Shown piece by piece: positions 1 through 64,000 of a DNA stretch of 64,000 bases (its first letter is position 1; the number at the start of each line of letters is the position of its first letter). This DNA is from Nereocystis luetkeana. Lineage: Eukaryota > Sar > Phaeophyceae > Laminariales > Laminariaceae. The notes below the pieces were generated by a model, which saw only the letters and a list, made by a program, of their open reading frames with translations, was not told the origin of the DNA and searched no databases. The translations under genes and the position numbers were made by a program. The stretch spans positions 6,670,878 to 6,734,877 of the forward strand of contig JARUPZ010000012.1 in assembly GCA_031213475.1 (NCBI GenBank). The letters run 5' to 3'.

Positions 1-1097
1 TGAGATATTCGAAATAATGTTCGAATTCATACTTTAGCTCCGCAATCATCTTCTCGAATTCCAAGGTTGGAAATACTGGCATGGCGCTCGCGAACAGCTC
101 ACGACCACTGTCGACTAGACTAAGTTCACTCAGATTGTCTGAGTGTACTTCATACGCACGTGGAGATGGTGGGTGATACGGTGACCCATCATCAGGTACA
201 TTCCGACAGATAGAGGCTAACGTAGGTTGCGACGGTAACACGTCAGAAACAGATGATGCTTCGACAGTAGTATCCTCTAAAACATTACCGAACAAGCGGG
301 ACAACGTATCTGGTACAACGTGTAATTTTCCTGGCTTGTGTTCGACGGTAAAATCAAAACCTTTTCAAAGCAATGGCCCAACGAGTTGACATGTTGGACG
401 TGTCTTGCATGTAATACAGATGGGTGAGAGCTGCGTGATCGGTGACGCATTTGAAGTGTCTACCCCAAATATACTGCCGCCAATGTTGTAGAGCTAAGAT
501 AACTCCACAGCATTCTTTCATCGTTGCCGAGTGATGCTTTTGACCTTTCGTAAAACGTTTACTGAAATAGGCAATGATGTTCAAATATGATACACTGGAT
601 TCGTCATCGACTTTTTGGGCTAAAAATGCACCGACTCCGGCTTCACTTGCATCTCCATGTATCACAAACTCTTTCGAAAAGTCAGGGAAGTGTGATACAG
701 GTGGAGATGACAGTACCTCTTTCGATTGGGTGATAGTCCTACTCTGAGCTGGACCCCAATGCTTCTCAAATTCTTGCCGTTTCGAAGATTGTTTCTTGGT
801 GAGTTCGACCCAGGGAGCAGTGATTTCCGCAAAGTTCGGAACAAACCGGCGTACAAAATTGAGAGTACCTAAAAGCGATCGCAACTCCTTGATATTTTTC
901 GGATCAGGCAATTCACTAATAGCTTCGATACGGTCACTACCAATAGTGGTACGTACCTTCAGCTGAAGTTGACATGGCCTAAATACTTTACTTATTTGGA
1001 GCCGAACTGCATTTTTGATGGTTTGAGTGTCAATCCAGCTTTCTACCATGCGGTCCAGAAGCTTTACGTGATGACTCCATGTAGCGGAACACGCGAC
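1..1097 (-). pseudogene. Gypsy pol fragment: RT connection and RNase H domain
   Basis: From 1049 downward the frame reads a reverse-transcriptase thumb segment (LRSLLGTLNFVRRFVPNFAE) and then an RNase H core: HGDASEAGVGAFLAQ carries the first catalytic Asp, MKECCGVILALQHWR carries the Glu, and FKCVTDHAALTHL carries the next Asp. A stop near 354 is bypassed in another frame, which continues with FDFTVEHKPG and VVPDTLSR. Those are the usual RNase H exit motifs of Ty3/Gypsy elements. The domain would degrade the RNA strand of the RNA:DNA hybrid during reverse transcription, but the frameshift makes this copy non-functional. The sequence after the exit motif has no recognisable integrase zinc finger before the window edge. 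Confidence 0.85.
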
Positions 1098-1099
1098 TA

Positions 1100-1204
1100 T
1101 TACTTGGGACCCTAGTTAACAGGACCTATGGTGTACATAAAAATCTATATATTTAACCATTTTTACGAACAATATTTGGTCCTGTTAACTATGGCCTCCC
1201 GTAA
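1100..1204. repeat. MITE-A copy 1 (in gypsy pol)
   Basis: Terminal inverted repeats of about 30 bp (consensus start TTACGGGGGACCATAGTTAA, continuing YAGGACC) flank an AT-rich centre. TA is duplicated on both sides (1098-1099 and 1205-1206) within an original CTAG. Removing the element and one TA keeps the polymerase frame open. Confidence 0.9.
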
Positions 1205-1206
1205 TA

Positions 1207-1917
1207 GATCATCCATACAACAAAACAAACCACCGGCTGATCCAGTATCGCCACGTGCGAGGGACATCATGCGTTGATATAACCAGGGTCTATTACAAAC
1301 ACCGAAAGGCACACGTTTGAAACAGTACTTGCCTTTCTCTGTGACAAAAGCGGTTGATTCGATGTCCGAGTCAGCCACAGGTAGTTGGTGAAAAGCGGAT
1401 TGTACATCAGCGACCGGGATGAACTTAGCTCCTCCGACGGCATCCAGATGACTTTCTATGTTGGGCATAGGCCAAGTCTTCCGAGCAATATGGCGGTTGA
1501 GTGTATTGCGATAATCAACCCAGAACCGTGGTGAAGGAACCATCAGCTTTAGTGACGATTGTAACAGGACTACCCCAGGCACTCGTGCGCTCCTCAATTA
1601 TTCCTTGTTTCAAGAGTTTGGTTACTTGTTCATCAATTTTCTCTCGGACATGGGGTGAGGTACGGTACGGCGCACGATCAACGGGACAGGTGCCTGGTGA
1701 CAATGGGAACGTGGCTTCGACTACTTAACCACAACCGTGCTCGTCTGGAGACAACGAGAAAACGGGGCGGTGTTTAGCGCACAACTGAGTAACTTCTGTG
1801 ATTTGTTTGGGCGTAAACGTTGTGTCAGCAAAAGCGAAGCTTGCGCAAGAGCTGGTTCCAACGCTATACGCGCCGCGACTAACTCCTCCAAATTCTCAGG
1901 TGAGGCTGCTACCGCAC
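1207..1917 (-). pseudogene. Gypsy reverse transcriptase fragment
   Basis: Minus-strand frames give the fingers and palm of a Ty3/Gypsy reverse transcriptase. VREKIDEQVTKLLKQGIIEE and SAWGSPVTIVTKADGS (1703-1515) are followed, after a frame change near 1530, by FWVDYRNTLNRHIARKTWPM, the segment VADVQSAFHQLPV with a catalytic Asp, KRVPFGVCNRPWLYQRMM, and CMDDL with the active-site DD. Directly after this DD, MITE-A copy 1100-1204 splits the gene. The frame changes and the insertion show that the copy is inactive. The domain assignment rests on motif order and is secure. Confidence 0.88.
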
Positions 1918-1919
1918 TA

Positions 1920-2024
1920 TTACGGGGGACCATAGTTAATAGGACCAAATATTGTTAATAAAAATGGTCAAATATATAGGTTTTTATGTATACCATAGGT
2001 CCTATTAAATATGGTCCCCCGTAA
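1920..2024. repeat. MITE-A copy 2 (in gypsy pol)
   Basis: Same 30-bp inverted termini as copy 1, with TA on both sides in a CTAG-type target. The centre includes the shared AAATATTGTT and AAATATATAGG blocks. Confidence 0.9.
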
Positions 2025-2026
2025 TA

Positions 2027-3010
2027 GCTTGTACTTCGGGTTTTCCCGTCACCAAGCCAAAGTGAGACCTTTGGGTATTTTGACGCCACGACTAGACGGA
2101 TGGGCGATCTGTAACCAGACAGAACCGTCTGCTGTACGCCATGTTGTAGCTGTACGGGCTGCAACGAAGCGTTCGAATACTTGTAACTTTTCCAGACTAG
2201 AATGCTCGGGCATTTCGGACAGCGGAACCAAGCGAGGTTGTATTGATAGTACTGCATCAGTGTCGGCAAGAGGTGGATTACTGGTGAAAGCAAGAACTGA
2301 TGCTTTTAGTACCGGCTGGTAAGTAAAAACGAGTTTTCAAACTCACAGGGACGGCTCCGAAGTCAGCATGAACAGGTGCGACAGAGAATGAGGCAGGACT
2401 GGGCGAGGAAATGGTTTGAGCACGGTAACGATTGTCGACACGATGTACAGCGGGAATGGTTGCATCGCTTGAGTGGAAAGTTAAACACAGTTTTTTGTTC
2501 CAATCAAGTTTTGCACCAAACAAAGACATCACGCTGTTGTTGTCTAACAAAATGTCGTCAGGACGTAATGACGATATTACAAGAGCTTCGATTGAGCGAT
2601 TGACATCACCCAATTGTAAGTCGAAACGGATGAACCCTTTAGCTTCCATCAATTAATTACCCATTTGCTGCTTTCAACGTGATTGCAGCATGGGGAATTG
2701 GATGGATAGGTTCATTTTTCAGGACTGGGTGGCGTTCAATAAAAGGAAACGCAATACATGGAGCATCGCTTGCCGTGTCAATGGTGGCACGGGGAATATC
2801 ATGTCCTTCAACACGTCCACACACATGAACGCGATGAGATGAGAAAGCAAGTGCAAGTGGCCGTCGCGAACGACCAGAAAGGGAAATGGTGAACCGTTTT
2901 TCATGTTTATCATTGTTACTTTCACTGTTCGGACGTGAATCAGAACAGTCTTCGACATCCATTGGTACGGATGCGGGACAACCAGAACCAGAAACAGAAC
3001 AGCCATCCAT
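2027..3010 (-). pseudogene. Gypsy protease and protease-RT linker fragment
   Basis: A minus-strand frame (3010-2657) contains ATIDTASDAPCIAF, which resembles the D-T/S-G/A active-site loop of retropepsin-type aspartic proteases. It follows VCGRVEGHDIPR, a beta-strand lead-in typical of gag-pol proteases. The next frame (2652-2278) continues with a plausible flap region, IRFDLQLGDVNRSIEALVIS and LRPDDILLDNN. Below it, 2231-2049 encodes a segment (FVAARTATTWRTADGSVWLQ) that looks like the linker between protease and polymerase. Stops separate the pieces. The protease call rests on one motif plus its position between gag and RT. Confidence 0.65.
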
Positions 3011-3731
3011 CCAAATCCATTGCTACGGATGCAGAGAACAAACAGAATCAGAAACGTTTACTTCCTTGCTCGCTGCGTATTTGCTTACTATGTACTGGTA
3101 CTTGCTTACGACGTACAGGGAAATCTATGGGACACACGCCAACCAATGACCTTCAAAGGTAAACAATCAGCGAACCGTACACGCTTACGTGGGGGAGATA
3201 ACGTCTATACGGTATCAGTATCTGGTTTACGGGGTACACACTCATCTCCTATGGGCATGGTGAGGTCAAGCGACTCAGAAGGTATACACCTTCTATCGTC
3301 GCCCCTGACGCTACCCGACCGTACGGCTTTCGACGTACTATCGGACAACCAACTGCTGTACGGGTGCCTTACTCGACTTCCCAACTGTGCGAGGGACTGA
3401 CACAACTGGGCACCGTCATGGCATCTGCTTCGACCGCTTCGTATGTTCGTGGTTACGACGCTCGTCTGCTGCGCCGTGCTGAGGGTGATCAAAGCAACAA
3501 CTCTGCGACGAACGACCGGACTTAGTTCAACGATGTGCACTCAGGGAGGGAACACGGTTGGAACCGGTGGGGCTGCTGCGAGGCAGCTTGCGACTGTGCC
3601 GGCTGTGCTCGAGCACGGGGGGAACTACCGGACTTTTTTTTTCACGTGGGTTACTCCGCGAACGTTTGCGGTCCATGTGAACGGTGCTTTGTACTGTGGT
3701 GCTACGCCCACGACTCGTCGGCGGTTTCTTA

Positions 3732-5324
3732 TTACGTACCTGGTACTACCGTTGACCACAGTGTACTCACTGCTGTGTTGTCAACGGTCTGCTCTAGCGT
3801 CGCAGCACTACGTTGTGCGCGATCGCTCGACTCCTGCATTGATCTGCGGTAAGGACCTAAACGTTGCCGTTCATACAGTTCGGGTGTCAACCCTCGTTCA
3901 AAAAATTCCAATTTCCAAAGCTTCCAACTCGGAGACTCCGGTACGTTCCGCTTGACGACCGAAATTGGAAAACTTGTCACGGTGTTTGTTCGTGAACGAC
4001 GTGACTGAGTCGGTTTCAGACGTTGCCATCGTGACAATATCTTCGACTGGACGCGCTGCGGCGTCCGCGGACAGGCACGTGGACTCAAAGGCCAACTTGG
4101 CCTCTGCCCAAGACTTCGGTACTGCTTTCGCCTCGTCATCCGGCAGTAACTGGTGGTCGCCACCAAACACGACTATTAATATTACGGGGGACCATAGTTA
4201 ACAGGACCTATGGTATACATAAAAGCTATATGTTTAACCATTTTTACTAGCAATATTTGGTCCTGTTAACTATGGCCCCCCGAAATAGTCCATTCATCAA
4301 TGGTGTATGGAACGCAATTGCCTCTTCCTTGTGGACGTACAGAAAGCACTGCATCAAGCACGAGTCTACTATTAATTACTCGTCGGTCATACCAGCACGA
4401 GACTTGAGCGACACTTTAACAAAAGCTTCGTACTGGTCCATTGGGTCCATTACAAAAAGCTCTTATCATCTTCGGTACCGAAAAAAAAAATCGTGACTGC
4501 AGCAAAATCGGTGGGGTTCATCCTCGAGTTTACTGCGGGTACAGATGGGGCTGCAGGCTTGAGCGACTGCGACGTACCAGACACGACAGGGGCGGAACCA
4601 GTATAGAAGGCACTCACAGCAGTCAGTAACGAGTTGACCTCTTCAAACGTGCCCTTGGCGAGATGCTCGGACACGAGGTTATTGATGGCGGTGATGTTGT
4701 TGCTGTTCAGCAGCGAAGAACTAGAACTCGCTCCTCGCTCTTATCTGCCGCCCCTGCTGTAGTAACGGCTGGGGGGACGTGAACGCCTTGCACTACGACG
4801 CCAACGGCGACGACGACGATCGTACGCATCGCCCCTTGAGCTGTAAGTACTCCGAAGAGGAAGCTTGCGATTCCTCTGAACGGACGTCCTCTCCGGCTCC
4901 CGCTGCGGCTCCGTCAGTACTTCGAGCAGCCTCGCCTACCCCAACTTGACGGACCGAGTCGCTGTGACGAATTTTTTTAACGATTCGTCACAGCGACGAT
5001 CTCTCGACTGTCGCCACCTCTGCGACCTGCCCCTAGGTGACTCGTACTTTCCTCGGCAGAATGACGTTCTTCCTCATCCTCAGCAGCAGAGGGATGTCCC
5101 TCTTCCTTGTCAGCAGAGGGGGGATGGGAAACAAGCTCGTTCATAGAGCTGGCGCGTCCGGAAGAAATGTTCTCACTAAAGTATCCCGCGAGACCGCAGC
5201 GCTGACGACGTCGCGCGCTGCGAGACCAACACCAGAAAAAAGAGACCAAGCCACCCGACGCCAAAATGTGGGGCGGAGCCCCGGGCAGGTTCTCTCTCTT
5301 ATGTGGTTGTGTTGTGGAGGACAC
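3732..5324 (-). pseudogene. Gypsy gag-like region
   Basis: Upstream of the protease (higher coordinates, minus strand), several short frames look like one broken gag gene. Frame 4674-4450 (MSEHLAKGTFEEVNSLLTAV) leads into FFGTEDDKSFL and then, in another frame, MDPMDQYEAFVKVSLKSR. After the MITE-A insertion at 4182-4285, frame 4170-3898 continues with WAEAKLAFESTCLSADAAA and SFTNKHRDKFSNFGRQ, and shifts frame again into FERGLTPELYERQRLG. The latter resembles the helical capsid part of retrotransposon gag. The uppermost frame (5324-4977) is acidic and may be leader or N-terminal gag. No CCHC zinc knuckle was found between 3700 and 3010, where one would be expected. Confidence 0.55.
4182..4285. 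repeat. MITE-A copy 3 (in gypsy gag)
   Basis: Same termini, with the right end slightly changed (CCCCCCGAAA). It interrupts the gag-like region. Confidence 0.88.
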
Positions 5325-7649
5325 ACCGAGGTGGGTTTGGTGTCTCGAGTCTTCGGGGAACGGAGTGAGTCACCTAGGTTGACCTTGAACTGGTGGGTAA
5401 TGAGGCGGTACTATCTATAGGGGAAGGGGACCTGGTATCCACAGAAAAGGGAGAGAGGAAATCAAGAAAGGGAGCAAACAGAAACACTCGCCGCTTTGGC
5501 TCGTGAAAGAGAGCAGGTACACGCGACCCAAGTCTACGTGTCTACGACGACGCCATGTCTGATAGTGTACGAAGTATAGGGGGTATATATAGCTGACTAC
5601 CGGGTAACAAAAGGGGAAGTATGGGGCAGGCCCGACTACTGTAATGCAGGTCGGCCTAGACGTGTGTACTTACTCAGAGATTGATGTCTTATCTTGATGA
5701 TTCCCACTTTCCTGGCTCTCGGAGAGTTCTGAGAACAGGGGGGTTTTATATAAATTATTTTGCGTGGCGCGTTTCATCAGAAACACGCCTCCTCGACAAT
5801 AGAGGGAAACGGGATAATGAATACCATGACAATTATTATTATTATTAGTAGTAGTAGTAGTAGTAGTAGTATTCTTAGTATTATTATTCTTGGTATTAGT
5901 AATATTAACAGTACTATTAGCATTAAATCACTAGCATTACTATTATCATTATTAGTAGTAGTATTAGTATTAGTAACAGTACTATTATCATCATCACCAT
6001 CATTATTATCATTTTTATTTTACTTTTTTTAAACGTCATCGGTGAGATGAAGCACCCCGTCTTAACTCACCTTTTGTAAGCTGTGTCTGATACTTCGATC
6101 GCGCGTGCCATGTGCGGGTTTTAATACGACTTCAGATATATCATACATATATATTCCATAGTGGAACTTAATCTGAAACTGCAGAGTCATGCGGTCCTTG
6201 TGTGTATAAATACATTTAGAAACAGCGAATAGAAATTCCGGGGTTATCAGGTGGCTTTGCCACGAGTAGCGAGACGCATGCTTCGTGCGGTAGAGGGATG
6301 GGCCTGCCATTTTTCCGAGGCTCCCCACACGGGGAGCGCACTGCTGTATCTCGCCCGAAAACCGGCTTTCAGAAAGAAAAAAAAACTCCGTTTAATTTGA
6401 TGAGCGGTCAATCCCGTGGGCTAGGTCTGAGTAACGAAAACGACAGAAAAAACAAAGCGATGTTGGATGTTGGCTACAGCAGTTCCTCCGTGCCCTCTAA
6501 GGAGCCCCATCAGTCAGAAATATTTTGACTTGGGAGGCGAAAAATAGAATAAAAAATGCTACACGACCTATTCCTCTATCGTACTACAGTAGAACGCGTC
6601 AGGGGTTATGGCAAGTGAATTTGTTTATTGGTCTTGTGTCGTGTTGTCACTTCGTTAACTTTGCCTGCTGTGTACGACAAAAAAAAACGGGTAGTTTTTA
6701 TTTTTCTCCCTCCGTACCCCTTGCCGGCGGAATTGTATTCGCTGTGTTGATGCCGTCGAGGCCATCGTGTCCAGCGGATAAAAGCCTGCGCACCTAGGAT
6801 ACATAGATCCTCTACAGATCGTTCCCGCAGACAGTTCATGATCTAGATCCTGTATGATTTACGGCGGAAGCAGCGCGTGTTGCCGGGTGGGGCCCGTATA
6901 TCCTGCATGATCTGTATGATCTGTATGATCTGCATGATCTGTATGACGTAGCACGTGTTTCCTGTCTTGGATCTGTACCATCCAGATCCTGCACAACCTC
7001 TCACAAAGGCAGACGAGGAACTAGATGATCTACAGATCATGATCTGACATTTCCCGCAGTGCGAAACCTCCCCACTCTCGCCAGAGTCGGCCGCAAACTC
7101 CCTCGCGCAACCGGAACGTACAGTAGTAGTCCTCCTCGCCTGCACCTGGACGTAACACCAGGCCGTCTTACCCCCCTTTTTCTTGTTATACTATGTATCC
7201 TCCGATCGCACCAACCTCAATTAAAAAAAAACAAAATAGTGAGATCCAAAATCCCATGGCTGCTCCTCGCTTGCTCTCAGCCCCCAGGCAGACAGTTTTG
7301 GGTGTGGTGATCAGACCGTGTAGCTGTGCTTTTTTGCCTGGCTTCCCTATTCTACCACAGCAGTGAGCGCAGCGCACAGCGAGCGGTGCAGCCGTGGCCC
7401 ACGACAGCACGGCTGCCGCCCGCTCACCACATTCCGCTCTGAATGAACTTGATTGAATACAAGGACGGTTTACGCATCATTGTGAATACTAACCGGTCCT
7501 TATTTTTTTTTACACCCTGGGATGAATTTTCCGAGACGTTTTTTTTATTTTCTTCATGAAAACGGTGGCTCTTTTTTGTTTTTGTTTTGCAACAATTTTT
7601 GCGCAACATTTCTCCCCATCCCATTTATTATCTTCGCCCCTTCTGCCTA
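5325..7649. other. Intergenic: microsatellite and dispersed repeat, no gene seen
   Basis: 5830-6030 is a TTA/TAG-rich microsatellite. 6840-7050 is a copy of a dispersed repeat built from TGATCTGTA-type units (other copies at 10400-10580, 11700-11950 and 25860-26230). 7430-7505 looks like a worn relative of MITE-C. None of the frames resembles a protein family. Confidence 0.6.
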
Positions 7650-7763
7650 TTATCACGGGGGGACCATAGTTAATAGAACCTATGGTATGGTATACATAAA
7701 ACCCTATGTATTTAACCATTTTTACTAACAATATTTGGTCCTATTAACCATGGTCCCCCGTAA
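7650..7763. repeat. MITE-A copy 4
   Basis: Shared inverted termini (left end TTATCACGGGGGGACC, right end GGTCCCCCGTAA), with TA on both sides. Confidence 0.88.
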
Positions 7764-8963
7764 TAGTCGTACCCTAGCTCTGATCCGGGGTCACAAAAGT
7801 AGGAGCTTCTTCCTCCTGCCGACTGCGTGCGGTTGCGTGCCTTGTTTTTTTTTTTTTTCTCTCATTGCGGGAAGACTTGGGCCCTTTCTTGCCCCCTCGC
7901 CCGCTTGCATCGAATTGCCGGGAAGACGTGTGTGTACGTCGTCGTCGTTCTACATGTTTCCGTGGTGTACACGGATGCATCGCCCGTGAAGTTGACGCGA
8001 TGCGCCCACTACGAGACGGCTGTGCACGTTACTCTGTCAGCCCCTTTTTTGAGGCTCCCCCGAGATAGCGTGATCAAACGTGACGACAAACAGCTTTGGT
8101 CCTCGCCGCGGGCTACGAGAAGCGTCAGCTCGTGCCGTCTCGACCGCCTTGCACCCAACCACTGCAACTCGGGGGGGGGCGCCAGTTGTGTGTCATGCCC
8201 CAATCTCGCGGCGACTGTTGCCGGAATGGTCACTTTTGCCTGCCCCCCCAAGAGGTTTTTATTTCACGCTCACGCTTCGGAGGTTGATCGCAATGTTAAA
8301 TGTTCCGGCAAGTGGAAGGTATCTATTTTTGTATATAATATTATATATAGATGCCTGGTATATAGCAGAGATAGTTCGTTTTGGTGATTTCTTGTTTCAG
8401 GAGTTTTTTTTTTTTTTGTTCTTACATTTTCCGCAAGTATTGGAGCCTGGCTTGCGACCACGGATTAGGTATAGGTTAGTGCGTAGGTTAATGCGATAAG
8501 TTACTTAGAGATCAAGACCAACGACGACAACAACCCCCCCCCCCCCCCCCCTCCCTCTCAAAAGGGATGCATGGTCAATGATCAAACGGCTAAGGCAAGC
8601 AACAAATGAGTACGCCCCCCTCCCCCCCCCCTTCCTCCTCGCCTCCCTCTCCCCCCCTTTGCCGCACCGGAAAACTACTGCAATCGATTCATTCGAAGTT
8701 GTCACCCAACGCAAGAAAGCCCACCTCACAAGCGACTCTTCTTTCGTAGGAGGGTGCCAGCCCACCCTTCGTGCGGCTCGCTCAAAACACCCGTAGCGGT
8801 GCTTGGCGCTTGGTGCAAGCAACGCCTGCCTGGTCGTGAAAACCCGACGTGCTCCGTCCCCGTGGATATATGCGAGGGCCTGCGGTCATACGACTACGGC
8901 CATGCATGACATGAGTACGCCCCCTCCTCCCCCCCCCCCCCCCCCCCCCCCTCCCCCCCTCCT

Positions 8964-9128
8964 ATGAACCTCCTTCACGCTCGTCACATAATGACTGCCA
9001 CCCCTCCCCTCTCTGGCGATGAAAATTGTCTTGCATCGCCCACGCTTCCGTTGCAGGCCGTGGTATTTTGGGACGTGAGCGCGTTCCGACCGGTCACTTG
9101 GCCGCGGACACCGTTGACCGCCACCGCT

Positions 9129-9160
<32 letters not shown>

Positions 9161-9572
9161 TGCTGCTGCTGCTGCTGCTGCTGCGGCTCCCGGGTCGGGC
9201 GGCGGGTGGGATGCCTCGAAGGGGCCTCCGCCACCCCCTGGAGGGGGCTTGGAAGGGGGCTCGCCAGGTTAGGGATCTCCGCTTGAGGGATTGCTCTGTT
9301 GATGGCTCGCGCCCGAGCGCGGAGAGAGAGAGTGTTGCTGGTCTTAGTGCTGGTGGTGTTGGTGGTAGCGGTAGTGTTGGTGGTGTTTTTTTTTTTTGTG
9401 TTTGGTGTTGTTATTACGGGGCACCGTGTTAAATAGGGGACCTACGGTAGAGGCAACAACCTATATATATATATATATATCGGTATTTTTACCAACAATA
9501 TTTAGTCCTATTTACTATGGCCCCTTGTAGTAGTGTTGTCGGTGGGAGTTGTTGTTGTTGTTGTTGTTGTGG

Positions 9573-9613
<41 letters not shown>

Positions 9614-11208
9614 GCTGCTGTTGTTGGTATGGTGGTGTTGGTGTTGTTGTAGGTGTTGTTGGTGTTGGTGCTGGTGGTGTTGTTGGTGGTGTTGGTGTTG
9701 ATCGTTTTGTTGTAGTTAGTAGTGTCGGTGTTGTTGTAGGTGTTGTTGATGTTGGTGGTGTTGGTGCCGTTGTTCTTGTTGTCGTGTGCGTGTTTGTTCC
9801 ACGCCAGGGAGACTTCGGCGGTCGATTCGCAATCTGCCCACCCATCGCTCCCGTCATTTAACCGCGGGCGCCCAACAACATATTGCAGTAATAGGCCGAC
9901 GGCAAGCCAACAGGCAGCATGCTTAGAGGGAAACGGCGCGCTTTTTGTGTTGACCTTACTGCACTACAGTACGTGCTGATCTACTGTGGTACAGCAGTGA
10001 GCTGACGGTACGGCAACAGCATGCTGTTATACTGGAGATAAGTGACGCGCTCTTTTTGTCGTTCACTCCGGCACGCACGCAACGCACGCAACGCGCGCGC
10101 GCCATTGTTGTTCTTCTTTTGTTTTGGTTCGATGTTTTTTTTTCTACGCAAAACTCGCGCAGGAGGAACGCCTCCGAAGCAGTCGGACGGCGGGGTTTCG
10201 CCACCGTCAGGAGGCGATGTCGCGGAAAGCGGGGAGGGTGAGGGAAGCTCGATGGCCGTGCCGTCGTCGCCGTTGCCGTCGGCACTGTCTGCCGGTAACG
10301 GCAACGGAAACAGTATTGGTGAGGTTTTGTTTTTTTACGGGTGGACTATGGTGCGTGTTTGCCCTGCCTGCGTGTGAACGTCGCTTTGGACCCTTAGACA
10401 GATAGATGGCGATCCATCTATAGATAATCTACTAATAGATCATTTAGATCCTGACTTGCCGTTATGAGATGCTGTGCAGGACATGTACAGTACATATCCC
10501 AACACAGGAAACGTGTCCTACAGTAGATGGTGCGGATTAGGGCGGCTTCTCCCGCCCAGCTGGATCATGCAGGTCAGGCGTCCACCTGCCCGGACAGTTG
10601 TTGTTGTTGCTGTTGTTGTTGTTGGTGGTGGTGGGGTTGGTGGTGTTGGTGGTGTTGGTGGGGTTGGTGGTGGTATTGTTGATATCATATTCACCCATTG
10701 CCAAAGGCACAATTCGATGCGAGTCGACGAGGGAAGAAAATGCTGAAAATCTTCTCGCGATAAAAATGAAGGCACGTACCGTAGCGGGAAGGGGGGAGAA
10801 GAGCCTGCTATGTGACCCCGGATCTGAGTTACGAGTTGGAAGGAGAGAGAGAGGAACATGTGCGAAGACAATAAATGGGAAGAGCAAAAAAAAAAAAAAA
10901 AAAAAAAAAATGCAGTCCGTGGTGACAGGACAGGCTCCAATAACTCTTGGAGTGGAAGAGTACCTCAGGAAATAATAGATGAAACAAATGCCGAGTACAA
11001 AAACAGCACAGCACGCACATAGCTGATGGCGCATTGTTGTACACCTCAAACAAGAAAAAATTGAAGATACATGAAACTGACTGAAGCGCATTGTACCACC
11101 CCGAACAAGAAAAAACAAACACATATTATGCACCTCCGACAAGAAAGGGAAATATAAAAAGTGATATCAACGTACATACGTGTATACGTATATATATATA
11201 ATACCTGG

Positions 11209-11239
<31 letters not shown>

Positions 11240-13931
11240 ATGCACATATGCATGCATCGTGCGTACGAGATAATTCGTAAAAACCGATTTTCTGTTGATC
11301 CGAGGTGTGGGACTGCGGTCCCGTTTTGGGAACAATTTATTTGGAATTTAAGTGCTTTGTCCCCAAAACGGCACTGCAGTCCCAACTTGTGGGACAGAAT
11401 CGTCGATTCCCCCTGCAAATCGAGATATCCCAGGCGGATATATTATCCCACCGACATTCCCGCGGTAGGCATCCCACGGTATCCCACGGTATTCCACGAC
11501 ATTTTCACGGTATCCCACCAACCTGTGGTGTCTCTCACGCTGCTGTTCACGTAATCGAACGTGGTACTCCTCCTCTCTCCCCTCGACCGGTTGCGCTGGG
11601 AAAAAAAGGAAAAAAAAAAAAAGGCTGTTGAGAACTCGGTTTCTCGCGGCCACTAATATATATCGTCCCGATAACTATTTTATGTCCTACTATAATAACT
11701 GTTGATATTTCAGGACAGATCTATTGCTGATCTGTATGGTCTGTATGATCTGTATGGTCTGCATGATCTGTATGGTCTGTATGATCTGTATGGTCTAGCT
11801 CATGTTACCTGGTGGGAGCGGCATAACCTGCACGATCTATGAAGCATATTTCTGCGCTGAATCTGTACTCCACAAATCCTGCACGGCATATCATAACGGC
11901 AATCAGGATCTATCTGATATATCTGATATATCTGATCTACAGTATCTGGTAGATTGTAGTCTGCGCGTGGGTGTGTGTGTTTTTTCCCATTATCACTTTA
12001 ACTTTCCAGCTTTGCTCGTACGTAGGGAGTTTTACTCTCAGCGATCTTCTGGACAAGCCTTGGTCACAGGTGTCGTCCCTCCCCCCCCCCTCCCCCCCCC
12101 CCGGTACGTGCCTTCGTTTTTATCGCGCATAGGGTTCAGCATTCCCACTGCTCGTCGATTTTCATCGAATGTAGCTAGCTCACGCTCTCGCGCTTTATTT
12201 ACGCTGATCAATTTATTCGTGCTAGGAAAAGTCCCTACGAGTAAGAGCTGGGCCAGCCAAGGTGCTGCCGAATCGGTTGATGGCCCACGCCCCGCTCAAT
12301 ACTATTAATACGTATTTGGATGCGATTTTGAGACACGGTGTTGATCATGCACCAACCCACAAATGGAAAGCAAGCCCCTTTTTCCTTCCTTTTTTTTGTT
12401 CGACAGATAAGATCGATACAAAGATCCGGAAAAATACAAAAGCGACCGTAACTCCTCTGGAAAAAAAAAGAGTAAAAAGGGCTCACTTTCCGTTTGTCTG
12501 CATGTGTCGTGCCAATACGAGGTTAAATTTTCTGGTGGAAACTCGCAAATTTGAACGTGGCATCGCAGAAAGACATAAAATGATCGTAATTACTTGTATT
12601 CTGTATGGAAACCGTGTTTTTGGCGATATCTCTCGATTGGTGGCGATATCTCTCGGACTAATATCGGTCTTCTCGCAGGGTTTTCAGCTATGTCTCCACC
12701 AATTTTCGCCGTGATCGGGAACGCCGATTACACTACGAATTTTGTGTTGAAAAGTTGGTGTTTTTGAGTTTTCGCCAATATCTGGTCGAGATCGAGTCGA
12801 ATTTTTAGCGTGTCACATTTGTCAAGTACATTTTTTTTTTTGCACATAAAGTGTTGTGTCAGGGTTAGTGCCTCCAAATTTCAAAAATCCTAATTCGTAG
12901 TGGTTATTGAGATACGACGAGCCGATGGGTTTTCCATTTTTTTGCTGGCCCAACTTGTATGCGCTCGATGAGACTCGAACCCGCCAAAAATGATCTCAGT
13001 AGGCACGCGAACCACCTACCAAGCCACCGGGGGTTGTAGACGGTGTAAACGAGTATTAGCATGCTGAACGCGTGTATTAGTACCGCCCTCTGTCAATAGC
13101 ATACGGACAACACGAAAACACCGCCTCCCTTTACCCAGCAACGATATCGAGTATACCCCGTCCCCCCCCCCCCTTTGCCCGGCAGCCAGCCCCGCGGGGT
13201 GCGCCATGCGTCCGATGCTGTGATACGTATTTTTGTCCCCCCTCCCGCCCTTGCTCTCTATGCTATGCGATAGTCACGAAAGCGTTATTTACCCCGTGCT
13301 ATTTACGGGGGGCCGTAGTTGATAGGACCAAATATTGTTAGTAAAAATGGTTAAAATATACCTGGTATACCAGGTTTTTATGTAAACCATAGGTCCTATT
13401 AACTATGGTCCCCCGTAATATCTGCCCTCAGATGGAGGTTCCTTACTTGAGGAGCGCTTCACTGTTAGTAAGTCACTATTAATAGCACGATTAGTAAGTC
13501 ATTATTAATAGTACTATTACTATTATTAAGTGATTAGTACTATACTAGTCATATTAGTACTGCTATTAGTAGTAAGTCGCTCTAAGCTTAGTTTTCGAAA
13601 AAAAAAACGAAGGTGCACTATGTATGGTTGATGAACAGTACCATGGCCTCGGCATAGAAAAAATCATAACGTGGTACGTACTGCGAAAAAAGGAATGCAT
13701 TCTGACGATTTTGGGTCAAGCCCCCCCCCCCCCCCGCCGTTCAGACAATATTTCCGCCCAAAAAGTGCTGCCACCTCTATTGTAGCACGCGTCCTCCCGT
13801 TCCGTGGGCAGATGTCTCGGAATCGGGGTCACCTGTATGTTCCTGTTTGTTGTTGTTTCCGTCGTGCTCGGGTTGTATGGGTTGTGTGCGCGTGATTCTT
13901 TTTGTTCCTTGCTCCGTGCTGTGTCGGGTCA

Positions 13932-13964
<33 letters not shown>

Positions 13965-15546
13965 GCCGCTGTACGTTCTGGCGCCTGCTGCTATCGCTAC
14001 TGCTGCTGCTGCTACTGCTGCTATTGCTGATACTGCCGCATTTCCCTTCTTCCACCTCTTGCGTCCTCGCCTTCTCCCGTCTCTGCTTGCTTCGTCCCCC
14101 GTGTGTTTCGTCAGCGCGCGGGGAGTTGCAGGGAGAATCGCGTTCTCCTCTGGCGGAGACAGGGGGTTTCCGTGTGAAGGGCGGGCGGGGCCTAGGCCTG
14201 CGCATCGGGGGCTTGATTCAAGTCGACGTCGGCATCTCCCGGTCTGGCATGAAACAGGTGGGGGGTGCTGTCCGGGCACAGACGGGCCTCGTCGTCCCCA
14301 TGCACCGTACGCGACGCGTATCCCTTTTCCTGCTGCTAAAATGCCCGTACACCAATTTCCAGTAGTTCACACGTCGAACAGCTCACGATCTAGATAATCT
14401 ATCTGATCTATCAGGGAGGACCATAGTAATCCGGACCCATCATGTACGCAAACATCTATATATGTCACTACTGTATTTTTACAGGGTATATTTTGTCCTG
14501 AACACTACGTATGTTCCCCGTAAAGCTGCCAGTACACAGGACAAAGTCTATACAGTATTTCTGAGGACCTATAGTAGTACTCAGGACTCACCATATATAC
14601 ACAAGAACCTGTATATTCCAGCATCTTTACTATTACGGGGGACCGTAGTAAATAGGACCAAATATTGTCAGTAAAAATGGTTAAATATATAGATTTTTAT
14701 GTATACCATAGGTCCTATTAACTATGGTCCCCCGTTTTTAGGCATAAGCGGTCCTCGTCGATATGGTTATTTTCATCCTCATCTCCCGTTATGTTGTCCG
14801 AGATCTGTGTAGATAGATACAGGAACAGCGCACAGGAAACATGTGCTTCAAAGTAGGCCATTGCAGGTTTAATGTACGGCTCCCACACACCGCGGAACAC
14901 GAGCTAGATCGTACAGATCGATAAAAAATATTTATTGCGACTACGGCCACGCATGATGTGCCCACGCTCGACCTATGGGAAAAAAAAACGTTATGAGCCC
15001 CCAAACGTTGGAGGTGTCTATTGCCGGGAGTAGGAACAACGGTGCCCCGTTTCGAAAAGGATGCGTGGCCAATGGTGAAATGACTCAAAGGCAAGCCCCC
15101 CCCCCCAGGTAAGGCACCCAAGAGGCAGTTACATAGTACTCCCATTGCTGTCTCTGGAATTGCCTACACCGGAAATTGAATCATAGAAGCTGTCATTCAT
15201 ATGCAAGTCCGCCTCACAAGCGGTTCTTAGTAGGATGCAGCTCACCCTTCTTGGGACTCGCCAGACACCTCACGTTTCGCTTCGCGCTTGGTGCAAGCAA
15301 TGTCTGCCTGGTCGGTGAAAACCCGACATGCTCCGTCCCGGCATTTGTAGGGATGCGAGGGTCTATGGTCATGCGACTACGGCCATGCATGAGATCGAGT
15401 ACATCTCTCCTATCAAGTAACCCCCTCCCCCCCCCCCCCTTGTCCCGCTCTTGACGGCCTCGCGTGCTGCCGCCTGCAACTCGTGCGCGTACCGTTCGTG
15501 TTTGTTTTTTCAGGTACACCTCGGGCTAGTCGATAAAAACTTCTGA
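8964..15546 (+). CDS. Unrecognised spliced gene, four phase-matched exons
   Basis: I do not recognise this protein. Four exons fit together by splice phase: 8964-9267 (ends phase 1 before GTTAGG), 10163-10318 (GCAG acceptor, ends phase 1 before GTGAGG), 14115-14257 (GTCAG acceptor, ends phase 0 before GTGGGG) and 15514-15546 (TTTTTTCAG acceptor, stop TGA). The product would be about 211 residues. Exon 1 gives AVVFWDVSAFRPVTWPRTP and then a run of about 20 alanines from a GCC/GCT repeat and a Pro/Gly-rich stretch. Exon 2 is Ser/Gly/Pro-rich. Exon 3 has the only folded-looking part (GGFRVKGGRGLGLRIGGL, IQVDVGISRSGMKQ), which runs into VHLGLVDKNF at the C terminus. An acceptor-like site at 9056 means the true 5' end may lie in an upstream exon. 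The consecutive phase matches are the main support. Confidence 0.45.
9120..9183. repeat. GCC/GCT trinucleotide repeat
   Basis: About ten GCC units pass into about ten GCT units, encoding the alanine run of exon 1 of the unnamed gene. Confidence 0.9.
9414..9530. repeat. MITE-A copy 5
   Basis: Diverged copy in intron 1 of the unnamed gene. The termini are recognisable, and the centre contains an (AT)n expansion at 9463-9480. Confidence 0.8.
9549..9625. repeat. GTT trinucleotide repeat
   Basis: Long (GTT)n tract next to MITE-A copy 5. Related GTT-rich tracts occur at 10595-10680, 21375-21600, 28828-28866 and 35945-35992. Confidence 0.9.
11308..11393. repeat. MITE-B (piggyBac-like), diverged copy
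   Basis: Two facing arms, GACTGCGGTCCCGTTTTGGG and CCCCAAAACGGCACTGCAGT, surround TTTGGAATTTAAGTGCTTTG, as in the better copies at 27605, 58182 and 61737. The ends are too worn to show TTAA. Confidence 0.65.
12005..12245 (-). repeat. SINE-like dispersed repeat, body
   Basis: Shares a long diverged alignment with 58430-58640 (GGACAAGCC, GGTCACAGGTGTCGTCCCTC, a poly-C run, CGGTACGTGCCTTC, GATTTTCATCGAATG, CTCACGCTCTCGCGCTTT). It lacks the tRNA-like head that the other copy carries. Inverted relatives lie at about 10700-10830 and 55615-55735. Confidence 0.65.
12955..13032 (-). repeat. tRNA-like sequence, likely SINE head
   Basis: On the minus strand it has an A-box-like TGGCTTGGTAGG and a B-box GGGTTCGAGTC at tRNA spacing. 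The acceptor and T stems do not pair well, so this is more likely a tRNA-derived retroposon head than a working tRNA. It resembles the head at 58628-58728. Confidence 0.55.
13312..13418. repeat. MITE-A copy 6, carrying a TACCTGGTA micro-insertion
   Basis: Standard termini with TA on both sides. At 13359-13367 the central ATATA block is interrupted by CCTGGTA and neighbouring bases compared with other copies. Confidence 0.88.
14411..14523. repeat. MITE-A copy 7 (degenerate)
   Basis: A worn copy: left end TCAGGGAGGACCATAGTAAT, right end GTTCCCCGTAA, with an AT-rich centre. It lies just downstream of exon 3 of the unnamed gene. Confidence 0.6.
14633..14736. repeat. MITE-A copy 8
   Basis: Good left terminus. 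The right terminus is damaged after CCCCCGTT. Confidence 0.85.
15107..15435 (+). repeat. Dispersed repeat R1, short copy ending in poly-C
   Basis: Closely similar to 29596-29925 and 40397-40722. Shared blocks include GGCACCCAAGAGGCAGTTAC, GTCTGCCTGGTCGGTGAAA and GCGACTACGGCCATGCATGA, ending in AGTA and a C-rich tract. No coding frame is conserved among the copies. Confidence 0.85.
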
Positions 15547-17080
15547 GGCGTCCCGGAACCACGAAGCCTCGTCCTGGCTGCTTTCAGAGCGTCATTTTTT
15601 GTCAAGCGGCATTGTTTTTGGAAGAGCGATAGTCAAGTTTCGACGTTCGAGGTTTCGCGTCTTCCGGGATGCGTTTAGAATGAGGACCATTTTTGTCAAG
15701 CGGCAATTTTTAGGAAGGGCGATTGTCGAAAGTGTTGATTTTCAAGGTTCGCCTCTCAGCCGTGAAGCATTTGGAGGAGGAGGAGGAGAAGGAGGAGGAG
15801 GAGGAGGAGGAGGAAGGGGAGTGTTCTCGTGAACCGGCACATTCTGAGAACGCCTCTCGCGGCCGGCGGGGTTTCCTCCAGGGTTTTGCTCGCAAACTGT
15901 TTGTAGGTGGCTCGGAAAAGCGCGAGCCATTGTCCTGAAAGCTCTGATCGGTGACGCGCCGCCGTGTGGTACTGTCAATACATACCTGGTACTATATATG
16001 ACTTTGGGCGGAAATGTAACGACCGTTTAGCCTCCGTATTACTGCCTGAACCTTCCTTTTATTTCCGTCCAATGGTTTAGAGGAAAAATCGCGGGACGAT
16101 TGAAGTACCTCTCTGTACAATGGTATACGGGAAACGAACGAAATCGAGACCCCCATTTTTTCTAGAGTCCCAGACAAAGGGAGGGGGGGGGGGGGGGGGA
16201 CAGGTTACGAAAATCAAGTCTTTTTTTTTAGAAAAAACATGTTTTACTAATTTTTGACAAAAAATCCCAACCCCCTATATACGTTGTCAATTTTCAATTC
16301 TGACATGGTCGCGAGCGTGGCTCCGCTTTTTCTTTTGTTTCGTGTACCCCTAGTTTGAATTGAGTCCAAGACACAGGGGAAGGAGGGGTTTCGAAAATCG
16401 AGTTCTTTTTTTTCTTTTTGCGAAAAAAACATGTTTTATATAATTCTGACCAAAAAAATCCCAACCTGCTGTATACGTAGTTAGTTTTCAATCCCGACAT
16501 GGTCGCGAGTGTGGACTCCATTTTCTCTTTTTTACCGTGCACCCCTACTGCAGCCTGCACAAATAATTCTAAGTAGTTTGTCACCAAAACGGGGCTGCAG
16601 TCCTAAAAGGATGAAGGATTAACGGTCCTTCTATTTCGGGCCAGAGTAATATCTGATGGACGAGAGAGACCGATTCTTACGTTAAAATATCAGGGAGCAC
16701 CCCAAGAAAGTTCTTCAGCCTTCATAGCCATCATAGCAGTACGCACTTGGTAAGACAGTGTTATTTGTTGTTCGTACCGCTGCTGCTTTCTTTCGCTCCT
16801 ACCCCAAATGCACACGTTATTGTTTCTGGCCGACGTCTTTAGCGAACGTAATCGTTCCTGCTTTTTGGTCGCTTTTTAAGCCCGACCAATCCCTGAAACT
16901 TCCATACCCCCGTCCAACCTTGTATCAACCGGAAATACCTAAGGAATAGCAGGGCAACGCTTGCCCTGCTCTACAATACGGTAGTATATGCACCTGGTAG
17001 GATGCGTACGGAGCGTACCGGTGGGGGACCATTTCTATTGTATAGCACAGCTGAGCTACAATCAGTAGTCGCGTGGGCTA
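15547..17080. other. Intergenic: tandem duplications, no gene seen
   Basis: 15595-15735 contains two diverged copies of a roughly 113-bp unit (TTTTGTCAAGCGGCA is shared). 16160-16590 contains two diverged copies of a unit of about 190-220 bp (ACATGGTCGCGAG, AAAAAACATGTTTTA). 16571-16612 is the right half of a MITE-B copy (ACCAAAACGGGGCTGCAGTC). Confidence 0.6.
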
Positions 17081-17186
17081 CTACGGGGGACCATAGTTAA
17101 CAGGACCTATGGTATACATAAAAACGTATATATTTAACCATTTTTACGAACAATATTTTGGTCCTATTAACTATGGTCCCCCGTAA
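17081..17186. repeat. MITE-A copy 9
   Basis: Near-consensus copy, with TA on both sides and G after the right TA. Confidence 0.9.
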
Positions 17187-17253
17187 TAGCAGCGTCTCCC
17201 CGCGTGATGCACGTAAGCTATAAATGGCGGATTCACTGCTGCCGGTGCTTGAT

Positions 17254-17405
17254 GTGGGGCACCCTGTTGCATAGACACTTACGTATGACACGCATAAGGT
17301 AAATACGCGCAAAACAACCCAACCCAGCCGTGGGGCACCCTGTTGCATGGACACTTACGTATGACACGTATATGGTAAATGTGCGCAAAGCAACCCAACC
17401 CAACC
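17254..17405 (+). repeat. Two-copy tandem repeat of about 76 bp
   Basis: GGGGCACCCTGTTGCATRGA to CAACCCAACCCARCCGTG occurs twice in direct succession with a few differences. Confidence 0.85.
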
Positions 17406-18282
17406 GTGCTGTGCAGATGTTGGCCTTCGATTGTTTTTTTTTTTTTTTTGGGGGGGGGGGGGGTCGCCCAAGTATTTCGCGAGCACCTCGTGTGCCGGCC
17501 ATGGCATAAAGCAGCACGTGGATGGACGGAGGACCAGCTCGGAAAGGATGACTTTCTATACACCCCGACTGGATCAAAATCCCTTTCGTTGTCATTTCTT
17601 TTTTTTTTTTTTTCAAGGACAAGGTCGACGAAAACGTATTGCGTTAAGGTAGGCAAGGAAGGCAACGAGCAGAGCGGGACGCCAAAAACTCAACCCCTCG
17701 CTTCGTGTACGTACACCTCGCCCTCCTCCCTCCCTGACATTATCCCAGAGTAACCCGATGTCCTCCAGACCTCTCGATATCGATCGGCAGGGACCGTCGC
17801 ACTCTCTAGGCGAGGGGTGAAAAACACTTTTGCCATCCCTTCGACTTTACAGAGCAGTGCCAAACCTTGCCGCCTAGAGTGAAGACCAGGGTAGGACTTT
17901 ACCCTTTGGGGACTGCACTCTTGTCGCGGTCGTTTCTGCAGCGGCAAAGGAGTGCACGTTTTCGCCCCCCGACACATTTAAGAGTCTGTTTCAACGTCAG
18001 CATGGTGAGAGAGTGCGCGAGTAAGCCACCCGCCCGTGTACGAAGGAAGAAACGAGCAAAAAAACAAATCTGGCGACAAAAGACAAGAAAACAAGACAAG
18101 AACTACATTTTAACAATCGCCATCGTGATCATCACCACTTCCACCACCACCGTCATCGAGACCATCACCATCAACACCGTCTTGATGATTCATCGTGACC
18201 GCAAACATCATCATCATCATCTTGATGATTATTATCATCTCTATAAATCGTCAATACACCACCGGCATCATCATTATTATCG
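17406..18282. other. Intergenic 3' of SRP19, low-complexity
   Basis: Homopolymer T and G runs at 17430-17465 and a CAT/CAC-rich tract at 18115-18290. No supported gene. Confidence 0.5.
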
Positions 18283-20095
18283 TCATTTCTTCCCCTTCTT
18301 CTTCCCCTTCTTCTTCACTCCCGACTGCGACGCCGCCGTCGCCGCCGCCGCTATCTTATCTCTCTCGGCCCTCGCAAGCGCCTCCTTGTCCGACTTCTCC
18401 TTGGCCAGCCTGTCCCTGCGACTCTTGAGGTTCGGCATCAACTCTCCCATCTTCTTCATCAAAGACGGCCCTGTTTTGTCACAAGTAACACGAGGACACG
18501 CGTACCACATAGGCGTTTTCCGGCGGGGGGGGGGGAGGGGTTAGTTGGGGCAAAACGAACCGCGTGAGCGCTGACCAGGTAGCTCAGTGGTTTATCCTAT
18601 ACCAGGTAGAAACGAACACGGGGGGATCGGGGACTCGGGGAGGGAGGGAAGGGGGGGTTGGAGAGAGGGGGGGGGGGGGGGGGAGGAAGGAAGGACGGCA
18701 GCGAGGGAGGGAGGAGCATCGCGGTTCTCTCATATTTCCTGAGTGTGCATCTCTTGTTATCTTACTCACGATCTGGCACTTCCGGATTCCACGGGACGCC
18801 GTCTTCGTCCACAAGCCTAACTCTGACGCGCCCCAGCACCCACGGCTCCCTCGAGTACGCCTTGTAGGGCTCTACTGCGTGCCACAGCTGCAGAAACTCC
18901 AGCACTTGGGACATGTCTTCTACGGTTGGCGAAGGGCCTGGGGTTGCAGTCCATGGCGAGGGAGGGAAGGGCAGGCACCGGGCAGCATGTGGGGAATTAT
19001 TTATCTCAAAGCCTCACAGGGAGGGTCCGCGGTCTGGAGGGGAAGGGGGGGGAGGGGTCGAGAGGGGAACAATAGGCTGGCACGCCTCCGTGAAACGTTT
19101 GTTTTGAAACCTATGTACAAACGCGGCAGTCGTATAGCGCAAACGTTCGGGCGCCAAAGGGTTGGACGACGTGGTGCCGCGAAAATTAGCCGATACAAAT
19201 AACTATTTCCGCACCGTAGCACCATCGTAGCGTGCGACTTTCGTTAACGTGGTGCAAGCAGACGAAGCACATTGCACATTCCCTGAGCGTTCCGTCTAAC
19301 GGCACCTATAGGCGAGAGGCTGCTGCTACTACTACTACTACTACTACTACTACTGTACCTCTTGGTTAGGCGTAACGTATCGTAGTGTGGCCCGTGAAAA
19401 AAAAGGCACCAAGAGAGCGTCTCGCGCGATCGGGTCGGCATCCAAGCGGCGTGCGCAAGAGAAGGAAAAACAAAACGGAGGAAAACGATCCATCCACCCG
19501 GTTCGGTTCTCCTTTCTTTTCGACACGGATGGCGGTGGTGACGTCCTGGAGGGCACACCGCCCAAACGCGACCGTGGTTCGCAATCTTAGCGGAAAGACC
19601 CTCATTCGGACAAAGGCGCAAAAAACGCACCAAAATAGATGTTTAGAACTAATTTATCTAAATTCAGGAAAGTTTGATCCCTGTGAACACTCACTCGTAG
19701 CGGAAGAGAAACGGGGCAGGGTGACATGTGTGCCACTGGGCGACATCAACCACCACGCGGTGCGCACGCTGGACCGCACTGCACGGCGGAGCCGACGTGA
19801 GACTCTCGGTCCAACCAACGTGGCGCGATTGACCAATCAGGTCGATCAGCCCACACGAGACGGTCGGTCCCCCCGCTACCAACCCCTCTCGGGGAGCGGT
19901 AGAAAACGAGGGCGACGTAGACAAAGGGAGGGGGTTGCATATTGCGTATACAACCGCGCCTAGCCGGGCCGGGAGGATGGGCGTCGTGGGGGGGCACTCA
20001 CAGGCGCTGGCCTTGGGTATCCGTCTCCCCTTCTTGATGGTCCTCGTCGAGTCGATGTTGTTGGGCCAGATCACCATCAGCTTCGACACGTCCAT
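18283..20095 (-). CDS. SRP19: Signal recognition particle 19-kDa protein
   Basis: SRP19 binds the SRP RNA and organises it for SRP54, so it is needed for co-translational targeting to the ER. Three exons with matching phases give 149 residues, close to the usual 140-150. Exon 1 (20095-20002) starts MDVSKLMVIWPNNIDSTRTI and continues KKGRRIPKASAC, the conserved RNA-binding N terminus. Exon 2 (18937-18770) carries CPSPTVEDMSQVLEFLQL, then KAYSREPWVLGRVRVRLVDE, including the family's YSR and GRVRV motifs. Exon 3 (18470-18283) begins with PSLMKKMGELMPNLKSR, passes through a charged helix, and ends in the lysine-rich tail KKKGKKKGKK that the family usually has. Splice sites are GT-AG (GTGAGT and GTGAGTAAG donors; CCCCAG and AACAG acceptors). 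ATG at 20095 is the only sensible start and gives no leader peptide, as expected for a cytosolic/nucleolar protein. Confidence 0.95.
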
Positions 20096-21176
20096 GGTTC
20101 GCAGCGCCTCTGCGTGCCGGTGGATACCACGCGCCCGCCCCGGCCGAACGCAAGGGGGAAAAAAACGCATCCGAGTGAGAAAGGGGCGCATTGATTTACG
20201 ACATACCTGGTAACGCGGAGGCCTGTGCTAGCGATAGAACATTAAGATCGATAACGGACCAAACAAAATCCCCTCTCGCCCCCCCCCCCCCCCCCCCCTC
20301 TCCCGCCTCCAAACCCGCCGCGGGCAAAGCAAAACGCCGTTGAGGTTGAGCTACGCACGTGAAGTGGTAACCGCAACAGCAAACGAAGCACAAAAATAGT
20401 AGGCGAAACACCGACTGAGTTACAGTAGTGAAGCCTATTTTACTACCATGGGTTGTGTTGTAAAAAATTAAAACCCTTTCACTATGACGGTGTACCCGTA
20501 CCGCAATACATCTAACGCTGATTCCAAGTACTTTGTCCACGTACTGTAGGTGCAGTTACTATAATACTACCCGTAGCTGTAAAAAGGAGATGACATCCCT
20601 GAAAAAATATAAAACTATCAGGTAGCACCGAAGCTGAGGGAATAAAACTGCTTGCAAGCAGAGTGCAGGAGGGGGGGGGGGGGGGGGGTGTACTCGATAG
20701 GAGAGATGTACTCGATCTCATGCATGGCCGTAGTCGTACCAGGTATGACCATAGAGGGGGGGGGGGGGGCAGTGGGGAAAGGGGTTTATCGCCAACAGCA
20801 GCAGCAGCAGCACCACCAGGCATCTCACGCTGCCTGTACAGCAGTCTAGACTAGACAATTAGGGGGCACTAGAGAGGAGTTACCCCACGAGTACCCGTCT
20901 TGAACCGGTACCCGCCAACTTTGGGGAAAAAATACTCGGGTGCTCGCGAGTATTTACGACCATTTTTGGCGGGTAACCGGGACCTGGGTACTCGTCCAAA
21001 AAATGGGGTACACCCGGGCCTCAAATATTCGGCGAGTATGAAGTGTTAATCGTACCAGTGACGGGTATGTGCAAGTCGGGAAATACTCGCGAGTACCCGG
21101 GTAATTGGCAGAAGGGTAACACCTCTAGTAGGCACTACCTGGTATTTTCTATGCATGGGAGAGAGCGCAGGAGCCG
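20096..21176. other. Intergenic, upstream of SRP19
   Basis: Holds poly-C/G runs (20280, 20670, 20757) and an inverted R1 fragment at 20695-20760 carrying a TACCAGGTA micro-insertion. 20880-21125 is rich in GAGTACCCG/CGGGTACTC-type words. The SRP19 promoter should lie near 20100-20300, but I see no clear TATA or other element. Confidence 0.5.
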
Positions 21177-21380
21177 TTAACAATGCAGCACACCCGCCCA
21201 TCGCCTCATTCCGCCCATTGTGTATTCGAGCGGTCGCAGCGTCGCGCTGTGGTCGTGCGCCTTCAGCCCCATAAAACACTGCTGCCATATACCTGGGGGC
21301 TTGACGTAGCAAGTTTTCTTGTTGGGAGGGATGTACTGCGCAGGCATGCCGTCCTCGAAATTTGCCATCTATCGTTGTCG

Positions 21381-21416
<36 letters not shown>

Positions 21417-22254
21417 CGTCGTTGTCGTCGTTGTAGGCGTCGTTGTCGTGGGCATCGTCATGGATGTTGTCGCAAATGTTGTCGTGGACGATGCCGTGGA
21501 GGTTGCACATTGTCGCAGATGTTGTCGTGGAGGTTGTCGTGGATGTTGTCATCGATGTTGTGGAGGAGGAGATATATTGATGTAATAGTGCAGCCAGTGT
21601 AAGCCGAGGGGCGCGAGGGCGGGGGGGGGGGGGGGGGGGTCGATGGTCGATGGGATAGGAGACTACAGCAGTAGGGGGCGCGGTGGATGCTACCACGCCC
21701 ACATCAGCAGTAGCAGCGCCACACCACGCGAGCCCTGCGAACACTCAGAAGCACGCGACGGTTACACTACGTGGGGGGGTCGTCTAAAAAGCTGTTGATA
21801 AGTACCAAGATACGTGCCTGGTGCCAGCAAGCCGGAAGGGAAACACAGCAGATGTCGATCGTACACCAGTACTTGAGTTATACGTACCTACCTGGTACCT
21901 GGTGCGTGGTGTTGACGGAACCTGCCACTCTACTGCTGTTGTTCGACGACACTCCAGAACGGCTAGCTCCAGGTAAGCTGAGAAAGCCAAGCCAAACCCC
22001 CCTAAGCACCCTACAAGAGATGAGGAGCATGCAGGCAGCCATACAGCTTTTCCGTAAACTAGCCGTCAGGTCGAAAACATACAGGACTGCAGATAGACGA
22101 CGCTTTACAGCGTGAGGCCTTGGGTGTGGTTGCTGCGTTTGTTCGTCGTTGTTCATCGCAAATAACCCCAAAAAACTCCCACCTCCTTCATAGCAGCTTG
22201 CATTCCGCCTCCCTGAGGCTTCTGCTGCTTCACGACAACCCGGCGACGAGACAT
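21177..22254 (-). CDS. Candidate two-exon small gene, unrecognised
   Basis: I do not recognise this. Exon 1 (22254-22183) begins with ATG and reads MSRRRVVVKQQKPQGGGMQA, then AMKE, and ends in phase 0 before GTGGGAG. A second exon (21368-21177) after a GATAG acceptor reads MANFEDGMPAQYIPPNKK, then TCYVKPPGIWQQCFMGLK, and ends in a stop, giving about 87 residues. The second exon has a non-random look, but an internal CAG|GTATAT could also be a donor that leads to a further exon. No homologue comes to mind and an exon may be missing between the two. Confidence 0.3.
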
Positions 22255-22496
22255 GGTTGCCGTCTATAGTTCTTCGACGCAACTGGAAGCCTTCGACGGG
22301 GGGAAAAAAGCGCCGACAGCCACCCCACGAACACCTGTCGCCTGTTGACCTCGGGCTTGTTGTCTGCAAACTCAAAATAGAAAAATACCGGGTTTCCACG
22401 ACGTCATCGAAGCGTGCTTAGATTGGGGACAAATCCATATTGCCGGAGCCCCCAAAGTTCAGTTCCTGTGCGTTGCAGTGCAGTGAAGCAGTAAAC

Positions 22497-25400
22497 ATGC
22501 GAGCACGCCGATGGGTTGTGGCCGTTGCTACGACATCCTGTAGGCGCAGTGCATGTGCTAGCCCGCGTGCATCAACATTTGTGCATTATGCGCCTCGTGC
22601 TCGAAGGGCACCGCTGTCTTCGACCGCTTCCTCAACTACAACTACTACTATTTCCTCGTATCATTCTGCTTCTTCAAACAGCGCTGTTCCAAACAGGCCC
22701 GGCGTGCCTCCGTGCCGTGCGATGCTGATGTCGACGTCACCGGGGGCAGAGGGTGGTGGCGGGGGTGGAGAGTCTTGGTGCGGACACGAACTGCTCAATA
22801 CTGTCACGACGGAGTGGGTGAAGGACCACTTGTACGACCCCGAGGTGTGCCCGTACATACAACTGGCGAGACTGTCATGTTTTGATACTGAAACAAAGAT
22901 ATGTTTTACCAGGTACCTGGTACCTGGTACTGAGGCGGCCATGAAGAGCGGCGGGAAGACGGTGCACGGAGACCCATGATCTGCGCGCACACCATCATCA
23001 CGAGAGAAGCGGTCATAGTTGTTTTTTCCTGGTATTGTTTTTCACGAGGCAGAATAGTATCTACCGGTACTTGTTATCAACGTCGTCACTGGTCTTTGTA
23101 GTTTAACGGGTTGTATACCCTTCATGGGGAATAACCTACGCAATTATCAGGGACGTGGTATCATAACTGCTGTGCTGCACCTTTTTGTGTCAGACAATCC
23201 AGGAAGAGATAGCGATCGTTGATATTCGTGTGGTAGTAAGGTTCGATTGCTCCTTTTTTCACTGCATATCCGCGAGTCTTCACCCTGACAGCACTCCAGA
23301 TAGCAGGCAGGTGTGTTCTTCTTTCGTTTTCACGACTACCGTGCGTTTCGTACGGTGCAGGCAGCACTTCAGACAGCATCCGCTGTAGTCAGCAGCCACG
23401 AGTTGGTTAGTGGTGGGAACGGGGGTACTCTATGTTATAGTTGAGAGGATATACCCGTGGCCATGTTAGTTCAGTTTGCACATTGGTTTTAGCTCGTGTG
23501 CGCTTTCTTCGTCTCGTGTATTTTGAGGCAGCCGAATTTTCTATTTTTGTTTCGTTTTTCGGATCTTCCTAGGGCTCCAGCACCTTTTGTGTGACCACGG
23601 ACTCCTTCGTCAGAGAGTTAATGTGAGAACAACAACAACAACAACAACCTGGTACCTGGTACCTGGTACCAGGTACCCTGGTATATGTTTTCCCAGGAAC
23701 CTATTTTTTGTATATCCGTATCTGCCAGCCGACCAGCAGTAAAAAAATGCTGGCTGTAAACTGCTGTATGCTGCTGAATACCTGTACGAGTCATACCAGG
23801 TAGACGGGAGCAACCAAACAACCTGCGAACTTGTGAGCTCACGATCACGGCTCGTGTTTTGTTACTACGCTGAGTGCTGCGATGTCGTGGTTTGCGTCCT
23901 TGTGATATATTATTAATAGCATACGCGTGCAACACTTCGTACCACGGGAACAAAGTACAGGTAATCGTGAAGAGATGTTGTTCAGGCCCTCGTCTGCCCA
24001 CGGGGCTACCGGCACCAGGGACACCAGGGCACGCATGCATACCAGGTATCCCTTTAGTCTACCCGATACAGCACCGCTCGCCGCACGCGGCGCGACCACC
24101 GCATTATACGTGGGGTGCAACGCTATTTTCTCTATCAGTCCTTTGCTAAACTCGCGTGCTTGCTGCTGCTCTCGCCGTTGCTGTTGCTGCTGCTGTTGTT
24201 GTTGTTGATATTTTGGTGTTTTGGTGTTTTGGTGGGGTTTGTGATGGTGATGATGCTGGTGATGATCGTGGTGGTGCTGATGATGATGATGGTGGTGGTG
24301 GTGGTGATGGTTTTGACGATGGAAATGGTGGTGGTGGTGGTGGTGGTGGTGGTGGTGGTGGTCAAGGTCGCCCTTGTGGACATCCGCGGGAGGGTGAACA
24401 AGCGAAGAGAAGAAGGGTCGGACTACTCCAGCACGACCTACGAGGGCTTGAAAGAAGACTACTTAGACGCGCATATTCCAGGGGCCGTTTTTGTTGATTG
24501 GACCAAGGTGAGCAACCACAGCAGTGAAGCACAACGAGTCGCACCTACAGTACAGTACGCGACGTTTACCTCTGCGGAACGCATCCCACAGTCATACTCC
24601 GAGTGCTTTGCGCCCAAAAACAATAGGACCATTTAGACATTAATATCAAGACCAAGCGATCATTCTGTTTAGGCCCAGAGGAGTGCAAGTTTGATAGGGA
24701 CCAGTGCCAATTCTCGTGCGAGGCTAAAGACAATATCCCGCACTTTTTTGGGGGAGGGAGCTGCAAATCGGACCGAAAAAAAGCTCGATTGAATTTAAAT
24801 CGGTTTCAGCCGAAGCCGTTTTTTTTTATCGAAGGTATTGAAAACCGGCGCGTTTGAAATTCGGGTGACGTTGAATGAGTGAAGCGAGCCTGGGTCGGTG
24901 ATTCCCCCGTGGGTGCACTTTATTATCGTTGGCGTTGGCAGGACATAGCGGAGGTGGACGAAAACGGCGTGCCCGCGCAGCTCAGCGATCGCGACAGCTT
25001 CGTGGCGGCCATGGAAGAGAGGGGGATCGGCGGAGACAGGCGAGTGGTGGTCTACGACAACGGCGACATGCTCTTCGCCACCAGGTTCTGGTGGGCGATG
25101 CGGTAAGTGAAGCAAATTTTTGCTGTAGCTTTTTTTACAAAATCTATATTTTCACTCTGTTTAGGTTGGGTTAGGTTAGATAATATTATAATAGGTTAGG
25201 TTTGGTTTTTGTTTCGTTGAACGATGTCGATATGTAGGCAAGTTTTTAAGTTTGCTGATTTTCATTTGTTTTGTTGGGCGATGCGGTGTACATATAGAAT
25301 GTTGTACGTACCTGCATTTTTTGTTTGTTTGTCGTTGTTTCCGTTCGTTTCGTGACAGCTGGTTTTCGATTTTTATCGCGTTTTACTCAAGGGTATGAAC

Positions 25401-28400
25401 ATATGGCGCCGGCCGGCAGCTAGAGGTCGGTATCGAAGAATGCAGACCCTGGAAAATACGTTCCTTTTTCTGCTTGAAAAGGTCTCCAAGTAGGTTGCAC
25501 CCGAACCTCATACCTGATACATTTTGCAAGTTGTATCCACCTGTTTTCCAATAGCCCAATCCGGGTGGCGGTGTAATTTATGCAGTTCCTCTAGGATCTA
25601 CAGGAGCTTCCTGCGGCATGTCCGCCATGAAATGCCCGGTAACCTGGTGGGCTTCCATCAGAGAACGCTGGTTTTTGGCATTGCCCTGAGGGGTATCATA
25701 CGTGATATTTCTCCGATAGACGGTTGAATTCAGCGCAGGTTCAACGCCTGAAGGCGCAAGGAAGTGCTTCCTGTTCGTGTGACTCTCGGGGAACGGGGAG
25801 CGTCCGTCCCTTCCTCCCTTGTGTTCTGCTAAGGCCGTACGTCGTTTCGAAAGTCCCTCTGGACATTCCATGCCTCAGACAGATCATACAGATTATTCCT
25901 GCTTGATGATCTAGATCCTTCAGGGAAGAGACCTTCCTGGATCTGTACGATCTACAGCAGCTCGTGTTGCCAGGGGGTAGGGGCATCTCCCGCGTGATCT
26001 ACTGCAGGACATGTCTCCTGGGTTAGAACTGTACGGTACAAATCCTGCACAACATCTCATGACGGCAGGTCAGGATCTGAATAATCTATCTGAACTGATC
26101 TAGATGATCTATCTGTAGATGATTTAGATGATCTAAATGATCTATCTACAGATAATCTAAATTAAATATCTGTAGATGATCTAGATGATCCAGATCATAT
26201 ACCGATGATCTATCTATCTATCTGCACATGATCTATCTGTCTGGCGAGTGTAATATTTTCGATTATCGCACGGTTTTAACGCCCGTAAGACGTAGGAAAC
26301 TCATGGGGAAGGAGGAACGTTCGTTACTTCCCCCCTTGTCTTCCGTTTCCGCCGTACGGCTGTTCGAAACCCCCGTACAACACCCGTACAACAGCTGTTT
26401 TTTTTTGCGGTTTAAATCCTCAAGACTCGAAGGGAAGTGTCCCCTGTTCGTTTTACTCCCGGCCGAAAATAGCTCGCGGCGGAACGTTTGTCTCCTTCCC
26501 GCCTGCCTCGTCTTCCGTTATTTACCGCCGAACGGCTTTTGGAAACCCCCATGGCATTATTTTGACCAGCCGATTCGGGCACGACCGCGTGTCGGTGATG
26601 GACGGAGGGTGGGCGAAGTGGCAGGCCGAGAAGAAGGACATAACACCCGACTGCCCCTGCCCGCTCAAGGTGCGATGAGGGGTGTGTGTGTGTGGGGGGG
26701 GGGGCGGAAACACAATCGTTCCGAGGACGTGTTGCACGAGAATGTTTGATTTTTTAGTATGATAATGGCAGCATTGATGGGACCAGGTACTAGGTACGAT
26801 ACATCGAGTAGTACATTTGTTTTTGTTTCTCTGTGGAAGGGTTTCCGACGTGGCGGCGCCGATGTTGGGCATGCCTGTGAATAGGGTGGGTGGGTGGGTG
26901 GGTGGGTGGGTGGGTAGAGGGGGGGGGGCGGGTTGGGTGGGCTTCGGCAGGTTCGCCGAGAATATTAGGGGATTTTCTGAAGAGTTGTGGGTGCCCGACC
27001 TATGCCTGGCCCTATTTAGCCTTCAGCACGTCCTCCAACCCAGAGGTAGCGGCGATGCCAGTGGAAAAGGCGCAGCAGACCGGGGGCGTAAAAAAGAGCG
27101 AGCCAACGTCTGAGCAACGCCTCAGTGGAGGCATCTCGTTGTAACTCGTGTGTGTGTGTTTTTTGTCTTTCAGCCTGCAAACTTCTTTACGCCTTCCGTA
27201 CGCACGTACCGCTCCCGCGTCTTTTTTTTTTTTTTTTTGTCTGGACCAACGTGGCCGTGGGAGACGCCTTGGCGATGGAAACACGACTGAGCACAAACTC
27301 CTCGGCAGAGAGGAAAAAATGAAACTGGTGTTATCATCAGTCAAGCCCCCCGCCAGAAAACAAGCCCGTGCTTGTAACTTAATACCCTGTTACTTTTGTT
27401 TTTATGTTGTTGGCTTGCGTCCCGCCGCGAAGGTATACACAGAGTGGGACATCCCTCCGGAGAGGGAGAGGCCGGAGCTTGTCGCGTCTGCTGCGGATGT
27501 CCGAGCCGCTCTCGACAAGGGGGAGGGACGCGTTCAGTTGCTGGATGCGCGGGCGGCGGCGCAGTTTACCGGTGTGACCCAGTAATAATGTGTGTGTGTT
27601 TTAACCCTTTTAGGACTGCAGTCCCGTTTTGGGGACAAACTATTTGTAGTTTGAGTGCTTTGTCCCCACATAATGGGACCGCGGTACTAAAAGGGGGTAA
27701 CGTGTTCTTCGTTACTCTCTCGTTTTTTTATTCGGCGGCATTTTTTGTGTATGCGTGTCGTCTGGTACCCAATGCCATTTTGGTTGAGTACCAGGTACCG
27801 TACCCGATACCGCTCTGGGAGGGAAATTTCAAGAAGTGTATCGAGTCTTCATCTTGGTACCTAAACGGTATTGATGCTTCCGCCCAGCGTGGTAAGCATG
27901 GTGGGAAACCTGTCAGAGCAGGAGCGATATCGCACCCACGTGTCGGATCACAGCTCTGCGCGCTCGCGCGTGGTGCGTCTTATCGTGGAAGGAAGCTCCC
28001 TCCCCTCCCGAAGTGGCGTCAGAGGGGGGCGGGGGCGGGGGTGCCCTGCCCCGCGTGCACCCCGACTATTACAGGGGACCATAGTAAATAGGACCAACTA
28101 TAGTTGGTAAAAATAGCAATATATATAGGTTTTGCGTGTACCGTAGGTCCTATTTAATATGGTCTCCCGTGAAAGTCTGAGGGATGCTGTTGAGGTCCGT
28201 TCGCACATGCCACTGCCCCTGAATAAAGTCACATTTGGTATTTAATCTTGATATAAAAACAGCAGTTTGATTTAGGTGCATGGTGGTATTTGGTTTAGCT
28301 CGCCTCTGCCGTGAAATAGCGTAGCTGAATTGCAGGGGTACGAATATACGAAGTACAACCTCTGGAGCGGATGGTAGCAGCCCGCCGAGGTGGCTTGTTC

Positions 28401-28826
28401 ACCCCCCGTGGGTTTGCTTTGTGAATGGCTGCTTTCATTTCCGCACCGACCAAGGGGCAATGATAACCTGACGCCGACTGGCCGTCTCTTGATGCAAGGC
28501 CCCTTCTTTCTCAAACCTCGCTCGATTAGCTCCGCCCGCTGCATGCTTTTTTGTTTTGGCAGGATACGCCTCCACGACCGTGTCTGGACACTTTCCGTTT
28601 TCCTCCTCTTTCCTCACCCCATGACACGGCTGTGTGCTTCTACCGTGCCCGTATGAAAAGGTGAGGTGAGACGTGCTAGGCGAGGTGGGCACATCCCCGG
28701 GGCCGTAAACACGCCTTATCGCGATTTTTTGGCCGAGGGGAGCGGTCGGGACGGTGACTACAGAGTTTTCAAAGGGCTCGACGGCATCAGGAAGGTAAGG
28801 TTGTGGTGCGGTGTGCCGCTGTATTT

Positions 28827-28864
<38 letters not shown>

Positions 28865-30489
28865 GGTGTTGTGATCCCCAATACTTCGTGAGGGAGGTTT
28901 TCCTCATCTGTTGCTTGATCCCCCAATATATTTTTTTTTGGGGGGGGGGTACTCATTTTTGTTACTTGCCTTAGTCATTCGACCATTGATCACGCATCCC
29001 TTTCGAGACGGAGCAGATCCCTGGTTCTTTGTTTTGGAGTGGGAGGGGAGAGGGAGTGGGGAGGGGGGACGAGAAGTACGTGTATCCCCTCGGTTTATTT
29101 CCAGTGGGGGGGGGGGGGGGGGGAAGGGGGGTTAACAAACCCAGGCTGCGTCGCTATGAGAAGTGTAAACAACCCCGTTTCGCCAGTGTTTGCTATGTGG
29201 AGTGTGGGACATGAGCGGGGTGGGTCGGAAATATATTAGTACGTATGCGTGGGCGTTGTATGAGCAGAACGGCTGTGAGAATTGTGGGGGGTTTCCAGAA
29301 AATTGCAGTACGTTGACTGTGCCAAGATTTGAGACGTCAGGAGGTGCCGCGGCTGGCATCTGCACACGTATCCGTAACGTCCCCCCCTCCCTATTTTATA
29401 TAGGTTGGTTTGGCGTCGGTTGGCAACGAGACTGTAAAACATGCCGCTCACTACGCAAGCTAGACAACCAGGGTACCGTTTTATTGGGTTTTTTTGGCGG
29501 TAGCCCAAAGCTGGTTGTCGAGTTAGATAATATGTGTGAGGTGAAGAACCTTTACTCCGCGCAAGGGAATTAATCGCATCACGTAGTGTTCAAGGTAAGG
29601 CACCCAAGAGGCAGTTACATAGTACTCCCATTGCTGTCTCTGGAAGTGCCTACACCGGAAATTAAATTAACTCATTGAAGCTGTCATCCATATGCAAGTC
29701 CGCCTCAAAAGCGGTTCTTAGTAGGATGCAGCTCACCCTTCATGCGACTCGCCGGACACCTCACGGCGCTTCGCGCTTGGTGCAAGCAATGTCTGCCTGG
29801 TCGGTGAAAGCCCGACATGCTCCGTCCCGGCATTGTAGGGATGCGAGGGTCTATGGTCATACGACTACGGCCATGCATGAGATCGAGTACATCTCTCCTA
29901 TCGGGTACACCCCCCCCCCCCCCGCGGGACAAGCTTTTTCGTGATCGTACTGACACGTTGTCCGAACCGAAAAAATATACATTTTGCGTAAATATACCTA
30001 CCAATATTCAGTAGCGGTCGTTAAAGGAAAAAAATATAACACAGCATATGAGTCGCTTGTCTTGATTCCCCCCTTTCCCCACTGTTCCACCCTATCCCTT
30101 CCAGCTGCCGCAATCACAGAGACACGGCCCCTTTCCCATCTCTCTCCCCCGCCCCCCACTGCGCTCACGTATGTTTATGTATCCCGCTTATCATATATCA
30201 AAACGAACACCAATATTTGAACGAACTTTATATATTTTAGGTTTTCGAGTCGGCTGCGGTGGATGTATCGCCGTCCGCGCCTCCCGCCATCGCCTACTGC
30301 AATGGAGGCGTCGCTAGCACCGTGGCGCTGTTCCTCCTGGTCCAGCTGCGGCGGCAAGGGCAAGGACGCGCGGCCGGTACCGACGGCGCTACTCACGGCG
30401 ATACGGACAGCGGTTTTCCGTGGGCGAACTACGACGGGAGTTGGAACGAGTGGGGAAACGATGATGGCGCGCCGGTGGAGCAAGAATAA
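22497..30489 (+). CDS. Tandem-rhodanese sulfurtransferase (TST/MST family)
   Basis: Rhodanese-family enzymes move sulfane sulfur from thiosulfate or 3-mercaptopyruvate to cyanide or thiol acceptors via a cysteine persulfide. Seven exons with matching phases give 423 residues: 22497-22844, 24367-24507, 24942-25102, 26570-26669, 27433-27571, 28661-28794 and 30241-30489. Exon 1 has an Arg/Ser/Ala-rich leader (about residues 1-75), probably mitochondrial or plastid. The first, non-catalytic rhodanese domain has VALVDIRGR, AHIPGAVFVDW, VVVYDNGDMLFATRFWWAMR and RVSVMDGGWAKWQ. The second domain has VQLLDARAAAQFTG, GGHIPGAVNTPYRDF and the active-site loop YCNGGVAST with Cys361, then YDGSWNEWGN. The CNGGVAS loop matches neither the CRKGVT of animal TST nor the CGSGVT of MST exactly, so the substrate is open. 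ATG 22497 is the first in-frame Met of the leader. A short Gly/Asp/Thr insert (TDGATHGDTDSG) precedes YDGSW and is related to the minisatellite downstream. Confidence 0.93.
27605..27696. repeat. MITE-B (piggyBac-like) copy in sulfurtransferase intron 5
   Basis: TTAA (27601-27604), then CCCTTTTAGGACTGCAGTCC and GTTTTGGGGACAAACT, facing a mirror arm that ends in ACTAAAAGGGG, then GTAA. The inverted ends plus a TTAA target fit a piggyBac-type MITE. Confidence 0.8.
28069..28172. repeat. MITE-A copy 10 (sulfurtransferase intron 5)
   Basis: Slightly diverged termini (TTACAGGGGACC on the left, GGTCTCCCGTGA on the right), with TA on the left. Confidence 0.85.
29398..29925 (+). repeat. Dispersed repeat R1, long copy ending in poly-C (sulfurtransferase intron 6)
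   Basis: About 530 bp aligns with 40178-40722: GGCGTCGGTTGGCAACSASA near the start, GAGGTGAAGAACCTTTACTC in the middle, then the part shared with 15107-15435. The copy ends in GGGTACA and a C tract. Confidence 0.85.
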
Positions 30490-30544
30490 AGAGCTACTCG
30501 TAGAACAAGAGGAGTGAGAGGAGCGTGATAAAGCTTCCTCTGAC

Positions 30545-30872
30545 TGCGGCTGGTACTACCGCTGGTACTACTTACGGATCCACCAACGGATCTGCCAACG
30601 GATCTACCAACGGCTCTACCAACGATGATACCGACGGCGCTACCAACGGTGCTACCAACGGCGCTTGCCATTGGCTGTACCAACCACGCTACCAGCGGCG
30701 CTACCGAAGGCTGTACCAACGGCTTTACCAACGGCTCTACCAATGGCTCTACCAGCGGTGCTACCAACGTCACTACTAATTGCGGTACCGATAGCACTAC
30801 CGACGGCACCACCAACGGGTTTACCAACGGCTCTTCCAACAGCGTTACCGACGGCGCTACCGACGGTGGTTC
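30545..30872 (+). repeat. 12-bp minisatellite directly after the sulfurtransferase stop
   Basis: About 27 diverged units of the type ACCAACGGCTCT/ACCGACGGCGCT. The unit resembles exon-7 coding DNA (ACCGACGGCGCTACTC at about 30379). The array is followed by a damaged second copy of the end of that exon (30869-30960). Confidence 0.85.
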
Positions 30873-31289
30873 GTGGGCGAACTGCTGTACGACATAAGCT
30901 GGAAAGAGAAGGGAAACTGTGACGCCGCGCTAGCGGACCAAGAAGAAATAAAAGGGCAAGAATGGAAGAGCCTGAAAACCGCCCGCTGGCTACTACCCGC
31001 CATGAACAGACTACCAGTAAGAGGTTGACCAGACGTCTTCCCAATGTGCTTTTTGGTGTTGTTAGATCGGATGTTCCGAGAAAGGCTTTGGATGCCCGCA
31101 GTTTTCCCATTGGTCCATTTTGCTTTCATTGTTCTTTTTCGTTGGCGGTGAATCCCAGGTCGGTCTAGTTCTAATTGTGACAGATTTTGGAGCAGTACGA
31201 CGTAGACATGTGCAGCCTTAACTCGTGCGTACGCACCGCACCCTTGGGTTATACTCCGGATTAAAAAAAAAATCGATGTGCTTGGACTG

Positions 31290-33064
31290 GGCTGGGCTGC
31301 GGTGAGACCTCGGAGCTGTTTGGGCTGAGGGCTAGGTTACCGGTCTACTGGTCTTGATAATTGGCCCCCTCCGGGGTGTTGGATGCTTAGGTGGGCTGGC
31401 CTGAACTGAACCATTTTTGATCGAAATTATAATCGGATACGCCAGCTACGAGCTCGACCGATTGAGTGGTTTGATAATCAGATCTGCAAGCTAAGTGATG
31501 TGACACGTCGGCCTCGTGTGTTCTATATTCTTGTCGAGGGCGCTGCTACGCTGGGGAATACTGCTGTAGGCTTGAGCTGCATCGGTTCGAGATCTCGCGG
31601 CCGCTCGGGCTGGAGGCTGGGATACTGGGCTGGTTCGAGATATGGGGGCCGTATGGGCTGGACGCCTGGATGGAGTATTCAGACTGGTTCCATATCTTGC
31701 TTGGTTCAAGACCGAACTGACTTGATACCTCGAGGCCGCTAATGCTGGAGGCTGGGCTGGGCTGGGCTGGTTTTGAGATCTCGGGGGCGCCTGGGGTGGA
31801 GGCTCTCGTGGTGCATACCTGGTATATCCTATGTGTGCCACGCCAGACCACGGACAATAAAATCAGGTTCTTGGACAGCTAGAGCTGTTGGTAGCATAGA
31901 TCACGGCCGCCAGTGATATTTAGGCGGGGGCTTCCCAGACAGCAGCACTTGTTCTCATAGCCGATACTACTCTGTAAAAGCACGTGGGCCGCCTCATGGG
32001 CGGGGTGGACGTCGTATTAGAGGTAGTCGTAGTACACCACATGTTACGGGATGCAGCCCGGGTCGGCCCGTCGTGGGCCGCCTCATGGGCAGGGCGGAGC
32101 GGCCCATGTAGAGCCCACATCCCATGGGCCGCGGGCCGGCCAGGCCCATCAAATTTTTATTTGGTGGGCCCCGGCCCAGCCCGGCCCATCATTTTTTTCA
32201 AAATCGTCGGCCAGGTCCGGCCCGGCCCATCACAATTCCACAACCCTACGCACGTCCCCGCGCGGCCCATAACATTTTCAGATCGGTCCGGCCTGGACCA
32301 TCGGCCCATGGCAAGCCCTTCCCCAGAAAGAAAAGCACCGACAACCGGCCAAATCTGGGAACATCGTAATACCCCCCCCCCACCCCCACCCCACGCCCCC
32401 TCCCCGCCGGGACATGATGGAAATGCTTGGGCTAAAAACGGAAGAAATATCGTGGGCAATCCTCTCCTCCCCCCACCCGCCCGCCGACACAATAATAATG
32501 CTTGGCTGACGAGACAGCCTCGGCCCGAACGACGCCACCCTGTCAACGCAGACGAATGCAGCGGACCCGTGTGCCGTACACATCCCGCGAACTAACGTAC
32601 TGACACATAGCCAAATACGGAGCATCGTAAGTATCACCTTCCCCCTCCCTTCCTCCTCCCGGAACAAGATAGTAGTGCTTGGCCTTCGAGGCAGCCTCTG
32701 CACAGACGAACGGCGCAACACACTCGACGCAGACGAATGCAGCGGAGTCATGCAGCCCGCCGACTAACCGCCCCACACACCATTAGTCGGTTCTCTGGCC
32801 CGTCGTTACCCATCCCCAATAGAAACCAAAACCGAGCACGCGAGCCTTGGCGCTCACATGACCTTCGTTCGCCTAACCAGACGAAGGCGAACGGTACGTA
32901 TCAGAGCGACTGCTGCACTACTACTGCTGTCCGTGCAAAATACGGCAGTTTTACGCGTATGTTGCGGATGGTATGTCGCGATGCACTCTTCTTGGACCCC
33001 CCCCCCACCTCCCGCCCCCCTTCCGCTTGTAATGATACACAGAAAACGAAAAAAATGGTTTGTT
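31290..33064. other. Intergenic between convergent genes: degenerate tandem repeats
   Basis: 31290-31850 holds diverged repeats of a GGGCTGG / GAGATCTCGGGG type unit. 32030-32320 holds repeats of CGGCCCATC with AT-rich spacers. 32330-32780 has two diverged direct copies around a C-rich tract and GACGAATGCAGCGGA. No gene is supported. Confidence 0.55.
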
Positions 33065-34849
33065 CTAGCTGTAGTGGCTCTTGAGGATCCACACGGTGCC
33101 TTCGATAGCGTCGTCAACCATCGTAGCCACCTGTTCCAAAAACGAAAACAACGAGCGGGCATCGCGAAAGCATCGCGAAAGCATCGCGAAAGCACGAACT
33201 TATGAAATAAATCACGACGAGCCCCAACAGTTGCTGGGGGTTAAGCTCTTCGCGACACGCACAAGAGTTACAGCGAGGGTGAGCTGCCTCGTGACACACT
33301 GGGATAGATTAACAGAAGTAAGCTTTTACAACTCGGGACACGGTTTTACAGAGAACAAGCTTAGACCTTCTTCCTCGTTCTGCACGTTGTGACTGACGCG
33401 GGCAAGAGACGCATACACCCGATGGAGGGGTGCACCTAATTTGGCTTCTGGGGCTCCTCACTTAAATGGGTTCGATGCTATTAGTAAGTCAACAGTAAGA
33501 CACCCAAAACACTGACTTTTTTACTCCTTGCTCGATGAGCTTTACAGGGTCAACTTTCTCACAGCGCAGACACACACGAGACAACTCAACACATCACCAC
33601 ATAGCAAGGCACAAAACAATACAGCACAGCATCTTACAGCGCAACACACACCACACCAAACAGCACATCACAACATTGTCCAGCAGTAAGCACAGCCCAA
33701 CGAACCACACCATACATACCAGATCACAGCCCAAACCACACCACACCACACCACACCATACTACGGTATGCCATACCATACAATTCCATACCATGCTAAA
33801 CAATACCATACCAGATTTCACCCCACAACTCAACATACCACACCACACCATACCATACTCCAGTATGCCATACCATACCATTCCAGACCATATTATACCA
33901 TACCATACCATACCATACCATACCATACCATACCATACCATACCATACCATACCACACCACACCCCACAACACGACACAGCACTATACCAAACCAAACCA
34001 CACCACACCACACCACAGAGTACAAGCGATGGAGAAGAAAGCCGAGGAACGGAGGGGGGAACCGCGGCCATCCATCGCGCGCGCGCGCGCGCGCGCGGCT
34101 GCTGCTGTAGTGTCTGTTCGCAAATTCCCCGCACGCACCCGCTTGAGAATCTCTCGGAACAAGCTCAGGGCCGCCTTGTTCGGCTTTCCATCCACCTTGA
34201 GCGCTGACACGAACTGCCGCAGGAGGAGCTGCGACGCCAGCACAAGCGACAGATCGGGACAAAACAAGGGGGGGGGGGGGTAGGGAGGGCAGAAAATGGT
34301 CCAAAAATCGGGACAAAACACAGGCGTTGGAGATAAAAATTGGGGTATAAATCGAGAAATAAAAGACGGTATGGAGTGGGGGGAAAAAAACGAGACTGAA
34401 AAAACCCCCCGATGAAATGGGACCAAGCACGGGGGCGCGTGAGTATTAATTGGGACAGAGATCGGGACAGCGATCAGGAAAGAAACATACCCTGGTACCA
34501 GGTGGGCGTTTTCAATTACTCAGCAGACAAAATATCGAGACAAAAGCACACCGCGAATCGGGACAAAAGTCGGGACACGAGCATACAGGGGGGACACATT
34601 TCGGGCCAAAAGCGGCCCTAAACGTGTACCTGTCATGAAGAGGAGGGGAAAAAAAAAAACGCAACCGGGACACGGGGGCATTGTACCACAGAGGAGATTA
34701 ATCGGGACAAAAAGACATGCGGGGCGTTAATTTTACAGCATCTGCATACATGGCTCGAGCGCAAACCACACTGAAACACGAAAAGGCAGAGAGTCAATAC
34801 TGCCCAAGAACAACAAACAGGAGCAGACAACAGGAGCAGGAACATAACG

Positions 34850-34898
<49 letters not shown>

Positions 34899-35950
34899 CC
34901 GACGCCATCTCTGGGCGGGGCGGGACGGGCGGGGGTGGGCGGAGGCGGTGGGGGCTACAAAAAAATCGGGTAGTGGGAGCCGGGTAATCGAGGTTCGAAG
35001 GACTGAGCTTTTACCCCATTTAGTACTGCAGTCCCTTTTCGGCGACAAACCACTCAAATTGCAAGTATTACGGAGGACCATAGTTAATAGAACCTACGGT
35101 ACACACAAAAACCTATATAAATGTTTCCGTATTTTTACTAACAATATTTGGTCGTATTTATCATGTGGTCCCCCGTAATAGCTTGTCCCCAAAACGAGAC
35201 TACTGCAGTTTGCCCTATTTAGTAAAAGGATTAGAACCCTTTTACAACACACTGCAAAAATTATCCTACCAAAATAGCAAGCAGTTTTCCCCCCATAACA
35301 TTGGTGCAGTTCGAACAACCAAAACGACCTCACAATCGACCGGCCGGGACGGGACGAGACTGCGAGGGGGTGGGGGAGCGACTTCTTTCCCGAAACCTCG
35401 AAGCACGCCGACCACCCGCCCACATGTTCACTCGGGGAAGGAGGGAGGGAGGGGGGGGAGGGAGGGAGGAAGGGAGGGTACCTTAGAAGCCACGCGACCA
35501 CCGTAGCGTTTGAGCGTCGCCACAACGTTCGCCTGGTTGATCTCCTGCGAGCCCTTCTTCTGCGCCTTTCTAGCGCGCTTGCTGCTACCCTCCCCTCCGC
35601 TCGCCCCCCCCCCCACTCCCCCCGCCCCCCCCGGCACCCGTCGCCGCCCCTCCCTCGTCCCGCATTGCGCTCGCGCCGCGCTTCCCGGCGCCAGCCCCCG
35701 AGTCGGCGCCTGCTCCCGCAGCCGAGGCAGGGGCGTCCGAATCGACGGGGGCGGCGGGGTTTCCGTTCGCCGATAGGGTAGGGGATGCTCTTCCTGCGTC
35801 CCCGCCAACGGTATAGTCGTCCTGAAGAAATTCGAAACATTGTGTTGGGTGGCGAGAGAGTCTATAAAGGAAAATGCACGGGGAGGAGGCGGTAATATAC
35901 GGCGGGGGGGGGGGGGTCCTCATGCTCATGCATGGCCGCAGTCGTATTGT

Positions 35951-35991
<41 letters not shown>

Positions 35992-37619
35992 CTCACATTA
36001 ACTCACAATACAATGCAGTCCGTGGTCGCAGGACAGGCTCCAATAACTCTGGAGTGGAAGAAATACCTCGGTAAAAACATAAAACAAGCAAAAAGTAGTA
36101 CACGCGATAACTGAAGCACATCTACACTTCAGAGAAAAACATGAAAAAAAGAGGCCCGCGCGCGTACGTATCAGATACATGCGGTACGCAGTACAAGTCA
36201 CCACAGAAACCGAGAGGACCACATACTACCCAGGAAAAATAGACAGGATAAAAATAACAACTCGACGTCGAAAAATATATATGTGGTCAGAGACCCTGGC
36301 ATCCCTATATATATACAATGCCGGGACGGAGCGGGTCGGGTTTCACCGAGCAGACAGACATGGCTTGCACCAAGCGCGAAGCACGGTAGGGGGCAGGGGG
36401 GGGGGGAGGGGCAGCGAAACTCAGAGCAGCGATTGCTTGCACTTGAACTTTTAACCGCTATATTAATACCAACAATAGCGCACTGTGTGGTCACTGTTTT
36501 TTTCATGCGCGTGCAGGGGTTTGAAAACGACAAATGTTATATAACAGGTTCTTGTGATCGAGGAAACCCTGAAATAGTGGGAGTTCAACACCTTGCTTGC
36601 CGCACAGCACCAACGCGGGAGCGCTCAGCACAGACCCCAGCGTGGAACAAAAGTTAGTATCTGATATATCGCAGGGGGGGCGCAAAAAGGCGCTAATACG
36701 AGAAAGTCATGTGATACAACTCAGAACCCACGATGGGCCCAAAGAACCAGGCATCCCCCCCATTGTTTACGGGAGAGCAGAGCAGATCATTCAGAAAATC
36801 CTGATTGTACCGAGACCCACCTCCTCCTCGCCGTCGGCGTTGACCGAGCGAGAGAGCTTCTGGAGCTCGTGGTGTTCGTCGTCGGTGAAGTCCTCGTCCG
36901 AGTCGTTCAGGTCTTCGTCGTCCTGCCTCGCCACCGGCACCACCAACGCAAGACAACAACAACAACAACGAGGAGAATAACAGCAACAACATCACCAAAA
37001 ATAACCAAACAGAGGCGATACGCGTTGCCGCGGAACACCTGGTATACATTAGGGCCGCATCAATAACTCTCTGGGGTTCCCTCTTCCTCACACGACGAGC
37101 TTTTAAACGAAACTCACCCCCCTCCCACGAAAAAAAAGGAGCTTTTGCTTCAAGAAAGAAAAAAAAAGAAGAAAAAAACAAAAGAAGGGCAAAAACCGAT
37201 GAAAATATACTCTCAAGATAATGTTTCCACTGTTAACATAATGTACGTACACCTCTGGGCGGTAAAGTAAGAGCCGCTTGTACACTAATATGAAGACTAA
37301 GCGGTCTTTAAATTTACGCCCAGAGCGGAAGAAAATTTTAACGTAAGGAACCCGTCCGCCATAAAAGTTTCCACATGAAGAAACAACTACTATGGGCGTG
37401 TACATGTAAGAACCGTGTGTGTGTGTGTTTTTGGGGGGGGGCGGTCGGGTAATCACAGCTGGTGGTCGATCATTTTGTGCGGGGTGGAGAACCTCTTACT
37501 CAATGGTCTGAATAGTCTTCATACTACCACCCAGAGTGTACCGGGCACAGAGACATATAATTACAGAAGCGAACATTTACAGAACCAAACAAACCACTCT
37601 GAACGGAAATATAACGCTT

Positions 37620-37662
<43 letters not shown>

Positions 37663-40600
37663 GTCCCTCGTACTGCAGCAGTGTGTGCCGAAGCGCGGTG
37701 ACAAAAGAGCTTCCCGCAACGCGTGCGATTTTTCATCGCTTATCGGAACTGCTTCACCGTTGTGGCCAAGGAAGACCCGAAACAAGGCTGGCAGAACCCG
37801 GCAGCTATTTTCCTCCTCACGTCTCACGCTTGCTGCAACCCCCTCCTTCCCTATCTTTCCTCCCCCCTCCAGGTCCATGGTCATACGATAACGGCCATGC
37901 ATGATAATGAGTATACCCCCCCCCCCGCGCCCCCCCTGGTCATACGACTGCGGCCATGCATGAGATCGAGTACATCTCTCCTATCGAGTACCCCCCCCCC
38001 CAATCCCCCCCCCTCCCAACTCCCCCTCACCCCCCCCCCCCCCCCCCCCCCCCACGTTTATCCCACCGCGCACCTGATGAAGAGTTCCACCACCTTCGTT
38101 GGCGTCGTCGTTTCCCACCTCCTCCTCATCATCGCTTCGTACCTCGTCCCCAAAGTCGTCGTCCTCTCCGCCCGCATCAGAGTCCACGTCTTCCTTCTGG
38201 CGGAGAGAAAAAACACACAAAACGAACAAAACACACATAACACCAAACACACAAAACACACAAAAAACGGAGCAGAAGACACGCGGAGACATAAGATCAG
38301 AGGCAGCAGACGCCGCAGCAAACATGGCGTGCTGAATGAGCGCGTTTGTTTTCTCGATCTCTTCCGCCATTTAAGGCGGGCCCTGCTGTCGCTTCTTGGT
38401 CTCTTGTTTTATCTAATATGGTTACACTGAAAGATGCCCCCCCCCCCCTCCCCAACGGGATGTGTTAGAAGAGGAGATGAGGGAAATAGAAGAATGTGAC
38501 ATGGAGGAGTTTGACACACTAGATAGCAGCGAGAAAACGATCGCTATCCTAGGAGATAGATGGTGGCCACAGGCGGCCAAACAGGAAGGGGATAAGATTA
38601 GCAAAAAATGTTTATGTAATATATGGAAACAACGTAATGAGCGCCCAATTGTTGGAGGTGTCTCTATTAGGAGTAGGAACGGTGCTCCGTCTCGAAAGGG
38701 ATGCGTGGTCAATGGTCAAATGACTAAGGCAAGCAACAAATGAGTACGCCCCCCCCCCCCCCCCCCCCTCCCCACACTACCTCTTGTTTTAGACGGGAAC
38801 TCCCACTTATTTGCAGGGGAAAAAACAGAGCTTTTCGCGGGTCATGACCCGACCCGGTGTTCAAAATGTCACGGGTCGGGTCGGGTCGGGTCGGGTCAGG
38901 AAGTGTTCAAAATGTCACGGGTCGGGTCGGGTCGGGTCAGGAAGTGTTCAAAATCTCACGGGTCGGGTCGGGTCGGGTCAAGAGGTTTTCAAATCTCGTG
39001 GGTCGGGTCAGGTCAGGTCAAGAGTTTTTCAAATCTCACGGGTCGGGTCAGGTCATGCCCCGCGAGAAGCGGGTCAGCCGCGGGTCAGGCCAGCATGACC
39101 CGCGAGTTGTTTTCTACTGACCCGCGGGTCGGACCCGCGCATTCGGCTCGCGGATCCGACACTTGAATCACTTCCCGCTCTCTTACCCAAAGGCTTCTCT
39201 CGTACCAATACTCAATAATACTCCTTTGGTATCATCTTCAAACATTAAAACACCGCCAAACTCATACGCATGCCCGCATCCATCTATACCCACTACAGCC
39301 AGGTCATATATCGCTGCGGGACACTAAAATGAACACTATTTTTTTTTGAAAACCCGACCCGCGGGCCAGTTCCGCGGGTCGGACCTTCGGGTCAAGATAA
39401 ATGGCCTCGCCCCGGCCTGCATGAAACCCGTGTCTCACGGGTGTTCGGAAGGTGGCGGGTCGGGTCGGGTCGGGTCAGGAGGTTTTGAAATCTCGCAGGT
39501 CGGGTCGGGTCGGGTCAGGAGATTTTCAAATCTCACGGGTCGGGTCGGGTCGGGTCGAGAGGCTTTCAAAATCTCACGGGTCGGGTCGGGTCAAGCCAAC
39601 ATACTTCAATTTTTTCGCGGGTTGGGTCAGGCGCATGAAACCCGTGTCTCACGGGTCATTCGGAAGGTGGCGGGTCGGGTCGGGTCGGGTCAGGAGGTTT
39701 TGAAATCTCGCGGGTCGGGTCCGGTCGGGTCAGGAGATTTCCAAATCTCACGGGTCGGGTCGGGTCGGGTCGGGTCGGGTCGGGTCGAGAGGCTTTCAAA
39801 ATCTCGCGGGGCGGGTCAGGTCAAGCCAACATACTTCAAAATTTTCGCGGGTCGGGTCGGGTCGGGTCCGCCGACCCGATCCGACCCGACCCGACCCGTG
39901 AGGTTTGACCTGACCCGCGAAAAATCCCGAAAAAAACTATCCCTCCTCGCCCCCCGATAGTGATGCCTAAAATGGTGACTCCGTCCCCCCCTCCTCCTTC
40001 TCTTGTTCTAGACCGGAACTCCCGTTTCTCCTTACCCGAACCCCTCCGTCTCGAAAGGGATGCGCCGCCACTAATGGTAAAATGACTAAAGCAAGCAACG
40101 AATGATAAACGAGTACGCCACCCCCCACACAAGTACAACCCCCCCGCGCCCCCTCCCCCCCGCCCTATTATATATATATGTATTTGGGTTGGATTAGCGT
40201 CGGTTGGCAACCACACCGTAAAACATCCCTCTCCCTACGTGAGCTAGACGACCAGGTACCGTTTTTTTTCTCTTCTTTTCTTTTTTTTTTTGGCGGTCGG
40301 CTACAGCTGGTGGTCGAGTTAGATCATTGGTGCGAGGTGAAGAACCTTTACTCCGCACTAATGGGGATGATCGTATCACGTCGTGTTTATGTATGGTAAG
40401 GCACCCCAGAGGCAGTTACAAAGTACTCCCACTGCTGTCTCTGAATGGGACTACACAGGAAAAGAAATTAACTCATTGAAGCCGTCATTCATGTGCAAGT
40501 CCGCCTCACAAGCGGTTCTTGACAGAATGCAGCTAATCCTTCATGCGACTCGCCGGACACATCACGTTTCGCTTCGCGCTTGGTGCAAGCAACGTCTGCC

Positions 40601-43600
40601 TGGTCGGTAAAAACCCCACATGCTCCGTCCCGGCATTGTAGGAATGCGAGGGTCTACGGCCATACGACTACGGCCATGCATGAGATCGGGTACATCTCTC
40701 CTATCGAGTACACCCCCCCTGCCCAGAATGATGCTGCAGTAGTGACGCCTCCACACACTCCCAGACGGTTCCTCACTTCTTCTTCTTTTCTTTCTAGTAC
40801 GGGGGGCCATAGTTAACAGGACCAAATATTGTTCGTAAAAATACTTAAACATATAGGTTTTTATGTGTACCATAGGTCCTGTTAACTATGGTCCCCCGTA
40901 ATAGCTTCAACTTTTCAGTTCCCATTTCCCTACTGAAGGGGACCACACAGTTCCGATACAGCGCAGGACAGCTACAAAAAAAAACGCGCAAAAAGAAAGG
41001 CAGGCTTGAGATTGACAGGAGAATAAGAAATTCGGGAGGCGCTATGCTGAAGTTGGTATAGAACATAAGAACGCGCCCATTCTCATCCAAAAAATCCAGC
41101 CCGGGCCATCTTCTTCTCAAGGCGTCCTGCACTGTTTCAGACCAGCAGCCGCCCGTTTTCCTGAGTACGTACGTATAGATCGGGCGGCACAATAAAAGAA
41201 CCGACCCCATCCCCGCTCACCTCCGCCCGAAATGCCTCCTCGGTCTCGCTGTCGTTCCCCCCCCCGAGTCTGTCAAGGTCTTCCTCGGGACCCCCGACCT
41301 TCACCCCGGCTTCCAGCAAAACCTGGCGGATGTACGTAAATACGTACACAAAGCGAACGCACCGACAACGCCAACACAGACAAAACGTCAGTGAACGCCT
41401 ACATACCGAACGCGCGTCGATAAAAAACGAGGAGATAAACGCGTATTGTACCTGTGGTACATGAAAACAAAAAAAACGAAAAAAAACGTCTATATATAAA
41501 ACCAGGGCTTTTCACGGGTCGGGTCAAGACCTCGCGCGTCAGGTCGGGTCGGGTCGGGTCGGGTCGGGTAAGGGTGGCCCGACCCGACCCGTGAAGAGTT
41601 TGAAAGTCTCCTGACCCGACTCGACCCGATCCGACCCGATCCGACCCGACCCGACCCGACCCGACCAGACCAAACCCGCGAGATTAAAAAAAACCGACCC
41701 CATCCGCGGGTCGGGTCATGACTCGTGAAGAGCCCTGACTAAAACAAGGTCGAGAAGGCTTCGCTTTGCGAGTGCGCCCGAGCGCTCGTTCCGCTTGCAT
41801 TCGAAGCGAAAGCGTCCCGTTCTGTTTTCGACGATGGGAATCGATCAGTATTGTGCTGTTTTTTATCCACTTTTTTTGGGGGGTTGTTTCCGGGAAAGAA
41901 TCGGTTCTGCTCTCCTGGGCAAAACAATGCACTGCAGTAAAATACCTGGTACTAATAGTGATCAGTACCCACGATGGGCCCGAAAAGCCATGTATCCCCC
42001 CATATGTGTTCACACACCGTGTTTGGTTATGATCGTATACTATATATGTCCCTCTCGTATTACGCTATTACGGGGGGCCATAGTTAACAGGACCAAATAT
42101 TGTTGGTAAAAATGGTTAAACATATAGGTTTTCATGTATACCATAGGTCCTGTTAACTATGGTCCCCCGTAATAATACACCACCCTGGGTGGTAAGAAAA
42201 GGACCGATTAGACATCAAGATGAACACCAATCGGTCAGTATATTGAGCGTTATATTTCAAACCGAATTCGATGCCATTTGATACTATAATATTAGGGTGC
42301 TATGCCACTCAGAACGGAATTGTAAGGATCGTTCATGCACTATTATGGAGACGGAGGCGTCCTAATATAAATCGAGTGCAATACGAAACCGATAACGATA
42401 ATATCGACACGATACCGATATAACCTTCATCGAGTGCGATACGATATCGATAACGATAATCAAGTTCGATACGAGACCGATAACGATAATCGATTTCGGT
42501 ACGATACCGGTGAAACAAAAAACTATTCGATTCCGACGTTTGATACATGAAAGCTTCCGTTCAGTGTGTTAACATATCTGCACAAAAACAAACGGGGGAA
42601 GATGCAAAAGCGGGTGGAGAACAAAACACGTTCGATATTTCGACGAAAAATTCGATACGATATCCAGCACCGACTGTCGTACTAAAATGCCGCGGTCGCA
42701 AGGGGAGGAGGGGCGCCGAAAATAAATTACACGCTGCATACAGCTGCCATGCCGTGGCGCTCCCTTTGCTCAGTTACCTGAGTGTCCTCGCGGTCCAAAT
42801 CTCCGTAACGTGAGCTTCCGCCACCGCCGCCCCTCGCGGCTGCCGCTTCCTGCGACAGGCGGATCGCGACAAAAAATATCGCATGTGGAATTACGCCACG
42901 TTAAATGTGAAGGCGAGCGGGGGGGGGGGTTACGGGGGGGGGGGTGGTGGTGGTAATAATTTGCGGTAGAGGAGGGGGATCCTCATGTCATGCATGGCCG
43001 TGGTCGTATGACCATAGAGGGCACGGAGAGGGGGGGGGGGTTGCACTCGATATCATACGTGGCCGTAGTCGTATGACCACATATCATAGAGGGGGGGGGG
43101 ATAACCTTAAACCTCTAGCTACAGTACGAAGGCAATACTTATTAATTTCTCAAGTCCCAAGCTCTAACTCTCAGGTCCCGAGTACGTTTTCTAAAGAACC
43201 TGGGTACAGCAATTGTATAGGCGATATGAAGGCAATTGGAACGGAGAGGAGCGCAGACCGGCAAAGCCACTCCCGCGACGAAGACCGACCCACACTAACA
43301 ACACCACCAACAATACCACCGCAACAAACGGCGATTACAACAACACCAACACCAACATTACCAAAAGGAACAAACAAGCTACAACAACAACAACACCATC
43401 GCCAACACCAGCAAACGACACCAACAGCACCATCGCCACCAACGATAGCAACAGCAGCACCAGCGACATCAACGATACCAAGAGCAATAAACAACACCAA
43501 CACCACCAACACCACCACCAACCAACCATCAACATCCCCAACGACACCAACCACAACGCCCCGCCCATCCCCACCATCAACACCAACACCACCAACACCA

Positions 43601-46600
43601 CCACCACCACCACCAACACCACCAACACCACCAACACCAACGCTAACACCAACACCAACACCAACACCAACACCAACACCGACTCAATAAGCTCTCACCA
43701 GGCTTCTCGACCCCAGAACCTTGTTGGCCAGGGAAAGAGGGCCCATGAAGTTCTCCTGCTTCTTCATCAGCTCTTCCGCCTCCTTGACTGACATCATCTT
43801 CCCGTCATCTCGAGCGGCCTTCTTGAAAAGCCACCACTGATCGATGGGGGTCACCTCGATCGTGTTCGGCCTGAGGTCGTCCACCTTGAAGGTGGCGTAC
43901 TTGCTCCCCTGTACAGTTCTGAAAAAAAAAAAAAAAAAAAAAACTCAAGGCGGGAGACGCACCCTGAAGAAAATTCGCAAAATATTCCCTACGTAACAAC
44001 GGGCACCCGAAGCATTTTAAAGATGCACGCTGCGTTGTTGTTGAATCTTGTGTTCTGCTGTTCCTAAGTGTTGTTGCTGATTTTTTGTCCTTTTCATTGC
44101 TGTTATTTGCTGTTATTGCAACACGGCTAAATACATCAAAAGTGTATTCACAGCCGCTGTACCAACCTTAATATTCAATGCACTCTGTGCCACCCAAAAG
44201 CATTCGCCAGCCCATCGGGCTCTACGCCGCCCAACAGTATTCGTCACACTATACATTCCACATCACCCAATCAGCATTCGCCACGGCACTCAACATCACC
44301 CAACATAATTTAGCCCCGGCTCACTTGCTGCCGATGTACTTGATACCAACCCCTTTGGAATAATCCTTGCGGTCCTCGAGAGCCCACTGGATGTCACGGG
44401 TCTTGACGACTCGCCTCTTGAACGCCGGCCGGTCGAAGGCCTCGAACTTGCCCGGTCCCTCGAAGCCCTCGTCCTGCGTGTGTTGACGTTAACAAGAGCG
44501 ATGCCACCATATAGGGATGGTGGCTTATTTTATGAGCTCCCCATATGAGGAGCTCCACACCTCTCGCCCGAAACATGATTTTTTCCAAGCAAGTTTCTTC
44601 GCGCAAACCCGACCAGTGTATATAAATCGTACGTATATGCCAAAGTCCTACGTACGTAAAACAACTGATAAAAGTATCCTATACAACTCTGGGCGTAAAT
44701 ATAAGGACCGCCTGGTCTTCATATTAGTGTTTAAATGGTCCCTATATTTCCGCCCAGAGGGTGGCACTACTGTATAATAACATGTAGTTGCTCACGGGAG
44801 GAGCTCAACCGGTCAGACAATATTGTGCCAAAAAAGCGCAACCCCTGTATACGGTGGGATGAGCCTAAACCGATACCACTCTGGGAGTAAATATAAGGGC
44901 ATCTTCTTCTTCATATTAGTGTACAAGCGATCCTTATATTTCCGTCCAGAAAGGTATAAAACTGCAGCCCAACTGGTGTGGCGACACGCTTTTACTTGGG
45001 TCTACTCGTAGAGCTGCATACTTTCTGTAGCGCGTTATGTAGCCAAAAAAGCATTACTACGAGTGTAAAGCTATCTTTTCGGCGGTATCGATCGCAGCCA
45101 GTTACTGCTGTTAGTTATGTACCACTATGACCCAAAACGTAAGAGCCGTTGGGAAGGAATGTTACCACACAAACGCTCTTCATAAATTAGGCACAGGGCG
45201 GCCTGCACTTGGGAATACGTAATAATAGTGGGTTACCTCGAATTGGCACTGCTGTAGTCACACCGACCGCTGTTGATGCGGCCTACTATAAATAAGATAA
45301 TAGTAGGTTTGCTGTACTGCTTCAGATATACCGTCGGGTGCGCATTGCGGGCAAAACCCAGAGGCTTTTCTGAGGGCAAGCAAGCGACAAAACTGAGCGC
45401 GAGAAACCAAGCAAGCAAGCAAAAACAAGCAAGCACGCACGCAAGCACGCACGCAAACACGCAAGCAAGCGAGCAAAAATACACAAGCAAGCAAGCCCGT
45501 GAACAAGACGAGCAAGCAAAAATCGAACGAGAAAGTGAGGCACACGGACGAAAGGCCCAAAAGTAGACACGAGGACCAGAGACAGCACCCTTCTCCCGCG
45601 CCCACTCCCAGCCAAGGAAAGGGACGGTACGAGACTACATTTCCGATTTTCTCGTTCCGGGTGCATGCTGCACTGACCTCGCTGTGCTCCTCCACCTCCT
45701 GTTCCCTGTACATGTATGCGGGCGTGCTGAACACGCTGGGGTCGTCGAAAGGTGGGCGCGTCACCTGAAACCGATCAATTTGTGTGTCCGCGGGGCACGG
45801 GCGTTGCGGTTACGGTCACGGTCAAGGTTACGGGTATGGTTACGGTTATGGTTACGGTTGTAGTTATGGTTGCGTTTACGGTTACTATGCTGTTGCGGTT
45901 ATGGCTACCGTTACGGTTACAACAAACAATGAAATGCACCATCTATCGAAGATCGAAATGGCACACCATGGAGGGGCTCCTCTGCGTTGTCCAATACCAA
46001 GTGCAACGGAGCACCTGATATCGAAATGGTACTGGTACGACCTTATGACTTGCGACATTGGCATCGAACCTCTACTTGAGCCCGGCGGGGGCGGGGGGCT
46101 CTTCGTTGTCCATCACCACCACGGATGATGCCCAGCAACTGGTAACGTATCAGAGGTATTGACCAACGCCCCAACGGGTAGGGTGGACCGTAACTGGTCC
46201 GAGTCCGGCGGGAAGGCCTCATAGCCTTGGTTTTTGTTGGTGGGTGAGCAAACGCAAGTCCCACACTACCCGGGAGAGATGACTCTCCCGGGTGGCTATC
46301 TCCACCGCACCTGCTCCTCTCGGGGGTCAGGTCGGGTCAACGTGCCCAACTGGGCTAAATTGACACACGACACGAACATGGAAGTGTGGTGAGCTTAAGC
46401 TTTATTTTTACCAATCCGTCGGAGGATAAAAAAAAAAAAAAAAAAAAGACAGCCACCCCCTGTGGTTGTACGAGGTACCCTGGTACACTCGAGCTCAACA
46501 CCCAAGGATCGTTTACATTCAGCAGCCTTCTGAACAAGACGTGGGTCACGGTCGCAGGTGTCTATCATTCGTTTATCCCCCTGCCCCCCCCCTGCTGTCT

Positions 46601-47062
46601 ACGGGTACAGCAGTGTAACTACTGTTGTACTCCAACGCCAACGCCTCCGTGCTCCCGTGATGGAGCAGTTCAAAAACAGAGCTGAAGTTGTGACCTGCAT
46701 CACGCAGGCAGGGCCAGCGTTGGACCGGGTGCTGGACCGGGCACCTGATCGCTCCGCCTGAACACACCCGAAGACGCCACCAGCACTCACAAACAGCTGA
46801 TAAATAGCTATCAACAGCATCTTATAGACAAAGCAAACACTGGGCCGCAAAGGGATGCCACAAAACCACAGCTCTTGTGTTGTCCACTTGCCTTGCGCTT
46901 GCTGCTGCCCTTCCCGACCCATATTTCCTCGAACCTAGCAACGTTACAAGGCGGGTTGCGCTCTCCAAGCCGCAGCGTCCACACTGTCTCCTCGACCGAA
47001 AGAATTTCATCGCCACCATCCTTGGTCCCTGGCCTCACTGGTGCTGGACCTTTGCCAGACAT
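33065..47062 (-). CDS. GTF2F1: Transcription initiation factor IIF, alpha subunit (RAP74)
   Basis: TFIIF-alpha pairs with TFIIF-beta, brings RNA polymerase II to the promoter and aids early elongation in the nucleus. Eleven exons on the minus strand: 47062-46892, 45764-45678, 44473-44325, 43918-43699, 42849-42778, 41322-41221, 38196-38074, 36922-36821, 35821-35482, 34228-34139 and 33130-33065. All introns are phase 0 except intron 3 (phase 2). Intron 1 uses a GC donor (AAG|GCAAGT). The total is about 506 residues, near the family norm. The N-terminal dimerisation barrel is spread over exons 1-4 (VWTLRLGERNPPCNVARF; FKRRVVKTRDIQWALEDRK; KYATFKVDDLRPNTIEVTPI; WWLFKKAARDDGKMMSVKEA). An acidic middle follows (EDDDFGDEVRSDDEEEVGND; DSDEDFTDDEHHELQKL), and then the C-terminal winged helix (VVATLKRYGGRVASK, LLLRQFVSALKVDGKPNKAA, EGTVWILKSHYS, stop). 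Exon 9 needs a one-base correction in a G run. A small basic exon between 41221 and 38196 may be missing. Confidence 0.9.
33735..33962. repeat. ACCAT pentanucleotide minisatellite
   Basis: Irregular ACCAC/ACCAT units become a pure (ACCAT)n run at 33890-33955. Within TFIIF-alpha intron 10. Confidence 0.9.
34853..34895. repeat. (AT)n microsatellite
   Basis: About 20 AT units in TFIIF-alpha intron 9. Confidence 0.95.
35014..35232. repeat. MITE-B copy split by a MITE-A insertion
   Basis: The left arm (CCCCATTTAGTACTGCAGTC) and right arm (GCTTGTCCCCAAAACGAGAC) of MITE-B are separated by MITE-A copy 11. The nesting shows that MITE-A was active after this MITE-B inserted. Confidence 0.8.
35068..35178. 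repeat. MITE-A copy 11 (inside MITE-B)
   Basis: Good termini, TA on both sides. Confidence 0.9.
37253..37325. repeat. MITE-C copy
   Basis: Ends CTCTGGGCG and CGCCCAGAG flank a roughly 73-bp element with GCCGCTTG/AGCGGTC arms around ACACTAATATGAAGA. Same family as 44687-44759 and 44877-44953. Confidence 0.75.
37621..37661. repeat. (CT)n microsatellite
   Basis: About 20 CT units in TFIIF-alpha intron 7. Confidence 0.95.
38831..39925. repeat. GGGTC minisatellite array with inverted ends
   Basis: Two blocks (38840-39060 and 39450-39880) are made of about 43-60 bp units, each with three or more GGGTC words and a spacer such as AAATCTCAC. The left edge reads CAGAGCTTTTCGCGGGTCA. The right edge is GACCCG-rich and contains CGCGAAAAATCCCG, so the ends are inverted as in the smaller hAT-like element at 41503-41737. 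Confidence 0.75.
40178..40722 (+). repeat. Dispersed repeat R1, long copy (TFIIF-alpha intron 6)
   Basis: Aligns along its length with 29398-29925, including the GCATGAGATCGRGTACATCT end followed by a C tract. Confidence 0.85.
40797..40901. repeat. MITE-A copy 12
   Basis: Near-consensus, in TFIIF-alpha intron 6. The left end is GTACGGGGGGCC. Confidence 0.9.
41503..41737. repeat. hAT-like non-autonomous hairpin element
   Basis: 235 bp. The left end CAGGGCTTTTCACGGGTC matches the inverted right end CAGGGCTCTTCACGAGTC at 16 of 18 bases. The flanks TATAAAAC and ACTAAAAC match at 6 of 8 positions, the length of a hAT target duplication, and hAT ends commonly begin CAGGG. The interior is a run of GGGTC that turns into GACCC, so the whole element can fold into a hairpin. 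It lies in TFIIF-alpha intron 6, just upstream of exon 6 in coordinate terms (higher position). Confidence 0.7.
42068..42172. repeat. MITE-A copy 13
   Basis: Near-consensus, in TFIIF-alpha intron 5. Confidence 0.9.
42366..42510. repeat. Tandem GATAACGATAAT-type repeat
   Basis: Four or so units of about 36 bp containing CGATACGA and CCGATAACGATAAT. Confidence 0.75.
43295..43680. repeat. AAC/ACC-rich tract
   Basis: About 390 bp of CAACA/CACCAA repeats in TFIIF-alpha intron 4, ending just before exon 4. Confidence 0.85.
44687..44759. repeat. MITE-C copy
   Basis: CTCTGGGCGTAAATATAAGG at one end, inverted TATATTTCCGCCCAGAG at the other. TFIIF-alpha intron 2. Confidence 0.8.
44877..44953. repeat. 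MITE-C copy
   Basis: CACTCTGGGAGTAAATATAA facing CTTATATTTCCGTCCAGAAA. Lies 117 bp from the previous copy. Confidence 0.75.
45375..45500. repeat. CAAG/CACG tetranucleotide tract
   Basis: Irregular CAAG and CACG units next to TFIIF-alpha exon 2. Confidence 0.85.
45804..45925. repeat. GGTTAC hexanucleotide minisatellite
   Basis: About 20 units of GGTTAC/GGTTAT beside the acceptor of TFIIF-alpha intron 1. Confidence 0.85.
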
Positions 47063-47522
47063 TTCAGGCTAAGATGGGAGACAGGAGGAGGAGCTCTCGC
47101 CTGTCACGGGGGCTGTGATGCGGAATGACCTAATCGGCGATGAGGCAAACAAGGAGTTCCAAGTCTTGGTAAGGCATGTAGGTTTTCTGATCAATGTACT
47201 GTAGTACATCGTGAATCGTAGTATCGTAGTACATCCCCTTTGCTACTTGCTACCCTCTGCCCTCTGCCTTGCTTCGTCCTCCCGGTTCAAGCGTAGTGGC
47301 TTGTGTACCCAACACAACATTCTACAAGGTTGTGATTCGTCGTGGGCGGGGCTGAAGCAAGACACCCTATCGTAGAGGACAACCCACTCAACACAAACTG
47401 CAACACTACGTCAACGACAGCAGTAGCTGGTAGTGTGCAGGGTGCAGGGTGTCAGGTGCCAGCCAGGGTACGGTAAATAGTCCTACTAGCTAGCTGGAGG
47501 GCGCGGCCCGAGAGAAGGAGGG
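47063..47522. promoter_or_regulatory. Shared upstream region of TFIIF-alpha and UBL5
   Basis: The start codons of the two divergent genes are 460 bp apart, so both promoters must lie in or near this interval unless there are distant 5' exons. It contains a short open exon-like segment on the plus strand (47118-47168, beginning ATGCGG and ending at TTG|GTAAGG). This could be an untranslated first exon or an upstream ORF of UBL5. No TATA box is obvious. Confidence 0.5.
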
Positions 47523-49673
47523 ATGATTGAGGTGATCTGCAACGATCGGCTGGGAAAGAAGGTAGGTGGTTACGTGGTAGCGTAGAGCCAGGTGCTTACC
47601 GACGAGATACAAAGCAAACCACGTCTAAATGCACTTGTCCAGCATCGATGCCCTTGTCGAAGGACGACGTACAGAGCTGTGCCCCCGGACAAAAGCTTGG
47701 GCCCGCAGTTTACACGCAGGCATGCAGATATTTCGCGCGCGTTTCACGTATATGCAGCGGTGCATGAGGCCAGTCTCGGCGTTCTCTGGGCACGAGTATC
47801 GGCGTACCGGCGTTGTTTTGTGTCACGCCCTTGCCTCCAACCTCCCACAAGCCAACAGTGCGCAATACAGCGGTAGTACCTGTAGCAGTATTAATAATTA
47901 ATATTAATAGCATTAAGAGTATTGACAGTGGTATTATAGTACTGTACCTGGTATAATATTAATTTTAATAGTAAGCAGTCAAAGGTTGAAGTTCGCTCTA
48001 AAACCCAGTATTTATGTGCCGTACCAGGTACTGCTGTACTGGTACGTATGCGTATGTTGACTCCGTTCTTGTTGAGCTCCGTCAAGCGTCAACATTCAAC
48101 ATACCGCAAAATATCGTACTGCTGTAGAATGTTACAAGGTGGCTCGTCGTCGTTATAAGCTAAAACCCTGCTATTGGTGATGTAAAAGTGTGTCCTTCTG
48201 TGTCTTCTTTCCTCGAGCGTTCTGAGAGCGAGTTCGTGGTGGGTTGGGTGGTGGATGGTGGGTGGAGTGCGTTGATGGGTGAGTGGGTGGGACTGTAGGG
48301 TGTGGGGTGTGTTATATCTGGCAGCCCAGCAATACGTACGCCGCATCTCGTCAAATCTGACGCCGTGCTCTACGAATCAACTCTCTGTCAACTCTGGAGC
48401 CCGTTCGCAACGGCACCGCAGATACAACAGTGCGTGTAGTCGCCTCCTCGATCAGATCAGTGAGGCTTACCACGTATTCGCAGACCCAAACACTGATGTT
48501 TCATTGGTCAACCATTAGTAGTGATGTTTGATTGGGTTAAGGTTAGGGTTAGGGTTTGTCCGCTTCGTTAGCTTTGTCTCGTACCTAGGGTGTGCCAACC
48601 ATTAAAATATCTGCGAATCTACCCTCTCCTCGACACCACCCCTGGCCGGCACGCTCTCCTCGGCGGCCAACGCTCGCTCGCGTGCTTGCCCCGGCAGGTG
48701 AGGGTGAAGTGCAACGAGGACGACACGATCGGAGACCTCAAGAAGCTAATCGCTGCGCAGGTCGGGACGCGACCAGAGAAGATTCGAATCCAGAAGTGGT
48801 ACACCGTCTACAAGGTAATATGAAGTAATATCGTACGAGGTATCATTCATTGTGATCTCGTGACCTCCCTCTCAGCCCTCTGCGCTGCCGGCACTTGCTC
48901 CCTTCTTGGCCTTGCCCTCCCAGCTCGTTATTTCTTGGACGGTGTACCGGCGGTCATGATATGTCTTTTGGCGGCATATACATATGTACGATGAGATGTC
49001 TTCGGACGGAGGATATGTTGCGGTCACATCTCAACCCCTGGCAATAACGCCTTTCCGATGCAACTGAACCTCCACGGGTCATGTATATCCTCGATGTACA
49101 GTATTATGTATACTTCGAAGTATGTTGTAGCAAGAGAAGTCTCCTACGGTAATATCTTGTACGCAACAGCAGTGGACGCTGATCATGTATACTGGTACAG
49201 GATTAGGGGGTACTCGTGGTACGATCGTATCGAGCATTCACGGCGGGGATAGCTTCTTCCCCACATCGTTCACGTTGCCCACCCACCTTGACATCGCCCA
49301 CAATCACGCCGCGGGGCGCACGGATGAATGCGGAGGGAGTCTAAGGAGTAGGGGCAACCGGGAGGAGTCTCATGCCGTTCCCTCTTGTTCGCGAGGACAT
49401 GTCCTCTTTCTGCATTTCGCGTCGGCCAGAATGACGCCAGGAATATAGCCCCCTCGTTTTCTTCTGCTCTCCCCTACCTCATCACCATCGCTGTCCAATC
49501 AAACTTAGTACGGATACGTGCTCTATTTCCAGTGTCTCGCTTACTCCCATCCCGACACCCGACGCGTCAACGCCTCCTTCCGTTTTGTATTTTGCTCTCC
49601 CGCGCAGGACCACATCACCCTCGAGGACTACGAGATTCACGACGGCATGGGGTTAGAAATGTACTACAACTAA
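47523..49673 (+). CDS. UBL5: Ubiquitin-like protein 5 (Hub1)
   Basis: UBL5/Hub1 is a small ubiquitin-fold protein that binds spliceosome components without covalent conjugation and affects splice-site choice. Three exons, all phase 0: 47523-47561, 48698-48814 and 49608-49673. The product is 73 residues, exactly the usual length. Exon 1 encodes [13 protein letters not shown]. Exon 2 begins [20 protein letters not shown] and has [17 protein letters not shown]. Exon 3 encodes [20 protein letters not shown] and a final Asn. The protein ends in the di-tyrosine region, not in a Gly-Gly, as is typical of Hub1. Donors are AAG|GTAGGT and AAG|GTAATA; acceptors are GGCAG and GCGCAG. It is head-to-head with TFIIF-alpha. 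Confidence 0.97.
48537..48560. repeat. Short TTAGGG-like interstitial repeat
   Basis: GGTTAAGGTTAGGGTTAGGG in UBL5 intron 1. It is a telomere-like word repeated two to three times, and may be chance. Confidence 0.5.
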
Positions 49674-51379
49674 GCGTACCTTCTGTTGGTTGTTAATAAC
49701 CTCCAGAGCACCCCACAATGGCGGTGCGCGCGTGCGCGCGGGCACAGGGTGTGGGGGAGGTGGAGCGTCAAGGGTCGGAGATCACTGGAGACGTGTGGGG
49801 ATATATAGCGGTAGCCCATTTTCTTTGTCGAAACGCTGAAGTCTCGTGTTGGTATTCGATCTTGAATCAAGCTGGACCCCACTGGGTTTTCCATCCTGAG
49901 GATGGAATGGGCTGGCACTTCTTTCGTGTCTCTCGGTTGCGGTGTTCTATGTATGAAAACATATAATAAACTGAAGCTGTGAGATCGAAAAAAATTAAAT
50001 GTGTCCCAGGTGTATGTCCTGAGCATCCCATGCCTGCATTGCTGAATTTCGTTCTTTACGATCATCGAGATGGCGACCGCGCTCTTTTGCACGTCGGTTT
50101 AATTGCCGTCGGTATCGTAGCGACAGGCTTGTTTGGCTAACCCATCTTGTCCACTAGATCTGCGTTGGTTGCACAAGTGTCAACTTGTGGTCCCAACTTG
50201 TGGTCTCTGGAACGGATTCAGAAAACTTGTCTGTCTGTCCGATCAGGGTCACTCAATGGTCACCTACGTACAAATTTCTTTCGAAACGGCTTCGCCCATG
50301 CCGCACGCATCAGGTCAAAGTCCTGGCGGAGGCGATCGTCATGGTCCGAACCACACCTCTTCGGCTGCCCTGTGTGAGGAGTTATCAGAGTTGACTTCCA
50401 GCATCCCAATCGGGGTGATGGGTCGAGCAGCGGCAATCGCTCCCGCGAAGGCAGCGGAAAAACTCTACGTCAAGTCTATTTTCATGTGGAATTGGGTAAA
50501 TTTCATATTTGTACTGTCGTACAGCAGTTGTGCTGCAAGCGATAAGCGGCGCGGCAATACAAAGCAATGACCACCTACGAACGATTTATTTCGAAACGGC
50601 TACCCCCATGCCGGACGCATCAGTTCGAAGCCCTCGCGGAGGCTTCGCCCCTCTCCATCCCTCCCTTGCTCCCTCTCCCACCGTCCCTGTCTCGCTCGCT
50701 CCCTGCCGGAAGCCCCCCCATCCTTGCTTTCTTGTAACGTACCGACCTGGTACCTGGTAGGTACTCTGACCTCTAAAACGATATATAGTGCGGCCCTAAA
50801 CAGTCATGCCAGTTACGGGAGTACACGTAACTTCCCGTACTCAGATTGAGTCGTCCGTACTTGTTTTTTTCGGTTTAAGAGTTGAGCCCGATCCACAGGT
50901 CCCCCCACCCCCCCACCCTGTTATCTATAGTGGAAGGCCCCGCACACAGCACACAGCAACCGCACACAACCCCAATACACAGCACACTACACACCTGTAA
51001 CGGCTATGGCTGCTGGGAGCGAGCCCTCGTGGGGGGCGCTCATTGCTCAGACACCCGAGGATGTAGGCCGTTTTTTTGCCGCAATTGCCGTCCGTAATTA
51101 AAATTGCTGATTTACCGTAATTACACGTCCGTACTTGCTTCCATCTCCCGTAAGTACCATCGCCGGTCCTACAGGGGTAAACAGAAAAAACTTCAACTTT
51201 GAAAGTTGGTATTCGAACCTGTCCTGTTTGTCAACTCACAACAATATACGTATCAGAACTTTTTGCCGAGGACAGATCTGCAGATTTCGGCCCGGCGGAC
51301 CCTCACACGACGGATGGAATCCCCCGCCTGCGTCTATTTTCTGTACGCGTATGCATTTACCTTTGGCCTTCAAGCCTAA
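49674..51379. other. Intergenic after UBL5, one direct duplication
   Basis: 50255-50330 and 50565-50645 are diverged copies that share TTTCGAAACGGCT and GCGGAGGC. Short frames are present (for example ELTSSIPIGVMGRAAAIAPA at about 50385) but no recognisable family. Confidence 0.5.
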
Positions 51380-51514
51380 GGCCAAGTATTATGGGAAATT
51401 TTTGAGACGTTATTTCTGGCTTTTTCAGCGATCTCCGAAGCCCAAAAATCAGAACCATCTATTATGGGACAGGAAATCATCGATATTTTTGATCTCAGTT
51501 CCTGGAGGGGGCAA

Positions 51515-51568
51515 AAATCAGCAAAACCTCTCAGAACTGAGCTCAGTTCTGAGAGGTTTGGCTGATTT
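51515..51568. repeat. Near-perfect palindrome inside the Harbinger-type element
   Basis: Arms CAGCAAAACCTCTCAGAACT and AGTTCTGAGAGGTTTGGCTG pair with one mismatch across GAGCTC, giving a hairpin of about 25 bp with almost no loop. Confidence 0.85.
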
Positions 51569-51718
51569 CTGAGAACTGAGATTTTTCGTATTTTGGGTGC
51601 TACATCTCACTACTACTGCCAGCCCACCTATCTACCTGCGCACCTGCCACCCGTCACCCACCACGCGAAAGCATCAAGCCGACGGCGGGCGGTAACTACG
51701 GCGCTTGTGTAAAGAGAG

Positions 51719-51840
51719 ATGGCTTCTCCTTCACATGGAAGCAATATTAGCGGTGGCAGCAGCAGCTGCAACAGCGGCACCAGCAGTAGCAGAAGCAGCA
51801 GCAGCACCGCCAGCAGCAGCAGCAGCAACAGCAGCACCAC

Positions 51841-51889
<49 letters not shown>

Positions 51890-52141
51890 GATGGCGACTC
51901 GATGTCGCCGGCGCTAATCCTCCCGTGTTTGGATGCTGAAACCACGCTCGCGGCCGCCGCTGCCTTCGCAACGTTTGAAGACGACGAGGAGGACGCTGAG
52001 ACGCCTGCCGTAAAGCGCTCGCGACGTGCCAAGCCACGCCCAGACTACAGAAAATCGACTTGGATGAAGATGCTACAGGCCGAAGCCAAGCTGTTGGACC
52101 CCACCTCAGACGAAGCCACTTTTATACAAAACCACTTTTAA
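51719..52141 (+). CDS. Truncated transposase-like protein in the Harbinger-type element
   Basis: An uninterrupted frame of 140 residues starting with ATG inside the 878-bp element. The first 60 residues are a Ser-rich low-complexity run from an AGC repeat. The rest contains an acidic patch (FEDDEEDAE), a basic patch (VKRSRRAKPRPDYRK) and STWMKMLQAEAKLLDPTSDE, ATFIQNHF. The RPDY-x(3)-W and D-x(2)-S-x(2)-F pattern resembles the segment just before the DDE nuclease domain in many Harbinger-type nucleases. That comparison is from memory of the family. The frame stops where the nuclease domain should begin, so the product cannot be an active nuclease. It may be a leftover or a DNA-binding derivative. 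Confidence 0.5.
51756..51890. repeat. AGC/CAG trinucleotide repeat
   Basis: Interrupted CAG tract encoding the serine run of the Harbinger-element ORF. Confidence 0.9.
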
Positions 52142-52257
52142 AAATCAGAACCCATAATACACGTTATATATTTTCACCCACACTTTTCTGTAGCCCGAAA
52201 ACTCACAAAATAAAAAGACAGAAATAACATCTCAAAAATTTCCCATAATACTTGGCC

Positions 52258-53929
52258 TAAGCTTCAAATATAATACCTGGTACCTGGTATAATTTAATGA
52301 ATTCAATACAACACCAAGTATATATGGCATTATTATACATTGCGCATGGTAGCAGACGAGTAGCCGTATGTACTTATTTCATCGCCAGTTGTTAACGTTT
52401 TCATTATTAATAGTACTCATGAAATTATGTGGGGAATGGAAGTTGGGAAACGGCTGGCAGAGAGGCGTATGAGGGATACTGCTGATTTACGGAAGGATAC
52501 TCGGTTTACATTGAAATGTCCTCGACGCTATATTGTCGGAAGGCAAGCATAATAATAGTCGTGTATTAGAACACTACACATTGTCGGATGGCAAGCATAA
52601 TAATAATAGCAAAAGTACTCGTACCGCAGTCCCGGTTTGGGGACAAACTGCTTAGAAATTGACGTGTCCCAGGCTCCAATAACTCTGAAGTGGAAGAATA
52701 CCTTGGTAAGAATAAAAACAAGCAAATAATAATACACATGATATCTAACAAGATATATAGTCTATCCTAGTACACACACTTGCGGAGTAAGCACGCCAAA
52801 CCGTTCCTTGGTCGTGCAATAACAGTGCTTTAAACCGTTGTGACGGACACCCATCTCGCACGCCATGTTCGGCTGTCGGGCTGTAATTATCTTCTTGGGT
52901 ATATATACGTATTACCGGTGAGGGTTTTGACCAATTTTTATGTGCCCTATACTATACTACTGTACGAAGGCACCTCAAGATTCGTGGTTGATTTGCGATG
53001 TACATAATCGCGTCCACTTTTATTTCGCAACCATAGGAACGCGTGAGAAGCTCAAGGGGTGTCTTAACGCCAATGCTCTAAATTCTGAAACGACGGAAAT
53101 CGGTGTTACATCAACAAGGCTTGCACCTTGAGTGCGCGCTCGCGACACGCCAGCGCCAATACGCGTAGGGCATGCTCGGTACTGCTGTGTAAACCACCAA
53201 GGAAAGTGGACGCGCCGGGATTTTGTTTTCATGCCAGGACCCCGAGATTAGTGCCTCTTATTTCTACGAGGAATAAGAGATGCCATTAATATGATGACGT
53301 CCGCTAGCCTGGGGCAAAAAAAACCGTCAGGCAAGACCGCGTAAGACCAATCGTTGTTCGGACCTGTGGGGCACGGTGAAACCAGTTAGAACCAGTTCGT
53401 TCACCCCTGGCAACAGTGGCACGCTACTATTGTCACATCAGCAGTAGTATCCCTGTTGGGATTCAAAGGGGAAAAAACAACAAGAACGAATAACACCTAC
53501 TCTCATCGGCAACTGGGCGACGGAATGATACAGCTACAGTAGCAGTACACATGGGTTTTGCAGGGGGTTGCATGACACGCGCTGCATGGGTGTGCCCACC
53601 CGTAGTGCTCCGCGCCCACGTTAGCACTTCTCACATTCTTGGCCGCTATATGTGGGTCCCCAAAGGGATAAGAGTGCACAACATACCCACCCACGAAAAA
53701 CAAACACCAGCACATGGTATACAAATACGCGTAGGGCTGCCCGCTCGCAAGGCAAGCAAAAACTTTACCCTCGTGGCGGATATGAATGGAAAAAACTCGC
53801 AGGCGACCTGGGGTAACGGAAACGCGCTGCGCTGTACCGGCGCCGTGGCCACTTCCGCAACAATGCATCGCCCGAAGGACATTGAGCGTCATCAGAATCG
53901 TACACACACCGTCACACCAACAGGCATCA
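52258..53929. other. Intergenic, no gene seen
   Basis: 52620-52660 is a partial MITE-B arm (CCGCAGTCCCGGTTTGGGGA). 52670-52730 matches other dispersed fragments at 10920-10975 and 36030-36085 (CAGGCTCCAATAACTCT). 52274-52289 holds two tandem TACCTGG units. Confidence 0.5.
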
Positions 53930-56277
53930 TCAAAAGAACATTGACGGCGCGTCGTCAGAATCGTACACTCCCTGGAGGTCACTCTCGCTGCCAGCATCAC
54001 CATTCCCAACGCCAACGTCACTACCCTCGCCGCCAGCGACCCCACCCCCACCCCCGTCTTTCCACGGCTCGACCCAACCAGGGTCCTCCTGGGACAGGGT
54101 CAGCCCCCCCCCATCCCCCTTCAGCCCGAGACTACCCAACCCTTCTTCCCCCCCACCCCCTTTCCGCTGCTTCTTCTGCCCCTCCGTTTCTTTTAGCCCC
54201 CCATCTCCCGCGGGAATTGCGCCGTCGCCAACGCCCACTACAATATTCTTTCGGCGCTTAGCACCTGCTCTCATCCCAGCTGCTGCTCCCGCCGCCGCCG
54301 CAGCCACCGATGCTGCTGCCGGCCCCGCCGCCGCTGCTTCGGCCGTACTCGCCCCTCTCTGGCGCTTCCTGGTATCAGCTCTCGGGTCTCCTGTTCCTGA
54401 CGCCAGGCCACTCACCGAGCTGAAGCCGCTGCGATTTTGATCATCGGCTGCGGAAGTCGAGACGCCACCGTGGCCGCTGCTGCTGCTGCTGCTGCCGCCG
54501 CCACCGCCGCCGCTCAAGGCCTGTTGCTCCTGACGCCCAGGAGCCCTTCCTTTCCCGGGAGGCTGTGCTGCCACCACGCCCTCGGCAGCTGCAACCGCCT
54601 TGGTGGTCGAAGAAGCCTCGGTTGCGGTCGTTTCCGACTCTTGCCCAACCACCTTGTTAAGCTGGTCGTAGGCCTGGGAGGCCTTGAGCTCCGAGTTGGT
54701 CTTGGCCAGGAGGGTCTTGAAGCCGTCGCGCTGCCCCTCGACTTGTTTCAAGCTCGCTTTGAGGGCCTGGACCTCTTCCTCAGCGTTCGCTAGTCCCTGA
54801 AGTCGCCACCGCGGGGAGGGGGGGGGGGTGAGCGAACGGGTTATTTCCGATACAACGTCACGTGGGCGAGAGGAAAGCACACCTCCAACAAACGTGCATG
54901 ATCATGGATGAAACGTGATATTCTTGACCTATCCAGAACGACCCGACGGCTAAAACAAAAACCTGGTCTTTGTAGCAAAAACATGGCAACACTCGACTAA
55001 TTAGACAGTAGAAGCGGTCGTACTCAAAAATGAGTGTTGTATGGTGATACGTACCATTGTAGCCCTTTGTACCACGTATCCCGGAATAGACTACCACACA
55101 AAACACGCAGACATCGCTGATACCGACCCCATAAATGCACAAAAAAAGCAACCTATCAACATGGTTAGGGAAAGGGATATACATAGGGTTACAGTCCGAT
55201 ACGTCCAACCGCACCTTCACCAAAATCTCAGCGGCGCTGCGCATCATCAGCGCGGCGCGCCCGTCCCTGCTCTTTCGCAGCATCTCCACAACGCCGAGGT
55301 TAAGCATGGACGTTCTCGAGAGGTGCGCGGCCAACTCCCCGTTCATCTCCCTGAAGTCCCTGACGAGCCTCAGCATCACCGCCCTCGCCTCGCCGTCGCT
55401 CCTGCCCTCCAGCGTGCCCATCGTGGCGTCGTGGCGTTGGCGCAGTCCGATGCTGGCCCCGTGCAGGCGGTGGCCGGCCCATCGCAAACTAACTCCTTCC
55501 CGTTCGAGGCTCTCGACCTCATCACTCTCCTTCTGCTCGGCCTCCTGCAAGCGGAGGACACACACGAAGCGCGACGACGACGATGATCAGGGTGGTTAGC
55601 AAAATTTGATGGAGATCGACGAGCCGTGGGATGCTGAACCTTCGCGATAAAAATGAAAGCAAGAACCGGGGGGAGGGGAGGGAGGACACCTGTGACCACA
55701 GGTTGACCAGAGAACTGGAGAGTAAAACTGATGGAAAAAAATAGCGATTATGAAGAGGTTCGAACGACAGCCTAGTGCATTAATCAGCCTAGGTGGAGCC
55801 CGGGGAGGTCACGGGCCGAACGGAGCGGCGGGGATTGTACCGGACAAAAAAAGTTGGCGCCCGCGAGCGCGTTCGTCTCACCACCAACACCACCACCACC
55901 CGAAAAAAAATGCCTTCCCCTCATCTGTCCCCTCTGAGGTCTACGGGTCGTGATTGATCTTGCTGACGTCGCGATGCCCCGTGCGCAACTTGTAAGAGTG
56001 TACAATACCGTACCGTCCCATCGGTGCCGACAACGCGGGCGCGCTTACCGTAGTAGGCATCGAACTGCGTAGAACGCGTACCGTCTCCTGTCGCTCTCCG
56101 CCCCCACACGTTTTCTCGGCCGGCCGACTGGCCGACCGGCCAACCGACCGATCGACGGAGCAACCGAAGATGCTTACCAATCTCCAACAGATAGGGCTCT
56201 TCTGTGCGAAGACGCCCGTCCGCGCGCCCCGGCTTTTGCGGTTCAACTTCTTCTTCTTCTTCGCCCCGACAACGAAC
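53930..56277 (-). CDS. Unrecognised coiled-coil, probably nuclear protein (5' end not found)
   Basis: I do not recognise this. Four exons join in phase: 56277-56178 (starts after TTTTGTAG, ends phase 1 before GTAAGC), 56087-56014 (ends phase 0 before GTACGG), 55544-55215 (CTTGCAG acceptor, ends AAG|GTGCGG) and 54796-53930 (ACTTCAG acceptor, stop). Together they give 456 residues without the true N terminus. The first exons read TEEPYLLEIGDGTRSTQFDA and YYGKRARVVGTDGT. Exon 3 is largely helical (MLRLVRDFREMNGELAAHLS, MLRKSRDGRAALMMRSAAEI). The last exon starts with a coiled coil (NAEEEVQALKASLKQVEGQR), then has long Gly/Ser/Ala-rich disorder with two basic nuclear-signal-like patches (RKRQR, AKRRKN). 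It ends in an acidic tail, ESDLQGVYDSDDAPSMFF. The exon 3-4 part is firm. The first two exons are less so and could belong to something else. Confidence 0.6.
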
Positions 56278-58181
56278 CTACAAAAATCTCTACAGACAAA
56301 AAGAGAAAGCGGTCAACGTCGAGGTTAACTTCGGGAAGCTTCATTCAAAAAGACAAACGCGACTTCCTGCGGAGGAGAGCTGCCTTCTTACATGACACAC
56401 AGCAGCAAGCAGAAACAGCGCTACGACCTCCGGAGGAGAGCCGTCTTGTTGATTGTAAGTAGGAACAGCACTATGAGCGCCTACCGGATACCTGGTAGGT
56501 TTTTAAGCTACGAGTATCCTTCGACAGCCCGCAGTCGGCACGCTTCCGGGTGTACCTGTCTTGGCCTTCCACGCTATCTAGGTGAAACCCCGATGCCGGG
56601 GACACCAACAAATTATTCTCGAACAGGAGAGGAGAGAGGAGACAGGAGGCGTTTCAATCAGGTTCTTGGTCAGACAAGTGGAGCTGAGCTACAGCAGTAG
56701 CCAGGGTATGCTTCACTTTGAAATTTGAAATTTTGAACGCGAAAACGGGTTGGATCGGTCGTGATCGGTATTAGACGCAGAACTAGAACGAGACCGCAGA
56801 GATGGGCTTTCACCTTACCTCTCGAGCGTCAGCACCTGACTGCAGTTACAACCGAAATAAAAACAACAGCCACCGCCGCTCCTTCAGTGTGGTTCACCTG
56901 GTGTATCAGTATATCAGCACCTCATCAGCTTTGCTTGCGAAGCGACTCCCTCTCCCAACAAACTTCCCAAGGCTTGGTTGGCCCTGCCGCTGCAGTTATT
57001 TCTGGTACGAACAGGGTCAAGGTACGAGTATACTCGATGATACCCATCGAGTATACGATCTGAAGCCTCGACAGTGGTTTCAAATTTCACCTGCGTCCTA
57101 TTCTCGCTACCCAGATGAGACGGCTCCAGTTTTCCGACGACAAGCTGCCCAACACGTGTCAGTTATTTACCGACTCGCGTACTTCCCGTAGCTTGTGTTG
57201 TTTCGTCGCACCAGGTGTTGGCGGCAGCGGCACACAAAACGACAATATGTCGGGGTTGTGACGGCTCATGAACCCACCCTATACATGCCTTGCAGAGGTA
57301 GTGAAAACCCCGAATATTGGATGCAGATTCAATTCATTATTATCTCACCTCCAGCAGGCCACCTCACGAGAACCGCCCAAGACAACGGGAGAAGAGACGG
57401 ACAAGTAGCCGAAGAATCTTACTGATGGAAAACACACAGCGAAGGCGACGCGCGCGTCCCGCTTGCGTGTGGCAGGGTGGGAGACAGGTGAGTCCGTTCG
57501 TTCGATCGACGCGTCATTCTATTTGGTGTGCTACGTACTTGGACGTCAGCAGGGCCTCTGACTCTCGCTCAGTCGCGGGTGGCGACACGCTTGCTTTGCT
57601 CAGGACTGCTAGGGTGCGCGAGACAGCGATATCTCGATCCCGCTCGCATACGCCAGGTTTAGTTAGGCCTGCTGGCTGTGCGTCAAGGCGTCTTCCATGT
57701 GTGACCTCCGTGTTCTGCCAGCTACCAAGCACGCTCGTTCTTTCGGAAAATTCTCGGGTTGTCTGTTGCCCACCGATGGTACACGTAGCAGTACATCGCA
57801 TCGAGGATCATGCAGAGTGACACAGGAGGCAGGAGGAGTCACTACGAGTAGTTTCGCCAGCAAGTCTATACGAGAGAAGTCTCTTGTAGGCCGGGCTTCG
57901 CCACCAATCGCACAGTAACTACAGCAGCAGCAGCAAGCAGGAGCAGCATCAACAGCAACGATGATAGTAACATCAGCAACGACAACAACACGAAAAAGTA
58001 GGAGTAGAAGCACGAATACGAGTACCTGGCACCTGGTAGCTTGGTACTACGTACCAGTACGAAGGTGAACGAACTTTTTGCCATACAAACATGAACCGCT
58101 GACACCGTTCGAACCAAAATCCAAAATCCAAAATCAACCTTCTCGTTGGGTGGTCCCTCTATAGTGCAGGTTGAGCATTAA

Positions 58182-58271
58182 CCCTCTTAGGACCCCAGTC
58201 CCGTTTTGGGGACAAACTACTTATAATTCGAGAGCTTTGTCCCCACATATGGGAGTGCGGTGTTAAATGGG
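58182..58271. repeat. MITE-B (piggyBac-like), copy with TTAA on both sides
   Basis: TTAA at 58178-58181 and at 58272-58275. The ends are CCCTCTTAGGACCCCAGTCC and an inverted GTGCGGTGTTAAATGGG. This is the cleanest example of the TTAA target in the family. Confidence 0.85.
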
Positions 58272-58360
58272 TTAATAGTGCCGGCTGCTATTAATGTTAA
58301 GACCTTAACTTGGTTCCTGTGAAATCGCTTGGTAGCCAGTGTGGTTGTGGTTCGTCTTGA

Positions 58361-58759
58361 CCCTTTTAGGACTGCAGTCCCGTTTTTTCTTTCTTCTTCT
58401 TTTTTGTACCATCACTTTTACTTTCTTTACTCGTAGGAGGTTTTCCCTTCAGCGATGTTCTGGACAAGCCGTGGTCACAGGTGTCGTCCCTCCCCCCCCC
58501 CCCACGGTACGTGCCTTCATTGTTATCGCGCATAGGGTTCATGATTCACCCATTTGCTCGCCGATTTTCATCGAATGTTGCTGACTCACGCTCTCGCGCT
58601 TTCCGCTAGTCAGTTATTATCCAAGAAAAAGTCCTTACGGTTGCACTCGGGGAGACTCGAACCCATGAAATCGATCTCAATAGGCACGCGGACGAACCTA
58701 TGATACCAAGCCACCGGGGACGAACCACCCCCAAAACGGGACTGCAGTCCAAAAAGGGC
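58361..58759. repeat. MITE-B copy split by a SINE-like repeat
   Basis: The left arm CCCTTTTAGGACTGCAGTCC (58361-58386) and right arm CCAAAACGGGACTGCAGTCC (near 58731-58753) belong to one MITE-B. The intervening sequence is the SINE-like repeat. Confidence 0.65.
58430..58728 (-). repeat. tRNA-derived SINE-like repeat
   Basis: On the minus strand the head (58728-58628) has TGGCTTGGTATCATAGG and the B-box GGGTTCGAGTC at tRNA spacing. The body matches 12005-12245. Pol III promoter boxes plus dispersion suggest a SINE. The copies are diverged. Confidence 0.6.
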
Positions 58760-59237
58760 CGCTTGAATAGTGCTGGCTGGGGCTGTGTCTGTGCCTGTAA
58801 AGTTGCTTGGCACAGATGGGATTAACGACAGCAGTGTGGTAGGGTGCGGAGTATATAGTGCCGGTTGCCGCTATATATAGTGCCGGTATTGTTGGCTGGC
58901 GCATTTTTACCGGCACTGCCCTATTGATAAAGAGACGATTCTACTTTGCTACAACAACACTGATGTTGTACGTACGTGAGATACCCGGTACGAACAAGGT
59001 ATCTACCATATCTCCCCATCACGAGGAATAAAAATCATTACGTACGCAGTGACACTCGGCGTGCTGGATGTGTCGACCAGGCAACAGATACTACAGGCGA
59101 TGCGGTTTAATGTGAAAAGACAACTCGCACACACGCCAACGCAACTATTTCGATCATCAACCTCACGTGACCTCCATCGCCCCCCCCCCCCCCCCCCTCC
59201 CCCCCCCCACCCCCGACCCCCCACCCCTCACCAGGTG

Positions 59238-62200
59238 ATGCTCTGCGCCTGCCTCGGTCTCAGCGCACGAACAATCGTTCCTACAACAGAGGCATGGCGC
59301 CCAGCGCCTTCCCCCGCGCGAACCCCTACCACAAGAGACAGAGGAGGGGCAGGAGAAAGGGTGGCCTTTTCCCCAGCCGCGGCCTGGAAAAAAAGCTTCG
59401 TTCCCTCTACAACGCCCAGGGAGACATTACGAGCACATACTACCTCCCCTTTTTCAAAGGCCGATTTCGTTAGTAGATTGGGAAACTCGAGACAGGGGCA
59501 CCGTCGCGCGTGGGGGGCGAATGGGGCGACCCGGCGCCGGGTCCCTCCGGGTGGTTCCTTGAGCCGTCCTGGTCGGCCGCTGATGTCGATGGCGGAGGAG
59601 GATGGCAGCGCGGAGGGTGTCGATTACACCGCGGTGCTCAGCGCGCTCACGATTGCTGGGCTGGGCGCGATCTACTACGGGTAAGTGGATTTTTCCGATA
59701 ATACAGCGTACATACAGCAGTGTACTCCGGTCTCTACGAATAGATTTGCCAGGTACCAGGTATATGGTAGTCAGGGCCCACGATGCACCCGAAAACAAGA
59801 TATCCCCCTATGTTTGCGCACCATAATTGGTCCTGATTAGTATTACGGGAGACCATAGTAAATAGGACAAAATATTGTTACCACTATTAATAGTGAAAAT
59901 AGGCAAATACATACCTGGTAGGTTCTTGTGTCTACCGTAGGTCCTATTTACTCTATCCCCCGTAATATAATGTGTACGTTCCACGGTAATAAAAACTCGC
60001 GCAAGTATATATATATACAAGGCGCTTCGCTCCGCGGGCGGCCTACGCCGCCCGCTACGCTCGCTCAGGAAGGAAAAAAGTACATCAAATTATGCAAAGC
60101 GAACAGAGGTTCACGATTGAGTTTAGTGTTTTCAAGGATCGTAATTGCAAACCGGCGGCTTGATAATGCCAAGAGTCCCGCCGCCATGCTTCAGGAAAAA
60201 ACAGCTCCGACGTCAGCTTGGATGCCACATATACGCTTCGCGTCGCGGATGTCGTACGTACGTACATACACCCCAGGTAGGGTACTACTGTCTGTACTTA
60301 TTTTCTTCTTTCGATATGCTCTATGTCTGTACTGTATGTACGAAGAAAGCGAAAGCACAGCACGGCACAGCAGCAAAAACAATGAAAATGAGACCGAAAA
60401 CTCGGAAAGGAAAAAAAATCCCCGTCCCCTCTCGTGTAATATTTTTCTGCCTGATTGGAACACCTTACACCCGGTCGAAAAAAAAAGAAGAAAAAATCGC
60501 ACAGAAGAGCTTCTCTCTCAGCCTCGTACGCCGCCCGCCCCTCTCGCGACCACCTCGCTACCGATTCGGTCCGGGTAAAGCTTTTATCACTCTCTGCCAC
60601 AATCAGCCCCGTAGCCCGCCCCGCGTGAAGCCCGGTGCTCACCGTGGCCGTCGTTCGCCAGCTCGATGACGTCTGTGTTCAAACTGCACACCTCCCTCTT
60701 TCAGCTTCAGCGTGGTCGCAAAAATAAGCACCGCTCGTATATTATCTTGCCATCCCGAACGACCTTTATAAACTCGTACATACTCTATCAACAATCATAA
60801 ATCGAAGCCAGACAAAGCCCGTTCATGCATCCCTCGTGTCTCGAGGCACACGCGACGCCTAGGCACGAAAGCGGCGACCGCGCTCCTTGCAACCCCCCCT
60901 CTACCCGCCAGCACCCGCTGGCACCCGCGACGGTGCCGGGTCCTCCCGCGATGCCGTGGTCGGAGAACACGCACGCACACGAAACGAAAGAAGAAAGAAG
61001 GAAGAAATAACCGAGAAAACAAAGAACTGCTGGAAAGGTCCGGCAAGTAATGAAAGGAGGCGGTTTGGAAGTGGGAGCTCTGAGAGGCCAGGGATGCACC
61101 GGCCGAGCACGCTCAGGGGTTGTGATCTAAGTATGTAGTTCTATATACAAGTTTTCCCTTCGGAGTGGCATGAGCGTAGCGTGTAAGAAGACTCTTGCCG
61201 AAATACGTATTTGGTGGGTTGGTTTGAACTATTCCACCAATTGCAGTTGTATGTGCTGCAGTTGGGGCAGTAGCTCAAATGTACCTGTTAACAACCAAGT
61301 AGATATTAGTATAAGGAAAATAGTAGTGGAACATGCAGATGAGGGTGACGCAAGAGAGCAGTTCTAATGACCGAAAAAGCAGGTAGTAAGTATGTATTAC
61401 AGCGGTTATGAGATATGAAGGCGACATGAGCGTGATATGCAACTTCGACAGTATACATATATATGTGTTATGCGCAGGTTATTTGTGGTCAACTTGTATG
61501 CGCTCGGCTGATTTTGGAGAAGTTGCGAGAATCGTTCGTGCACATGAAAGCAGCTCGGTCGTACATGGGATTCTGGTTCAGCCAGATCCAAAGGGGTACA
61601 GCACTATTCATACCTTTTTTTTCTGGACGTGGTGTAAATTAAAATCTCGCTTTTTTTCTATTAATATACCAGTGCCGGTACATGTTACTACTGGCTGTAC
61701 GTGCAGCACGAACATACCGTAAAAACACCTGGAAACCCCTTTAGAACTGCAGTCCCGTTTCGGGGACGAAACTACTCAGAATTTGAGTGGTTTCTCCCCA
61801 AAACGGAACTGCAATATGCCATAAGAGGGTTAAGACAACACCCCCTCCCCTGAGATAATTTTTCCGAGACTACCTATATGCAGTAGCTTCCCTCGCAAAT
61901 ACAGCAGTGTATAGGGGGCAGCAAACACACGTGAAAATTGACGGCGTTGGGAAGATGTCGTCGAGACATTTCTTCTGAGACACATGGCTCGGCGTATTCA
62001 CCCGTCCCGGTATACACCACTCCGACCGGTAATATAAGCAGCATTTAGGATATAATAAGAACGTAAAACGTGGGCTATGATACCGGTCAGAGTGGCATCG
62101 AGAAACTCGGCGTGGAAGAACGGTCCGGGGGGGGGGGGGGGGGTGCTGTCTCGCGTGTTTTGGGCCATGTGAGTATTCACGGGGATGCTATTTGATTCTT

Positions 62201-63496
62201 GCTGATGTCAGTTTTCGGGTGAGGTGTGGAGCTCCTCAAGTGAGGAGCCTCAGAAAAGTTAGGGTGAACCTCTATCGTAGAACGCCTCATCTGTGGAAGT
62301 TTATGGGTGTGGATGTGCACGTTTTATACTAACATCAAGCATTTGCTGTATTGCGGGGGGCCTTCGTAACTAGGACCAGATATTCTTAGTAAAAATAGCG
62401 AAATATATAGTTTTTTGTGTACAGCGTAGGTCCCTATTCAATATGCCCCCCCCGTAATAGCAACACCAACTAATATGTGAACTGAGAGGAGTTGGGCAGC
62501 GGCGCGCTTGCAGCTTGGTACCGGGCAGCTATTTAGCACACTCATGCTTTTCTACTGATTGCCCCGCCTCATGTACGGTCGGTGAGGACGAAATTGAATT
62601 GTTTTTTGCCGCTGCCCCTAGGTCCAAATAGGTTGCTTCAGACAGCGCCCCGATATCGATATTGTCGGGACAATTCCAACTCACAAGACACCCCTAAATG
62701 ACTCATCTTCCGAGAATTTCCAATTCATAGGCAGTCTCCGAATTCGATTGGTCGGGCAATTCCAGTTCAATCCACAGTCTCCGAAAATCTAGTGTCCGGA
62801 CAATTCCAATTTACTGACGTCCCCCGAGATCAATTGGTCCCCCGAGATCAATTGGTCCCCCGAGATCAATTGGTCCCCCGAGATCAATTGTTCGGGCAAT
62901 TCCAGTGAGCTGATTGATGCTGTTGCGTTACTTGTTTTTTCGCAGCACACGTAGGCCAGATGGTCGACAAGTTGGAACGTAAAAGTGAACGCGCAAAATG
63001 AACATAAACGACTGATATCTATCCCCGGAAAGAACTGGCCTCCTTACCCTACCCTCCCCTCCCCCCACCCCCCCCCTTGCCCGGCGATAAAAAACGAAAC
63101 GAAACGAATTGAACTGAACAACCCACAAAAAAACAATGGGTAACGAAAACGAAAACAACCTCGCAGGATTCACGACCACGCCGTGGGCGCCTCAACGATG
63201 CCCCCGGGCTCCTTTCAGACGGTCGTGGAGACGGCCAGGGCCGGACCCACCGCCGCCACCGCCTCCATCCAGGCCTTCCTGACAGGGAGCATCGCGAGGG
63301 TGGGCGAGCTCGGGCCGCTAGGGCCGCTGTACTTCGGGGTGTTGTACGTCTTGGCCGAGGTGCTGATCATTCCGGCGGTCCCTCTCACCGCGGCCGCGGG
63401 TTTCCTATTCGGGGTGGCGGGAGGGACGGCGGTAGTGCTGACCAGCGCCACCATCGCCGCGGCGATATCGTTCCAGCTCGGCCGCACGTTGTTCAG
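59238..63496 (+). CDS. VTT-domain (SNARE-associated/DedA-like) membrane protein, partial
   Basis: VTT-domain proteins (TVP38/TMEM64, TMEM41/VMP1, DedA) are multi-span membrane proteins tied to lipid scrambling and membrane homeostasis. Two exons are visible: 59238-59680 (ends phase 2, GG|GTAAGT) and 63167-63496 (CGCAG acceptor, ends TTCAG|GTGGGC). Together they give about 257 residues, and the gene continues past the window. Residues 1-115 are Arg/Ser/Pro-rich and look like an organelle leader. A first helix is AVLSALTIAGLGAIYYG. Exon 2 has LGPLGPLYFGVLYVLAEVLI, then IPAVPLTAAAGFLFGVAGGT and ISFQLGRTLFR. This is the proline/glycine-rich re-entrant loop and GR that mark the VTT domain. The start is uncertain: the ATG follows a CACCAG acceptor-like site, so an upstream exon (57425-57487 fits in phase) may supply the true N terminus. 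Location in plastid, ER or elsewhere is open. Confidence 0.75.
59843..59965. repeat. MITE-A copy 14, carrying a 7-bp micro-insertion
   Basis: Standard termini. At 59912-59920 a CCTGGTA is inserted after the TA of the conserved ATATAGG block. In the intron of the VTT gene. Confidence 0.88.
61737..61828. repeat. MITE-B (piggyBac-like) copy
   Basis: CCCTTTAGAACTGCAGTCCC at the left, an inverted arm ending in AAGAGGG at the right, then TTAA (61829-61832). Confidence 0.8.
62351..62457. repeat. MITE-A copy 15
   Basis: Diverged left end TTGCGGGGGGCC, right end CCCCCCCCGTAA, with TA on both sides. Confidence 0.82.
62819..62890. repeat. 18-bp tandem repeat, four units
   Basis: GGTCCCCCGAGATCAATT is repeated about four times with almost no change. 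It is embedded in diverged, longer repeats of the same theme (62640-62910, sharing CAATTCCA). Confidence 0.9.
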
Positions 63497-64000
63497 GTGG
63501 GCGAAGTTTGAAGGTTATTTTTCGGTTGGGGGGGGGAGGGTAAATAAGGGCCTTGGAGGGGTGGACAGGGAGGGGAGGAGGGGGGGGGGGGGGTACTCAT
63601 CTGTTGATTGTCGCAGCCATCTGACCATTGACTACGCGTCCCTTTCGAGACGGAGCACTGTTTCTGTTCCTTGCAGGAACATCTCATGGGGGGGGAGTAT
63701 ATCGACTTGAGCAGGAAGCACGTATCACGTGGGCAATACTATTACGAGTAGACTGCAATGTTTGTTTTGCTTTGCCACATACGCAGCGTCTGCAACTGGA
63801 CAATTAAAGTATCGCAAAAGGTGCTGTCTTTCCCTCTCGCGTGTCGGTGTGTTTGACTCCCGACGATGCGCTGTGCTCGCGACCTCGGGAGTAACGGGCG
63901 AGGGCGCGTCGGGTGTAATGTAGCAGACGACAGGGTGGGGATCGAAACACAGCAGAACACACGCAGTACGCGCACGCACATCTCTTCAAATCTGATCGGA

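Follow-up and report, generated by a model that had tools for sequence, protein, structure and literature searches.

The question raised by this locus is how a single palindromic word, TACCWGGTA, came to be scattered over it. The whole stretch analysed (the window) comprises 64,000 nt of the Nereocystis luetkeana genome (assembly GCA_031213475.1, contig JARUPZ010000012.1, positions 6,670,878 to 6,734,877, forward strand). A preliminary description had reported 28 exact sites against a chance expectation of about 0.5. It had proposed the footprint of a TA-targeting element with CCAGG-type ends or, alternatively, a distinct micro-insertion process, to be checked by genome-wide counts, by alignment of repeat families and by a search for TA-flanked transposons with CCAGG or CCTGG ends. 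All 28 sites are present, and the sole coordinate error is 11212, which should read 11202. The expectation of 0.5 also holds: dinucleotide shuffles of the window give 0.43, with at most three occurrences in any of 100 shuffles, and a second-order model gives 0.6. The word ranks first in the window among the 16 words of the form TA-xyWyx-TA and the 256 W-centred palindromic 9-mers tested.

The sites, given without strand, form 23 clusters. Exact single matches to TACCTGGTA are found at 3737..3745, 11202..11210 (within an AT dinucleotide run), 15983..15991, 20204..20212, 21136..21144, 31816..31824, 41943..41951, 47945..47953 and 56489..56497; the match at 21889..21897 precedes a second, decayed unit TACCTGGTG, and the one at 50751..50759 adjoins a decayed unit. 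Exact matches to TACCAGGTA are found at 18600..18608, 23794..23802, 24040..24048, 27789..27797, 48022..48030 and, adjoining a decayed unit, 59754..59762. Exact tandem arrays begin at 22907 (22907..22929, three copies with middle bases A, T, T), 23653 (23653..23683, three copies with T, T, A and a variant TACCCTGGTA with six nucleotides between the TAs at 23674) and 52274 (52274..52289, two copies with T, T). Three more sites lie within repeats and are considered below.

Genome-wide (465 Mb) the word occurs 182,395 times, as compared with 1,744 occurrences of the reversed word taken as a control. The density is 0.39 per kb, or about one site per 2.5 kb, and that of the window is 0.44 per kb. 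Further counts refer to defined sets of sequence. The unselected control consists of 20 stretches of 10 kb (L058-L077, 200 kb), evenly spaced along the initial 1.6 Mb of contig C12; they represent a single end of that contig and lie away from the window. The 282-kb sample combines the window, L050-L053, L056-L057 and the unselected control, and contains 128 copies of the word (hereafter scars). L054 and L055 were left out of it because of overlap with L053; L056 and L057, which overlap by about 1.2 kb, were both retained, and a few sites are therefore counted twice. Stretches L050-L057 and L090-L099 were chosen for holding the motif. Addition of L078-L099 to the sample yields a 354-kb set.

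The flanks are distinct at 101 of the 128 sites of the 282-kb sample, and one-mismatch neighbours of the word number 132 against 64 expected. One explanation of its abundance would be selection on the motif as a protein-binding or methylation site, CCWGG being the Dcm/EcoRII word; another would be an artefact of assembly or library construction. We consider both very improbable. The diversity of flanks argues against either, the excess of mutated copies is unlike a library artefact, and selection would not make exact 7-bp gains at TA within repeats.

Such gains are observed. The scar TACCAGGTA at 20737..20745 lies within a copy of the repeat R1. There are 25 R1 matches in total, and among the 23 copies whose fetched alignments span the corresponding site, 21 are empty, one is filled and one is unclear. 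Empty copies have a single TA at this position, and filled copies have TA on both sides. The site was correctly described as a clean 7-bp insertion at TA. Its empty partners in the window are on the minus strand at 15362..15432, 29850..29921 (100% identity over 41 aligned bases around the site) and 37919..38001. The second site for which a clean empty partner had been claimed, TACCTGGTA at 59912..59920 in the MITE-A copy 59841-59968, is indeed a gain, but not one of 7 bp: relative to the MITE consensus the copy has a net 5 extra bp, placed between two TAs where the sequence is AT-rich. In another MITE-A copy (13303-13420) a compound scar, TACCTGGTA plus TACCAGG at 13359..13376, corresponds to a gain of 12 bp, and a further 7-bp gain is found in a MITE-A copy near position 2249 of L079. 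In the repeats checked by alignment the motif is thus an insertion and not ancestral.

The A/T ambiguity noted earlier at the centre is borne out in the unselected 200 kb, where the middle base is A at 46 sites, T at 43, C at one and G at one, with about one of each expected; A and T are about equally frequent, and C and G are at background. The same stretches reveal a symmetric target preference extending up to 7 bases on either side of the TA. With flanks resembling a decayed scar excluded beforehand (14 in this set), the 146 flanks of L058-L077 yield p=5e-11 at position -7, p=1.5e-5 at -6 and p=9e-6 at -4. The 40 flanks of the window (6 excluded) show the same direction more weakly (p=0.005 at -6, p=0.03 at -7). 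No -7 preference is seen in the 13 scar flanks, few in number, of 12 loci with DDE_1 matches (p=0.71).

Scars also stack. Tandem adjacency is observed at 15 of the 128 sites of the 282-kb sample, with 1.0 expected, and nine adjacencies occur in the unselected stretches, which contain 89 sites. Slippage of a 7-bp tandem repeat in the manner of a microsatellite, or gene conversion spreading the word, would produce such arrays, and would fit with the middle base being mostly common to neighbours: it is the same in 63 of 100 stacked pairs listed out of 2,086 places (trap sites, where pairs and extensions were counted by eye on those 100) and in seven of nine neighbouring units in the unselected stretches. 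However, of the 80 clusters in the unselected stretches 73 consist of one unit, whereas head-to-tail arrays would predominate in a heptamer tandem repeat, the middle base differs in the other 37 listed pairs, and the sites are at TA with a target preference. There is very little chance that slippage or conversion explains the scars. Still, since stacked pairs usually have the same middle base, some of the stacking is duplication.

Variants of the scar differ in the number of nucleotides between the TAs. In the unselected stretches the A-version of the 6-nt variant occurs five times and the T-version (TACCTGGGTA) once, with about 0.6 of each expected; in the window the counts are three and zero, with about 0.2 of each expected, and TACCAGGGTA is found there on the minus strand at 34488..34497 and 46476..46485. 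Genome-wide there are 11,422 occurrences of TACCAGGGTA and 409 of its reverse. Among the 100 listed of the 2,086 trap sites, the continuation GGGTA follows an A centre 24 times and a T centre never, although eight of the 24 belong to a single repeat family. The 4-nt variants CCAG and CCTG occur 19 and 12 times in the unselected stretches (7.6 and 9.9 expected), and CCGG occurs 16 times (3.6 expected). The 3-nt variant CCA is enriched in the window, in part through a TACCATACCATA repeat, and is weak elsewhere (36 against 29.6 expected); for these reasons it is not used as evidence. The rarer variants, namely CCAGGG in large excess over CCTGGG together with CCAG and CCGG, suggest a lost terminus starting 5'-CCAGGG. 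According to the variant scars, this terminus would be present at both ends of the element as terminal inverted repeats.

In our opinion, TACCWGGTA is quite probably the end-joined excision scar of a TA-targeting cut-and-paste transposon with 5-nt overhangs. The genome-wide excess, the gains in repeats, the A/T symmetry, the target preference and the 5'-CCAGGG variants all support the footprint initially proposed. A transposon with terminal inverted repeats starting 5'-CCAGGG would insert at TA and duplicate it, choosing targets with W at -7, A at -6, W at -4, no G at -2 and no T at -1 on both sides. At either end, excision would involve a cut at the tip of the element on the transferred strand and another, five nucleotides further in, on the non-transferred strand, and because of this stagger each broken flank would keep a 3' overhang CCAGG. 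End joining would then retain the version of one strand, so that TA-CCAGG-TA and TA-CCTGG-TA would be equally likely outcomes. Now and then, cutting or trimming at 4 or 6 nt may lead to CCAG and CCAGGG, and CCGG may arise where the unpaired middle base is lost. Renewed insertion, this time at the TA of an earlier scar, would account for many of the tandem arrays. What we infer from these patterns is the element itself, its termini past CCAGGG, where the strands were cut and how the break was repaired.

The search for a TA-flanked transposon with CCAGG or CCTGG ends met none in the 282 kb or among the 100 listed trap sites. A scan of the window for terminal inverted repeats up to 6 kb apart found no CCWGG-ended element, the pairs being formed by a scar with another scar or with chance words. 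A similar scan of the 282 kb retained 148 TA-flanked pairs at distances up to 9 kb inside 3-10-kb stretches or the window, longer or end-cut elements being missed, and found no resident element alongside the 128 scars. In every CCWGG-starting pair there, one or both ends coincide with a scar (CCWGGTA); one such pair, a candidate of 115 bp (14/18), spans 4327-4441 of L061.

Candidate element ends were clustered in the 282 kb and L078-L089. Among 76 TACCWGG sites of the unselected 200 kb that are not followed by TA, there was one alike pair, which probably consists of two sites in L075 separated by 74 bases, and neither of the two TACCAGGG ends in these stretches paired up. No parent was recognised among the 100 listed of the 2,086 trap sites, where the longest common extension (9) lies inside a repeat; three further pairs with alike extensions were seen there (CCTGGCA twice and CCAGGAA), none of them CCAGGG. 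A 354-bp insertion in L065 starting TACCAGG was not counted as an element, because it has a poly-T start and its right end does not mirror CCAGG. The TACCAGGTACCAGGGTATGGTACGAGAGG family, considered as an element end, belongs to the interior of a repeat, as the upstream sequence is also conserved in the copies fetched.

As to transposases, DDE_3 has no match in the genome at E 0.001, and DDE_1 has 28. Twelve of these 28 loci were examined with 1.5 kb on either side; none showed CCAGG termini, and inverted repeats were found in L086, L087 and L088 only. Nine viral contigs contain two or three copies each of the 16-mer searched for, which on a rough estimate does not exceed chance; words from MITE-A and R1 have no occurrences in viral contigs. 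A 23-mer matches 40 stretches of prokaryote assemblies.

The number of scars with no element met among them would be best accounted for by hit-and-run integration, in which the element is never resident: its 3' ends with 5-nt single-stranded tails would be joined to TA, the host would trim the body at the boundary of single and double strand, and gap filling would give TA-CCWGG-TA. Such aborted integration, with element ends of the type proposed above, is the main form in which the micro-insertion alternative survives, and it would yield an identical scar, the target preference and the A/T symmetry. On the other hand, it requires precise trimming at both ends, we know of no precedent for it, and the same number of scars could have built up if a small number of active copies underwent ordinary end-joined excision for long enough. 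We regard it as unlikely. If true, a 7-bp insertion would have spread to about 180,000 places with the element rare or outside the chromosomes, and the genome would be marked by an insertion mutagen leaving no mobile element.

With a single scar type in 182,395 copies of 7 bp (about 1.3 Mb), past transposon activity could be counted site by site, although the element itself did not turn up in the sequence searched. The scars would be a natural record of target choice, host break repair and scar age, and they introduce 7-bp shifts as well as additional TA targets. Ordinary repeat annotation could easily miss them.

In the brown alga Ectocarpus, 11,912 Mariner-Tc1 copies in 17 families are reported, mostly non-autonomous MITEs, and the word "footprint" does not occur in the main text of that paper (PMC12477816). 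No description of such scars in brown algae was recognised among titles and the beginnings of abstracts, and searches with the motif word led to unrelated titles. In N. luetkeana itself, the pogo-like (DDE_1) locus L088 has TA-flanked inverted repeats and a DDE_1 match; however, its ends are CAGTACCGGCC and not CCAGG, and it would therefore leave scars of the TACWGTA class.

The closest parallel is with the scars of Tc1/mariner elements (Sleeping Beauty, Mos1, Minos, Osmar5), which, as described in the passages cited, have a TA target, a duplicated TA and a few terminal bases between the TAs, are formed by end joining, and show W at the centre, since one of the two strands of an almost palindromic end survives (PMC7827188, PMC2874221, PMC7913693). 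The Sleeping Beauty scar, for instance, is TAG(T/A)CTA (PMC2874221). The target, its duplication, the terminal bases and the W centre are common to both, whereas the range given for Tc1/mariner scars is 2-4 bp (PMC7913693) and five bases dominate here; the stagger printed for TA-type transposons would thus be extended to five. For ZB a target core ATATATAT is reported (PMC7913693), whereas here the preference is at -7, -6 and -4. Unlike the Tc1/mariner systems, the present one is known from some 182,000 scars alone, its element not having been found. Stowaway/Osmar footprints in grasses likewise retain 1-4 bp of the terminal inverted repeat between the TAs, but these are variable scars described in two genes (PMC1925063, in the part cited), whereas in N. 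luetkeana a single scar type is repeated on the scale of the genome.

The word TACCWGGTA, hereafter the scar, is found 28 times in the window, in 23 clusters. The site list of the preliminary description is right except for one coordinate, which is 11202 and not 11212. The claimed excess extends to the whole 465-Mb assembly, where the window lies on contig JARUPZ010000012.1: 182,395 scars were counted versus 1,744 words with the letters read backwards. The density is similar in the genome (0.39 per kb) and in the window (0.44 per kb). The 282-kb sample consists of the window, 20 unselected 10-kb stretches (200 kb) from the first 1.6 Mb of the contig, and six stretches chosen as motif-bearing. 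Here the scar occurs 128 times versus 17 for the runner-up among TA-N5-TA words. The window proteins include a piece of reverse transcriptase with a relative in Ectocarpus sp. (59% identity) and a VTT-domain exon with a relative in Ascophyllum nodosum (76%); both species are brown algae, in line with a brown-algal host.

A copy of the repeat family R1 contains TA-CCAGG-TA at approximately 20737; only one TA stands at this place in other copies. The 23 fetched R1 alignments spanning this site comprise 21 empty copies, one filled copy and one ambiguous case, so that the site indeed has clean empty partners. A survey of 31 near-full copies of another repeat family, MITE-A, yielded 13 insertions of at least 3 bp. 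Three are of the CCWGG type: +7 at approximately 2249 of stretch L079, a compound +12 at window position 13359, and +5 in a TATA context at 59912. The last site had been described as filled by 7 bp; the CCWGG-type insertion is there, and the gain is 5 bp. One other insertion reads TA-TGG-TA, one TA-CAG-TA, and the remainder are of different kinds. As both families have copies with and without the insert, the motif was inserted into these repeats, as proposed, and is not an ancestral part of them. Empty-site evidence is confined to R1 and MITE-A, since most scar clusters have no alignable partner in a self-comparison of the 282 kb. MITE-A itself is a palindromic 105-bp element flanked by TA, beginning with TTACGGGGG and ending with CCCCCGTAA, with 38 copies in approximately 354 kb (window 1920-2024, 4182-4285, 13303-13420, 42068-42172, and others). 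The word TATTAATA, partly within TACTATTAATA, is in strong excess in the genome sample (49 versus 1.4 expected); possible explanations are a 2+2-base scar left by MITE-A, whose ends are TT...AA, and a separate repeat.

The A/T ambiguity at the scar centre is upheld. In the unselected stretches the middle base is A in 46 cases, T in 43, and C and G in one case each (approximately one expected for each); the window alone has 9 A and 19 T. Retention of one of two identical, non-complementary CCAGG overhangs would produce such near-equal A and T with no other base. Most probably, these are excision scars: an element would leave a 5-base 3' overhang, and end joining would yield the scar. With both flanks oriented alike (146 flanks from the unselected stretches, 14 resembling decayed scars removed), A or T is preferred at -7 (p=5e-11) and -4 (p=9e-6), and A at -6 (p=1.5e-5) and -3 (p=1e-3); G is scarce at -2 and T at -1. 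The 40 window flanks show the same direction of preference, more weakly, and the signal at -7 is absent from 13 flanks in loci matching the transposase domain DDE_1. A symmetric preference centred on TA is a mark of an integration complex and speaks against both slippage and a selected motif; these, like an artefact, are unlikely origins of the scars.

Scars directly abut one another in 15 of 128 cases in the 282-kb sample (1.0 expected). The unselected stretches contain nine such adjacencies among 89 sites, seven of them sharing the middle base. A pattern based on stacking, a scar followed by TACCWGG and a base other than T, matches 2,086 places genome-wide. Among the 100 listed, pairs with identical centres are in excess, and the middle bases differ in 37, so many stacks are not simple duplications. 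One-mismatch neighbours of the scar number 132 versus 64 expected, so mutation has already reached many scars; this suggests an old or prolonged process, not a single burst. Tandem arrays of the TACCWGG heptamer were also observed in stretches of bacterial metagenome assemblies (L010-L049), from Acidimicrobiia, Chitinophaga, Planctomycetota, and others. Extra single copies occur in some of these stretches (e.g. L031 3263, L043 5438, L044 157 and 5052). A repeat family in L095 and L100-L104 has a variable TACCAGG array at a constant position, with a CCAAT-like stretch upstream.

Should the retained bases be the tip of an element, less common scars would be expected to represent truncated or extended versions of that tip. 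CCAGGG is much commoner than CCTGGG, with counts of 5 and 1 in the unselected stretches, 3 and 0 in the window, and 13 and 1 in a 354-kb set that includes selected loci. Among the 100 listed places, the continuation GGGTA was counted 24 times after an A centre (eight cases come from a single repeat family) and not once after a T centre. Genome-wide, TACCAGGGTA occurs 11,422 times and its reverse 409 times, a comparison with the reverse and not with the matching word TACCTGGGTA. In the unselected stretches CCAG occurs 19 times (7.6 expected), its T version CCTG 12 times (9.9 expected), and CCGG, the scar minus its unpaired middle base, 16 times (3.6 expected). Taken together, these variant excesses and the TACCAGGGTA count point to 5'-CCAGGG as the candidate terminus at each of the two ends of the putative element.

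Other scar-like words were observed. TACAGCAGTA/TACTGCTGTA, also present in the window, occurs 32 times in the unselected 200 kb (0.7 expected), with distinct flanks in 35 of 37 cases in the 282-kb sample; the mixed forms stay close to background (CAGCTG 0, CTGCAG 2). The word is possibly a 6-nt scar from a different TA element. TACGAGTA/TACTCGTA, the form left by Minos, is a possible 4-nt scar class (45 versus 7.6 expected in the unselected stretches; window 12236, 30495, 45003, and others). TACWGTA occurs 111 times in the same stretches (35 expected). The excess could come from a pogo-like 2.2-kb element with a DDE_1 match and TA-flanked ends CAGTACCGGCC, at approximately 231-2426 of L088.

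The suggested transposon with CCAGG ends was not recovered: no inverted-repeat element of this type was seen in the window, in the 282 kb carrying 128 scars, or in 12 fetched DDE_1 loci, in scans of 3-10-kb stretches with a reach of 6-9 kb, which miss long elements as wholes. Single ends of a long element would still share sequence despite the short stretches, and few candidate ends do. The largest shared extension among the 100 listed places proved to be a repeat with an embedded scar; three more pairs have similar extensions. A genome search yielded no match to DDE_3 (at E 0.001) and 28 to DDE_1, and the only fetched DDE_1 locus with clear TA-flanked ends is that beginning CAGTACCGGCC. Therefore, either a few copies have been hopping for very long with end joining at every departure, or the element has disappeared or is rare, or scars arise without residence. 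Aborted integration would leave an identical scar and is consistent with the absence of elements; we consider it a rather improbable source, and favour excision.

The scar has five bases between the TAs, unlike those of Tc1/mariner elements, for which PMC7913693 gives 2-4. Because this length is outside that range and neither the element nor its transposase was recovered, we do not assign the scar to the Tc1/mariner superfamily. It resembles the excision scars of that superfamily in the TA target, the duplication of TA, the terminal bases retained between the two TAs, and the A/T ambiguity.
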